This document shows, one piece after another, positions 1 to 64,000 of a stretch of DNA of 64,000 bases. Made by a program: the position numbers and the translations under genes. The notes below the pieces were generated by a model. That model saw only the letters and a list, made by a program, of their open reading frames with translations. It was not told the origin of the DNA and ran no database searches. The stretch's first letter is position 1, and every line of letters begins with the position of its first letter. Source of the stretch: Hyperoplus lanceolatus (Eukaryota > Chordata > Actinopteri > Uranoscopiformes > Ammodytidae); assembly GCA_026929865.2 (NCBI GenBank), contig JAMBYZ020000005.1, forward strand, positions 56,953-120,952, read 5' to 3'.

Positions 1-1555
1 TTCAGGACATTCTGATGTGTAGTTTCAGAAATAAAAGCCCACTAGATATTGAAAATATGAGAGAAATTAGATATGATTTTGGATTCAATTTAAAAAAAAA
101 CGCCCTGTTATTCCAGAGTCATTCCTCTCCAGGGTCATAGTTCACGACCCCATGAGGCCACACAAAATGTTTCAGGACATTCTGATGTGTAGTTTCAGAA
201 TAAAAGCCCACTAGATATTGAAAATATGAGAGAAATTAGATATGATTTTGGATTCAATTTTAAAAAAACGCCCTGTTATTCCAGAGTCATTCCACTCCAG
301 GGTCATAGTTCACGACCCCATGAGGCCCCACAAACAGTTTCAGGACATTCTGATGTTTAGTTTCAGAATAAAAGCCCACTAGATATTGAAAATATGAGAG
401 AAATTAGATATGATTTTGGATTCAATTTTTAAAAAAACGCCCTGTTATTCCAGAGTCATTCCACTCCAGGGTCTTAGTTCACGACCCCATGAGGCCACAC
501 AAACAGTTTCAGGACATTCTGATGTGTAGTTTCAGAATAAAAGCCCACTAGATATTGAAAATATGAGAGAAATTAGATATGATTTTGGATTCAATTTTTA
601 AAAAAACGCCCTGTTATTCCAGAGTCATTCCACTCCAGGGTCATAGTTCACGACCCCATGAGGCCACACAAAAAGTTTCAGGACATTCTGATGTGTAGTT
701 TCAGAATAAAAGCCCACTAGATATTGAAAATATGAGAGAAATTACATATGATTTTGGATTCAATTTTTTTAAAAAACGCCCTGTTATTCCAGAGTCATTC
801 CACTCCAGGGTCATAGTTCACGACCCCATGAGGCCAAACAAACAGTTTCAGGACATTCTGATGTGTAGTTTCAGAATAAAAGCCCACTAGATATTGAAAA
901 TATGAGAGAATTTAGATATGATTTTGGATTCAATTTAAAAAAAAAAACGCCCTGTTATTCCAGAGTCATTCCACTCCAGGGTCATAGTTCACGACCCCAT
1001 GAGGTCCCCCAAGAAGTTTCAGGACATTCTGATGTTTAGTTTCAGAATAAAAGCCCACTAGATATTGAAAATATGAGAGAAATTAGATATGATTTTGGAT
1101 TCTATTTAAAAAAAAACGCCCTGTTATTCCAGAGTCATTCCACTCCAGGGTCATAGTTCACAACCCCATGAGGTCCCCCAAGAACGTTCAGGACATTCTG
1201 ATGTGTAGTTTCAAAATTAAAGCGCACAAGATATTGAAAATGTGAGAGAAATTACATATGATTTTGGATTAAATTTAAAAAAAAAACGCCCTGTTATTCT
1301 AGAGTCATTCCACTCCAGGGTCATAGTTCACGACCCCCTGAGGCCACAAAAACAGTTTCAGGACATTCTGATGTGTAGTTTCAAAATAAAAGCCCACTTG
1401 ATATTGAAAATATGAGAGAAATTAGATATGACTTTGGATTCAATTTTTAAAAAAAAACACCCTGTTATTCCAGAGTCATTCCACTCCAGGGTCATAGTTC
1501 ACAACCCCATGAGGTCACACAAGAAGATTCAGGACATTCTGATGTGTACTTTCAG
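1..1555 (+). repeat. Direct tract D0 (~9.2 monomers, open at left)
   Basis: Starts inside the array. One monomer near 1213-1227 has the AAATTAAAGCGCAC variant seen again at 47.5, 48.8 and 56.0 kb. The last monomer has the junction-A type AAGAAGATTCAGG but keeps CTCCAGGG instead of CTGCAGGG. Confidence 0.93.
508..676 (+). repeat. Exemplar direct monomer (169 bp)
   Basis: A typical monomer for reference. From its start it carries the TTCAGGACATTCTGATGTG box, AATAAA at 536-541, TTAGATATGATTTTGGATTC, a T5/A7 run at 595-606, CGCCCTGTTATTCCAGAG, GGGTCATAGTTCA at 638-650 and CCCCATGAGGCCACAC. The main variable positions across the array are CACGACC/CACAACC, GAGGCCACAC/GAGGTCCCCC/GAGGTCACCC, TTCAGAATAAAA/TTCAAAATAAAA and the A-run length. 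The combinations of these states define the subtypes used below to trace duplications. Confidence 0.95.
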
Positions 1556-1811
1556 GGTGACCTCATGGGGTGTCCTCTGGGGGTAAATAAAGCCCCTAGA
1601 GTTGAATAACTCTGAGAGAAATTACAGGGCGTTTTTTTTGGATTCAATCAAAACAAAAATCTCCCTGTTATTTCCAGAGTCATTCCACTCCAGGGTCATA
1701 GTTCACAACCCCATGAGGTCACACTAGAAGTGTCAGGACATGTCTGATGTGTAGTTTTCTGAATAAAAGCGCAATAGATATTGAAATCATATCTAATGCA
1801 GCCATATTTTC
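1556..1811. repeat. Inverted block B1, scrambled
   Basis: Starts like junction A (GGTGACCTCATGGGG) but soon degenerates. A short - strand piece (to about 1639) contains GTTGAATAACTCTG and ACAGGGCG. It is followed by a + strand monomer with many small differences (about 1640-1782), then a stub of - strand AAATCATATCTAAT. It ends in CATATTTTC and then AAAATTAGATAATTTTTTGG, the junction B variant shared with blocks at 37141 and 60317. Mixed orientation inside one block occurs nowhere else in the window. Confidence 0.75.
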
Positions 1812-3130
1812 AAAATTAGATAATTTTTTGGATTCAATTAAAAAAAAAACGCCCTGTTATTCCAGAGTCATTCCACTCCAGGGTCATAGTTCACAACCCC
1901 ATGAGGTCCCCCAAGAAGTTTCAGGACATTCTGATGTGTAGTTTCAGAATAAAAGCCCACTAGATATTGAAAATATGAGAGAAATTAGATATGATTTTGG
2001 ATTCAATTTAAAAAAAACGCCCTGTTATTCCAGAGTCATTCCACTCCAGGGTCATAGTTCACAACCCCATGAGGTCACCCAAGAAGTTTCAGGACATTCT
2101 GATGTGTAGTTTCAAATAAAAGCCCACTAGATATTGAAAATATGAGAGAAATTAGATATGATTTTGGATTCAATTTAAAAAAAAAACGCCCTGTTGTTCT
2201 AGAGTCATTCCACTCCAGGGTCATAGTTCACGACCCCATGAGGCCACACAAAAAGTTTCAGGACATTCTGATGTGTAGTTTCAGAATAAAAGCCCACTAG
2301 ATATTGAAAAATATGAGAGAAATTAGATATGATTTTGGATTCAATTTAAAAAAAACGCCCTGTTATTCCAGAGTCATTCCACTCCAGGGTCATAGTTTAC
2401 AACCCCATGAGGTCCCCCAAGAAGTTTCAGGACATTCTGATGTGTAGTTTCAAAATAAAAGCCCACTAGATATTGAAAATATGAGAGAAATTAGATATGA
2501 TTTTGGATTCAATTTAAAAAAAAACGCCCTGTTATTCCAGAGTCATTCCACTCCAGGGTCATAGTTCACGACCCCATGAGGTCCCCCAAGAAGTTTCAGG
2601 ACATTCTGATGTGTAGTTTCAGAATAAAAGCCCACTAGATATTGAAAATATGAGAGAAATTAGATATGATTTTGGATTCAATTTTAAAAAAAAAAGCCCT
2701 TTTCTTCCAGAGTCATTCCACTCCAGGGTCATAGTTCACAACCCCATGAGGTCACCCAAGAAGTTTCAGGACATTCTGATGTGTAGTTTCAAAATAAAAG
2801 CCCACTAGATATTGAAAATATGAGAGAAATTAGATATGATTTTGGATTCAATTTTTTAAAAAATGCCCTGTTATTCTAGAGTCTTTCCACTCCAGGGTCA
2901 TAGTTCACGACCCCATGAGGCCACACAAAAAGTTTCAGGACATTCTGATGTGTAGTTTCAGAATAAAAGCCCACTAGATATTGAAAATATGAGAGAAATT
3001 AGATATGATTTTGGATTCAATTTTTAAAAAAACACCCTGTTATTCCAGATTCATTCCACTGCAGGGTCATAATTCTCAACCCCATGAGGTCACACAAGAA
3101 GATTCAGGACATTCTGATGTGTACTTTCAG
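1812..3130 (+). repeat. Direct tract D1 (~7.8 monomers)
   Basis: Opens with the AGATAATTTTTTGG variant. It includes two monomers with unusual CGCCCT replacements (AAAAAGCCCTTTTCTTCC near 2690 and AATGCCCTG near 2862). It closes with the CTGCAGGG junction monomer at about 3055. Confidence 0.92.
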
Positions 3131-3379
3131 GGTGACCTCATGGGGTGACCTCATGGGTTGTGAACTTTGACCCTGGAGTTGAAATGGACTCTGGATCAAA
3201 AGCGGTTTTTAATTGAATCCAAAATCATATAAAAACTGCGCCTTTTATTCCTAGAATTCCTACATCAGGGAATGTCCTGAAACTTTGTGTGCCCATGGGG
3301 TGCCCTGGAGTGGAATTTTCTGGAATAACAGGGCGTTTTTTTTAAATCCAAAATCATATCTAATTTCTCTCATATTTTC
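3131..3379 (-). repeat. Inverted block B2, 249 bp, degenerate centre
   Basis: The ends are normal, but about 3185-3315 has many substitutions and missing bases, for example AAAACTGCGCCTTTTATTCC. The spacer before junction B reads TTTCTCTC rather than TTTGTCTC. Confidence 0.85.
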
Positions 3380-3851
3380 AAAATTAGATATGATTTTGGA
3401 TTCAATAAAAAAAAACGCCCTGTTATTCCAGAGTCATTCCACTCCAGGGTCATAGTTCACAACCCCATGAGGTCCCCCAAGAAGTTTCAGGACATTCTGA
3501 TGTGTAGTTTCAAAATAAAAGCCCACTAGATATTGAAAATATGAAAGAAATTAGATATGATTTTGGATTCAATTTAAAAAAAAACGCCCTGTTATTCCAG
3601 AGTCATTCCACTCCAGGGTCATAGTTCACAACCCCATGAGGTCACCCAAGAAGTTTCAGGACATTCTGATGTGTAGTTTCAAAATAAAAGCCCACTAGAT
3701 ATTGAAAATATGAGAGAAATTAGATATGATTTTGGATTCAATTTAAAAAAAAACGCCCTGTTATTCCAGAGTCATTCCACTGCAGGGTCATAATTCACAA
3801 CCCCATGAGGTCACACAGGAAGATTCAGGACATTCTGATGTTTACTTTCAG
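3380..3851 (+). repeat. Direct tract D2 (~2.8 monomers)
   Basis: At 472 bp this is one of the common short tracts. The junction monomer reads CACAGGAAGATTC and TGTTTACTTTCAG instead of CACAAGAAG and TGTGTAC. Confidence 0.92.
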
Positions 3852-4135
3852 GGTGACATCATGGGGTGACCTCATGGGGTTGTGAACTTTGACCCTGGAG
3901 TTGAATGACTCTGGAATAACAGGGCGTTTTTAAATTGAATCCAAAATCATATCTAATTTCTCTCATATTTTCAATATCAAGTGGGCTTTTATTCTGAAAC
4001 TACACATCAGAATGTCCTGACCCGTTTTGTGTGTCTCATGGGGTCGTGAACATGACCCTGGAGTGGAATTTTCTGGAATAACAGGGCCGTTTTTTTATTG
4101 AATCCGAAATCATATCTAATTTGTCTCATATTTTC
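3852..4135 (-). repeat. Inverted block B3 (284 bp)
   Basis: The first 13-mer is altered to TGACATCATGGGG. The middle lacks part of the usual AAACTTTGTGTGTGGCC (reads CCCGTTTTGTGTGTCTC). Junction B reads AAAATAAGATATG. Confidence 0.9.
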
Positions 4136-4779
4136 AAAATAAGATATGATTTTGGATTCAATAAAAAAAAAAAACGCCCTGTTATTCCAGAGTCATTCCA
4201 CTCCAGGGTCATAGTTCACAACCCCTTGAGGTCCCCCAAGAAGTTTCAGGACATTCTGATGTATAGTTTCAAAATAAAAACCCACTAGTTATTGAAAATA
4301 TGAGAGAAATTAGATATGATTTTGGATTCAATTTTAAAAAAAACGCCCTGTTATTCCAGAGTCATTCCACTCCAGGGTCATAGTTCACGACCCCATGAGG
4401 CCACACAAAACGTTTCAGGACATTCTGATGTGTAGTTTCAGAATAAAAGCCCACTAGATATTGAAAATATGAGAGCAATTAGATATGATTTTGGATTCAA
4501 TTTTTGAAAAAACGCCCTGTTATTCCAGAGTCATTCCACTCCAGGGTCATAGTTCACGACCCCATGAAGCCACACAAAAAGTTTCAGGATATTCTGATGT
4601 GTACTTTCAAAATAAAAGCCCACTTGATATTGAAAATATCAGAGAAATTAGATATGATTTTGGATTCAATTTTTAAAAAAACACCCTGTTATTCCAGAGT
4701 CATTCCACTGCAGGGTCATAATTCACAACCCCATGAGGTCACACAAGAAGATTCAGGACATTCTGATGTGTACTTTCAG
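4136..4779 (+). repeat. Direct tract D3 (~3.8 monomers)
   Basis: The last full monomer (from about 4560) is the 'GAAGCC' subtype: CCATGAAGCCACAC, TTTCAGGATATTC, TGTACTTTCAAAATAAAAG, CACTTGATATTGAAAATATC. This subtype repeatedly occupies the place just before the junction monomer. The part from about 4390 is duplicated at about 6927-7316. Confidence 0.92.
4390..4779 (+). repeat. Duplicated segment, copy 1 (partner 6927-7316)
   Basis: Two and a half monomers ending at junction A. They include the rare AATTTTTGAAAAAACGCC and the GAAGCC subtype, and recur essentially unchanged 2,537 bp downstream. Confidence 0.85.
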
Positions 4780-5063
4780 GGTGACCTCATGGGGTGACCT
4801 CATGCGGTTGTGAACTTTGACCCTGGAGTTGAATGACTCTGGAATAACAGGGCGTTTTTTTTAAATTGAATCCAAAATCATATCTAATTTCTCTCATATT
4901 TTCAATATCAAGTGGGCTTTTATTCTGAAACTACACATCAGAATGTCCTGTAACTTTGTGTGTGGCCTCATGGGGTCGTGAACCCTGGAGTGGAGATGAC
5001 TCTGGAAAACAGGGCGTTTTTTTAATTGAATCCGAAATCATATCTAATTTGTCTCATATTTTC
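4780..5063 (-). repeat. Inverted block B4 (284 bp)
   Basis: Reads CATGCGGTTGTG in the second 13-mer, a change shared only with the block at 61637. Near 4976-5010 bases are missing between GTCGTGAA and CCCTGGAG. Confidence 0.9.
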
Positions 5064-5535
5064 AAAATTAGATATGATTTTGGATTCAATTAAAAAAAAA
5101 ACGCCCTGTTATTCCAGAGTCATTCCACTCCAGGGTCATAGTTCACAACCCCATGAGGCCCCCCAAGACGTTTCAGGACATTCTGATGTGTAGTTTCAAA
5201 ATAAAAGCCCACTAGATATTGAAAATATGAGAGAAATTAGATATGATTTTGGATTCAATTTAAAAAAAAACGCCCTGTTATTCCAGAGTCATTCCACTCC
5301 AGGGTCATAGTTCACAACCCCACGCGGTCCCCCAAGAACTTTCAGGACATTCTGATGTGTAGTTTCAAAATAAAAGCCCACTAGATATTGAAAATATGAG
5401 AGAAATTAGATACGATTTTGGATTCAATTTAAAAAAACGCCCTGTTATTCCAGAGTCATTCCACTGCAGGGTCATAATTCACAACCCCATGAGGTCACAC
5501 AAGAAGATTCAGGACATTTTGATGTGTACTTTCAG
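5064..5535 (+). repeat. Direct tract D4 (~2.8 monomers)
   Basis: Carries GAGGCCCCCCAAGACG (about 5155) and CCACGCGGTCCCCC (about 5320), changes that are rare elsewhere. It ends in a normal CTGCAGGG junction monomer. Confidence 0.92.
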
Positions 5536-5658
5536 GGTGACCTCATGGGGGTGACCTCATGGGGTTGTGAACTTTGACCCTGGAGTTGAATGACTCTGGA
5601 ATAACAGGGGTTTTTTTAAATTGAATCCGAAATCATATCTAATTTGTCTCATATTTTC
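5536..5658 (-). repeat. Inverted block B5, short form (123 bp)
   Basis: Lacks one whole monomer of inverted sequence. The first TTGAATCC is followed directly by GAAATCATATCTAATTTGTCTC, the sequence normally found one monomer further on. Both junctions are intact. It looks like a deletion between the two TTGAATCC repeats inside a normal block (inference). Confidence 0.9.
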
Positions 5659-7316
5659 AAAATTAGATATGATTTTGGATTCAATTAAAAAAAAAAAACG
5701 CCCTGTTATTCCAGAGTCTTTCCACTCCAGGGTCATAGTTCACAACCCCATGAGGTCCCCCAAGAAGTTTCAGGACATTCTGATGTGTAGTTTCAAAATA
5801 AAAGCCCACTAGATATTGAAAATATGAGAGAAATTAGATATGATTTTGGATTCAATTTAAAAAAAAACGCCCTGTTATTCCAGAGTCATTCCACTCCAGG
5901 GTCATAGTTCACGACCCCATGAGGTCCTACAAGAACTTTCAGGACATTCTGATGTGTAGTTTCAGAATAAAAGCCAACTAGATATTGAAAATATGAGAGA
6001 AATTAGATATGATTTTGGATTAAATTTAAAAAAAAAACGCCCTGTTATTCCAGAGTCATTCCACTCCAGGGTCATAGTTCACAACCCCATGAGGTCCCCC
6101 AAGAAGTTTCAGGACATTCTGATGTGTAGTTTCAGAATAAAAGCCCACTAGATATTGAATAATGAGAGAAATTAGATATGATTTTGGATTCAATTAAAAA
6201 AAAAACGCCCTGTTATTCCAGAGTCATTCCACTCCAGGGTCATAGTTCACGACCCCATGAGGTCCCCCAAGAAGTTTCAGGACATTCTGATGTGTAGTTT
6301 CAGAATAAAAGCCCACTAGATATTGAAAATATGAGAGAAATTAGATATGATTTTGGATTCAATTTAAAAAAAAACGCCCTGTTATTCCAGAGTCATTCCA
6401 CTCCAGGGTCATAGTTCACAACCCCATGAGGTCACCCAAGAAGTTTCAGGACATTCTGATGTGTAGTTTCAAAATAAAAGCCCACTAGATATTGAAAATA
6501 TGAGAGAAATTAGATATGATTTTGGATTCAATTTTTAAAAAAACGCCCTGTTATTCCAGAATCATTCCACTCCAGGGTCATAGTTCACGACCCCATGAGG
6601 CCACACAAAAAGTTTCAGGACATTCTGATGTTTAGTTTCAGAATAAAAGCCCACTAGATATTGAAAATATGAGAGCAATTAGATATGATTTTGGATTCAA
6701 TTTTTAAAAAAACGCCCTGTTATTCCAGAGTCATTCCACTCCAGGGTCATAGTTCACGACCCCATGAAGCCACACAAAAAGTTTCAGGACATTCTGATGT
6801 GTAGTTTCAAAATAAAAGCCCACTAGATATTGAAAATATGAAAGAAATTAGATATGATTTTGGATTCAGTTTTAAAAAAACGCCCTGTTATTCCAGAGTC
6901 ATTCCACTCCAGGGTCATAGTTCACAACCCCATGAGGCCACACAAAAAGTTTCAGGACATTCTGATGTGTAGTTTCAGAATAAAAGCCCACTAGATATTG
7001 AAAATATGAGAGCAATTAGATATGATTTTGGATTCAATTTTTGAAAAAACGCCCTGTTATTCCAGAGTCATTCCACTCCAGGGTCATAGTTCACGACCCC
7101 ATGAAGCCACACAAAAAGTTTCAGGATATTCTGATGTGTACTTTCAAAATAAAAGCCCACTTGATATTGAAAATATCAGAGAAATTAGATATGATTTTGG
7201 ATTCAATTTTTAAAAAAACACCCTGTTATTCCAGAGTCATTCCACTGCAGGGTCATAATTCACAACCCCATGAGGTCACACAAGAAGATTCAGGACATTC
7301 TGATGTGTACTTTCAG
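5659..7316 (+). repeat. Direct tract D5 (~9.8 monomers)
   Basis: Near 6155 GATATTGAATAATGAG lacks three bases of the usual GAAAATATGAG. The tail from about 6927 repeats the end of D3. The final bases TTTCAGGGGG lead into a degraded block. Confidence 0.92.
6927..7316 (+). repeat. Duplicated segment, copy 2 (partner 4390-4779)
   Basis: Matches the end of tract D3, including the AATTTTTGAAAAAACGCC variant and the GAAGCC subtype up to TGTACTTTCAG. The sequences then part: copy 1 enters an almost normal inverted block and copy 2 a corrupted one. Confidence 0.85.
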
Positions 7317-7569
7317 GGGGCATGGGTGACCTCATGGGGTTGTGAACTTTGGCCCTGGAGGTTGAAAAATAAAAAAAGGGAAGAAAAAAAATATCTAATT
7401 TCTCTCATGTTTTCAATATCAAGTGGGCTTTTATTCTGAAACTACACATCAGAATGTCCTGAAACTTGTGTGTGGGGGGTTATGGGGTGAGAAATCATGA
7501 ACCTGGAATTTTCTGGAATAACAGGTTTTGGTGAATCGGGAAATCATATCTAATTTGTCTCATATTTTC
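7317..7569 (-). repeat. Inverted block B6, degraded (253 bp)
   Basis: Only one 13-mer remains recognisable (GTGACCTCATGGGG). Non-satellite runs such as AAAAAAAGGGAAGAAAAAAAA (in part, near 7370-7395) and GGGGGGTTATGGGG replace expected sequence. GGGCG is lost from the second half. Junction B itself is normal. Confidence 0.8.
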
Positions 7570-8038
7570 AAAATTAGATATGATTTTGGATTCAATAAAA
7601 AAAAAAACGACCTGTTATTCCAGAGTCATTCCACTCCAGGGTCATAGTTTACAACCCCATGGGGTCCCCCAAGAAGTTTCAGGACATTCTGATGTGTAGT
7701 TTCAAAATAAAAGCCCACTAGATATTGAAAATATGAAAGAAATTAGATATGATTTTGGATTCAATTAAAAAAAAAGCCGTTTTTTTTTTGGGGATTTTTT
7801 CCTCTTCAGGGTTATTGTTCCCGGCCCCATGAGGCCAAACAAAATGTTTTGGGGTTTTGTTGGGTGGGTTTTAAAAAAAAAACACTATATATTATATATA
7901 TGAGAATTAGATATGATTTTGGATTCAATTTTTAAAAAAACGCCCTGTTATTCCAGAGTCATTCCACTGCAGGGTCATAATTCACAACCCCATGAGGTCA
8001 CACAAGAAGATTCAGGACATTCTGATGTGTACTTTCAG
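7570..8038 (+). repeat. Direct tract D6 (~2.8 monomers) with one ruined monomer
   Basis: The first monomer has CCATGGGGTCCCCC, a marker shared with tracts at 11.35, 23.3, 26.5 and 59.6 kb, so the tract belongs to that group. The second monomer (about 7765-7905) is heavily altered and listed separately. Confidence 0.88.
7765..7905 (+). repeat. Degenerate monomer
   Basis: Retains the order of the monomer (CTTCAGGGTTATTGTTCCC, CCCCATGAGGCC, then a TATATATATGAGAATTAG piece) but is loaded with T-, G- and A-runs. Expected bases are replaced by G or T, for example GTTTTGGGGTTTTGTTGGG. Flanking monomers are clean. It looks more like poor consensus than normal divergence (inference). Confidence 0.75.
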
Positions 8039-8302
8039 GGTGACCTCATGGGGTGACCTCATGGGGTTGTGAACTTTGACCCTGGAGTTGAATGACTATG
8101 GAATACGGAAATTGAATCCAAAATCAGATCTAATTTCTCATGATTTTGAAGTGGGCTTTTATTCTGAAACTACACATCAGAATGTCCTGAAACTTTGTGT
8201 GGCCTCATGGGGTCGTGAACTATGACCCTGGAATGGAATTTTTTGGAATAAGGGTGTTTTTTAATTGAATCCGAAATCATATCTAATTTGTCTCATATTT
8301 TC
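8039..8302 (-). repeat. Inverted block B7 (264 bp)
   Basis: About 20-25 bases are missing, mostly at 8095-8150, where ATAACAGGGCG and the CATATTTTCAATATC part are damaged. Both junctions are intact apart from a final AGATATTATTTTGG. Confidence 0.85.
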
Positions 8303-9957
8303 AAAATTAGATATTATTTTGGATTCAATAAAAAAAAAAACGCCCTGTTATTCCAGAGTCATTCCACTCCAGGGTCATAGTTCACAACCCCATGAGGTCC
8401 CCCAAGAAGTTTCAGGACATTCTGATGTGTAGTTTCAAAATAAAAGCCCACTAGATATTGAAAATATGAGAGAAATTAGATATGATTTTGGATTCAATTT
8501 TTAAAAAAACTCCCTGTTATTCCAGAGTCATTCCACTCCAGGGTCATAGTTCACGACCCCATGAGGCCACACACAAAGTTTCAGGACATTCTGATGTGTA
8601 GTTTCAGAATAAAAGCCCACTAGATATTGAAAATATGAGAAAAATTAGTTATGATTTTGGATTCAATTTAAAAAAAAACGCCCTGTTATTCCAGAGTCAT
8701 TCCACTCCAGGGTCATAGTTCACAACCCCATGAGGTCACCCAAGAAGTTTCAGGACATTCTGATGTGTAGTTTAAAAATAAAAGCCCACTAGATATTGAA
8801 AATATGAGAGAAATTAGATATGATTTTGGAGTCAATTTAAAAAAAAACGCCCTGTTATTCCAGAGTCATTCCACTCCAGGGTCATAGTTCAAAACCCCAT
8901 GAGGTCCCCCAAGAAGTTTCAGGACATTCTGATGAGTAGTTTCAAAATAAAAGCCCACTAGATATTGAAAATATGAGAGAAATTAGATATGATTTTGGAT
9001 TCAATTAAAAAAAAAACGCCCTGTTATTCCAGAGTCATTCCACTCCAGGGTCATAGTTCACGACCCCATGAGGTCCCCAAGAAGTTTCAGGACATTCTGA
9101 TGTGTAGTTTCAGAATAAAAGCCCACTAGATATTGAAAATATCAGAGAAATTAGATATGATTTTGGATTCAATTTTTAAAAAAACGCCCTGTTATTCCAG
9201 AGTCATTCCACTCCAGGGTCATAGTTCACAACCCCATGAGGTCACCCAAGAAGTTTCAGGACATTCTGATGTGTAGTTTCAAAATAAAAGCCCACTAGAT
9301 ATTGAAAATATGAGAGAAATTAGATATGATTTTGGATTCAATTTTTAAAAAAACGCCCTGTTATTCCAGAGTCATTCCACTCCAGGGTCATAGTTCACGA
9401 CCCCATGAGGTCCCCCAAGAAGTTTCAGGACATTCTGATGTGTAGTTTCAGAATAAAAGCCCACTAGATATTGAAAATATGAGAGAAATTAGATATGATT
9501 TTGGATTCAATTAAAAAAAAAACGCCCTGTTATTCCAGAGTCATTCCACTCCAGGGTCCTAGTTCACAACCCCATAAGTCACCCAAGAAGTTTCAGGACA
9601 TTCTGATGTGTAGTTTCAAAATAAAAGCCCACTAGATATTGAAAATATGAGAGAAATTAGATATGATTTTGGATTCAATTTTTAAAAAAACGCCCTGTTA
9701 TTCCAGAGTCATTCCACTCCAGGGTCATAGTTCACAACCCCATGAGGTCTTCCAAGAACTTTCAGGATATTCTGATGTGTAGTTTCAAAATAAAAGCCCA
9801 CTAGATATTGAAAATATGAGAGAAATTAGATACGATTTTGGATTCAATTTAAAAAAAAACACCCTGTTATTCCAGAGTCATTCCACTGCAGGGTCATAAT
9901 TCACAACCCCATGAGGTCACACAAGAAGATTCAGGACATCCTGATGTGTACTTTCAG
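8303..9957 (+). repeat. Direct tract D7 (~9.8 monomers)
   Basis: Markers: GAGAAAAATTAGTTATG (8637), TTTAAAAATAAAAG (8771), GATTTTGGAGTCAATT (8822), CCCATAAGTCACCC (9571), GACATCCTGATG (9936). The first four recur in the same order in the tract starting at 24061. The last recurs near 28815. Confidence 0.93.
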
Positions 9958-10245
9958 GGTGACCTCATGGGGTGACCTCATGGGGTTGTGAACTTTGACC
10001 CTGGAGTTGAATGACTCTGATAACAGGGCGTTTTTAAATTGAATCCAAAATCATATCTAATTTCTCTCATATTTTCAATATCAAGTGGGCTTTTATTCTG
10101 AAAGTACAAATCAGAATGTCCGGAAACTTTGTGTGTGGCCTCATGGGGTCGTGAACTATGACCCTGGAGTGGAATTTTTCTGGAATAACAGGGCGTTTTT
10201 TTTTTAATTGAATCCGTAATCATATCTAATTTGTCTCATATTTTC
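9958..10245 (-). repeat. Inverted block B8 (288 bp)
   Basis: Close to the common form. Distinguishing marks are GACTCTGATAACAGGG, GTACAAATCAG and GTCCGGAAAC. GTACAAATCAG is shared with the block at 28835. Confidence 0.92.
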
Positions 10246-11056
10246 AAAATTAGATATGATTTTGGATTCAATAAAAAAAAAAACGCCCTGTTATTCCAGA
10301 GTCATTCCACTCCAGGGTCATAGTTAACAACCCCATGAGGTCCCCCAAGAAGTTTCAGGACCTTCTGATGTGTATTTTCAAAATAAAAGCCCACTAGATA
10401 TTGAAAATATGAAAGAAATTAGATATGATTTTGGATTCAATTAAAAAAAAAACGCCCTGTTATTCCAGAGTCATTCCACTCCAGGGTCATAGCTCACGAC
10501 CCCATGAGGCCACACAAAAAGTTTCAGGACATTCTGATGTGTAGTTTCAGAATAAAAGCCCACTTGATATTGAAAATATCAGAGAAATTAGATATGATTT
10601 TGGATTCAATTTTTAAAAAAACACCCTGTTATTCCAGAGTCATTCCACTGCAGGGTCATAATTCACAACCCCATGAGGTCCCACAAGAAGTTTCAGGACA
10701 TTCTGATGTGTAGTTTCAAAATAAAAGCCCACTAGATACTGAAAATATGAAAGAAATTAGATATGATTTTGGATTCAATTAAAAAAAAACGCCCTGTTAT
10801 TCCAGAGTCATTCCACTCCAGGGTCATAGCTCACGACCCCATGAGGCCACACAAAAAGTTTCAGGACATTCTGATGTGTAGTTTCAGAATAAAAGCCCAC
10901 TTGATATTGAAAATATCAGAGAAATTAGATATGATTTTGGATTCAATTTTTAAAAAAACACCCTGTTATTCCAGAGTCATTCCACTGCAGGGTCATAATT
11001 CACAACCCCATGAGGTCACACAAGAAGATTCAGGACATTCTGATGTGTACTTTCAG
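10246..11056 (+). repeat. Direct tract D8 (~4.8 monomers)
   Basis: Marked by ATAGTTAACAACC (about 10320), GACCTTCTGATG, two monomers with ATAGCTCACGACC (10491 and about 10828) and TAGATACTGAAAATATG. A two-monomer step separates the two AGCTCACGACC monomers, so part of the tract is itself duplicated. Same markers as the tract at 29113. Confidence 0.93.
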
Positions 11057-11345
11057 GGTGACCTCATGGGGTGACCTCATGGGGATGTGAACTTTGACCC
11101 TGGAGTTGAATGACTCTGGAATAACAGGGCGTTTTTTTAAATTGAATCCAAAATCATATCTAATTTCTCTCATATTTTCAATATCAAGTGGGCTTTTATT
11201 CTGAAACTACACATCAGAATGTCCTGAAACTTTGTGTGTGGCCTCATGGGGTCGTGAACTATGACCCTGGAGTGGAATTTTCTGGAATAACAGGGCTTTT
11301 TTTTAATTGAATCTCGAAATCATATCTAATTTGTCTCATATTTTC
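11057..11345 (-). repeat. Inverted block B9 (289 bp)
   Basis: Near-consensus copy with GGGGATGTGAAC and GAATCTCGAAATC. Confidence 0.92.
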
Positions 11346-11818
11346 AAAATTAGATATGATTTTGGATTCAATAAAAAAAAAACGCCCTGTTATTCCAGAG
11401 TCATTCCACTCCAGGGTCATAGTTTACAACCCCATGGGGTCCCCCAAGAAGTTTCAGGACATTCTGATGTGTAGTTTCAAAATAAAAGCCCACTAGATAT
11501 TGAAAATATGAAAGAAATTAGATATGATTTTGGATTCAATTAAAAAAAAAACGCCCTGTTATTCCAGAGTCATTCCACTCCAGGGTCATAGTTCACGACC
11601 CCAAGAGGCCACACAAAAAGTTTCAGGACATTCTGATGTGTAGTTTCAGAATAAAAGCCCACTAGATATTGAAAATATGAGAGCAATTAGATATGATTTT
11701 GGATTCAATTTAAAAAAAAACGCCCTGTTATTCCAGAGTCATTCCACTGCAGGGTCATAATTTACAACCCCATGAGGTCACACAAGAAGATTCAGGACAT
11801 TCTGATGTGTACTTTCAG
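11346..11818 (+). repeat. Direct tract D9 (~2.8 monomers)
   Basis: Marked by ATAGTTTACAACC with CCATGGGGTCCCCC, then CCAAGAGGCCACAC (11601), then CTGCAGGGTCATAATTTAC. The same three marks occur in order at 26515-26988, 15,170 bp downstream. Confidence 0.93.
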
Positions 11819-12106
11819 GGTGACCTCATGGGGTGACCTCATGGGGTTGTGAACTTTGACCCTGGAGTTGAATGACTCTGGAATAACAGGGCGTTTTTTT
11901 AAATTGAATCCAAAATCATATCTAATTCTCTCATATTTTCAATATCAAGTGGGCTTTTATTCTGAAACTACACATCATAATGTCCTGAAACTTTGTGTGT
12001 GGCCTCATGGGGTCGTGAACTATGACCCTGGAATGGAATTTTCTGGAATAACAGGGCGTTTTTTTTTAATTGAATCGAAATCATATCTAATTTGTCTCAT
12101 ATTTTC
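11819..12106 (-). repeat. Inverted block B10 (288 bp)
   Basis: Has TAATTCTCTC, ACATCATAATG and GAATCGAAATC. Followed by the GAGTCGTTCC monomer, which also follows the blocks at 26989, 30094 and 31185. Confidence 0.92.
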
Positions 12107-13571
12107 AAAATTAGATATGATTTTGGATTCAATAAAAAAAAAAACGCCCTGTTATTCCAGAGTCGTTCCACTCCAGGGTCATAGTTCACAACCCCATGAG
12201 GTCCCCCAAGAAGTTTCAGGACATTCTGATGTGTAGTTTCAAAATAAAAGCCCACTAGATATTGAAAATATGAGAGAAATTAGATATGATTTTGGATTCA
12301 ATTTTTAAAAAAACTCCCTGTTATTCCAGAGTCATTCCACTCCAGGGTCCTAGTTCAAGACCCCATGAGGCCACACACAAAGTTTCAGGACATTTTGATG
12401 TGTAGTTTCAGAATAAAAGCCCACTAGATATTGAAAATATGAGAGAAATTAGATATGATTTTGGATTCAATTTTTAAAAAAACTCCCTGTTATTCCATAG
12501 ACATTCCACTCCAGGGTCATAGTTCACAACCCCATGAGGTCACCCAAGAAGTTTCAGGACATTCTGATGTGTAGTTCCAAAATAAAAGCCCACTAGATAT
12601 TGAAAATATGAGAGAAATTAGATATGATTTTGGATTCAATTTTTAAAAAAACGCCCTGTTATTCCAGAGTCATTCCACTCCAGGGTCATAGTTCACGACC
12701 CCATGAGGCCACACAAAAGGTTTCAGGACATTCTGATGTGTAGTTTCAGAATAAAAGCCCACTAGATATTGAAAATATGAGAGAAATTAGATATGATTTT
12801 GGATTCAATTTTTTAAAAAACGCCCTGTTATTCCAGAGTCATTCCACTCCAGGGTCATAGTTCACGACCCCATGAGGCCACAAAAAAAGTTTCAGGACAT
12901 TCTGATGTGTAGTTTCAGAATAAAAGCCCACTAGATATTGAAAATATGAGAAAAATTAGATATGATTTTGGATTCAATTTTAAAAAAAACGCCCTGTTAT
13001 TCCAGAGTTATTCCACTCCAGGGTCATAGTTCACAACCCCATGAGGTCCCCCAAGAAGTTTCAGGACATTCTGATGTGTAGTTTCAGAATAAAAGCCCAC
13101 TAGATATTGAAAATATGAGAGAAATTAGATATGATTTTGGATTCAATTTTTAAAAAAACGCCCTGTTATTCCAGAGTCATTCCACTCCAGGGTCATAGTT
13201 CACGACCCCATGAGGTCCCCCAAGAAGTTTCAGGACATTCTGATGTGTAGTTTCAGAATAAAAGCCCACTAGATATTGAAAATATGAGAGAAATTAGATA
13301 TGATTTTGGATTCAATTTAAAAAAAAACGCCCTGTTATTCCAGAGTCATTCCACTCCAGGGTCATCCAAGAAGTTTCAGGACATTCTGATGTGTAGTTTC
13401 AAAATAAAAGCCCACTAGATATTGAAAATATGAGAGAAATTAGATATGATTTTGGATTCAATTTTAAAAAAAACGCCATGTTATTCCAGAGTCATTCCAC
13501 TGCAGGGTCATAATTCACAACCCCATGAGGTCACACAAGAAGATTCAGGACATTCTGATGTGTACTTTCAG
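12107..13571 (+). repeat. Direct tract D10 (~8.8 monomers less a small deletion)
   Basis: Opens with GAGTCGTTCC (about 12160) and GGGTCCTAGTTCAAGACC. AAAAGGTTTCAGG is near 12715 and GAGTTATTCC near 13005. One monomer has lost about 24 bp at 13366 (GGGTCAT joins CCAAGAAG). Adding that back gives the expected 8.8-monomer length. Confidence 0.93.
13340..13381 (+). repeat. Monomer with ~24 bp internal deletion
   Basis: CTCCAGGGTCAT runs straight into CCAAGAAGTTTCAGG, omitting the AGTTCACAACCCCATGAGG part. It is the only clean short deletion of this kind in a direct monomer. The loss removes one arm of the junction-A type dyad. Confidence 0.85.
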
Positions 13572-13606
13572 GGTGACCTCATGGGGTGACCTCATGGGGT
13601 TGTGAA
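13514..13606. repeat. Exemplar junction A: long-loop hairpin with doubled 13-mer
   Basis: The + strand array meets the inverted block here. The left arm TTCACAACCCCATGAGGTCA (13514-13533) is perfectly complementary to the right arm at 13587-13606. The loop of 53 nt holds the end of the last direct monomer and a first copy of TGACCTCATGGGG (13574-13586), directly followed by a second copy (13587-13599). Pairing continues outward, imperfectly, through most of a monomer. The same arrangement occurs at almost every + to - switch in the window. Confidence 0.93.
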
Positions 13607-13860
13607 CTTTGACCCTGGAGTTGAATGACTCTGGAATAACAGGGCGTTTTTTTAAATTGAATCCAAAATCATATCTAATTTCTCTCATATTTTCAATATC
13701 AAGTGGGCTTTTATTCTGAAACTACACATCAGAATGTCCTGAAACTTGTGTGTGGCCTCATGGGGTCGTGAACTATGACCCTGGAATGGAATTTTCTGGA
13801 ATAACTGGGCGTTTTTTTTTAATTTAATCCGAAATCATATCTAATTTGTCTCATATTTTC
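13572..13860 (-). repeat. Inverted block B11 (289 bp, used as type copy)
   Basis: From junction A it reads the two 13-mers, GTTGTGAACTTTGACCC, GAATGACTCTGGAATAACAG, TTAAATTGAATCC, CAATATCAAGTGGGC, GTGTGGCCTCATGG, GGGTCGTGAACTATGACC, a second T-run and GAAATCATATCTAATTTGTC. Small marks are ATAACTGGGC and AATTTAATCC. Confidence 0.94.
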
Positions 13861-13877
13861 AAAATTAGATATGATTT
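13832..13877. repeat. Exemplar junction B: tight hairpin
   Basis: The inverted block returns to + orientation here. AAATCATATCTAATTT (13832-13847) pairs perfectly with AAATTAGATATGATTT (13862-13877) around a 14 nt loop (GTCTCATATTTTCA). With mismatches the stem extends outward into the TTGAATCC/GGATTCAA segment and the T-run/A-run. This short-loop dyad recurs about once per higher-order unit and could extrude as a cruciform in supercoiled DNA (inference). Confidence 0.93.
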
Positions 13878-16192
13878 TGTATTCAATAAAAAAAAAACGC
13901 CCTGTTATTCCAGAGTCATTCCACTCCAGGGTCATAGTTCACAACCCCATGAGGTCCCCCAAGAAGTTTCAGGACATTCTGATGTGTAGTTTCAAAATAA
14001 AAGCCCACTAGATATTGAAAATATGAGAGAAATTAGATATGATTTTGGATTCAATTTTTAAAAAAACTCCCTGTTATTCCAGAGTCATTCCACTCCAGGG
14101 TCATAGTTCACGACCCCATGAGGCCACACACAAAGTTTCAGGACATTTTGATGTGTAGTTTCAGAATAAAACCCCACTAGATATTGAAAATATGAGAGAA
14201 ATTAGATATGATTTTGGATTAAATTTAAAAAAAAACACCCTGTTATTCCAGAGTCATTCCACTCCAGGGTCATAGTTCACAACCCCATGAGGTCACCCAA
14301 GAAGTTTCAGGACATTCTGATGTGTAGTTTCAAAATAAAAGCCCACTAGATATTGAAAATATGAAAGAAATTAGATATGATTTTGGATTCAATTTTTTAA
14401 AAAACGCCCTGTTATTCCAGAGTCATTCCACTCCAGGGTCATAGTTCACGACCCCATGAGGCCACACAAAAAGTTTCAGGACATTCTGATGTGTAGTTTC
14501 AGAATAAAAGCCCACTAGATATTGAAAATATGAGAGAAATTAGATATGATTTTTGATTCAATTTTTTAAAAAACGCCCTGTTATTCCAGAGTCATTCCAC
14601 TCCAGGGTCATAGTTCACGACCCCATGAGGCCACAAAAAAAGTTTCAGGACATTCTGATGTGTAGTTTCAGAATAAAAGCCCACTAGATATTGAAAATAT
14701 GAGAAAAATTAGATATGATTTTGGATTCAATTTAAAAAAAAACGCCCTGTTATTCCAGAGTCATTCCACTCCAGGGTCATAGTTCACAACCCCATGAGGT
14801 CCCCCAAGAAGTTTCAGGACATTCTGATGTGTAGTTTCAGAATAAAAGCCCACTAGATATTGAAAATATGAGAGAAATTAGATATGATTTTGGATTCAAT
14901 TTTTAAAAAAACGCCCTGTTATTCCAGAGTCATTCCACTCCAGGGTCATAGTTCACGACCCCATGAGGTCCCCCAAGAAGTTTCAGGACATTCTGATGTG
15001 TAGTTTCAGAATAAAAGCCCACTAGATATTGAAAATATGAGAGAAATTAGATATGATTTTGGATTCAATTTAAAAAAAAACGCCCTGTTATTCCAGAGTC
15101 ATTCCACTCCAGGGTCATAGTTCACAACCCCATGAGGTCACCCAAGAAGTTTCAGGACATTCTGATGTGTAGTTTCAAAATAAAAGCCCACTAGATATTG
15201 AAAATATGAGAGAAATTAGATATGATTTTGGATTCAATTTTTAAAAAAACTCCCTGTTATTCCAGAGTCATTCCACTCCAGGGTCATAGTTCACGACCCC
15301 TTGAGGTCCCCCAAGAAGTTTCAGGACATTCTGATGTGTGGTTTGAGAATAAAAGCCCACTAGATATTGAAAATCTGAGAGAAATTAGATATGATTTTGG
15401 ATTCAATTTTTAAAAAAACGCCCTGTTATTCCAGAGTCATTCCACTCCAGGGTCATAGTTCACGACCCCATGAGGCCACACAAAAAGTTTCAGGACATTC
15501 TGATGTGTAGTTTCAGAATAAAAGCCCACTAGATATTGAAAATATGAGAGAAATTAGATATGATTTTGGATTCAATTTTTTAAAAAACGCCCTGTTATTC
15601 CAGAGTCATTCCACTCCAGGGTCATAGTTCACGACCCCATGAGGCCACAAAAAAAGTTTCAGGACATTCTGATGTGTAGTTTCAGAATAAAAGCCCACTA
15701 GATATTGAAAATATGAGAAAAATTAGATATGATTTTGGATTCAATTTAAAAAAAAACGCCCTGTTATTCCAGAGTCATTCCACTCCAGGGTCATAGTTCA
15801 CAACCCCATGAGGTCCCCCAAGAAGTTTCAGGACATTCTGATGTGTGGTTTGAGAATAAAAGCCCACTAGATATTGAAAATCTGAGAGAAATTAGATATG
15901 ATTTTGGATTCAATTTAAAAAAAAACGCCCTGTTATTCCAGAGTCATTCCACTCCAGGGTCATAGTTCACGACCCCATGAAGCCACACAAAAAGTTTCAG
16001 GATATTCTGATGTGTACTTTCAAAATAAAAGCCCACTTGATATTGAAAATATCAGAGAAATTAGATATGATTTTGGATTCAATTTTTAAAAAAACACCCT
16101 GTTATTCCAGAGTCATTCCACTGCAGGGTCATAATTCACAACCCCATGAGGTCACACAAGAAGATTCAGGACATTCTGATGTGTACTTTCAG
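13861..16192 (+). repeat. Direct tract D11 (~13.8 monomers)
   Basis: Two monomers about 507 bp apart carry GTGTGGTTTGAGAATAAAAG (about 15335 and 15841), a three-monomer internal duplication. The GAAGCC subtype precedes the junction monomer. The last part (from about 15.8 kb) matches the tract ending at 35587. Confidence 0.93.
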
Positions 16193-16481
16193 GGTGACCT
16201 CATGGGGTGACCTCATGGGTTTGTGAACTTTGACCCTGGAGTTGAATGACTCTGGAATAGCAGGGCGTTTTTTTAAATTGAATCCAAAATCATATCTAAT
16301 TCTCTCATATTTTCAATATCAAGTGGGCTTTTATTCTGAAACTACACATCAGAATGTCCTGAAACTTTGTGTGTGGCCTCATGGGGTCGTGAACTATGAC
16401 CCTGGAGTGGAATTTTCTGGAATAACAGGGCGTTTTTTTTTAATTGAATCCGAAATCATATCTAATTTGTCTCATATTTTC
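16193..16481 (-). repeat. Inverted block B12 (289 bp)
   Basis: Has GGGTTTGTGAAC, GAATAGCAGGG and a CAAAGTTAG junction B. All three are shared with the block at 35588. Confidence 0.93.
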
Positions 16482-17125
16482 AAAGTTAGATATGATTTTG
16501 GATTCAATTAAAAAAAAAAACGCCCTGTTATTCCAGAGTCATTCCACTCCAGGGTCATAGTTCACAACCCCATGAGGTCCCCCAAGAAGTTTCAGGACAT
16601 TCTGGTGTGTAGTTTCAAAATAAAAGCCCACTAGATATTGAAAATATGAGAGAAATTAGATATGATTTTGGATTCAATTTTTAAAAAAACTCCCCGTTAT
16701 TCCAGAGTCATTCCACTCCAGGGTCATAGTTCACGACCCCATGAGGCCACACAAAAAGTTTCAGGACATTCTGATGTGTAGTTTCAGAATAAAAGCCCAC
16801 TTGATATTGAAAATATGAGAAAAATTAGATATAATTTTGGATTCAATTAAAAAAAAAAAGCCCTGTTATTCCAGAGTCATTCCACTCCAGGGTCATAGTT
16901 CACGACCCCATGAGGCCACACAAAAAGTTTCAAGACATTCTGATGTGTAGTTTCATAATAAAAGCCCACTAGATATTGAAAATATGAGAGAAATTAGATA
17001 TGATTTTGGATTCAATTTTTAAAAAAACACCCTGTTATTCCAGAGTCATTCCACTGCAGGGTCATAATTCACAACCCCATGAGGTCACACAAGAAGATTC
17101 AGGACATTCTGATGTGTACTTTCAG
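16482..17125 (+). repeat. Direct tract D12 (~3.8 monomers)
   Basis: Marked by CTGGTGTGTAG, ACTCCCCGTTATTCC (16691) and AGATATAATTTTGG, all present at 36.0-36.2 kb. It ends with TTTCATAATAAAAG, a mark also found at about 37950, before the block at 38125. Confidence 0.93.
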
Positions 17126-17405
17126 GGTGACCTCATGGGGTGACCTCATGGGGTTGTGAACTTTGACCCTGGAGTTGAATGACTCTGGAATAACAGGACT
17201 TTTTTTTAAATTGAATCCAAAATCATATCTAATTTCTCTCATATTTTCAATATCAAGTGGGCTTTTATTCTGAAACTACACATCGAATGTCCTGAAACAG
17301 TTGTGGCCTCATGGGGAACTATGACCCTGAGTGGAATTTTCTGGAATAACAGGGCGTTTTTTTAAAATTGTATCCAAAATCATATCTAATTTCTCTCATA
17401 TTTTC
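17126..17405 (-). repeat. Inverted block B13 (280 bp)
   Basis: About 10 bases are missing at 17283-17335 (ACATCGAATG, ATGGGGAACTATG, CCTGAGTGG). The second half reads TTGTATCCAAAATC and TTTCTCTC, marks shared with the block at 38125. Confidence 0.9.
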
Positions 17406-18048
17406 AAAATTAGATATGATTTTGGATTCAATAAAAAAAAAACGCCCTGTTATTCCAGAGTCATTCCACTCCAGGGTCATAGTTCACGACCCCATGAGGT
17501 CCCCCAAGAAGTTTCAGGACATTCTGATGTGTAGTTTCAGAATAAAAGCCCTCTAGATATTGAAAATATGAGAGAAATTAGATATGATTTTGGATTCAAT
17601 TTTAAAAAAAACGCCCTGTTATTCCAGAGTCATTCCACTCCAGGGCCATAGTTCACGACCCCATGAGGCCACACAAAAAAGTTTCAGGACATTCTGATGT
17701 GTAGTTTCAGAATAAAAGCCCACTAGATATTGAAAATATGAGAGCAAGTAGATATGATTTTGGATTCAATTTTTTAAAAAACGCCCTGTTATTCCAGAGT
17801 CATTCCACTCCAGGGTCATAGTTCACGACCCCATGAAGCAACACAAAAAGTTTCAGGATATTCTGATGTGTACTTTCAAAATAAAAGCCCACTTGATGTT
17901 GAAAATATCAGAGAAATTAGATATGATTTTGGATTCAATTTTTAAAAAAACACCCTGTTATTCCAGAGTCATTCCACTGCAGGGTCATAATTCACAACCC
18001 CATGAGGTCACACAAGAAGATTCAGGACATTCTGATGTGTACTTTCAG
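17406..18048 (+). repeat. Direct tract D13 (~3.8 monomers)
   Basis: Markers in order: GCCCTCTAGATATTG, CAGGGCCATAG, GAGAGCAAGTAG, CATGAAGCAACAC and CTTGATGTTGAAAATATC. All recur in the tract 38409-39219, which has one extra monomer. Confidence 0.93.
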
Positions 18049-18333
18049 GGTGACCACATGGGGTGATCTCATGGGGTTGTGAACTTTGACCCTGGAGTTG
18101 AATGACTCTGGATAACAGGGCGTTTTTTAAATTGAATCCAAAATCATATCTAATTTCTCTCATTTTCAATATCAAGTGGGCTTTTATTCTGAATCTACAC
18201 ATCAGAATGTCCTGAAACTTTGTGTGTGGCCTCATGGGGTCGTGAACTATGCCCCTGGAGTGGCATTTTTCTGGAATAACAGGGCATTTTTTTTTAATTG
18301 AATCCGAAATCATATCTAATTTGTCTCATATTT
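18049..18333 (-). repeat. Inverted block B14 with shortened junction B
   Basis: First 13-mer reads TGACCACATGGGG. At junction B the loop and the AAAATTAGATAT arm are missing, so CATATTT runs straight into GATTTTGGATTC. The dyad is replaced by ATTGAATCCGAAATCA against TGATTTTGGATTCAAT with a loop of about 21 nt. The block at 39220 shares both changes. Confidence 0.92.
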
Positions 18334-19640
18334 GATTTTGGATTCAATAAAAAAAAAACGCCCTGTTATTCCAGAGTCATTCCACTCCAGGGTCATAGTT
18401 CACAACCCCATGGGGTCCCCCAAGAAGTTTCAGGACATTCTGATGTGTAGTTTCAAAATAAACGCCCACTAGATATTGAAAATATGAGAGAAATTAGATA
18501 TGATTTTGGATTCAATTTAAAAAAAAACGCCCTGTTATTCCAGAGTCATTCCACTCCAGGGTCATAGTTCACGACCCCATGAGGTCCCCCAAGAAGTTTC
18601 AGGACATTCTGATGTGTAGTTTCAGAATAAAAGCCCACTAGATATTGAAAATATGAGAGAAATTAGATATGATTTTGGATTCAATTTTAAAAAAAACGCC
18701 CTGTTAGTCCAGAGTCATTCCACTCCAGGGTCATAGTTCACAACCCCATGAGGTCACCCAAGAAGTTTCAGGACATGCTGATGTGTAGTTTCAGAATAAA
18801 AGCCCACTAGATATTGAAAATATGAGAGAAATTACATATGATTTTGGATTCATTTTAAAAAAAAACGCCCTGTTATTCCAGAGTCATTCCACTCCAGGGT
18901 CGTAGTTCACGACCCCATGAGGCCACACAAACAGTTTCAGGACATTCTGATGTGTAGTTTCAGAATAAAAGCCCACTAGATATTGAAAATATGAGAGAAA
19001 TTAGATATGATTTTGGATTCAATTTTAAAAAAAAAGCCCTGTTATTCCAGAGTCATTCCACTCCAGGGTCATAGTTCACAACCCCATGAGGTCACCCAAG
19101 AAGTTTCAGGACATGCTGATGTGTAGTTTCAGAATAAAAGCCCACTAGATATTGAAAATATGAGAGAAATTACATATGATTTTGGATTCATTTTAAAAAA
19201 AAACGCCCTGTTATTCCAGAGTCATTCCACTCCAGGGTCGTAGTTCACGACCCCATGAGGCCACACAAACAGTTTCAGGACATTCTGATGTGTAGTTTCA
19301 GAATAAAAGCCCACTAGATATTGAAAATATGAGAGAAATTAGATATGATTTTAAATTCAATTTAAAAAAAAACGCCCTGTTATTCCAGAGTCATTCCACT
19401 CCAGGGTCATAGTTCACAACCCCATGAGGTCACCCAAGAAGTTTCAGGACATTCTGATGTGTAGTTTCAAAATAAAAGCCCACTAGATATTGAAAATATG
19501 AGAGAAATTAGATATGATTTTGGATTCAATTTAAAAAAAAAAAGCCCTGTTATTCCACAGTCATTCCACTGCAGGGTCATAATTCAAAACCCCATGAGGT
19601 CACACAAGAAGATTCAGGATATTCTGATGTGTACTTTCAG
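18334..19640 (+). repeat. Direct tract D14 (~7.8 monomers)
   Basis: AATAAACGCCCACTAG near 18460 recurs near 39625. A two-monomer unit (about 338 bp) with ACATGCTGATG and GGGTCGTAGTTC occurs twice in tandem, at about 18.7-19.3 kb. The tract ends with TTCCACAGTCATTCC and AATTCAAAACCCC, the start of the 1.43 kb duplication. Confidence 0.92.
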
Positions 19641-20970
19641 GTTGACCTCATGGGGTGACCTCATGGGGTTGTGAACTTTGACCCTGGAGTTGAATCACTC
19701 TGGAATAACAGGGCGTTTTTTAAATTGAATCAAAATCATATCTAATTTCTCTCATATTTTCAATATCAAGTGGGCTTTTATTCTGAAACTACACATCAGA
19801 ATGTCCTGAAACTTTGGTTATGGGGTCATGGGTCGTGAACTATGACCCTGGAGTGGAATTTTCTGGAAGGTCTTTTTTTTTAATTGAATCCGAAATCATA
19901 TCTAATTTGTCTCATATTTTCAAAATTAGATATGATTTTGTATTCAATTAAAAAAAAAACGCCCTGTTATTCCAGAGCCTTTCCACTCCAGGGTCATAGT
20001 TCACAACCCCATGAGGTCCCCCAAGAAGTTTCAGGACATTCTGATGTGTAGTTTCAAAATAAAAGCCCACTAGATATTGAAAATATGAGAGAAATTAGAT
20101 ATGATTTTGGATTCAATTTTAAAAAAAACGCCCTGTTATTCCAGAGTCATTCCACTCCAGCGTCATAGTCCACGACCCCTCGAGGCCACACAAAAAGTTT
20201 CAGGACATTCTGATGTGTAGTTTCAGAATAAAAGCCCACTAGATATTGAAAATATGAGAGAAATTAGATATGATTTTGGATTCAATTTAAAAAAAAAAGC
20301 CCTGTTATTACAGAGTCATTCCACTCCAGGGTCATAGTTCACGACCCCATGAGGTCCCCCAAGAAGTTTCAGGACATTCTGATGTGTATTTTCAAAATAA
20401 AAGCCCACTAGATATTGAAAATATGAGAGAAATTAGATATGATTTTGGATTCAATTTAAAAAAAAACGCCCTGTTATTCCAGAGTCATTCCACTCCAGGG
20501 TCATAGTTCACAACCCCATGAGGTCACCCAAGAAGTTTCAGGACATTCTGATGTGTAGTTTCAAAATAAAATCCCACTAGATATTGAAAATATGAGAGAA
20601 ATTAGATATGATTTTGGATTCAATTTAAAAAAAAACGCCCTGTTATTCTAGAGTCATTCCACTCCAGGGTCATAGTTCACGACCCCATGAGGCCACACAA
20701 AAAGTTTCAGGACATTCTGATGTGTAGTTTCAGAATAAAAGCCCACTAGATATTGAAAATATGAGAGAAATTAGATATGATTTTGGATTCAATTTAAAAA
20801 AAACGCCCTGTTATTCCAGAGTCATTCCACTCCAGGGTCATAGTTCACAACCCCATGAGGTCCCCCAAGAAGTTTCAGGACATTCTGATGTGTAGTTTCA
20901 AAATAAAAGCCCACTAGATATTGAAAATATGAGAGAAATTAGATATGATTTTGGATTCAATTTAAAAAAA
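19540..20970. repeat. 1.43 kb tandem duplication, copy 1
   Basis: Covers a junction monomer with TTCCACAGTCATTCC, the block at 19641 and about six direct monomers, including the CTCGAG subtype (20179) and GTTATTACAGAG. The following 1.43 kb repeats the same order, so a complete higher-order unit was duplicated in tandem. Confidence 0.85.
19641..19921 (-). repeat. Inverted block B15 (281 bp)
   Basis: Has CAGGTTGACC, GTTGAATCACTC and a damaged patch at 19815-19870 (TTTGGTTATGGGGTCATGGG; GGGCG lost). Confidence 0.88.
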
Positions 20971-21072
20971 AAAAAGCCCTGTTATTCCACAGTCATTCCA
21001 CTGCAGGGTCATAATTCAAAACCCCATGAGGTCACACAAGAAGATTCAGGATATTCTGATGTGTACTTTCAG
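19922..21072 (+). repeat. Direct tract D15 (~6.8 monomers)
   Basis: Opens with ATTTTGTATTCAAT and contains the first CTCGAG-subtype monomer in the window (20155-20190). It ends with the same TTCCACAGTCATTCC junction monomer as the previous tract. Confidence 0.92.
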
Positions 21073-22400
21073 GGTGACCTCATGGGGTGACCTCATGGGG
21101 TTGTGAACTTTGACCCTGGAGTTGAATCACTCTGGAATAACAGGGCGTTTTTTAAATTGAATCCAAAAATCATATCTAATTTCTCTCATATTTTCAATTC
21201 AAGTGGGCTTTTATTCTGAAACCACATCAGAATGTCCTGAAACTTGTGTGTGGCCTCATGGGGTCGTGAACTATGACCCTGGAGTGGAGTTTTTCTGGAA
21301 TAACAGGGCGTTTTTTTTTTGAATCCGAAATCATATCTAATTTGTCTCATATTTTCAAAATTAGATATGATTTTGTATTCAATTAAAAAAAAAACGCCCT
21401 GTTATTCCAGAGTCATTCCACTCCAGGGTCATAGTTCACAACCCCATGAGGTCCCCCAAGAAGTTTCAGGACATTCTGATGTGTAGTTTCAAAATAAAAG
21501 CCCACTAGATATTGAAAATATGAGAGAAATTAGATATGATTTTGGATTCAATTTTAAAAAAAACGCCCTGTTATTCCAGAGTCATTCCACTCCAGCGTCA
21601 TATTCCACGACCCCTCGAGGCCACACAAAAAGTTTCAGGACATTCTGATGTGTAGTTTCAGAATAAAAGCCCACTAGATATTGAAAATATGAGAGAAATT
21701 AGATATGATTTTGGATTCAATTTAAAAAAAAAGCCCTGTTATTACAGAGTCATTCCACTCCAGGGTCATAGTTCACGACCCCATGAGGTCCCCCAAGAAG
21801 TTTCAGGACATTCTGATGTGTATTTTCAAAATAAAAGCCCACTAGATATTGAAAATATGAGAGAAATTAGATATGATTTTGGATTCAATTTAAAAAAAAA
21901 CGCCCTGTTATTCCAGAGTCATTCCACTCCAGGGTCATAGTTCACAACCCCATGAGGTCACCCAAGAAGTTTCAGGACATTCTGATGTGTAGTTTCAAAA
22001 TAAAAGCCCACTAGATATTGAAAATATGAGAGAAATTAGATATGATTTTGGATTCAATTTAAAAAAAAACGCCCTGTTATTCTAGAGTCATTCCACTCCA
22101 GGGTCATAGTTCACGACCCCATGAGGCCACACAAAAAGTTTCAGGACATTCTGATGTGTAGTTTCAGAATAAAAGCCCACTAGATATTGAAAATATGAGA
22201 GAAATTAGATACGATTTTGGATTCAATTTAAAAAAAACGCCCTGTTATTCCAGAGTCATTCCACTCCAGGGTCACAGTTCACAACCCCATGAGGTCCCCC
22301 AAGAAGTTTCAGGACATTCTGATGTGTAGTTTCAAAATAAAAGCCCACTAGATATTGAAAATATGAGAGAAATTAGATATGATTTTGGATTCAATTTAAA
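20971..22400. repeat. 1.43 kb tandem duplication, copy 2
   Basis: Follows copy 1 directly and matches it marker for marker (CTCGAG at 21614, GTTATTACAGAG, a TCTAGAGTCATTCC monomer). They part near 22.4 kb, where this copy continues into further direct monomers. Confidence 0.85.
21073..21356 (-). repeat. Inverted block B16 (284 bp)
   Basis: Shares GTTGAATCACTC with the block at 19641 but lacks its damaged patch, so that damage arose after the duplication or is a consensus error. Confidence 0.92.
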
Positions 22401-23012
22401 AAAAAACGCCCTGTTATTCCAGAGTCATTCCACTCCAGGGTCATAGTTCACGACCCCATGAGGTCCCCCAAGAAGTTTCAGGACATTCTGATGTGTAGTT
22501 TCAGAATACAAGCCCACTAGATATTGAAAATATGAGAGAAATTAGATATGATTTTGGATTCAATTTAATAAAAAACGCCCTGTTATTCCAGAGTCATTCC
22601 ACTCCAGGGTCATAGTTCACGACCCCATGAGGTCCCCCAAGACGTTTCAGGACATTCTGATGTGTAGTTTCAGAATAAAAGCCCACTAGATATTGAAAAT
22701 ATGAGAGCAATTAGATATGATTTTGGATTCAATTTTTGAAAAAAACGCCCTGTTATTCCAGAGTCATTCCACTCCAGGGTCATAGTTCACGACCCCATGA
22801 AGCCACACAAAAAGTTTCAGGATATTCTAATGTGTACTTTCAAAATAAAAGCCCACTTGATATTGAAAATATCAGAGAAATTAGATATGATTTTGGATTC
22901 AATTTTTAAAAAAACACCCTGTTATTCCAGAGTCATTCCACTGCAGGGTCATAATTCACAACCCCATGAGGTCACACAAGAAGATTCAGGACATTCTGAT
23001 GTGTACTTTCAG
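21357..23012 (+). repeat. Direct tract D16 (~9.8 monomers)
   Basis: The first six monomers are the second copy of the 1.43 kb unit. The rest add GGTCACAGTTC, TTCAGAATACAAGCCC and a GAAGCC-subtype monomer with TATTCTAATGTG just before the junction. Confidence 0.92.
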
Positions 23013-23301
23013 GGTGACCTCATGGGGTGACCTCATGGGGTTGTGAACTTTGACCCTGGAGTTGAATGACTCTGGAATAACAGGGCGTTTTTTAAATTGA
23101 ATCCAAAATCATATCTAATTTCTCTCATGTTTTCAATATCAAGTGGGCTTTTATTCTGAAACTACACATCAGAATGTCCTGAAACTTTGTGTGTGGCCTC
23201 ATGGGGTCGTGAACTATGACCCTGGAATGGAATTTTTCTGGAATAACAGGGTGTTTTTTTTAATTGAATCCGAAATCATATCTAATTTGTCTCATATTTT
23301 C
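23013..23301 (-). repeat. Inverted block B17 (289 bp)
   Basis: CTCATGTTTTCAATATC is shared with the next block. The A-run after junction B is followed by ACGACCTG, as at about 7610. Confidence 0.92.
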
Positions 23302-23775
23302 AAAATTAGATATGATTTTGGATTCAATAAAAAAAAAAACGACCTGTTATTCCAGAGTCATTCCACTCCAGGGTCATAGTTTACAACCCCATGGGGTCCC
23401 CCAAGAAGTTTCAGGACATTCTGATGTGTAGTTTCAAAATAAAAGCCCACTAGATATTGAAAATATGAAAGAAATTAGATATGATTTTGGATTCAATTAA
23501 AAAAAAAACGCCCTGTTATTCCAGAGTCATTCCACTCCAGGGTCATAGTTCACGACCCCATGAGGCCACACAAAAAGTTTCAGGACATTCTGATGTGTAG
23601 TTTCAGAATAAAAGCCCACTAGATATTGAAAATATGAGAGCAATTAGATATGATTTTGGATTCAATTTAAAAAAAAACGCCCTGTTATTCCAGAGTCATT
23701 CCACTGCAGGGTCATAATTCACAACCCCATGAGGTCACACAAGAAGATTCAGGACATTCTGATGTGTACTTTCAG
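23302..23775 (+). repeat. Direct tract D17 (~2.8 monomers)
   Basis: The intact counterpart of the damaged tract at 7570: ACGACCTG, GTTTACAACCCC, CCATGGGGTCCCCC, then GAGAGCAATTAG and the junction monomer. Confidence 0.93.
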
Positions 23776-24060
23776 GGTGACCTCATGGGGTGACCTCATG
23801 GGGTTGTGAACTTTGACCCTGGAGTTGAATGACTCTGGAATAACAGGGCGTTTTTTTAAATTGAATCCAAAATCATATCTAATTTCTCTCATGTTTTCAA
23901 TATCAAGTGGGCTTTATTCTGAAACTACACATCAGAATGTCCTGAAACTTGTGTGTGGCCTCATGGGGTCGTGAACTATGACCCTGGAATGGAATTTTTT
24001 GAATAACAGGGCGTTTTTTTAATTGAATCCGAAATCATATCTAATTTGTCTCATATTTTC
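23776..24060 (-). repeat. Inverted block B18 (285 bp)
   Basis: Has CTCATGTTTTC, GGGCTTTATTCTG (one T short) and GGAATTTTTTGAATAAC. Confidence 0.92.
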
Positions 24061-26222
24061 AAAATTAGATATGATTTTGGATTCAATAAAAAAAAAAACG
24101 CCCTGTTATTCCAGAGTCATTCCACTCCAGGGTCATAGTTCACAACCCCATGAGGTCCCCCAAGAAGTTTCAGGACATTCTGATGTGTAGTTTCAAAATA
24201 AAAGCCCACTAGATATTGAAAATATGAGAGAAATTAGATATGATTTTGGATTCAATTTTTAAAAAAACTCCCTGTTATTCCAGAGTCATTCCACTCCAGG
24301 GTCATAGTTCACGACCCCATGAGGCCACACACAAAGTTTCAGGACATTCTGATGTGTAGTTTCAGAATAAAAGCCCACTAGATATTGAAAATATGAGAAA
24401 AATTAGTTATTATTTTGGATTCAATTTAAAAAAAAAACGCCCTGTTATTCCAGAGTCATTCCACTCCAGGGTCATAGTTCACAACCCCATGAGGTCACCC
24501 AAGAAGTTTCAGGACATTCTGATGTGTAGTTTAAAAATAAAAGCCCACTAGATATTGAAAATATGAGAGAAATTAGATATGATTTTGGAGTCAATTTAAA
24601 AAAAAACGCCCTGTTATTCCAGAGTCATTCCACTCCAGGGTCATAGTTCACAACCCCATGAGGTCACCCAAGAAGTTTCAGGACATTCTGATGTGTAGTT
24701 TCAAAATAAAAGCCCACTAGATATTGAAAATATGAGAGAAATTAGATATGATTTTGGATTCAATTTTTAAAAAAACGCCCTGTTATTCCAGAGTCATTCC
24801 ACTCCAGGGTCATAGTTCACGACCCCATGAGGTCACCCAAGAAGTTTCAGGACATTCTGATGTGTAGTTTCAGAATAAAAGCCCACTAGATATTGAAAAT
24901 ATGAGAGAAATTAGATATGATTTTGGATTCAATTTAAAAAAAAACGCCCTGTTATTCCAGAGTCATTCCACTCCAGGGTCATAGTTCACGACCCCATGAG
25001 GTCCCCCAAGAAGTTTCAGGACATTCTGATGTGTAGTTTCAGAATAAAAGCCCACTAGATATTGAAAATATGAGAGAAATTAGATATGATTTTGGATTCA
25101 ATTAAAAAAAAAACGCCCTGTTATTCCAGAGTCATTCCACTCCAGGGTCATAGTTCACAACCCCATAAGTCACCCAAGAAGTTTCAGGACATTCTGATGT
25201 GTAGTTTCAAAATAAAAGCCCACTAGATATTGAAAATATGAGAGAAATTAGATATGATTTTGGATTCAATTTTTAAAAAAACGCCCTGTTATTCCAGAGT
25301 CATTCCACTCCAGGGTCATAGTTCACAACCCCATAAGTCACCCAAGAAGTTTCAGGACATTCTGATGTGTAGTTTCAAAATAAAAGCCCACTAGATATTG
25401 AAAATATGAGAGAAATTAGATATGATTTTGGATTCAATTTTTAAAAAAACGCCCTGTTATTCCAGAGTCATTCCACTCCAGGGTCATAGTTCACAACCCC
25501 ATGAGGTCACCCAAGAAGTTTCAGGACATTCTGATGTGTAGTTTAAAAATAAAAGCCCACTAGATATTGAAAATATGAGAGAAATTAGATATGATTTTGG
25601 ATTCAATTTTTAAAAAAACGCCCTGTTATTCCAGAGTCATTCCACTCCAGGGTCATAGTTCACGACCCCATGAGGTCACCCAAGAAGTTTCAGGACATTC
25701 TGATGTGTAGTTTCAGAATAAAAGCCCACTAGATATTGAAAATATGAGAGAAATTAGATATGATTTTGGATTCAATTTAAAAAAAAACGCCCTGTTATTC
25801 CAGAGTCATTCCACTCCAGGGTCATAGTTCACGACCCCATGAGGTCCCCCAAGAAGTTTCAGGACATTCTGATGTGTAGTTTCAGAATAAAAGCCCACTA
25901 GATATTGAAAATATGAGAGAAATTAGATATGATTTTGGATTCAATTAAAAAAAAAACGCCCTGTTATTCCAGAGTCATTCCACTCCAGGGTCATAGTTCA
26001 CAACCCCATAAGTCACCCAAGAAGTTTCAGGACATTCTGATGTGTAGTTTCAAAATAAAAGCCCACTAGATATTGAAAATATGAGAGAAATTAGATATGA
26101 TTTTGGATTCAATTTTTAAAAAAACGCCCTGTTATTCCAGAGTCATTCCACTCCAGGGTCATAATTCACAACCCCATGAGGTCACACAAGAAGATTCAGG
26201 ACATTCTGATGTGTACTTTCAG
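24061..26222 (+). repeat. Direct tract D18 (~12.8 monomers)
   Basis: Begins like D7 (GAGAAAAATTAGTTAT, TTTAAAAATAAAAG, GATTTTGGAGTCAATT). CCCATAAGTCACCC occurs at about 25162, 25330 and 26005. The first and last are about 843 bp apart, so a five-monomer unit was duplicated inside the tract, accounting for its extra length over D7. Confidence 0.93.
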
Positions 26223-26514
26223 GGTGACCTCATGGGGTGACCTCATGGGGTTGTGAACTTTGACCCTGGAGTTGAATGACTCTGGAATAACAGGGCGTTT
26301 TTTTAAATTGAATCCAAAATCATATCTAATTTCTCTCATATTTTCAATATCAAGTGGGCTTTTATTCTGAAACTACACATCGGAATGTCCTGAAACTTTG
26401 TGTGTGGCCTCATGGGGTCGTGAACTATGACCCTGGAATGGAATTTTTCTGGAATAACAGGGCGTTTTTTTTTTAATTGAATCCGAAATCATATCTAATT
26501 TGTCTCATATTTTC
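26223..26514 (-). repeat. Inverted block B19 (292 bp)
   Basis: Near-consensus with ACATCGGAATG. The direct monomer before it reads CTCCAGGGTCATAATTC, not CTGCAGGG. Confidence 0.92.
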
Positions 26515-26988
26515 AAAATTAGATATGATTTTGGATTCAATAAAAAAAAAACGCCCTGTTATTCCAGAGTCATTCCACTCCAGGGTCATAGTTTACAACC
26601 CCATGGGGTCCCCCAAGAAGTTTCAGGACATTCTGATGTGTAGTTTCAAAATAAAAGCCCACTAGATATTGAAAATATGAAAGAAATTAGATATGATTTT
26701 GGATTCAATTAAAAAAAAAAACGCCCTGTTATTCCAGAGTCATTCCACTCCAGGGTCATAGTTCACGACCCCAAGAGGCCACACAAAAAGTTTCAGGACA
26801 TTCTGATGTGTAGTTTCAGAATAAAAGCCCACTAGATATTGAAAATATGAGAGCAATTAGATATGATTTTGGATTCAATTTAAAAAAAAACGCCCTGTTA
26901 TTCCAGAGTCATTCCACTGCAGGGTCATAATTTACAACCCCATGAGGTCACACAAGAAGATTCAGGACATTCTGATGTGTACTTTCAG
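26515..26988 (+). repeat. Direct tract D19 (~2.8 monomers), copy of D9
   Basis: Carries the three D9 markers (CCATGGGGTCCCCC, CCAAGAGGCC at 26771, CATAATTTAC) at a constant offset of 15,170 bp. Confidence 0.93.
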
Positions 26989-27271
26989 GGTGACCTCATG
27001 GGGTGACCTCATGGGGTTGTGAACTTTGACCCTGGAGTTGAATGACTCTGGAATAACAGGGCGTTTTTTAAATTGAATCAAAAATCATATCTAATTTCTC
27101 TCATATTTTCAATATCAAGTGGGCCTTTATTCTGAAACTACAAAAATGTCCTGAAACTTTGTGTGGGGCCTCATGGGGTCGTGAACTATGACCCTGGAAT
27201 GGAATTTTCTGGAATAACAGGGCTTTTTTTTAATTGAATCCGAAATCATATCTAATTTGTCTCATATTTTC
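26989..27271 (-). repeat. Inverted block B20 (283 bp)
   Basis: Counterpart of the block at 11819, but with GGGCCTTTATTC and ACTACAAAAATGTCC (several bases lost around 27135-27150). Confidence 0.9.
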
Positions 27272-28083
27272 AAAATTAGATATGATTTTGGATTCAATAA
27301 AAAAAAAACGCCCTGTTATTCCAGAGTCGTTCCACTCCAGGGTCATAGTTCACAACCCCATGAGGTCCCCCAAGAAGTTTCAGGACATTCTGATGTGTAG
27401 TTTCAAAATAAAAGCCCACTAGATATTGAAAATATGAGAGAAATTAGATATGATTTTGGATTCAATTTTTAAAAAAACTCCCTGTTATTCCAGAGTCATT
27501 CCACTCCAGGGTCCTAGTTCACGACCCCATGAGGCCACACACAAAGTTTCAGGACATTTTGATGTGTAGTTTCAGAATAAAAGCCCACTAGATATTGAAA
27601 ATATGAGAGAAATTAGATATTATTTTGGATTCAATTTTTTAAAAAAAACTCCCTGTTATTCCAGAGTCATTCCACTCCAGGGTCATAGTTCACAACCCCA
27701 TGAGGTCACCCAAGAAGTTTCAGGACATTCTGATGTGTAGTTTCAAAATAAAAGCCCACTAGATATTGAAAATATGAGAGAAATTAGATATGATTTTGGA
27801 TTCAATTTTTAAAAAAACGCCCTGTTATTCCAGAGTCATTCCACTCCAGGGTCATAGTTCACGACCCCATGAGGCCACACAAAAGGTTTCAGGACATTCT
27901 GATGTGTAGTTTCAGAATAAAAGCCCACTAGATATTGAAAATATGAGAGAAATTAGATATGATTTTGGATTCAATTTTTAAAAAACGCCCTGTTATTCCA
28001 GAGTCATTCCACTCCAGGGTCATAATTCACAACCCCATGAGGTCACACAAGAAGATTCAGGACATTCTGATGTGTACTTTCAG
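27272..28083 (+). repeat. Direct tract D20 (~4.8 monomers)
   Basis: Starts with GAGTCGTTCC and GGGTCCTAGTTC like D10, and includes AAAAGGTTTCAGG. It ends early on a CTCCAGGGTCATAATTC junction monomer, so it looks like D10 truncated by four monomers. Confidence 0.92.
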
Positions 28084-28359
28084 GGTGACCTCATGGGGTG
28101 ACCTCATGGGGTTGTGAACTTTGACCTTGGAGTTGAATGACTCTGGAATAACAGGGTTTTTTTAAATTGAATCCAAAATCATATCTAATTTCTCTCATAT
28201 TTTCAATATCAAGTGGGCTTTTATTCTGAAAGTACACATCAGAATGTCCTGAAACTGTGTGTGGCCTCATGGGGTCGTGAACTATGGCAGTGGATTTTTC
28301 TGGAATAACAGGGCGTTTTTAATTGAATCGAAATCATATCTAATTTGTCTCATATTTTC
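28084..28359 (-). repeat. Inverted block B21 (276 bp)
   Basis: Has GACCTTGGAG and CTATGGCAGTGGATTTTT, with about 10 bases missing compared with the type copy. Confidence 0.88.
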
Positions 28360-28834
28360 AAAATTAGATATGATTTTGGATTCAATGTAAAAAAAAAACG
28401 CCCTGTTATTCCAGAGTCATTCCACTCCAGGGTCATAGTTCACAACCCCATGAGGTCACCCAAGAAGTTTCAGGACATTCTGATGTGTAGTTTCAAAATA
28501 AAAGCCCACTAGATATTGAAAATATGAGAGAAATTAGATATGATTTTGGATTCAATTAAAAAAAAAAACGCCCTGTTATTCCAGAGTCATTCCACTCCAG
28601 GGTCATAGTTCACAACCCCATGAGGTCCTCCAAGAACTTTCAGGATATTCTGATGTGTAGTTTCAAAATAAAAGCCCACTAGATATTGAAAATATGAGAG
28701 AAATTAGATACGATTTTGGATTCAATTTAAAAAAAACACCCTGTTATTCCAGAGTCATTCCAATGCAGGGTCATAATTCACAACCCCATGAGGTCACACA
28801 AGAAGATTCAGGACATCCTGATGTGTACTTTCAG
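28360..28834 (+). repeat. Direct tract D21 (~2.8 monomers)
   Basis: Matches the last three monomers of D7 (AAGAACTTTCAGGATATTC, GATACGATTTTGG, GACATCCTGATG). The junction monomer reads CCAATGCAGGG. Opens with TTCAATGTAAAA. Confidence 0.92.
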
Positions 28835-29112
28835 GGTGACCTCATGGGGTGACCTCATGGGGTTGTGAACTTTGACCCTGGAGTTGAATGACTCTGGAAT
28901 AACAGGGCGTTTTTTTAGATTGAATCCAAAAATCATATCTAATTTCTCTCATATTTTCAATATCAATTTTATTCTGAAAGTACAAATCAGAATGTCCTGA
29001 AACTTTGTGTGCCCTCATGGGGTCGTGAACTATGACGGAGTGGAATTTTCTGGAATAACAGGGCGTTTTTTTTTAATTGAATCGAATCATATCTAATTTG
29101 TCTCATATTTTC
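28835..29112 (-). repeat. Inverted block B22 (278 bp)
   Basis: Shares GTACAAATCAG with the block at 9958. About 10-15 bases are lost between 28965 and 29035 (CAATATCAATTTTATTC, GTGTGCCCTC, CTATGACGGAG). Confidence 0.88.
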
Positions 29113-30093
29113 AAAATTAGATATGATTTTGGATTCAATAAAAAAAAAAACGCCCTGTTATTCCAGAGTCATTCCACTCCAGGGTCATAGTTAACAACCC
29201 CATGAGGTCCCCCAAGAAGTTTCAGGACCTCCTGATGTGTAGTTTCAGAATAAAAGCCCACTAGATATTGAAAATATGAAAGAAATTAGATATGATTTTG
29301 GATTCAATTTAAAAAAAAAACGCCCTGTTATTCCAGAGTCATTCCACTCCAGGGTCATAGCTCACGACCCCATGAGGCCACACAAAAAGTTTCAGGACAT
29401 TCTGATGTGTAGTTTCAGAATAAAAGCCCACTTGATATTGAAAATATCAGAGAAATTAGATATGATTTTGGATTCAATTTTTAAAAAAACACCCTGTTAT
29501 TCCAGAGTCATTCCACTGCAGGGTCATAATTCACAACCCCATGAGGTCCCACAAGAAGTTTCAGGACATTCTGATGTGTAGTTTCAAAATAAAAGCCCAC
29601 TAGATACTGAAAATATGAAAGAAATTAGATATGATTTTGGATTCAATTAAAAAAAAAACGCCCTGTTATTCCAGAGTCATTCCACTCCAGGGTCATAGTT
29701 CACAACCCCATGAGGTCACCCAAGAAGTTTCAGGACATTCTGATGTGTAGTTTCAAAATAAAAGCCCACTAGATAATGAAAATATGAAAGAAATTAGATA
29801 TGATTTTGGATTCAATTAAAAAAAAACGCCCTGTTATTCCAGAGTCATTCCACTCCAGGGTCATAGCTCACGACCCCATGAGGCCACACAAAAAGTTTCA
29901 GGACATTCTGATGTGTAGTTTCAGAATAAAAGCCCACTTGATATTGAAAATATCAGAGAAATTAGATATGATTTTGGATTCAATTTTTAAAAAAACACCC
30001 TGTTATTCCAGAGTCATTCCACTGCAGGGTCATAATTTACAACCCCATGAGGTCACACAAGAAGATTCAGGACATTCTGATGTGTACTTTCAG
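29113..30093 (+). repeat. Direct tract D22 (~5.8 monomers)
   Basis: The D8 order (GTTAACAACC, AGCTCACGACC at 29359, GATACTGAAAATATG, a second AGCTCACGACC) with one extra monomer inserted (TAGATAATGAAAATATG). Offset to D8 is 18,868 bp at the first AGCTCACGACC. Confidence 0.93.
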
Positions 30094-30376
30094 GGTGACC
30101 TCATGGGGTGACCTCATGGGGTTGTGAACTTTGACCCTGGAGTTGAATGACTCTGGAATAAGAGGGTTTTTTAAATTGAATCCAAAATCATATCTAATTT
30201 TCTCATATTTTCAATATCAAGTGGGCTTTTATTCTGAAACTACACATCAGAATGTCCTGAAACTTTGTGTGGCCTCATGGGGTCGGAACTATGACCCTGG
30301 AATGGAATTTTCTGGAATAACAGGGCGTTTTTTTTTAATTGAATCCGAAATCATATCTAATTTGTCTCATATTTTC
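30094..30376 (-). repeat. Inverted block B23 (283 bp)
   Basis: Has AATAAGAGGGTTTTTT, TAATTTTCTC and GGGGTCGGAAC. Followed by a GAGTCGTTCC monomer. Confidence 0.9.
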
Positions 30377-31184
30377 AAAATTAGATATGATTTTGGATTC
30401 AATAAAAAAAAAAACGCCCTGTTATTCCAGAGTCGTTCCACTCCAGGGTCATAGTTCACAACCCCATGAGGTCCCCCAAGAAGTTTCAGGACATTCTGAT
30501 GTGTAGTTTCAAAATAAAAGCCCACTAGATATTGAAAATATGAGAGAAATTAGATATGATTTTGGATTCAATTTTTAAAAAAACTCCCTGTTATTCCAGA
30601 GTCATTCCACTCCAGGGTCCTAGTTCACGACCCCATGAGGCCACACACAAAGTTTCAGGACATTTTGATGTGTAGTTTCAGAATAAAAGCCCACTAGATA
30701 TTGAAAATATGAGAGAAATTAGATATGATTTTGGATTCAATTTTTAAAAAAACTCCCTGTTATTCCAGAGTCATTCCACTCCAGGGTCATAGTTCACAAC
30801 CCCATGAGGTCCCCCAAGAAGTTTCAGGACATTCTGATGTGTAGTTTCAAAATAAAAGCCCACTAGATACTGAAAATATGAAAGAAATTAGATATGATTT
30901 TGGATTCAAAAAAAAAACGCCCTGTTATTCCAGAGTCATTCCACTCCAGGGTCATAGCTCACGACCCCATGAGGCCACACAAAAAGTTTCAGGACATTCT
31001 GATGTGTAGTTTCAGAATAAAAGCCCACTTGATATTGAAAATATCAGAGAAATTAGATATGATTTTGGATTCAATTTTTAAAAAAACACCCTGTTATTCC
31101 AGAGTCATTCCACTGCAGGGTCATAATTTACAACCCCATGAGGTCACACAAGAAGATTCAGGACATTCTGATGTGTACTTTCAG
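30377..31184 (+). repeat. Direct tract D23 (~4.8 monomers), mosaic
   Basis: The first half is D10-like (GTCGTTCC, CCTAGTTC). The second half is D8-like (GATACTGAAAATATG, AGCTCACGACC). The join, about 30.8 kb, is in phase and looks like an exchange between two different direct tracts (inference). One A-run is short (TTCAAAAAAAAAACGCC). Confidence 0.92.
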
Positions 31185-31472
31185 GGTGACCTCATGGGGT
31201 GACCTCATGGGGTTGTGAACTTTGACCCTGGAGTTGAATGACTCTGGAATAACAGGGCGTTTTTTTAAATTGAATCCAAAATCATATCTAATTCTCTCAT
31301 ATTTTCAATATCAAGTGGGCTTTTATTCTGAAACTACACATCAGAATGTCCTGAAACGTTGTTTGTGGCCTCATGGGGTCGTGAACTATGACCCTGGAAT
31401 GGAATTTTCTGGAATAACAGGGCGTTTTTTTTTAATTGAATCGAAATAGTATCTAATTTGTCTCATATTTTC
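31185..31472 (-). repeat. Inverted block B24 (288 bp)
   Basis: Has GAAACGTTGTTTGTGG and GAAATAGTATCTAATTTG. Like B10 it contains TAATTCTCTC. Confidence 0.92.
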
Positions 31473-33806
31473 AAAATTAGATATGATTTTGGATTCAATA
31501 AAAAAAAAACGCCCTGTTATTCCAGAGTCGTTCCACTCCAGGGTCATAGTTCACAACCCCATGAGGTCCCCCAAGAAGTTTCAGGACATTCTGATGTGTA
31601 GTTTCAAAATAAAAGCCCACTAGATATTGAAAATATGAGAGAAATTAGATATGATTTTGGATTCAATTTTTAAAAAAACTCCCTGTTATTCCAGAGTCAT
31701 TCCACTCCAGGGTCCTAGTTCACGACCCCATGAGGCCACACACAAAGTTTCAGGACATTTTGATGTGTAGTTTCAGAATAAAAGCCCACTAGATATTGAA
31801 AATATGAGAGAAATTAGATATGATTTTGGATTCAATTTTTAAAAAAACTCCCTGTTATTCCAGAGTCATTCCACTCCAGGGTCATAGTTCACAACCCCAT
31901 GAGGTCACCCAAGAAGTTTCAGGACATTCTGATGTGTAGTTTCAAAATAAAAGCCCACTAGATATTGAAAATATGAGAGAAATTAGATATGATTTTGGAT
32001 TCAATTTTTAAAAAAACGCCCTGTTATTCCAGAGTCATTCCACTCCAGGGTCATAGTTCACGACCCCATGAGGCCACACAAAAGGTTTCAGGACATTCTG
32101 ATGTGTAGTTTCAGAATAAAAGCCCACTAGATATTGAAAATATGAGAGAAATTAGATATGATTTTGGATTCAATTTTTTAAAAAACGCCCTGTTATTCCA
32201 GAGTTATTCCACTCCAGGGTCATAGTTCACAACCCCATGAGGTCCCCCAAGAAGTTTCAGGACATTCTGATGTGTAGTTTCAGAATAAAAGCCCACTAGA
32301 TATTGAAAATATGAGAGAAATTAGATATGATTTTGGATTCAATTTTAAAAAAAAACGCCCTGTTATTCCAGAGTCATTCCACTCCAGGGTCATAGTTCAC
32401 GACCCCATGAGGTCCCCCAAGAAGTTTCAGGACATTCTGATGTGTAGTTTCAGAATAAAAGCCCACTAGATATTGAAAATATGAGAGAAATTAGATATGA
32501 TTTTGGATTCAATTTTTAAAAAAACGCCCTGTTATTCCAGAGTCATTCCACTCCAGGGTCATAGTTCACGACCCCATGAGGCCACACAAAAGGTTTCAGG
32601 ACATTCTGATGTGTAGTTTCAGAATAAAAGCCCACTAGATATTGAAAATATGAGAGAAATTAGATATGATTTTGGATTCAATTTTTTAAAAAACGCCCTG
32701 TTATTCCAGAGTTATTCCACTCCAGGGTCATAGTTCACAACCCCATGAGGTCCCCCAAGAAGTTTCAGGACATTCTGATGTGTAGTTTCAGAATAAAAGC
32801 CCACTAGATATTGAAAATATGAGAGAAATTAGATATGATTTTGGATTCAATTTTTAAAAAAAAACGCCCTGTTATTCCAGAGTCATTCCACTCCAGGGTC
32901 ATAGTTCACGACCCCATGAGGTCCCCCAAGAAGTTTCAGGACATTCTGATGTGTAGTTTCAGAATAAAAGCCCACTAGATATTGAAAATATGAGAGAAAT
33001 TAGATATGATTTTGGATTCAATTTAAAAAAAAACGCCCTGTTATTCCAGAGTCATTCCACTCCAGGGTCATAGTTCACAACCCCATGAGGTCACCCAAGA
33101 AGTTTCAGGACATTCTGATGTGTAGTTTCAAAATAAAAGCCCACTAGATATTGAAAATATGAAAGAAATTAGATATGATTTTGGATTCAATTTTTAAAAA
33201 AACGCCCTGTTATTCCAGAGTCATTCCACTCCAGGGTCATAGTTCACGACCCCATGAGGCCACACAAAAAGTTTCAGGACATTCTGATGTGTAGTTTCAG
33301 AATAAAAGCCCACTAGATATTGAAAATATGAGAGAAATTAGATATGATTTTGGATTCAATTTTTTAAAAAACGCCCTGTTATTCCAGAGTCATTCCACTC
33401 CAGGGTCATAGTTCACGACCCCATGAGGCCACAAAAAAGTTTCAGGACATTCTGATGTGTAGTTTCAGAATAAAAGCCCACTAGATATTGAAAATATGAG
33501 AGAAATTAGATATGATTTTGGATTCAATTTAAAAAAAAACGCCCTGTTATTCCAGAGTCATTCCACTCCAGGGTCATAGTTCACAACCCCATGAGGTCAC
33601 CCAAGAAGTTTCAGGACATTCTGATGTGTAGTTTCAAAATAAAAGCCCACTAGATATTGAAAATATGAGAGAAATTAGATATGATTTTGGATTCAATTTT
33701 TAAAAAAACTCCCTGTTATTCCAGAGTCATTCCACTGCAGGGTCATAATTCACAACCCCATGAGGTCACACAAGAAGATTCAGGACATTCTGATGTGTAC
33801 TTTCAG
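31473..33806 (+). repeat. Direct tract D24 (~13.8 monomers)
   Basis: Starts as D10 (GTCGTTCC, CCTAGTTC, AAAAGGTTTCAGG, GAGTTATTCC). Its AAAAGGTTTCAGG plus GAGTTATTCC pair occurs twice, about 508 bp apart (32.08-32.20 and 32.59-32.71 kb), a three-monomer tandem duplication. The tail from about 33.1 kb resembles D11. Confidence 0.93.
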
Positions 33807-34098
33807 GGTGACCTCATGGGGTGACCTCATGGGGTTGTGAACTTTGACCCTGGAGTTGAATGACTCTGGAATAACAGGGCGTTTTTTTAAATTGAATCCA
33901 AAATCATATCTAATTTCTCTCATATTTTCAATATCAAGTGGGCTTTTATTCTGAAACTACACATCAGAATGTCCTGAAACTTTGTGTGTGGCCTCATGGG
34001 GTCGTGAACTATGACCCTGGAGTGTATTTTTTCTGGAATAACAGGGCATTTTTTTTTAAATTGAATCCGAAATCATATCTAATTTGTCTCATATTTTC
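33807..34098 (-). repeat. Inverted block B25 (292 bp)
   Basis: Has GGAGTGTATTTTTTCTGG and a CAAAGTTAG junction B shared with B12 and B26. Confidence 0.92.
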
Positions 34099-35587
34099 AA
34101 AGTTAGATATGATTTTGGATTCAATTAAAAAAAAAAAACGCCCTGTTATTCCAGAGTCATTCCACTCCAGGGTCATAGTTCACAACCCCATGAGGTCCAC
34201 CAAGAAGTTTCAGGACATTCTGGTGTGTAGTTTCAAAATAAAAGCCCACTAGATATTGAAAATATGAGAGAAATTAGATATGATTTTGGATTGAATTTAA
34301 AAAAAAACGCCCTGTTATTCCAGAGTCATTCCACTCCAGGGTCATAGTTCACAACCCCATGAGGTCACCCAAGAAGTTTCAGGACATTCTGGTGTGTAGT
34401 TTCAAAATAAAAGCCCACTAGATATTGAAAATATGAGAGAAATTACATATGATTTTGGATTCAATTTTTAAAAAAACGCCCTGTTATTCTAGAGTCATTC
34501 CACTCCAGGGTCATAGTTCACGACCCCATGAGGCCACACAAAAGGTTTCAGGACATTCTGATTTGTAGTTTCAGAATAAAAGCCCACTAGATATTGAAAA
34601 TATGAGAGAAATTAGATATGAATTTGGATTCAATTTTTAAAAAAACACCCTGTTATTCCAGAGTCATTCCACTCCAGGGTCATAGTTCACAACCCCATGA
34701 GGTCCCCCAAGAACTTTCAGGACATTCTGATGTGTAGTTTCAAAATAAAAGCCCACTAGATATTGAAAATATGAGAGAAATTAGATATGATTTTGGATTA
34801 AATTTAAAAAAAAACGCCCTGTTATTCCAGAGTCATTCCACTCCAGGGTCATAGTTCACGACCCCATGAGGCCACACAAAAAGTTTCAGGACATTCTGAT
34901 GTGTAGTTTCAAAATAAAAGCCCACTAGATATTGAAAATATGAGAAAAATTAGATATGATTTTGGATTAAATTTTTTAAAAAACGCCCTGTTATTCCAGA
35001 GTCATTCCACTCCAGGGTCATAGTTCACGACCCCATGAGGCCACACAAAAAGTTTCAGGACATTCTGATGTGTAGTTTCAGAATAAAAGCCCACTAGATA
35101 TTGAAAATATGAGAAAAATTAGATATGATTTTGGATTCAATTAAAAAAAAAACGCCCTGTTATTCCAGAGTCATTCCACTCCAGGGTCATAGTTCACGAC
35201 CCCTTGAGGTCCCCCAAGAAGTTTCAGGACATTCTGATGTGTGGTTTGAGAATAAAAGCCCACTAGATATTGAAAATCTGAGAGAAATTAGATATGATTT
35301 TGGATTCAATTTAAAAAAAAACGCCCTGTTATTCCAGAGTCATTCCACTCCAGGGTCATAGTTCACGACCCCATGAAGCCACACAAAAAGTTTCAGGATA
35401 TTCTGATGTGTACTTTCAAAATAAAAGCCCACTTGATATTGAAAATATCAGAGAAATTAGATATGATTTTGGATTCAATTTTTAAAAAACACCCTGTTAT
35501 TCCAGAGTCATTCCACTGCAGGGTCATAATTCACAACCCCATGAGGTCACACAAGAAGATTCAGGACATTCTGATGTGTACTTTCAG
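34099..35587 (+). repeat. Direct tract D25 (~8.8 monomers)
   Basis: Contains two CTGGTGTGTAG monomers (34.22 and 34.39 kb), ATTTGTAGTTTC, GAATTTGGATTC and one GTGTGGTTTGAG monomer (35237). It ends with the GAAGCC subtype. The last 350 bp match D11 at an offset of about 19,395 bp. Confidence 0.93.
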
Positions 35588-35874
35588 GGTGACCTCATGG
35601 GGTGACCTCATGGGTTTGTGAACTTTGACCCTGGAGTTGAATGACTCTGGAATAGCAGGGCGTTTTTTTAAATTGAATCCAAAATCATATCTAATTTCTC
35701 TCATATTTTCAATATCAGTGGGCTTTTATTCTGAAACTACACATCAGAATGTCCTGAAACTTTGTGTGTGGCCTCATGGGGTCGTGAACTATGACCCTGG
35801 AGTGGAATTTTCTGGAATAACAGGGCGTTTTTTTAATTGAATCCGAAATCATATCTAATTTGTCTCATATTTTC
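35588..35874 (-). repeat. Inverted block B26 (287 bp)
   Basis: Counterpart of B12 (GGGTTTGTGAAC, GAATAGCAGGG, CAAAGTTAG) but with CAATATCAGTGGGC, two bases short. Confidence 0.92.
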
Positions 35875-36854
35875 AAAGTTAGATATGATTTTGGATTCAA
35901 TTAAAAAAAAAAACGCCCTGTTATTCCAGAGTCATTCCACTCCAGGGTCATAGTTCACAACCCCATGAGGTCCCCCAAGAAGTTTCAGGACATTCTGGTG
36001 TGTAGTTTCAAAATAAAAGCCCACTAGATATTGAAAATATGAGAGAAATTAGATATGATTTTGGATTCAATTTTTAAAAAAACTCCCCGTTATTCCAGAG
36101 TCATTCCACTCCAGGGTCATAGTTCACGACCCCATGAGGCCACACAAAAAGTTTCAGGACATTCTGATGTGTAGTTTCAGAATAAAAGCCCACTTGATAT
36201 TGAAAATATGAGAAAAATTAGATATAATTTTGGATTCAATTAAAAAAAAAAAGCCCTGTTATTCCAGAGTCATTCCACTCCAGGGTCATAGTTCACGACC
36301 CCATGAGGCCACACAAAAAGTTTCAGGACATTCTGATGTGTAGTTTCAGAATAAAAGCCCACTAGATATTGAAAATATGAGAGAAATTAGATATGATTTT
36401 GGATTCAATTTAAAAAAAAACGCCCTGTTATTCCAGAGTCATTCCACTCCAGGGTCATAGTTCACGACCCCATGAGGCCACACAAAAAGTTTCAGGACAT
36501 TCTGATGTGTAGTTTCAGAATAAAAGCCCACTAGATATCGAAAATATGAGAAAAATTAGATATGATTTTGGATTAAATTTTAAAAAAAACGCCCTGTTAT
36601 TCCAGAGTCATTCCACTCCAGGGTCATAGTTCACGACCCCATGAGGTCCCCCAAGAAGTTTCAGGACATTCTGATGTGTAGTTTCAGAATAAAAGCCCAC
36701 TAGATATTGAAAATATGAGAGAAATTAGATATGATTTTGGATTCAATTAAAAAAAACGCCCTGTTATTCCAGAGTCATTCCACTCCAGGGTCATAGTTCA
36801 CAACCCCATGAGGTCCCCCAAGAAGTTTCAGGACATTCTGATGTGTACTTTCAA
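35875..36854 (+). repeat. Direct tract D26 (~5.8 monomers) with atypical exit
   Basis: Begins as D12 (ACTCCCCGTTATTCC at 36083, AGATATAATTTTGG) then diverges. The last monomer is an ordinary GAGGTCCCCCAAGAAGTTTC type that changes into junction A only at TGTACTTTCAAGG. Confidence 0.92.
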
Positions 36855-37141
36855 GGTGACCTCATGGGGTGACCTCATGGGGTTGTGAACTTTGACCCTG
36901 GAGTTGAATAACTCTGGAATAACAGGGCGTTTTTTTAAATTGAATCCAAAATCATATCTAATTTCTCTCATATTTTCAATATCAAGTGGCTTTTATTCTG
37001 AAACTACACATCAGAATGTCCTGAAACTTTGTGCTGAGCCTCATGGGGTCGTGAACTATGACCCTGGAGTGGAATTTTCTGGAATAACAGGGCGTTTTTT
37101 TAATTGAATCCGAAATCATATCTAATTCGTCTCATATTTTC
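36855..37141 (-). repeat. Inverted block B27 (287 bp)
   Basis: Has TTGAATAACTC, GTGCTGAGCCTC, TAATTCGTCTC and the AGATAATTTTTTGG junction B. Confidence 0.92.
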
Positions 37142-38124
37142 AAAATTAGATAATTTTTTGGATTCAATTAAAAAAAAAACGCCCTGTTATTCCAGAGTCA
37201 TTCCACTCCAGGGTCACAGTTCACGACCCCATGAGGCCACACACAAAGTTTCAGGACATTCTGATGTTTAGTTTCAGAATAAAAGCCCACTAGATATTGA
37301 AAATATGAGAAAAATTAGTTATGATTTTGGATTCAATTTAAAAAAAAAACGCCCTGTTATTCCAGAGTCATTCCACTCCAGGGTCATAGTTCACAACCCC
37401 ATGAGGTCACCCAAGAAGTTTCAGGACATTCTGATGTGTAGTTTCAAAATAAAAGCCCACTAGATATTGAAAATATGAGAGAAATTAGATATGATTTTGG
37501 ATTCAATTTTAAAAAAAACGCCTTGTTATTCCAGAGTCATTCCACTCCAGGGTCATAGTTCACGACCCCATGAGGCCACACAAAAAGTTTCAGGACATTC
37601 TGATGTGTAGTTTCAGAATAAAAGCCCACTAGATATTGAAAATATGAGAGAAATTAGATATGATTTTGGATTCAATTTAAAAAAAAAAAGCCCTTTTCTT
37701 CCAGAGTCATTCCCCTCCAGGGTCATAGTTCACAACCCCATGAGGTCACCCAAGAAGTTTCAGGACATTCTGATGTGTAGTTTCAAAATAAAAGCCCACT
37801 AGATATTGAAAATATGAGAGAAATTAGATATGATTTTGGATTCAATTTTAAAAAAAACGCCCTGTTATTCTAGAGTCTTTCCACTCCAGGGTCATAGTTC
37901 ACGACCCCATGAGGCCACACAAAAAGTTTCAGGACATTCTGATGTGTAGTTTCATAATAAAAGCCCACTAGATATTGAAAATATGAGAGAAATTAGATAT
38001 GATTTTGGATTCAATTTTTAAAAAAACACCCTGTTATTCCAGAGTCATTCCACTGCAGGGTCATAATTCACAACCCCATGAGGTCACACAAGAAGATTCA
38101 GGACATTCTGATGTGTACTTTCAG
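37142..38124 (+). repeat. Direct tract D27 (~5.8 monomers)
   Basis: Includes GATGTTTAGTTTC, CGCCTTGTTATTCC, AAAAGCCCTTTTCTTCC with TCCCCTCCAGGG, and TCTAGAGTCTTTCC. The last two also occur in order in D1 (2.69-2.88 kb). Ends with TTTCATAATAAAAG. Confidence 0.93.
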
Positions 38125-38408
38125 GGTGACCTCATGGGGTGACCTCATGGGGTTGTGAACTTTGACCCTGGAGTTGAATGACTCTGGAATAACAGGACGT
38201 TTTTTTAAATTGAAAAACTCAAAAAATTTCTCTCATATTTTCAATATCAAGTGGGCTTTTATTCTGAAACTACACATCAGGAATGTCCTGAACTGGTGGG
38301 GCCTCATGGGGTCGTGAACTATGACCCTGGAGTGGAATTTTTCTGGAATAACAGGGCGTTTTTTTAAAAATTGTATCCAAAATCATATCTAATTTCTCTC
38401 ATATTTTC
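38125..38408 (-). repeat. Inverted block B28 (284 bp)
   Basis: Counterpart of B13 (AACAGGAC, TTGTATCC, TTTCTCTC). A damaged patch at 38210-38225 reads GAAAAACTCAAAAAATTTC in place of AATCCAAAATCATATC. Confidence 0.88.
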
Positions 38409-39219
38409 AAAATTAGATATGATTTTGGATTCAATAAAAAAAAAACGCCCTGTTATTCCAGAGTCATTCCACTCCAGGGTCATAGTTCACAACCCCATGA
38501 GGTCCCCCAAGAAGTTTCAGGACATTCTGATGTGTAGTTTCAAAATAAAAGCCCACTAGATATTGAAAATATGAAAGAAATTAGATATGATTTTGGATTC
38601 AATTAAAAAAAAACGCCCTGTTATTCCAGAGTCATTCCACTCTCAGGGTCATAGTTCACGACCCCATGAGGCCACACGAAAAGTTTCAGGACATTCTGAT
38701 GTGTAGTTTCAGAATAAAAGCCCTCTAGATATTGAAAATATGAGAGAAATTAGATATGATTTTGGATTCAATTTTAAAAAAAACGCCCTGTTATTCCAGA
38801 GTCATTCCACTCCAGGGCCATAGTTCACGACCCCATGAGGCCACACAAAAAGTTTCAGGACATTCTGATGTGTAGTTTCAGAATAAAAGCCCACTAGATA
38901 TTGAAAATATGAGAGCAAGTAGATATGATTTTGGATTCAATTTTTTAAAAAACGCCCTGTTATTCCAGAGTCATTCCACTCCAGGGTCATAGTTCACGAC
39001 CCCATGAAGCAACACAAAAAGTTTCAGGATATTCTGATGTGTACTTTCAAAATAAAAGCCCACTTGATGTTGAAAATATCAGAGAAATTAGATATGATTT
39101 TGGATTCAATTTTTAAAAAAACACCCTGTTATTCCAGAGTCATTCCACTGCAGGGTCATAATTCACAACCCCATGAGGTCACACAAGAAGATTCAGGACA
39201 TTCTGATGTGTACTTTCAG
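38409..39219 (+). repeat. Direct tract D28 (~4.8 monomers), copy of D13 plus one
   Basis: Has all D13 markers, plus an extra monomer with CCACTCTCAGGG and CCACACGAAAAG inserted near its start. Confidence 0.93.
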
Positions 39220-39501
39220 GGTGACCACATGGGGTGACCTCATGGGGTTGTGAACTTTGACCCTGGAGTTGAATGACTCTGGAATAACAGGGCGTTTTTT
39301 AAATTGAATCAAAAATCATATCTAATTTCTCTCATATTTTCAATATCAAGTGGGCTTTTATTCTGAATCTACACATCAGAATGTCCTGAAACTTTGTGTG
39401 TGGCCTCATGGGGTCGTGAACTATGCCCTGGAGTGGCATTTTCTGGAATAACAGGGCTTTTTTAATTGAATCCGAAATCATATCTAATTTGTCTCATATT
39501 T
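39220..39501 (-). repeat. Inverted block B29 with shortened junction B
   Basis: Same TGACCACATGGGG and CATATTTGATTTTGG changes as B14, 21,171 bp away, which shows the junction deletion was copied rather than formed twice. Confidence 0.92.
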
Positions 39502-40638
39502 GATTTTGGATTCAATAAAAAAAAACGCCCTGTTATTCCAGAGTAATTCCACTCCAGGGTCATAGTTCACAACCCCATGGGGTCCCCCAAGAAGTTTCAG
39601 GACATTCTGATGTGTAGTTTCAAAATAAACGCCCACTAGATATTGAAAATATGAGAGAAATTAGATATGATTTTGGATTCAATTTAAAAAAAAACGCCCT
39701 GTTATTCCAGAGTCATTCCACTCCAGGGTCATAGTTCACGACCCCATGAGGTCCCCCAAGAAGTTTCAGGACATTCTGATGTGTAGTTTCAGAATAAAAG
39801 CCCACTAGATATTGAAAATATGAGAGAAATTAGATATGATTTTGGATTCAATTTTAAAAAAAAACGCCCTGTTATTCCAGAGTCATTCCACTCCAGGGTC
39901 ATAGTTCACGACCCCGTGAGGTCCCCCAAGAAGTTTCAGGACATTCTGATGTGTAGTTTCAGAATAAAAGCCCACTAGATATTGAAAATATGAGAGAAAT
40001 TAGATATGATTTTGGATTCAATTTAAAAAAAAACGCCCTGTTATTCCAGAGTCATTCCACTCCAGGGTCATAGTTCACAACCCCATGAGGTCACGCAAGA
40101 AGTTTCAGGACATTCTGATGTGTAGTTTCAAAATAAAAGCCCACTAGATATTGAAAATATGAGAGAAATTAGATATGATTTTGGATTCAATTTTTAAAAA
40201 AACGCCCTGTTATTCCAGAGTCATTCCAGTCCAGGGTCATAGTTCAAGACCCCATGAGGTCCCCCAAGAAGTTTCAGGACATTCTGATGTGTAGTTTCAG
40301 AATAAAAGCCCACTAGATATTGAAAATATGAGAGAAATTAGATATGATTTTGGATTCAATTTTTAAAAAAACGCCCTGTTATTCCAGAGTCATTCCACTC
40401 CAGGGTCGTAGTTCACAACCCCATGAAGCCACACAAAAAGTTTCAGGATATTCTGATGTGTACTTTCAAAATAAAAGCCCACTTGATATTGAAAATATCA
40501 GAGAAATTAGATATGATTTTGGATTAAATTTTTAAAAAAACACCCTGTTATTCCAGAGTCATTCCACTGCAGGGTCATAATTCACAACCCCATGAGGTCA
40601 CACAAGAAGATTCAGGACATTCTGATGTGTACTTTCAG
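39502..40638 (+). repeat. Direct tract D29 (~6.8 monomers)
   Basis: The first part matches D14 (AATAAACGCCC). Later marks are CCCCGTGAGG, TCACGCAAG, TTCCAGTCCAGGG and GGTCGTAGTTC. The GAAGCC subtype precedes the junction. Confidence 0.92.
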
Positions 40639-41276
40639 GGTGACCTCATGGGGTGACCTCATGGGGTTGTGAACTTTGACCCTGGAGATGAATGACTCTG
40701 GAATAACAGGGCGTTTTTTTTAAATTGAATCCAAAATCATATCTAATTTCTCTCATATTTTCAATATCGAGTGGGCTTTATTCTGAAACTACACATCAGA
40801 ATGTCCTGAAACTTTGTGTGTGGTCATGGGGTCGTGAACTATGACCCTGGAGTGGAATTTTTCTGGAATAACAGGGCGTTTTTTTTTAATTGAATTCGAA
40901 ATCATATCTAATTCGTCTCATATTTTGAAAAATTAGATAATTTTTTGGACTCAATTAAAAAAAAAACGCCCTGTTATTCCAGAGTCATTCCACTCCAGGG
41001 TCATAGTTCACAACCCCATGAGGTCCCCCAAGAAGTTTCAGGACATTATGATGTGTAGTTTCAAAATAAAAGCCCACTAGATATTGAAAATATGAAAGAA
41101 ATTAGATATGATTTTGGATTCAATTTAAAAAAAAACGCCCTGTTATTCCAGAGTCATTCCACTCCAGGGTCATAGTTCACGACCCCATGAGGCCACACAA
41201 AAAGTTTCAGGACATTCTGATGTGTAGTTTCAGAATAAAAGCCCACTAGATATTGAAAATATGAGAGCAATTAGAT
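40344..41276. repeat. 0.93 kb tandem duplication, copy 1
   Basis: One full higher-order unit: GAAGCC monomer, junction monomer, B30 and about two direct monomers. It is repeated at once with the same private marks (GAGATGAATGAC, ATTTTGAAAAATTAG, GACATTATGATG). Confidence 0.87.
40639..40927 (-). repeat. Inverted block B30 (289 bp)
   Basis: Has GGAGATGAATGAC, CAATATCGAGTGGGC and the TTTTGAAAAATTAGATAA junction B, followed by GGACTCAATT. Confidence 0.92.
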
Positions 41277-41571
41277 ATGATTTTGGATTCAATTTTTAAA
41301 AAAACGCCCTGTTATTCCAGAGTCATTCCACTCCAGGGTCATAGTTCACGACCCCATGAAGCCACACAAAAAGTTTCAGGATATTCTGATGTGTACTTTC
41401 AAAATAAAAGCCCACTTGATATTGAAAATATCAGAGAAATTAGATATGATTTTGGATTCAATTTTTAAAAAAACACCCTGTTATTCCAGAGTCATTCCAC
41501 TGCAGGGTCATAATTCACAACCCCATGAGGTCACACAAGAAGATTCAGGACATTCTGATGTGTACTTTCAG
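40928..41571 (+). repeat. Direct tract D30 (~3.8 monomers)
   Basis: Contains GACATTATGATG near 41043 and a GAAGCC-subtype monomer from 41356. Almost identical to the next tract. Confidence 0.93.
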
Positions 41572-42215
41572 GGTGACCTCATGGGGTGACCTCATGGGGT
41601 TGTGAACTTTGACCCTGGAGATGAATGACTCTGGAATAACAGGGCGTTTTTTTTAAATTGAATCCAAAATCATATCTAATTTCTCTCATATTTTCAATAT
41701 CGAGAGTGGGCTTTTATTCTGAAACTACACATCAGAATGTCCTGAAGCTTTGTGTGTGGCCTCATGGGGTCGTGAACTATGACCCTGGAGTGGAATTTTT
41801 CTGGAATAACAGGGCGTTTTTCTTTTAATTGAATCCGAAATCATATCTAATTCGTCTCATATTTTGAAAAATTAGATAATTTTTTGGACTCAATTAAAAA
41901 AAAAACGCCCTGTTATTCCAGAGTCATTCCACTCCAGGGTCATAGTTCACAACCCCATGAGGTCCCCCAAGAAGTTTCAGGACATTATGATGTGTAGTTT
42001 CAAAATAAAAGCCCACTAGATATTGAAAATATGAAAGAAATTAGATATGATTTTGGATTCAATTAAAAAAAAAATGCCCTGTTATTCCAGAGTCATTCCA
42101 CTCCAGGGTCATAGTTCACGACCCCATGAGGCCACACAAAAAGTTTCAGGACATTCTGATGTATAGTTTCAGAATAAAAGCCCACTAGATATTGAAAATA
42201 TGAGAGCAATTAGAT
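41277..42215. repeat. 0.93 kb tandem duplication, copy 2
   Basis: Matches copy 1 with a handful of changes, such as CGAGAGTGGGC, CTGAAGCTTTG and GATGTATAG. The low divergence points to a very recent whole-unit duplication (inference). Confidence 0.87.
41572..41866 (-). repeat. Inverted block B31 (295 bp, the longest)
   Basis: As B30 but with two extra bases in CAATATCGAGAGTGGGC, CTGAAGCTTTG and a C inside the second T-run (TTTTTCTTTT). Confidence 0.92.
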
Positions 42216-42510
42216 ATGATTTTGGATTCAATTTTTAAAAAAACGCCCTGTTATTCCAGAGTCATTCCACTCCAGGGTCATAGTTCACGACCCCATGAAG
42301 CCACACAAAAAGTTTCAGGATATTCTGATGTGTACTTACAAAATAAAAGCCCACTTGATATTGAAAATATGAGAGAAATTAGATACGATTTTGGATTCAA
42401 TTTTAAAAAAAACGCCCTGTTATTCCAGAGTCATTCCACTGCAGGGTCATAATTCACAACCCCATGAGGTCACACAAGAAGATTCAGGACATTCTGATGT
42501 GTACTTTCAG
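41867..42510 (+). repeat. Direct tract D31 (~3.8 monomers)
   Basis: Repeats D30 up to the GAAGCC monomer. It then differs: TGTACTTACAAAATAAAAG and TATGAGAG in place of TATCAGAG, followed by GATACGATTTTGG. Confidence 0.93.
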
Positions 42511-42798
42511 GGTGACCTCATGGGGTGACCTCATGGGGTTGTGAACGTTGACCCTGGAGTTGAATGACTCTGGAATAACAGGGCGTTTTTTTTAAATTGA
42601 ATCCAAAATCATATCTAATTTCTCTCATATTTTCAATATCAAGTGGGCTTTTATTCTGAAACTACACATCAGAATGTCCTGAAACTGTGTGTGGGCCTCA
42701 TGGGGTCGTGAACTCTGACCCTGGAGTGGAATTTTCTGGAATAACAGGGCGTTTTTTTAAGTGAATCCGAAATCATATCTAATTTGTCTCATATTTTC
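42511..42798 (-). repeat. Inverted block B32 (288 bp)
   Basis: Has GTGAACGTTGACC, GAACTCTGACC and TTTTTTTAAGTGAATCC. Confidence 0.92.
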
Positions 42799-43106
42799 AA
42801 AATTAGATATGATTTTGGATTCAATTAAAAAAAAAAAACGCCCTGTTATTCCAGAGTCATTCCACTCCAGGGTCATAGTTCACAACCCCATGAGGTCCCC
42901 CAAGAAGTTTCAGGACATTCTGATGTGTAGTTTCAAAATAAAAGCCCACTAGATATTGAAAATATCAGAGAAATTAGATATGATTTTGGATTCAATTTTT
43001 AAAAAAAACACCCTGTTATTCCAGAGTCATTCCACTCCAGGGTCATAATTCACAACCCCATGAGGTCACACAAGAAGATTCAGGACATTCTGATGTGTAC
43101 TTTCAG
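42799..43106 (+). repeat. Direct tract D32 (~1.8 monomers, shortest class)
   Basis: Only 308 bp lie between two inverted blocks. The junction monomer keeps CTCCAGGGTCATAATTC. Confidence 0.93.
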
Positions 43107-43399
43107 GGTGACCTCATGGGGTGACCTCATGGGGTTGTGAACTTTGACCCTGGAGTTGAATGACTCTGGAATAACAGGGCGTTTTTTTTAAATTGAATCC
43201 AAAATCATATCTAATTTCTCTCATATTTTCAATATCAAGTGGGCTTTTATTCTGAAACTACACATCAGAATGTCCTGAAACTTTGTGTGTGGCCTCATGG
43301 GGTCGTGAACTATGACCCTGGAGTGGAATTTTTCTGGAATAACAGGGCGTTTTTTTTTTAATTGAATCCGAAATCATATCTAATTTGTCTCATATTTTC
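43107..43399 (-). repeat. Inverted block B33 (293 bp)
   Basis: A very clean copy with long T-runs (8 and 9). Junction B is followed by GATTTTGGTTTC. Confidence 0.93.
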
Positions 43400-43704
43400 A
43401 AAATTAGATATGATTTTGGTTTCAATTTAAAAAAAAACGCCCTGTTATTCCAGAGTCATTCCACTCCAGGGTCATAGTTCACAACCCCATGAGGTCACCC
43501 AAGAAGTTTCAGGACATTCTGATGTGTAGTTTCAAAATAAAAGCCCACTAGATATTGAAAATATGAGAGAAATTAGATATGATTTTGGATTAAATTTAAA
43601 AAAAAAAGCCCTTTTATTCCAGAGTCATTCCACTGCAGGGTCATAATTCACAACCCCATGAGGTCACACAAGAAGATTCAGGACATTCTGATTTGCACTT
43701 TCAG
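43400..43704 (+). repeat. Direct tract D33 (~1.8 monomers, shortest class)
   Basis: 305 bp. It has AAAAAAGCCCTTTTATTCC and ATTTGCACTTTCAG at the junction. With D32 it gives the minimum block-to-block spacing of about 600 bp. Confidence 0.93.
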
Positions 43705-43995
43705 GGTGACCTCATGGGGTGACCTCATGGGGTTGTGAACTTTGACCCTGGAGTTGAATCACTCTGGAATAACAGGGCGTTTTTTTTAAATTGAATCCAA
43801 AATCATATCTAATTTCTCTCATATTTTCAATATCAAGTGGGCTTTTATTCTGAAACTACACATCAGAATGTCCTGAAACTTTGTGTGTGGCCTCATGGGG
43901 TCGTGAACTATGACCCTGGAGTGGAATTTTTCTGGAATAACAGGGGCGTTTTTTTAATTGAATCCGAAATCATATCTAATTTGTCTCATATTTTC
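43705..43995 (-). repeat. Inverted block B34 (291 bp)
   Basis: Has GTTGAATCACTC, as in B15/B16, and ACAGGGGCG. The tract that follows contains the CTCGAG subtype, as after B15/B16, so these blocks share ancestry. Confidence 0.92.
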
Positions 43996-45825
43996 AAAAT
44001 TAGATATGATTTTGGATTCAATTAAAAAAAAAACGCCCTGTTATTCCAGAGTCATTCCACTCCAGGGTCATACTTCACAACCCCATGAGGTCCCCCAAGA
44101 AGTTTCAGGACATTCTGATGTGCAGTTTCAAAATAAAAGCCCACTAGATATTGAAAATATGAGAGAAATTAGATATGATTTTGGATTCAATTTTTTAAAA
44201 AAAGCCCTGTTATTCCAGAGTCATTCCACTCCAGCGTCATAGTCCACGACCCCTCGAGGCCACACAAAAAGTTTCAGGACATTCTGATGTGTAGTTTCAG
44301 AATAAAAGCCCACTAGATATTGAAAATATGAGAGAAATTAGATATCATTTTGGATTCAATTTTAAAAAAAACGCCCTGTTATTCCAGAGTCATTCCACTC
44401 CAGGTTCATAGTTCACAACCCCATGAGGTCACCCAAGAAGTTTCAGGACATTCTGATGTGTAGTTTCAGAATAAAAGCCCACTAGATATTGAAAATATGA
44501 GAGAAATTACATATGATTTTGGATTCATTTTAAAAAAAAACGCCCTGTTATTCCAGAGTCATTCCACTGCAGGGTCATAATTCACGACCCCATGAGGCCA
44601 CACAAACAGTTTCAGGACATTCTGATGTGTAGTTTCAGAATAAAAGCCCACTAGATATTGAAAATATGAGAGAAATTAGATATGATTTTGGATTCAATTG
44701 TAAAAAAAAACGCCCTGTTATTCCAGAGTCATTCCACTCCAGGGTCATAGTTCACAACCCCATGAGGTCACCCAAGAAGTTTCAGGACATTTTGATGTTC
44801 AGTTTCAAAATAAAAGCCCACTAGATATTGAAAATATGAGAGAAATAAGATATGATTTTGGATTCAATTTAAAAAAAAAAAACCCTGTTATTCCAGAGTC
44901 ATTCCACTCCAGGGTCATAGTTCACGACCCCATGAGGTCCCCCAAGAAGTTTCAGGACATTCTGATGTGTAGTTTCAGAATAAAAGCCCACTAGATATTG
45001 AAAATATGAGAGAAATTAGATATGATTTTGGATTCAATTTAAAAAAAAACGCCCTGTTATTCCAGAGTCATTCCACTCCAGGGTCATAGTTCACAACCCC
45101 ATGAGGTCACCCAAGAAGTTTCAGGACATTCTGATGTGTAGTTTCAAAATAAAAGCCCACTAGATATTGAAAATATGAGAGAAATTAGATATGATTTTGG
45201 ATTCAATTTAAAAAAAAAAAGCCCTTTTATTCCAGAGTCATTCCACTCCAGGGTCATAGTTCACGACCCCATGAGGTCCCCCAAGAAGTTTCAGGACATT
45301 CTGATGTGTAGTTTCAGAATAAAAGCCCACTAGATATTGAAAAATATGAGAGAAATTAGATATGATTTTGGATTCAATTTTTAAAAAAACGCCCTGTTAT
45401 TCCAGAGTCATTCCACTCCAGGGTCATAGTTCACAACCCCATGAGGTCCCCCAAGAACTTTCAGGACATTCTGATTTGTTGTTTCAAAATAAAAGCCCAC
45501 TAGATATTGAAAATATGAGAGAAATTAGATATGATTTTGGATTCAATTTTTAAAAAAACGCCCTGTTATTCCAGAGTCATTCCACTCCAGGGTCATAGTT
45601 CACGACCCCATGAAGCCACACAAAAAGTTTCAGGATATTCTGATGTGTACTTTCAAAATAAAAGCCCACTTGATATTGAAAATATCAGAGAAATTAGATA
45701 TGATTTTGGATTCAATTTTTAAAAAAACACCCTGTTATTCCAGAGTCATTCCACTGCAGGGTCATAATTCACAACCCCATGAGGTCACACAAGAAGATTC
45801 AGGACATTCTGATGTGTACTTTCAG
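43996..45825 (+). repeat. Direct tract D34 (~10.8 monomers)
   Basis: Contains the CTCGAG subtype (44253), GATATCATTTTGG, CAGGTTCATAG, a CTGCAGGG monomer away from a junction (about 44568), ATTTTGATGTTCAG and AAAAAAACCCTG. The GAAGCC subtype precedes the junction. Confidence 0.92.
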
Positions 45826-46110
45826 GGTGACCTCATGGGGTGACCTCATGGGGTTGTGAACTTTGACCCTGGAGTTGAATGACTCTGGAATAACAGGGCT
45901 TTTTTTTAAATTGAATCAAAATCATATCTAATTTCTCTCATATTTTCAATATCAAATGGGCTTTATTCTGAAACTACACATCAGAATGTCCTGAAACTTT
46001 GTGTGTGGCCTCATGGGGTCGTGAACTATGACCCTGGAGTGGAATTTTCTGGAATAACAGGGCGTTTTTTTAATTGAATCGAAATCATATCTAATTTGTC
46101 TCCTATTTTC
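45826..46110 (-). repeat. Inverted block B35 (285 bp)
   Basis: Has CAATATCAAATGGGCTTTA and GTCTCCTATTTTC. Confidence 0.92.
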
Positions 46111-46754
46111 AAAATTAGATATGATTTTGGATTCAATTAAAAAAAAAACGCCCTGTTATTCCAGAGTCATTCCACTCCAGGGTCATAGTTCACAACCCCA
46201 TGAGGTCCCCCAAGAAGTTTCAGGACATTCTGATGTGTAGTTTCAAAATAAAAGCCCACTAGATATTGAAAATATGAGAGAAATTAGATATGATTTTGGA
46301 TTCAATTTAAAAAAAAACGCCCTGTTATTCCAGAGTCATTCCACTCCAGCGTCATAGTCCACGACCCCTCGAGGCCACACAAAAAGTTTCAGGACATTCT
46401 GATGTGTAGTTTCAGAATAAAAGCCCACTAGATATTGAAAATATGAGAGAAATTAGATATGATTTTGGATTAAATTTTAAAAAAAAAAGCCCTGTTATTC
46501 CAGAGTCATTCCACTCCAGGGTCATAGTTCACAACCCCATGAGGTCACCCAAGAAGTTTCAGGACATTCTGATGTGTAGTTTCAGAATAAAAGCCCACTT
46601 GATATTGAAAATATCAGAGAAATTAGATATGATTTTGGATTCAATTTTTAAAAAAACACCCTGTTATTCCAGAGTCATTCCACTGCAGGGTCATAATTCA
46701 CAATCCCATGAGGTCACACAAGAAGATTCAGGACATTCTGATGTGTACTTTCAG
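46111..46754 (+). repeat. Direct tract D35 (~3.8 monomers)
   Basis: Second monomer is the CTCGAG subtype (46369). The junction monomer reads CACAATCCCATGAGG. Confidence 0.93.
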
Positions 46755-47040
46755 GGTGACCTCATGGGTTGACCTCATGGGGTTGTGAACTTTGACCCTG
46801 GAGTTGAATGAATCTGGAATAACAGGGCGTTTTTTTTAAATTGAATCCAAAATCATATCTAATTTCTCTCATATTTTCAATATCAAGTGGGCTTTTATTC
46901 TGAAACACACATCAGAATGTCCTGAAACTTTGTATGTGGCCTCATGGGGTCGTGCTATGACCCTGGAGTGGAATTTTCTGGAATAACAGGGCGTTTTTTT
47001 TAATTGAATCGAAATCATATCTAATTTGTCTCATATTTTC
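46755..47040 (-). repeat. Inverted block B36 (286 bp)
   Basis: Has CATGGGTTGACC, GAATGAATCTGG, GAAACACACATC and GGGTCGTGCTATG (GAA lost). Confidence 0.9.
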
Positions 47041-47851
47041 AAAATTAGATATGGTTTGGATTCAATTAAAAAAAAAACGCCCTGTTATTCCAGAGTCATT
47101 CCACTCCAGGGTCATAGTTCACAACCCCATGAGGTCACCCAAGAAGTTTCAGGACATTCTGATGTGCAGTTTCAGAATAAAAGCCCACTTGATATTGAAA
47201 ATATCAGAAAAATTAGATATGATTTTGGATTCAATTTTTAAAAAAACTCCCTGTTATTCCAGAGTCATTCCACTCCAGGGTCATAGTTCACGACCCCATG
47301 AGGCCACACAAAAAGTTTCAGGAAATTCTGATGTGTAGTTTAAGAATAAAAGCCCACTAGATATTGAAAATATGAGAGAAATTAGATATGATTTTGGATT
47401 CAATTTTTAAAAAAACACCCTGTTATTCCAGAGTCATTCCACTCCAGCGTCATAGTCCACGACCCCTCGAGGCCACACAAAAAGTTTCAGGACATTCTGA
47501 TGTGTAGTTTCAAAATTAAAGCGCACTAGATATTGAAAATATGAGAGAAATTACATATGATTTTGGATTACATTTTTTAAAAAACGCACTGTTATTCCAG
47601 AGTCATTCCACTCCAGCGTCATAGTCCACGACCCCTCGAGGCCACACAAAAAGTTTCAGGACATTCTGATGTGTAGTTTCAGAATAAAAGCCCACTAGAT
47701 ATTGAAAATATGAGAGAAATTAGATATGATTTTGGATTCAATTTTTAAAAAAACACCCTGTTATTCCAGAGTCATTCCACTGCAGGGTCATAATTCACAA
47801 CCCCATGAGGTAACACAAGAGGATTCAGGACATTCTGATGTGTACTTTCAG
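47041..47851 (+). repeat. Direct tract D36 (~4.8 monomers), two CTCGAG monomers
   Basis: CTCGAG at 47466 and 47635, in adjacent monomers, the first followed by AAATTAAAGCGCAC. Junction B is followed by AGATATGGTTTGG. Confidence 0.93.
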
Positions 47852-48142
47852 GGTGACCTCATGGGGTGACCTCATCGGGTTGTGAACTTTGACCCTGGAG
47901 TTGAATGACTCTGGAATAACAGGGCGTTTTTTTTTAATTGAATCCAAAATCATATCTAATTTCTCTCATATTTTCAATATCAAGTGGGCTTTTATTCTGA
48001 AACTACACATCAGAATGTCCTGAAACTTTGTGTGTGGCCTCATGGGGTTGTGAACTATGACCCTGGAGTGGAATTTTTCTGGAATAACAGGGCGTTTTTT
48101 TTAATTGAATCCGAAATCATATCTAATTTGTCTCATATTTTC
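47852..48142 (-). repeat. Inverted block B37 (291 bp)
   Basis: Has CTCATCGGGTTG and GGGGTTGTGAACTATG. Followed by CCATGACGTCCCCC, also found after B38. Confidence 0.92.
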
Positions 48143-50476
48143 AAAATTAGATATGATTTTGGATTCAATTAAAAAAAAAACGCCCTGTTATTCCAGAGTC
48201 ATTCCACTCCAGGGTCATAGTTCACAACCCCATGACGTCCCCCAAGAAGTTTCAGGACATTCTGATGTGTAGTTTCAAAATAAAAGCCCACTAGATATTG
48301 AAAATATGAGAGAAATTAGATATGATTTTGGATTAAATTTTTAAAAAAACTCCCTGTTATTCCAGAGTCATTCCACTCCAGGGTCATAGTTCACGACCCC
48401 ATGAGGCCACACAAAAAGTTTCAGGACATTCTGATGTGTAGTTTCAGAATAAAAGCCCACTAGATATTGAAAATATGAGAAAAATTAGATATGATTTTGG
48501 ATTCAATTTAAAAAAAAACGCCCTGTTATTCCAGAGTCATTCCACTCCAGGGTCATAGTTCACAACCCCATGAGGTCCCCCAAGAAGTTTCAGGACATTC
48601 TGATGTGTAGTTTCAAAATAAAAGCCCACTAGATATTGAAAATATGAGAGAAATTAGATATGATTTTGGATTCAATTTTAAAAAAAAACACCCTGTTATT
48701 CCAGAGTCATTCCACTCCAGCATCATAGTCCACGACCCCTCGAGGCCACACAAAAAGTTTCAGGACATTCTGATGTGTAGTTTCAAAATTAAAGCGCACT
48801 AGATATTGAAAATATGAGAGAAATTACATATGATTTTGGATTAAATTTTTTTAAAAACGCCCTGTTATTCCAGAGTCATTCCACTCCAGGGTCATAGTTC
48901 ACGACCCCATGAGGCCACACAAACAGTTTCAGGACATTCTGATGTGTAGTTTCAGAATAAAAGCCCACTAGATATTGAAAATATGAGAGAAATTAGATAT
49001 GATTTTGGATTCAATTTAAAAAAAAACGCCCTGTTATTCCAGAGTCATTCCACTCCAGGGTTAAAGTTCACAACCCCATGAGGTCACCCAAGAAGTTTCA
49101 GGACATTCTGGTGTGTAGTTTCAAAATAAAAGCCCACTAGATATTGAAAATATGAGAGAAATTAGATATGATTTTGGATTCAATTTTTTAAAAAGCGCCC
49201 TGTTATTCCAGAGTCATTCCACTCCAGGGTCATAGTTCACGACCCCATGAAGCCACACAAAAAGTTTCAGGATAATTTGATGTGTACTTTCAAAATAAAA
49301 GCCCACTTGATATCGAAAATATCAGAGAAATTAGATATGATTTTGGATTCAATTTTTAAAAAAACGCCCTGTTATTCCAGAGTTATTCCACTCCAGGGTC
49401 ATAGTTCAAGACCCCATGAGGCCACACAAACAGTTTCAGGACATTCTGATGTGTAGTTTCAGAATAAAAGCCCACTAGTTATTGAAAATATGAGAGAAAT
49501 TAGATATGATTTTGGATTCAATTTAAAAAAAAACGCCCTGTTATTCCAGAGTCATTCCACTCCAGGGTCATAGTTCACGACCCCATGAAGCCACACAAAA
49601 AGTTTCAGGATATTCTGATGTGTACTTTAAAAATAAAAGCCCACTTGATATCGAAAATATCAGAGAAATTAGATATGATTTTGGATTCAATTTTTAAAAA
49701 AACGCCCTGTTATTCCAGAGTCATTCCACTCCAGGGTCATAGTTCACGACCCCATGAAGCCAGACAAAAAGTTTCAGGATATTCTGATGTGTACTTTCAA
49801 AATAAAAGCCCACTTGATATCGAAAATATCAGAGAAATTAGATATGATTTTGGATTCAATTTTTAAAAAAACGCCCTGTTATTCCAGAGTCATTCCACTC
49901 CAGGGTCATAGTTCACGACCCCATGAGGCCACAAAAACAGTTTCAGGACATTCTGATGTGTAGTTTCAGAATAATAGCCCACTTGATATTGAAAATATGA
50001 GAGAAATTAGATATGATTTTGGATTCAATTTAAAAAAAACGCCCTGTTATTCCAGAGTCATTCCACTCCAGGGTCATAGTTCACAACCCCATGAGGTCAC
50101 CAAAGAAGTTTCAGGACATTCTGATGTGTAGTTTCAAAATAAAAGCCCACTAGATATTGAAAATATGAGAGAAATTAGATATGATTTTGGATTCAATTTA
50201 AAAAAAAAACGCCCTGTTATTCCAGAGTCATTCCACTCCAGGGTCATAGTTCACAACCCCATGAGGTCCCCCAAGAACTTTCAGGACATTCTGATGTGTA
50301 GTTTCAAAATAAAAGCCCACTAGATACTGAAAATATGAGAGAAATTAGATACGATTTTGGATTCAATTTAAAAAAAAACGCCCTGTTATTCCAGAGTCAT
50401 TCCACTGCAGGGTCATAATTCACAACCCCATGAGGTCACACAAGAAGATTCAGGACATTCTGATGTGTACTGTCAG
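48143..50476 (+). repeat. Direct tract D37 (~13.8 monomers)
   Basis: Opens with CCATGACGTCCCCC (48231). Has CTCGAG at 48739 with AAATTAAAGCGCAC, GGGTTAAAGTTC, and three GAAGCC-type monomers (49.25, 49.59, 49.75 kb) carrying TGATATCGAAAATATC. This is the only tract with several GAAGCC monomers away from the junction. Confidence 0.93.
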
Positions 50477-50758
50477 GGTGACCTCATGGGGTGACCTCAT
50501 GGGGTTGTGAACTTTGACCCTGGAGTTGAATGACTCTGGAATAACAGGGCGTTTTTTAAATTGAATCAAAAATATCTAATTTCTCTCATATTTTCAATAT
50601 CAAGTGGGCTTTTATTCTGAAACTACACATCAGAATGTCCTGAAACTTGTGTGTGGCCTCATGGGGTTGTGAACTATGACCCTGGGTGGAATTTTTCTGG
50701 AATAACAGGGCGTTTTTTAATTGAATCCGAAATCATATCTAATTTGTCTCATATTTTC
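50477..50758 (-). repeat. Inverted block B38 (282 bp)
   Basis: Entered through TACTGTCAGGG. GAATCAAAAATATCTAATTT lacks CAT, and CCCTGGGTGG lacks AG. Confidence 0.9.
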
Positions 50759-52824
50759 AAAATTAGATATGATTTTGGATTCAATTAAAAAAAAAACGCC
50801 CTGTTATTCCAGAGTCATTCCACTCCAGGGTCATAGTTCACAACCCCATGACGTCCCCCAAGAAGTTTCAGGACATTCTGATGTGTAGTTTCAAAATAAA
50901 AGCCCACTAGATATTGAAAATATGAGAGAAATTAGATATGATTTTGGATTAAATTTTTAAAAAAACTCCCTGTTATTCCAGAGTCATTCCACTCCAGGGT
51001 CATAGTTCACGACCCCATGAGGCCACACAAAAAGTTTCAGGACATTCTGATGTGTAGTTTCAGAATAAAAGCCCACTAGATATTGAAAATATGAGAAAAA
51101 TTAGATATGATTTTGGATTCAATTTTAAAAAAAACGCCCTGTTATTCCAGAGTCATTCCACTTCAGGGTCATAGTTAACAACCCCATGAGGTCCCCCAAG
51201 AAGTTTCAGTACATTCTGATGTGTACTTTCAAAATAAAAGCCCACTTGATATCGAAAATATCAGAGAAATTAGATATGATTTTGGATTCAATTTTTAAAA
51301 AAACGCCCTGTTATTCCAGAGTCATGTCACTCCAGGGTCATAGTTCACGACCCCATGAGGCCACAAAATCAGTTTCAGGACATTCTGATGTGTAGTTTCA
51401 GAATAATAGCCCACTTGATATTGGAGTCAGTTGCCCGGGCAAAAGTTTAGGACATTGATGGTAGTTTCAGAATAAAAGCCCACTAGTATTGAAAATATGA
51501 GAGAAATTAGATATGATTTTGGATTCAATTTAAAAAAAAACGCCCTGTTATTCCAGAGTCATTCCACTCCAGGGTCATAGTTCACAACCCCATGAGGTCA
51601 CACAAGAAGTTTCAGGACATTCTGATGTGTAGTTTCAAAATAAAAGCCCACTTGATATTGAAAATATGAGAGAAATTAGATATGATTTTGGATTCAATTT
51701 TTAAAAAAAACGCCCTGTTATTCCAGAGTCATTCCACTCCAGGGTCATAGTTCACAACCCCATGAGGTCACACAAAAAGTTTCAGGACATTCTGATGTGT
51801 ACTTTCAAAATAAAAGCCCACTTGATATCGAAAATATCAGAGAAATTAGATATGATTTTGGATTAAATTTTAAAAAAAAACGCCCTGTTATTCCAGAGTC
51901 ATTCCACTCCAGGGTCATAGTTCACAACCCCATGAGGTCCCCCAAGATGTTTCAGGACATTCTGATGTGTAGTTTCAAAATAAAAGCCCACTAGATATTG
52001 AAAATATGAGAGAAATTAGATATGATTTTGGATTCAATTTTTAAAAAAACAGCCCTGTTTTTCCAGAGTCATTCCACTCCAGCGTCATAGTCCACGACCC
52101 CTCGAGGCCACACAAAAGTTTCAGGACATTCTGATGTGTAGTTTCAAAATTAAAGCCCACTAGATATTGAAAATATGAGAGGAATTAGATATGATTTTGG
52201 ATTCAATTTTAAAAAAAACGCCCTGTTATTCCAGAGTCATTCCACTCCAGGGTCATAGTTCACGACCCCATGAGGCCACACAAACAGTTTCAGGACATTC
52301 TGATGTGTAGTTTCAAAATAAAAGCCCACTAGATATTGAAAATATGAGAGAAATTAGATATGATTTTGGATTCAATTTAAAAAAAAACGCCCTGTTATTC
52401 CAGAGTCATTCCACTCCAGGGTCATAGTTCACGACCCCATGAGGTCACCCAAGAAGTTTCAGGACATTCTGATGTGTAGTTTCAAAATAAAAGCCCACTA
52501 GATATTGAAAATATGAGAGAAATTAGATATGATTTTGGATTCAATTTAAAAAAAAAACGCCCTGTTATTCCAGAGTCATTCCACTCCAGGGTCATAGTTC
52601 ACGACCCCATGAGGCCACCCAAGAAGTTTCAGGACATTCTGATGTGTAGTTTCAAAATAAAAGCCCACTTGATATTGAAAATATGAGAGAAATTAGATAT
52701 GATTTTGGATTCAATTTTTAAAAAAACGCCCTGTTATTCCAGAGTCATTCCACTGCAGGGTCATAATTCACAACCCCATGAGGTCACACAAGAAGTTTCA
52801 GGACATTCTGATGTGAACTTTCAG
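50759..52824 (+). repeat. Direct tract D38 (~12.8 monomers with one deleted monomer)
   Basis: Begins like D37 (CCATGACGTCCCCC at 50847, offset 2,616 bp). It contains the lesion at 51421-51446, CTCGAG at 52101 and several GATATCGAAAATATC monomers. Restoring the missing 97 bp gives the expected 12.8-monomer length. Confidence 0.92.
51373..51446 (+). repeat. Truncated monomer with foreign palindrome
   Basis: After CCACTTGATATTG comes GAGTCAGTTGCCCGGGCAAA, then TTTAGGACATTGATGG. Spacing between successive GGACAT boxes is about 72 bp instead of 169. TTGCCCGGGCAA (51431-51442) is a perfect 12 bp palindrome absent from every other monomer. About 97 bp are lost. It may be a repair scar or an assembly join. 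Confidence 0.85.
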
Positions 52825-53105
52825 GGTGACCTCATGGGGTGACCTCATGGGGTTGTGAACTTTGACCCTGGAGTTGAATGACTTGGAATAACAGGGCGTT
52901 TTTTAAATTGAATCCAAAATCATATCTAATTCTCTCATATTTTCAATATCAGGGCTTTTATTCTGAAACTACACATCAGAATGTCCTGAAACTTTGTGTG
53001 TGGCCTCATGGGGTCGTGAACATGACCCTGGAGTGGAATTTTCTGGAATAACAGGGCGTTTTTTTAATTGAATCCGAAATCATATCTAATTTGTCTCATA
53101 TTTTC
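52825..53105 (-). repeat. Inverted block B39 (281 bp)
   Basis: Has GAATGACTTGG, CAATATCAGGGCTTTT and GTGAACATGACC, each a small deletion. The entry reads GTGAACTTTCAGGG. Confidence 0.9.
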
Positions 53106-54258
53106 AAAATTAGATATGATTTTGGATTCAATAAAAAAAAAACGCCCTGTTATTCCAGAGTCATTCCACTCCAGGGTCATAGTTCACAACCCCATGAGGT
53201 CCCCCAAGAAGTTTCAGGACATTCTGATGTGTAGTTTCAAAATAAAAGCCCACTAGATATTGAAAATATGAGAGAAATTAGATATGATTTTGGATTCAAT
53301 TTTTAAAAAACGCCCTGTTATTCCAGAGTCATTCCACTCCAGGGTCATAGTTCACGACCCCATGAGGCCACACAAAAAGTTTCCAGGACATTCTGATGTG
53401 TAGTTTCAAAATAAAAGCCCACTAGATATTGAAAATATGAGAGAAATTAGATATGATTTTGGATTCAATTTTAAAAAAAAACGCCCTGTTATTCCAGAGT
53501 CATTCCACTCCAGGGTCATAGTTCACGACCCCATGAGGCCACAAAAAAGTTTCAGGACATTCTGATGTGTAGTTTCAAAATTAAAAGCCCACTAGATATT
53601 GAAAATATGAGAGAAATTAGATATGATTTTGGATTACATTTTTAAAAAAACGCCCTGTTATTCCAGAGTCATTCCACTCCAGGGTCATAGTTCACGACCC
53701 CATGAGGCCACAAAAACAGTTTCAGGACATTCTGATGTGTAGTTTCAGAATAAAAGCCCACTAGATATTGAAAATATGAGAGAAATTAGATATGATTTTG
53801 GATTCAATTTTAAAAAAAAACGCCCTGTTATTCCAGAGTCATTCCACTCCAGGGTCATAGTTAACAACCCCATGAGGTCACCCAAGAAGTTTCAGGACAT
53901 TCTGATGTGTAGTTTCAAAATAAAAGCCCACTAGATATTGAAAATATGAGAGAAATTAGATATGATTTTGGATTCAATTTTTAAAAAAACGCCCTGTTAT
54001 TCCAGAGTCATTCCACTCCAGGGTCATAGTTCACGACCCCATGAGGCCACCCCAAGAAGTTTCAGGACATTCTGATGTGTAGTTTCAGAATAAAAGCCCA
54101 CTAGATATTGAAAATATGAGAGAAATTAGATATGATTTTGGATTCAATTTTTAAAAAAAACGCCCTGTTATTCCAGAGTCATTCCACTCCAGGGTCATAG
54201 TCCACAACCCCATGAGGTCACACAAGAAGTTTCAGGACATTCTGATGTGTAGTTTCAG

Positions 54259-54269
54259 GTTGGGTGGGG
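54259..54269 (+). other. 11 nt G-rich insertion
   Basis: GTTGGGTGGGG sits between AGTTTCAG and AATAAAAGCCC in an otherwise normal monomer. A similar GTTGGGTGGG occurs in the degenerate monomer near 7860 at the corresponding place, which suggests a shared cause. Confidence 0.8.
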
Positions 54270-54879
54270 AATAAAAGCCCACTAGATATTGTAAAATATG
54301 AGAGAAATTAGATATGATTTTGGATTCAATTTTTAAAAAAAAACGCCCTGTTATTCCAGAGTCATTCCACTCCAGGGTCATAGTTCACAACCCCATGAGG
54401 TCACCCAAGAAGTTTCAGGACATTCTGATGTGTAGTTTCAAAATAAAAGCCCACTAGATATTGAACATATGAGAGAAATTAGATATGATTTTGGATTCAA
54501 TTTTTAAAAAAACGCCCTGTTATTCCAGAGTCATTCCACTCCAGGGTCATAGTTCACGACCCCATGAGGCCACACAAAAAGTTTCAGGACATTCTGATGT
54601 GTAGTTTCAGAATAAAAGCCCACTAGATATTGAACATATGAGAGAAATTAGATATGATTTTGGATTACAATTTAAAAAAAAACGCCTTGTTATTCCAGAG
54701 TCATTCCACTCCAGGGTCATAGTTCACGACCCCATGAGGCCACCCAAGAAGTTTCAGGACATTCTGATGTGTAGTTTCAGAATAAAAGCCCACTAGATAT
54801 TGAAAATATGAGAGAAATTAGATATGATTTTGGATTCAATTTTTTAAAAAAACGCCCTGTTATTCCAGAGTCATTCCAC

Positions 54880-55457
54880 TCCAGGGTCATAGTTCACGAC
54901 CCCATGAAGCCACACAAAAAGTTTCAGGATATTCTGATGTGTACTTTCAAAATAAAAGCCCACTTGATACTGAAAATATGAGAGAAATTAGATATGATTT
55001 TGGATTCAATTTTTAAAAAAACGCCCTGTTATTCCAGAGTCATTCCACTCCAGGGTCATAGTTAACAACCCCATGAGGTCACCGAAGAAGTTTCAGGACA
55101 TTCTGATGTGTAGTTTCAAAATAAAAGCCCACTAGATATTGAAAATATGAGAGAAATTAGATATGATTTTGGATTCAATTTTTAAAAAAACGCCCTGTTA
55201 TTCCAGAGTCATTCCACTCCAGGGTCATAGTTCACAACCCCATGAGGTCCCCCAAGAACTTTCAGGACATTCTGATGTGTAGTTTCAAAATAAAAGCCCA
55301 CTTGATATTGAAAATATCAGAGAAATTAGATATGATTTTGGATTCAATTTTTAAAAAAACACCCTGTTATTCCAGAGTCACTCCACTGCAGGGTCATAAT
55401 TCACAACCCCATGAGGTCACACAAGAAGATTCAGGACATTCTGATGTGTACTTTCAG
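54880..55457 (+). repeat. Duplicated segment, copy 1 (partner 56490-57070)
   Basis: GAAGCC monomer with CTTGATACTGAAAATATG, then GTTAACAACC with CACCGAAGAAG, a GAACTTTCAGG monomer and a junction monomer with GAGTCACTCC. The same sequence of marks recurs 1,612 bp downstream. Confidence 0.85.
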
Positions 55458-55749
55458 GGTGACCTCATGGGGTGACCTCATGGGGTTGTGAACTTTGACC
55501 CTGGAGTTGAATGACTCTGGAATAACATGGCGTTTTTTTTTAATTGAATCCAAAATCATATCTAATTTCTCTGATATTTTCAATATCAAGTCGGGCTTTT
55601 ATTCTGAAACTACACATCAGAATGTCCTGAAACTTTGTGTGTGGCCTCATGGGGTCGTGCACTATGACCCTGGAGTGGAATTTTCTGGAATAACAGGGCG
55701 TTTTTTTTTTAATTAATTCCAAATTAATATTAAATTGTTTTATATTTTT
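55458..55749 (-). repeat. Inverted block B40 with degenerate exit
   Basis: Has AACATGGCG, CTGATATTTTC and CAAGTCGGGC. From about 55710 the junction B region turns into AT-only sequence (AATTAATTCCAAATTAATAT, TTTTATATTTTTAAAATTAG) and the normal CATATCTAATTT arm is lost. Confidence 0.85.
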
Positions 55750-57070
55750 AAAATTAGATTAGATTTTGGGTTTAATTAAAAAAAAAAAACGCCCTGTTAT
55801 TCCAGAGTCATTCCACTCCAGGGTCATAGTTCACAACCCCATGAGGTCCCCCAAGAAGTTTCAGGACATTCTGATGTGTAGTTTCAAAATAAAAGCCCAC
55901 TAGATATTGAAAATATGAGAGAAATTAGATATGATTTTGGATTCAATTTTTAAAAAAACTCCCTGTTATTCCAGAGTCATTCCACTCCAGCGTCATAGTC
56001 CACGACCCCTCGAGGCCACACAAAAAGTTTCAGGACATTCTGATTTGTAGTTTCAAAATTAAAGCGCACTAGATATTGAACATATGAGAGAAATTACATA
56101 TGATTTTGGATTAAATTTTTTAAAAAAGTCCTTGTTATTCCAGAGTCATTCCACTCCAGGGTCATAGTTCACGACCCCATGAGGCCACACAAACAGTTTC
56201 AGGACATTCTGATGTGTAGTTTCAGAATAAAAGCCCACTAGATATTGAAAATATGAGAGAAATTAGATATGATTTTGGATTCAATTTAAAAAAAAACGCC
56301 CTGTTATTCCAGAGTCATTCCACTCCAGGGTCATAGTTCACAACCCCATGAGGTCACCCAAGAAGTTTCAGGACATTCTGATGTGTAGTTTCAAAATAAA
56401 AGCCCACTAGATATTGAAAATATGAGAGAAATTAGATATGATTTTGGATTCAATTTTTAAAAAAACGCCCTGTTATTCCAGAGTCATTCCACTCCAGGGT
56501 CATAGTTCACGACCCCATGAAGCCACACAAAAAGTTTCAGGATATTCTGATGTGTACTTTCAAAATAAAAGCCCACTTGATACTGAAAATATGAGAGAAA
56601 TTAGATATGATTTTGGATTCAATTTTTTAAAAAACGCCCTGTTATTCCAGAGTCATTCCACTCCAGGGTCATAGTTAACAACCCCATGAGGTCACCGAAG
56701 AAGTTTCAGGACATTCTGATGTGTAGTTTCAAAATAAAAGCCCACTAGATATTGAAAATATGAGAGAAATTAGATATGATTTTGGATTCAATTTTAAAAA
56801 AAACGCCCTGTTATTCCAGAGTCATTCCACTCCAGGGTCATAGTTCACAACCCCATGAGGTCCCCCAAGAACTTTCAGGACATTCTGATGTGTAGTTTCA
56901 AAATAAAAGCCCACTTGATATTGGAAATATCAGAGAAATTAGATATGATTTTGGATTCAATTTTTAAAAAAACACCCTGTTATTCCAGAGTCACTCCACT
57001 GCAGGGTCATAATTCACAACGCCATGAGGTCACACAAGAAGATTCAGGACATTCTGATGTGTACTTTCAG
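55750..57070 (+). repeat. Direct tract D40 (~7.8 monomers)
   Basis: Opens with AGATTAGATTTTGGGTTTAA. Has CTCGAG at 56009 followed by AAATTAAAGCGCAC and GAACATATGAG. The last 580 bp are the second copy of the D39 tail. Confidence 0.92.
56490..57070 (+). repeat. Duplicated segment, copy 2 (partner 54880-55457)
   Basis: Repeats the GAAGCC/CACCGAAGAAG/GAGTCACTCC order. Private changes are ATTGGAAATATC and CACAACGCCATGAGG. The AACATGGCG in the following block is also shared. Confidence 0.85.
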
Positions 57071-57356
57071 GGTGACCTCATGGGGTGACCTCATGGGGTT
57101 GTGAACTTTGACCCTGGAGTTGAATGACTCTGGAATAACATGGCGTTTTTTTTAATTGAATCCAAAATCATATCTAATTTCTCATATTTTCAATATCAAG
57201 TGGGCTTTTATTCTGAAACTACACATCAGGAATGTCCTGAAACTTTGTGTGGCCTCATGGGGTCGTGAACTATGACCCTGGAGTGGAATTTTTCTGGAAT
57301 AACAGGGCGTTTTTTTGAATTGAATCGAAATCATATCTAATTTGTCTCATATTTTC
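57071..57356 (-). repeat. Inverted block B41 (286 bp)
   Basis: Shares AACATGGCG with B40 but has a normal junction B. Other marks are TTTTTTTGAATTGAATCG and ACATCAGGAATG. Confidence 0.92.
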
Positions 57357-58336
57357 AAAATTAGATATGATTTTGGATTCAATTAAAAAAAAAACGCCCT
57401 GTTATTCCAGAGTCATTCCACTCCAGGGTCATAGTTCACAACCCCATGAGGTCCCCCAAGAAGTTTCAGGACATTCTGATGTGTAGTTTCAAAATAAAAG
57501 CCCACTAGATATTGAAAATATGAGAGAAATTAGATATTATTTTGGATTCAATTTTTTAAAAAACTCCCTGTTATTCCAGAGTCATTCCACTCCAGGGTCA
57601 TAGTTCACGACCCCATGAGGCCACACAAAAAGTTTAAGGACATTCTGATTTGTAGTTTCAAAATAAAAGCCCACTAGATATTGAAAATATGAGAGAAATT
57701 AGATATGATTTTGGATTCAATTTAAAAAAAAACGCCCTGTTATTCCAGAGTCATTCCACTCCAGCGTCATAGTCCACGACCCCTCGAGGCCACACAAAAA
57801 GTTTCAGGACATTCTGATGTGTAGTTTCAGAATAAAAGCCCACTAGATATTGAAAATATGAGAGAAATTAGATATGATTTTGGATTCAATTTAAAAAACA
57901 ACGCCCTGTTATTCCAGAGTCATTCCACTCCAGGGTCATAGTTCACAACCCCATGAGGTCACCCAAGAAGTTTCAGGACATTTTGATGTGTAGTTTCAAA
58001 ATAAAAGCCCACTAGATATTGAAAATATGAGAGAAATTAGATATGATTTTGGATTCAATTTTTAAAAAAACGCCCTGTTATTCCAGAGTCATTCCACTCC
58101 AGGGTCATAGTTCACGACCCCATGAAGCCACACAAAAAGTTTCAGGATATTCTGATGTGTACTTTCAAAATAAAAGCCCACTTGATACTGAAAATGTGAG
58201 AGAAATTAGATATGATTTTGGATTCAATTAAAAAAAAACGCCCTGTTATTCTAGAGTCATTCCACTCCAGGGTCATAGTTCACGACCCCATGAGGCCACA
58301 CAAAAAGTTTCAGGACATTCTGATGTGTACTTTCAG
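57357..58336 (+). repeat. Direct tract D41 (~5.8 monomers) with atypical exit
   Basis: CTCGAG at 57783, the last in the window. The final monomer is an ordinary CACGACC/GAGGCCACAC type with TCTAGAGTC, and only its TGTACTTTCAGGG end is junction-like. Confidence 0.92.
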
Positions 58337-58623
58337 GGTGACCTCATGGGGTGACCTCATGGGGTTGTGAACTTTGACCCTGGAGTTGAATGACTCTGGA
58401 ATAACAGGACGTTTTTTTTAAATTGATTCCAAAATCATATCTAATTTCTCTCATATTTTCAATATCAAGTGGGCTTTTATTCTGAAACTACACATCAGAA
58501 TGTCCTGAAACTTTGTGTGGCCTCATGGGGTCGTGAACTATGACCCTGGAGTGGAATTTTTCTGGAATAACAGGGCGTTTTTTTAATTGAATCGAAATCA
58601 TATCTAATTTGTCTCATATTTTC
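58337..58623 (-). repeat. Inverted block B42 (287 bp)
   Basis: Has ACAGGACG and AAATTGATTCC. The block itself is normal although its entry monomer is not. Confidence 0.92.
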
Positions 58624-59268
58624 AAAATTAGATATGATTTTGGATTCAATAAAAAAAAAAAACGCCCTGTTTTTCCAGAGTCATTCCACTCCAGGGTCAT
58701 AGTTCACAAACCCATGAGGTCCCCCAAGAAGTTTCAGGACATTCTGATGTGTAGTTTCAAAATAAAAGCCCACTAGATATTGAACATATGAAAGAAATTA
58801 GATATGATTTTGGATTCAATTTAAAAAAAAACGCCCTGTTATTCCAGAGTCATTCCACTCCAGGGTCATAGTTCACAACCCCATGAGGTCCCCCAAGAAC
58901 TTTCAGGACATTCTGATGTGTAGTTTCAAAATAAAAGCCCACTAGATATTGAAAATATGAGAGAAATTAGATATGATTTTGGATTAAATTAAAAAAAAAA
59001 ACGCCCTGTTATTCCAGAGTCATTCCACTCCAGGGTCATAGTTCACAACCCCATGAGGTTCCCCAAGAACTTTCAGGATATTCTGATGTTTAGTTTCAAA
59101 ATAAAAGCCCACTAGATATTGAAAATATGAGAGAAATTAGATACGATTTTGGATTCAATTTTTAAAAAAACACCCTGTTATTCCAGAGTCATTCCACTGC
59201 AGGGTCATAATTCACAACCCCATGAGGTCACACAAGAAGATTCAGGACATTCTGATGTGTACTTTCAG
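58624..59268 (+). repeat. Direct tract D42 (~3.8 monomers)
   Basis: Has CTGTTTTTCCAGAG, CACAAACCCATGAGG, GAACATATG, GAGGTTCCCC and AACTTTCAGGATATTC with GATACGATTTTGG. The last two resemble the end of D7 and D21. Confidence 0.93.
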
Positions 59269-59561
59269 GGTGACCTCATGGGGTGACCTCATGGGGTTGT
59301 GAACTTTGACCCTGGAGTTGAATGACTCTGGAATAACAGGGCGTTTTTTTTAAATTGAATCCAAAATCATATCTAATTTCTCTCATATTTTCAATATCAA
59401 GTGGGCTTTTATTCTGAAACTACACATCAGAATGTCCTGAAACTTTGTGTGTGGCCAAATGGGGTCGTGAACTATGACCCTGGAATGGAATTTTTCTGGA
59501 ATAACAGGGCGTTTTTTTTTCAATTGAATCCGAAATCATATCTAATTTGTCTCATATTTTC
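59269..59561 (-). repeat. Inverted block B43 (293 bp)
   Basis: Has GTGGCCAAATGGGG and a C after the second T-run (TTTTTTTTTCAATTG). Confidence 0.92.
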
Positions 59562-60036
59562 AAAATTAGATATGATTTTGGATTCAATAAAAAAAAAAAC
59601 GCCCTGTTATTCCAGAGTCATTCCACTCCAGGGTCATAGTTTACAACCCCATGGGGTCCCCCAAGAAGTTTCAGGACATTCTGATGTGTAGTTTCAAAAT
59701 AAAAGCCCACTAGATATTGAAAATATGAAAGAAATTAGATATGATTTTGGATTCAATTAAAAAAAAAAACGCCCTGTTATTCCAGAGTCATTCCACTCCA
59801 GGGTCATAGTTCACGACCCCATGAGGCCACACAAAAAGTTTCAGGACATTCTGATGTGTAGTTTCAGAATAAAAGCCCACTAGATATTGAAAATATGAGA
59901 GCAATTAGATATGATTTTGGATTCAATTTTTAAAAAAACACCCTGTTATTCCAGAGTCATTCCACTGCAGGGTCATAATTCACAACCCCATGAGGTCACA
60001 CAAGAAGATTCAGGACATTCTGATGTGTACTTTCAG
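59562..60036 (+). repeat. Direct tract D43 (~2.8 monomers)
   Basis: Carries GTTTACAACCCC and CCATGGGGTCCCCC plus GAGAGCAATTAG, the arrangement of D17 at 23.3 kb, 36 kb away. Confidence 0.93.
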
Positions 60037-60317
60037 GGTGACCTCATGGGGTGACCTCATGGGGTTGTGAACTTTGACCCTGGAGTTGAATAACTCTGGA
60101 ATAACAGGCGTTTTTTTAAATTGAATCAAAATCATACTCTAATTTCTCACATATTTTCAATATCAAGTGGGCTTTTATTCTGAAACTACACATCGAAATG
60201 TCCTGAACTGTGTGTGGCCTCATGGGGTCGTGAACTATGACCCTGGAGTGGTATTTTCTGGAATAACAGGGCGTTTTTTTAGTGAATCGAAATCATATCT
60301 AATTGTCTCATATTTTC
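60037..60317 (-). repeat. Inverted block B44 (281 bp)
   Basis: Has TTGAATAACTC, CATACTCTAATTTCTCACAT, ACATCGAAATG and the AGATAATTTTTTGG junction B seen after B1 and B27. Confidence 0.9.
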
Positions 60318-61636
60318 AAAATTAGATAATTTTTTGGATTCAATTAAAAAAAAAACGCCCTGTTATTCCAGAGTCATTCCACTCCAGGGTCATAGTTCAC
60401 AACCCCATGAGGTCCCCCAAGAAGTTTCAGGACATTCTGATGTGTAGTTTCAAAATAAAAGCCCACTAGATATTGAAAATATGAGAGAAATTAGATATGA
60501 TTTTGGATTCAATTTTTTAAAAAACGCCCTGTTATTCCAGAGTCATTCCACTCCAGGGTCATAGTTCACGACCCCATGAGGCCACACAAAAAGTTTCAGG
60601 ACATTCTGATGTGCAGTTTCAAAATAAAAGCCCACTAGATATTGAAAATATGAGAAAAATTAGATATGATTTTGGATTCAATTTAAAAAAAAACGCCCTG
60701 TTATTCCAGAGTCATTCCACTCCAGGGTCATAGTTCACAACCCCATGAGGTCCCCCAAGAAGTTTCAGGACATTCTGATGTGTAGTTTCAGAATAAAAGC
60801 CCACTAGATATTGAAAATATGAGAGATATTAGATATGATTTTGGATTCAATTTAAAAAAAAACGCCCTGTTATTCCAGAGTCATTCCACTCCAGGGTCAT
60901 AGTTCACGACCCCATGAGGTCCCCCAAGAAGTTTCAGGACATTCTGATGTGTAGTTTCAGAATAAAAGCCCACTAGATATTGAAAATATGAGAGAAATTA
61001 GATATGATTTTGGATTCAATTTAAAAAAAAAACGCCCTGTTATTCCAGAGTCTTCAACTCCAGGGTCATAGTTCACAACACCATGAGGTCACCCAAGAAG
61101 TTTCAGGACATTCTGATGTGTAGTTTCAGAATAAAAGCCCACTAGATATTGAAAATATGAGAGAAATTAGATATGATTTTGGATTAAATTTTTAAAAAAA
61201 CGCCCTGTTATTCCAGAATCATTCCACTCCAGGGTCATAGTTCACGACCCCATGAGGCCACACAAAAAGTTTCAGGACATTCTGATGTGTAGTTTCAGAA
61301 TAAAAGCCCACTAGATATTGAAAATATGAGAGCAATTAGATATGATTTTGGATTCAATTTTTGAAAAAACGCCCTGTTATTCCAGAGTCATTCCACTCCA
61401 GGGTCATAGTTCACGACCCCATGAAGCCACACAAAAAGTTTCAGGACATTCTGATGTGTAGTTTCAGAATAAAAGCCCACTAGATATTGAAAATATGAGA
61501 GCAATTAGATATGATTTTGGATTCAATTTTTAAAAAAACACCCTGTTATTCCAGAGTCATTCCACTGCAGGGTCATAATTCACAACCCCATGAGGTCACA
61601 CAAGAAGATTCAGGACATTCTGATGTGTACTTTCAG
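60318..61636 (+). repeat. Direct tract D44 (~7.8 monomers)
   Basis: Has GAGAGATATTAG and a small deletion near 61051 (GAGTCTTCAACTCCAGGG), CACAACACCATGAGG, and AATTTTTGAAAAAACGCC with a GAAGCC monomer as in D3. The GAAGCC monomer here keeps TTCAGGACATTC. Confidence 0.92.
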
Positions 61637-61926
61637 GGTGACCTCATGGGGTGACCTCATGCGGTTGTGAACTTTGACCCTGGAGTTGAATGACTCTGGA
61701 ATAACAGGGCGTTTTTTTTTAATTGAATCCAAAATTATATCTATTTTCTCTCATATTTTCAATATCAAGTGGGCTTTTATTCTGAAACTACACATCAGAA
61801 TGTCCTGAAACTTTGTGTGTGGCCTAATGGGGTCGTGAACTATGACCCTGGAGTGGAATGACTCTGGAATAACAGGGCGTTTTTTTTAATTGAATCGAAA
61901 TCATATCTAATTTGTCTCATATTTTC
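61637..61926 (-). repeat. Inverted block B45 (290 bp)
   Basis: Shares CATGCGGTTGTG with B4. The second half reads GGAGTGGAATGACTCTGG, the full monomer form, where other blocks have GGAATTTTCTGG. It therefore keeps an ancestral state or was converted by a direct monomer. Confidence 0.92.
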
Positions 61927-62400
61927 AAAATTAGATATGATTTTGGATTCAATAAAAAAAAAAACGCCCTGTTATTCCAGAGTCATTCCACTCCAGGGTC
62001 ATAGTTCACAACCCCATGAGGTCCCCCAAGAAGTTTCAGGACATTCTGATGTGTAGTTTCAAAATAAAAGCCCACTAGATATTGAAAATATGAGAGTAAT
62101 TAGATATGATTTTGGATTCAATTTAAAAAAAAACGCCCTGTTATTCCAGAGTCATTCCACTCCAGGGTCATAGTTCACAACCCCACGAGGTCCCCCAAGA
62201 ACTTTCAGGACATTCTGATGTGTAGTTTCAAAATAAAAGCCCACTAGATATTGAAAATATGAGAGAAATTAGATACGATTTTGGATTCAATTTAAAAAAA
62301 AACGCCCTGTTATTCCAGAGTCATTCCACTGCAGGGTCATAATTCACAACCCCATGAGGTCACACAAGAAGATTCAGGACATTCTGATGTGTACTTTCAG
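61927..62400 (+). repeat. Direct tract D45 (~2.8 monomers)
   Basis: Has GAGAGTAATTAG, CCACGAGGTCCCCC and GATACGATTTTGG, resembling D4 at 5.06 kb. Confidence 0.93.
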
Positions 62401-62689
62401 GGTGACCTCATGGGGTGACCGCATGGGGTTGTGAACTTTGACCCTGGAGTTGAATGACTCTGGAATAACAGGGCGTTTTTTAAATTGAATCCAAAATCAT
62501 ATCTAATTTCTCTCATATTTTCAATATCAAGTGGGCTTTTATTCTGAAACTACACATCAGAATGTCCTGAAACTTTGTGTGTGGCCTCATGGGGTCGTGA
62601 ACTATGACCCTGGAGTGGAATTTTTCTGGAATAAAAGGGCGTTTTTTTTTAATTGAATCGAAATCATATCTAATTTGTCTCATATTTTC
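62401..62689 (-). repeat. Inverted block B46 (289 bp, last in window)
   Basis: Has GACCGCATGGGG and AATAAAAGGGCG. Confidence 0.92.
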
Positions 62690-64000
62690 AAAATTAGATA
62701 TGATTTTGGATTCAATTAAAAAAAAACGCCCTGTTATTCCAGAGTCATTCCACTCCAGGGTCATAGTTCACAACCCCATGAGGTCCCCCAAGAAGTTTCA
62801 GGACATTCTGATGTGTAGTTTCAAAATAAAAGCCCACTAGATATTGAAAATATTAGAGAAATTAGATATGATTTTGGATTCAATTTAAAAAAAAACGCCC
62901 TGTTATTCCAGAGTCATTCCACTCCAGGGTCATAGTTCACGACCCCATGAGGTCCCTCAAGAACTTTCAGGACATTCTGATGTGTAGTTTCAGAATAAAA
63001 GCCCACTAGATATTGAAAATATGAGAGAAATTAGATATGATTTTGGATTAAATTAAAAAAAAAAACGCCCTGTTATTCCAGAGTCATTCCACTCCAGGGT
63101 CATAGTTCACAACCCCATGAGGTCCCCCAAGAAGTTTCAGGACATTCTGATGTGTAGTTTCAGAATAAAAGCCCACTAGATATTGAAAATATGAGAGAAA
63201 TTAGATATGATTTTGGATTCAATTTAAAAAAAAAACGCCCTGTTATTCCAGAGTCATTCCACTCCAGGGTCATAGTTCACGACCCCATGAGGCCACACAA
63301 AAAGTTTCAGGACATTCTTATGTGTAGTTTCAGAATAAAAGCCCACTAGATATTGAAAATATGAGAGCAATTAGATATGATTTTGGATTCAATTTAAAAA
63401 AAAACGCCCTGTTATTCCAGAGTCATTCCACTCCAGGGTCATAGTTCACAACCCCATGAGGTCCCCCAAGAAGTTTCAGGACATTCTGATGTGTAGTTTC
63501 AGAATAAAAGCCCACTAGATATTGAAAATATGAGAGAAATTAGATATGATTTTGGATTCAATTTAAAAAAAAACGCCCTGTTATTCCAGAATCATTCCAC
63601 TCCAGGGTCATAGTTCACGACCCCATGAGGTCCCCCAAGAAGTTCCAGGACATTCTGATGTGTAGTTTCAGAATAAAAGCCCACTAGATATTGAAAATAT
63701 GAGAGAAATTAGATATGATTTTGGATTCAATTTTTAAAAAACCGCCCTGTTATTCCAGAGTCATTCCACTCCAGGGTCATAGTTCACGACCCCATGAGGT
63801 CCCCCAAGAAGTTTCAGGACATTCTGGTGTGTAGTTTCAGAATAAAAGCCCACTAGATATTGAAAATATGAGAGAAATTAGATATGATTTTGGATTCAAT
63901 TTAAAAAAAAACGCCCCCTTATTCCAGAGTCATTCCACTCCAGGGTCATAATTCACAACCCCATGAGGTCAGCCAAGAAGTTTCAGGACATTCCGATGTG
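62690..64000 (+). repeat. Direct tract D46 (at least 7.8 monomers, open at right)
   Basis: Runs off the window. Marks: AATATTAGAG, GAGGTCCCTCAAG, ATTCTTATGTG, AAGTTCCAGG, CTGGTGTGTAG, CGCCCCCTTATTCC. The last monomer reads CATAATTCACAACCCC, the start of a junction-like state, but GTCAGCCAAGAAG and not the CACACAAGAAGATT form. Confidence 0.93.

Follow-up and report, generated by a model that had tools for sequence, protein, structure and literature searches.

Reversed blocks with recurrent junctions punctuate a 169-bp satellite array in a fish

Higher-order repeats of the alpha satellite type are composite monomer units that are spread by unequal exchange. Satellites that carry reversed segments have been described in beetles. 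The closest precedent that we found is Tribolium madens, whose satellites are reported to have conserved inversion sites and cassettes (PMC13081366). The same report cites the 1061-bp satellite of Tribolium brevicornis, which includes inverted segments of ~470 bp. Here we describe a related organisation in a 169-bp satellite of the fish Hyperoplus lanceolatus, based on a window that comprises the whole stretch of DNA analysed (64,000 nucleotides).

The window was compared with the 169-bp monomer on both strands. It is organised as head-to-tail monomers interspersed with 46 reversed blocks, counted by their A junctions (described below) in the decomposition list, which bears out the number given by a first-pass annotation of the sequence. 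The near-constant block length noted there holds as well, in that 41 of the 46 blocks are 277-294 bp long. The others are a 265-bp block at 8039, a clean copy that is one monomer shorter and three scrambled copies (Table 1). There are 52 reversed runs in total, of which 46 are at least 60 bp long; block 3131 yields two runs and block 1556 none, and the agreement between 46 such runs and 46 blocks arises only by chance. The same satellite also forms the first 3 kb of the contig and the 10 kb preceding the window. When the window is compared with itself (64-base words, identity of 97% or higher), only five matches reach 700 bp, the longest spanning 2682 bp. No Rfam families (gathering threshold) and no tRNAs were found in the window, and viral contigs searched with one exact 26-mer of the monomer gave no match.

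Table 1. Features of the satellite array and of one example cassette, in window coordinates.
Feature	Position	Strand	Remarks
169-bp satellite array	1..64000	+	Decomposition against the monomer; final 64 kb of contig C27 (120,952 bp)
Scrambled block copy	1556..1812	.
Scrambled block copy	3131..3380	.	Two reversed runs, 100 + 126 bp
Short reversed block	5536..5659	-	124 bp, one monomer shorter; clean, with both standard junctions
Scrambled block copy	7317..7570	.	Degenerate A junction
Whole cassette (R0 + block + L0)	11684..12276	.	593 bp; predicted fold of two adjacent hairpins
R0, final monomer before junction A	11684..11818	+	135 bp (phase 0-134); class variants 65, 76, 106, 128
Junction A	11819..11847	.	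+134 to -99, with 13-14 bp direct duplication
Reversed block	11819..12107	-	289 bp, ~1.7 monomers
Junction B	12090..12124	.	-155 to +0; hairpin loop of 14 nt
L0, first monomer after the block	12108..12276	+	Variants enriched in class, not private
Pair of successive blocks (40639 and 41572), with a 645-bp (n=3) tract after each	40639..42510	.	Rare junction-B variant common to both

The breakpoints of junctions A and B listed for the example cassette are common to the 42 window blocks of at least 260 bp, and the duplication at junction A is common to intact blocks. Junction B is slightly shifted in four of these 42 blocks, with a 10-bp loss in blocks 18049 and 39220 and a change of 2-3 bases in blocks 40639 and 41572. 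A fuzzy word search recovers 45 of the 46 A junctions in the window and misses only that of block 7317. Junction words are spread over many contigs in thousands of copies, with 7203 exact A 29-mers and 8087 exact B 23-mers in the 807-Mb genome, and exact A words that lack the duplication number 144. A sample of 193 kb in 42 stretches contains 213 strand changes flanked on each side by 60 bp or more, and 203 of them occur at A or B in either orientation. Two of the remaining ten are B junctions with the 10-bp loss and eight are neither A nor B. The same sample includes 144 strand changes with a shorter side (20 at A or B, 124 elsewhere), and by our reading most of these 124 lie within scrambled copies or misaligned pieces. 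Mean pairwise identity among the 42 blocks is 96.4%. From these sequence comparisons, it is probable that the intact blocks all descend from a single ancestral rearrangement.

The 46 blocks delimit 45 tracts, of which 44 are clean from B to A; the broken tract at 7571-8038 was excluded. Clustering of tract lengths at n x 168.5 + ~137 bp had been proposed from the sequence, and we checked it as the nearness of (length-137)/168.5 to an integer n. The clustering is recovered in the window, where 41 of 44 tracts fall within 0.1 monomer of n+0.8. It persists in a larger set of 82 clean tracts, roughly half from the window and the rest from other loci, of which 77 deviate from an integer by no more than 0.1. 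The mean deviation over the 44 tracts is 0.029, compared with 0.25 expected for uniform lengths, and the Kolmogorov-Smirnov p value is 3e-32 if tracts are taken as independent, which they are not. Each of the three tracts off the ladder (12108-13571, 50760-52824 and 53107-55457) has an internal phase break. The proposed range of n from 1 to 13 is also found in the window, and in the wider set of loci there are 1-21 direct monomers between blocks in clean tracts, plus one case of n=0. Thus, the direct tracts are phase-locked and change in whole monomers. Because the blocks appear to be copies with the same two breakpoints, tracts would consist of n whole monomers and a fixed remainder, and the quantised spacing seems to require no special process.

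Monomers adjacent to the blocks are distinct. Compared with 79 inner monomers, R0 carries 65G (89% versus 1%), 76A (95% versus 1%), 106A (93% versus 0%) and 128C (100% versus 8%), in a count that omits phases 22-38. R0 variants become roughly rarer with distance from A. Identity across tracts is 97.4% for L0 and 96.9% for R0, whereas other positions (left index 1-7 and right index 1-7) give 94.1-96.0% and random pairs 94.9%. The second monomer after the block has a mild subtype preference at three sites, and beyond R0 and L0 position hardly predicts sequence. A classical higher-order repeat with fixed monomer positions was rejected, given that same-position likeness is raised at R0 and L0 only. 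Also rejected was homogenisation between the arms of hairpins, because in our reading of the consensus sequences the block does not mirror the R0 differences.

Local structure among the blocks is weak. Identity between contigs equals that within contigs (96.29% each, 83 blocks), nearest neighbours share a contig in 57% of cases versus 39% when shuffled (p = 0.0065), and the Spearman correlation of identity with distance on C27 is -0.10. The block pair in Table 1 is likely a local duplication of block plus tract.

The first-pass annotation had also argued that the block never expands and cannot be lengthened. This part of its interpretation fails, while its phase-locked tracts, near-constant blocks and whole-monomer changes stand. 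One copy is only 124 bp long and, on contig C1, there are longer reversed runs that share the junctions of the block. These runs constitute four flips in array orientation, of 786, 1174, ~2350 and ~2480 bp, which were recognised from the order of strands on which exact A copies lie along C1, the one contig examined. Each of the four has an A-type junction at one end and a B-type junction at the other. Beside the A-type junction, the full set of four R0 variants is present in three of the runs, and only those at 106 and 128 in flip 1. Candidate multi-kilobase reversed subarrays are seen on C1 (four flips on one contig) and absent from the 64-kb window. The flip junctions could be assembly errors.

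The origin of this architecture could be one ancestral fold-back rearrangement in the 169-bp satellite, generating a truncated R0, ~1.7 reversed monomers and a normal L0. The cassette would then have spread by ordinary homologous exchange, perhaps through unequal crossover, gene conversion or break-induced replication. Because both flanks match any monomer, exchange would put the cassette at the same phase each time and so produce whole-monomer steps in tract length. Likewise, because the reversed block shares homology with arrays in the opposite orientation, exchange inside it could extend the reversed part, and the four C1 flips suggest that whole reversed arrays may result. Homologous exchange is deduced from copy patterns and not directly observed. 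We favour this whole explanation, in which a fold-back is spread by exchange and the block seeds the flips, with good though not full confidence.

For the original event, phase arithmetic makes a double template switch at hairpins most likely, because a simple inversion would need two more deletions. One possibility is nevertheless that a stretch of array was inverted and then lost small segments. Two deletions would suffice, of 20 and 69 bp by our own phase arithmetic, although this route involves three events rather than one. Moreover, a fold-back with a short loop (14 nt at B) is found at each junction, as would be expected from hairpin switching. Simple inversion is thus a minority possibility, with perhaps some chance of being correct.

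Selection might instead keep the cassette as a structural element with constrained spacing, for example a cruciform-forming site of the (peri)centromere. The cassette is predicted to fold into two adjacent long hairpins at -249 kcal/mol, whereas a plain stretch of array of equal length lacks such a fold and reaches -39, and 100 shuffles average -60 (z -35). However, any long inverted repeat folds well, and the strong fold can be attributed to the reversal itself. By our reading, the consensus sequences have fixed arm mismatches, which argues against pressure for perfect stems. Tracts with n=1 are scarce, at 3 of 81 versus 14.8 expected under a geometric law (P = 9e-5 if independent), but the test is not independent because tracts are related copies; the n distribution was compared with a second geometric law as well, one beginning at n=0. 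Exact monomer copies on C1 begin close to one contig end, which suggests a putative centromeric satellite. The window has no match to the CENP-B box with at most one mismatch. In several species, centromeres are reported to be enriched in short dyad symmetries, whereas those of humans have CENP-B boxes instead (PMC9070824). In Drosophila melanogaster, however, the same source reports dyad enrichment at the Y centromere only. We consider selection of this kind doubtful, and even more so the fuller proposal that the cassette is a cruciform-forming module which is maintained and has a minimum spacing, and which would have a (peri)centromeric role without a CENP-B box and would also seed the turn-round of arrays.

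It is very unlikely that the cassette moves as a unit by transposon-like or replicative insertion at a preferred array site, even though its phase is always the same and blocks on different contigs resemble each other as closely as those on the same contig. There are only two open reading frames of at least 120 amino acids in the window, and the 124-bp block and the flips resemble homologous steps. Furthermore, shared variants reach into R0 and L0 and thin with distance, as exchange predicts. Least credible is an artefact, either of the assembly or of long reads that fold back on themselves. The blocks and flips are seen here in assembled sequence, and assemblies tend to be weak in satellites and at contig ends. 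However, fold-backs in reads should scatter, whereas large strand changes mostly use two breakpoints whose words occur in thousands on many contigs. This evidence supports the blocks more strongly than it does the four flips.

If spread by homologous exchange is correct, the satellite would illustrate how one small reversal can lead to orientation switching on a large scale, with the block providing reversed homology and exchange completing the process. Because each copy bears markers (class variants, the junction duplication and whole-monomer tracts), exchange and conversion in a vertebrate satellite may be measurable from long reads.

Like higher-order repeats of the alpha satellite type, this satellite has composite monomer units and, by inference, unequal exchange, but its inner monomers are scarcely position-specific and the reversed block is the marker. 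The T. brevicornis satellite also has reversed segments within its unit, although, as cited in PMC13081366, the inverted pair belongs to the repeat unit, whereas the blocks here are separated by variable direct tracts. The description of this locus as an unusual higher-order architecture is sound in that the arrangement is uncommon, but a close precedent is published for T. madens (PMC13081366). The nearest case found in the literature is in beetles and this one is in a fish, which suggests by analogy that such an organisation can arise independently, although our search does not establish that fish cases are unpublished.

According to the portions of the T. madens report used here (PMC13081366), both systems change orientation thousands of times at a small number of strongly conserved sites, have subunits at the inversion sites that bear class variants, and share a conserved frame with varying monomer number and sequences intermixed between contigs. 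In the fish, the first of these traits is seen in the 193-kb sample and in junction words genome-wide, and the second in the diverged, class-uniform R0 (variants at 89-100% versus 0-8%). The TmSat2 unit likewise has reversed subunits, which form inverted repeats of ~300 bp, and long hairpins are predicted in both systems. The beetle differs in its sequence and in having two satellites, and its inversion sites are reported to be 98% alike, more than the blocks here. Its reversed subarrays are several kb long and its TmSat2 unit is fixed at 704 bp, whereas the reversed pieces of the fish array are mostly single ~290-bp blocks within direct monomers, and the C1 flips reuse the block's own junctions.

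There are 46 reversed blocks in the window, which makes up the final 64,000 bases of C27, a contig of 120,952 bp; the assembly comprises 807 Mb in 527 contigs. Two-strand decomposition shows that a 169-bp satellite fills the whole window, that 41 of the 46 blocks measure 277-294 bp, and that 44 of the 45 + strand tracts between blocks are clean. Within 0.1 monomer, 41 of these 44 tracts have a length of n + 0.8 monomers, where n (whole monomers) runs from 1 to 13. Both the near-constant blocks and the clustering of tract lengths described in the first-pass annotation are thereby borne out. The ladder of whole-monomer steps persists once other loci join the count: across 42 stretches totalling 193 kb, the window among them, it fits 77 of 82 clean tracts.

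No Rfam family reaches the gathering threshold and no tRNA gene was found in the 64-kb window, and only two ORFs there encode 120 amino acids or more. Vertebrate-type mitochondrial proteins are encoded on contig C527, which looks like that of a ray-finned fish. Near phase 82-134, window tract monomers show subtypes (GGTCACCCAAGAAG and GGCCACACAAAAAG types); these subtypes and a TRF period of 337-339 bp suggest a loose dimer organisation.

Junction A, at which intact blocks begin, leads from + phase 134 into - phase 99 and carries a direct duplication of 13-14 bp; at junction B, where they end, - phase 155 gives way to + phase 0, and this junction is slightly shifted in four copies. Blocks of 260 bp or longer, of which the window has 42, show a mean likeness of 96.4%. 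Variants 65G, 76A, 106A and 128C of R0, the truncated 135-bp monomer preceding A, occur in 89-100% of 44 copies versus 0-8% of 79 inner monomers. Given these shared junctions, this likeness and these variants, the blocks are copies of one cassette. Homologous junctions in a phase-keeping array must lie n monomers plus a constant apart. Thus, the quantised spacing is real, but the ladder is expected and requires no special process.

Comparison between tracts gives a likeness of 97.4% for L0, the monomer that directly follows the block, and 96.9% for R0, versus 94.9% for random pairs, whereas the remaining positions (94.1-96.0%) exhibit no clear rise. In the second monomer after the block, three sites show a mild preference in subtype, and the frequency of R0 variants roughly falls with distance from A. 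Since raised likeness is largely confined to L0 and R0 and the variants fade, exchange among direct monomers seems to break up linkage over a distance of roughly one monomer. R0, block and L0 together form the unit that travels, a cassette of about 593 bp.

Genome-wide, there are 3397 + 3806 exact A junction words, 3773 + 4314 exact B junction words, 36,805 + 40,912 exact copies of one monomer 22-mer, and 55 + 89 exact copies of an A word lacking the duplication. By rough scaling from window counts, the satellite would amount to about 18.6 Mb and hold some 11,000 cassettes. The satellite continues to the contig end on C5 and lies about 1 Mb from it on C14; on the 43.77-Mb contig C1, the first exact monomer among the matches listed is at 43.425 Mb. 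For 83 blocks (43 from C27, 29 from C1 and 11 from three other contigs), likeness is 96.29% whether the comparison is made inside one contig or from one contig to another, and same-contig nearest neighbours are mildly over-represented (57% versus 39%). Successive exact A junctions give 91 spacings; 13 of these, located on C1, C8 and C14, measure 1434-1442 bp (n = 6), a class holding 2 of the 44 window tracts; tract spectra may differ from contig to contig.

Features of the window and of contig C1
Feature	Location	Strand	Extent or remark
Short clean block	window 5536-5659		124 bp
265-bp block	window 8039		
Scrambled blocks	window 1556, 3131, 7317		
Tracts with internal phase break			three; the ladder exceptions
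Broken tract	window 7571-8038		excluded from tract count
Block plus n = 3 tract	window 40639-42510		likely duplicated locally
Flip run	C1, loci L046 and L013	+	about 2480 bp, B to A', summed over adjoining loci
Flip run	C1, loci L013, L047, L014	+	about 2350 bp, B' to A, summed over adjoining loci
Flip run	C1, loci L022, L023	-	786 bp, A to B'
Flip run	C1, locus L048	-	1174 bp, A' to B
n = 0 tract	L013 (C1:43459297-43462325), 2455-2589		135 bp, between two junctions beside a flip
Just past C1 array	L042 (C1:43640001-43643000)		GC-rich GGCACTGGCATGCCC-like minisatellite, interspersed TAACCC telomere-like repeats
Ahead of C1 array	L043 (C1:43415001-43418000)		2.5 kb of N, possibly a gap, then CT-rich simple repeat about 7 kb ahead of first exact monomer
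Primes mark junctions in the opposite orientation.

The usual block class accounts for 84 of 87 clean blocks outside flips (changes of array orientation), and the other three are shorter (119, 124 and 193 bp). These, together with longer C1 runs that lie between A-type and B-type junctions, speak against the earlier view that the block never expands and cannot lengthen. The four C1 flips were picked out where exact A copies change strand along the contig, so flips without such copies could escape. Every run has an A-type junction at one end and a B-type junction at the other, and all four R0 variants flank the A-type junction in three of the four; at flip 1, only the variants at 106 and 128 are present. 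Strand changes in which both sides are 60 bp or longer number 213 in the sampled loci: 203 of these fall at A or B, two at B with 10 bp lost, and eight elsewhere. Where one side is shorter, 20 of 144 changes are A or B.

As single-stranded DNA, one cassette is predicted to fold into a pair of adjacent hairpins, the loop at junction B having 14 nt; its folding energy is -249 kcal/mol (100 shuffles: mean -60 kcal/mol, z -35), versus -39 kcal/mol for one plain stretch of equal length. This fold arises from the reversal and is no proof of a role for the cassette. Tracts with n = 1 are scarce (3 of 81 versus 14.8 under a geometric law), with P = 9e-5 only if tracts were independent, which they are not. 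The scarcity may reflect clonal history or constraint.

We favour an origin by template switching: two switches, made while a monomer is folded on itself, would yield the cassette structure in one event. A simple inversion followed by small deletions is less favoured, and by phase it requires subsequent losses of 20 and 69 bp. The cassette would have spread through homologous exchange, as judged from the fixed phase, fading linkage, mixing between contigs and a likely local duplication.

Satellites of Tribolium madens (PMC13081366) are described as turning round thousands of times at a small number of strongly conserved sites, where the subunits have diverged, and as containing cassettes that vary in monomer number. 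The TmSat2 unit contains reversed subunits, and long hairpins are predicted. The present satellite works in a similar way. Of the features listed for that type, it shares two: orientation changes at a few conserved junctions, and a junction monomer that differs from the array yet is uniform in its class. Multi-kilobase reversed subarrays were seen on C1, at the flips, and are absent from the window. Unlike in T. madens as described there, the reversed block here is short, mostly fixed and within direct arrays, and large flips reuse the block's own junctions.
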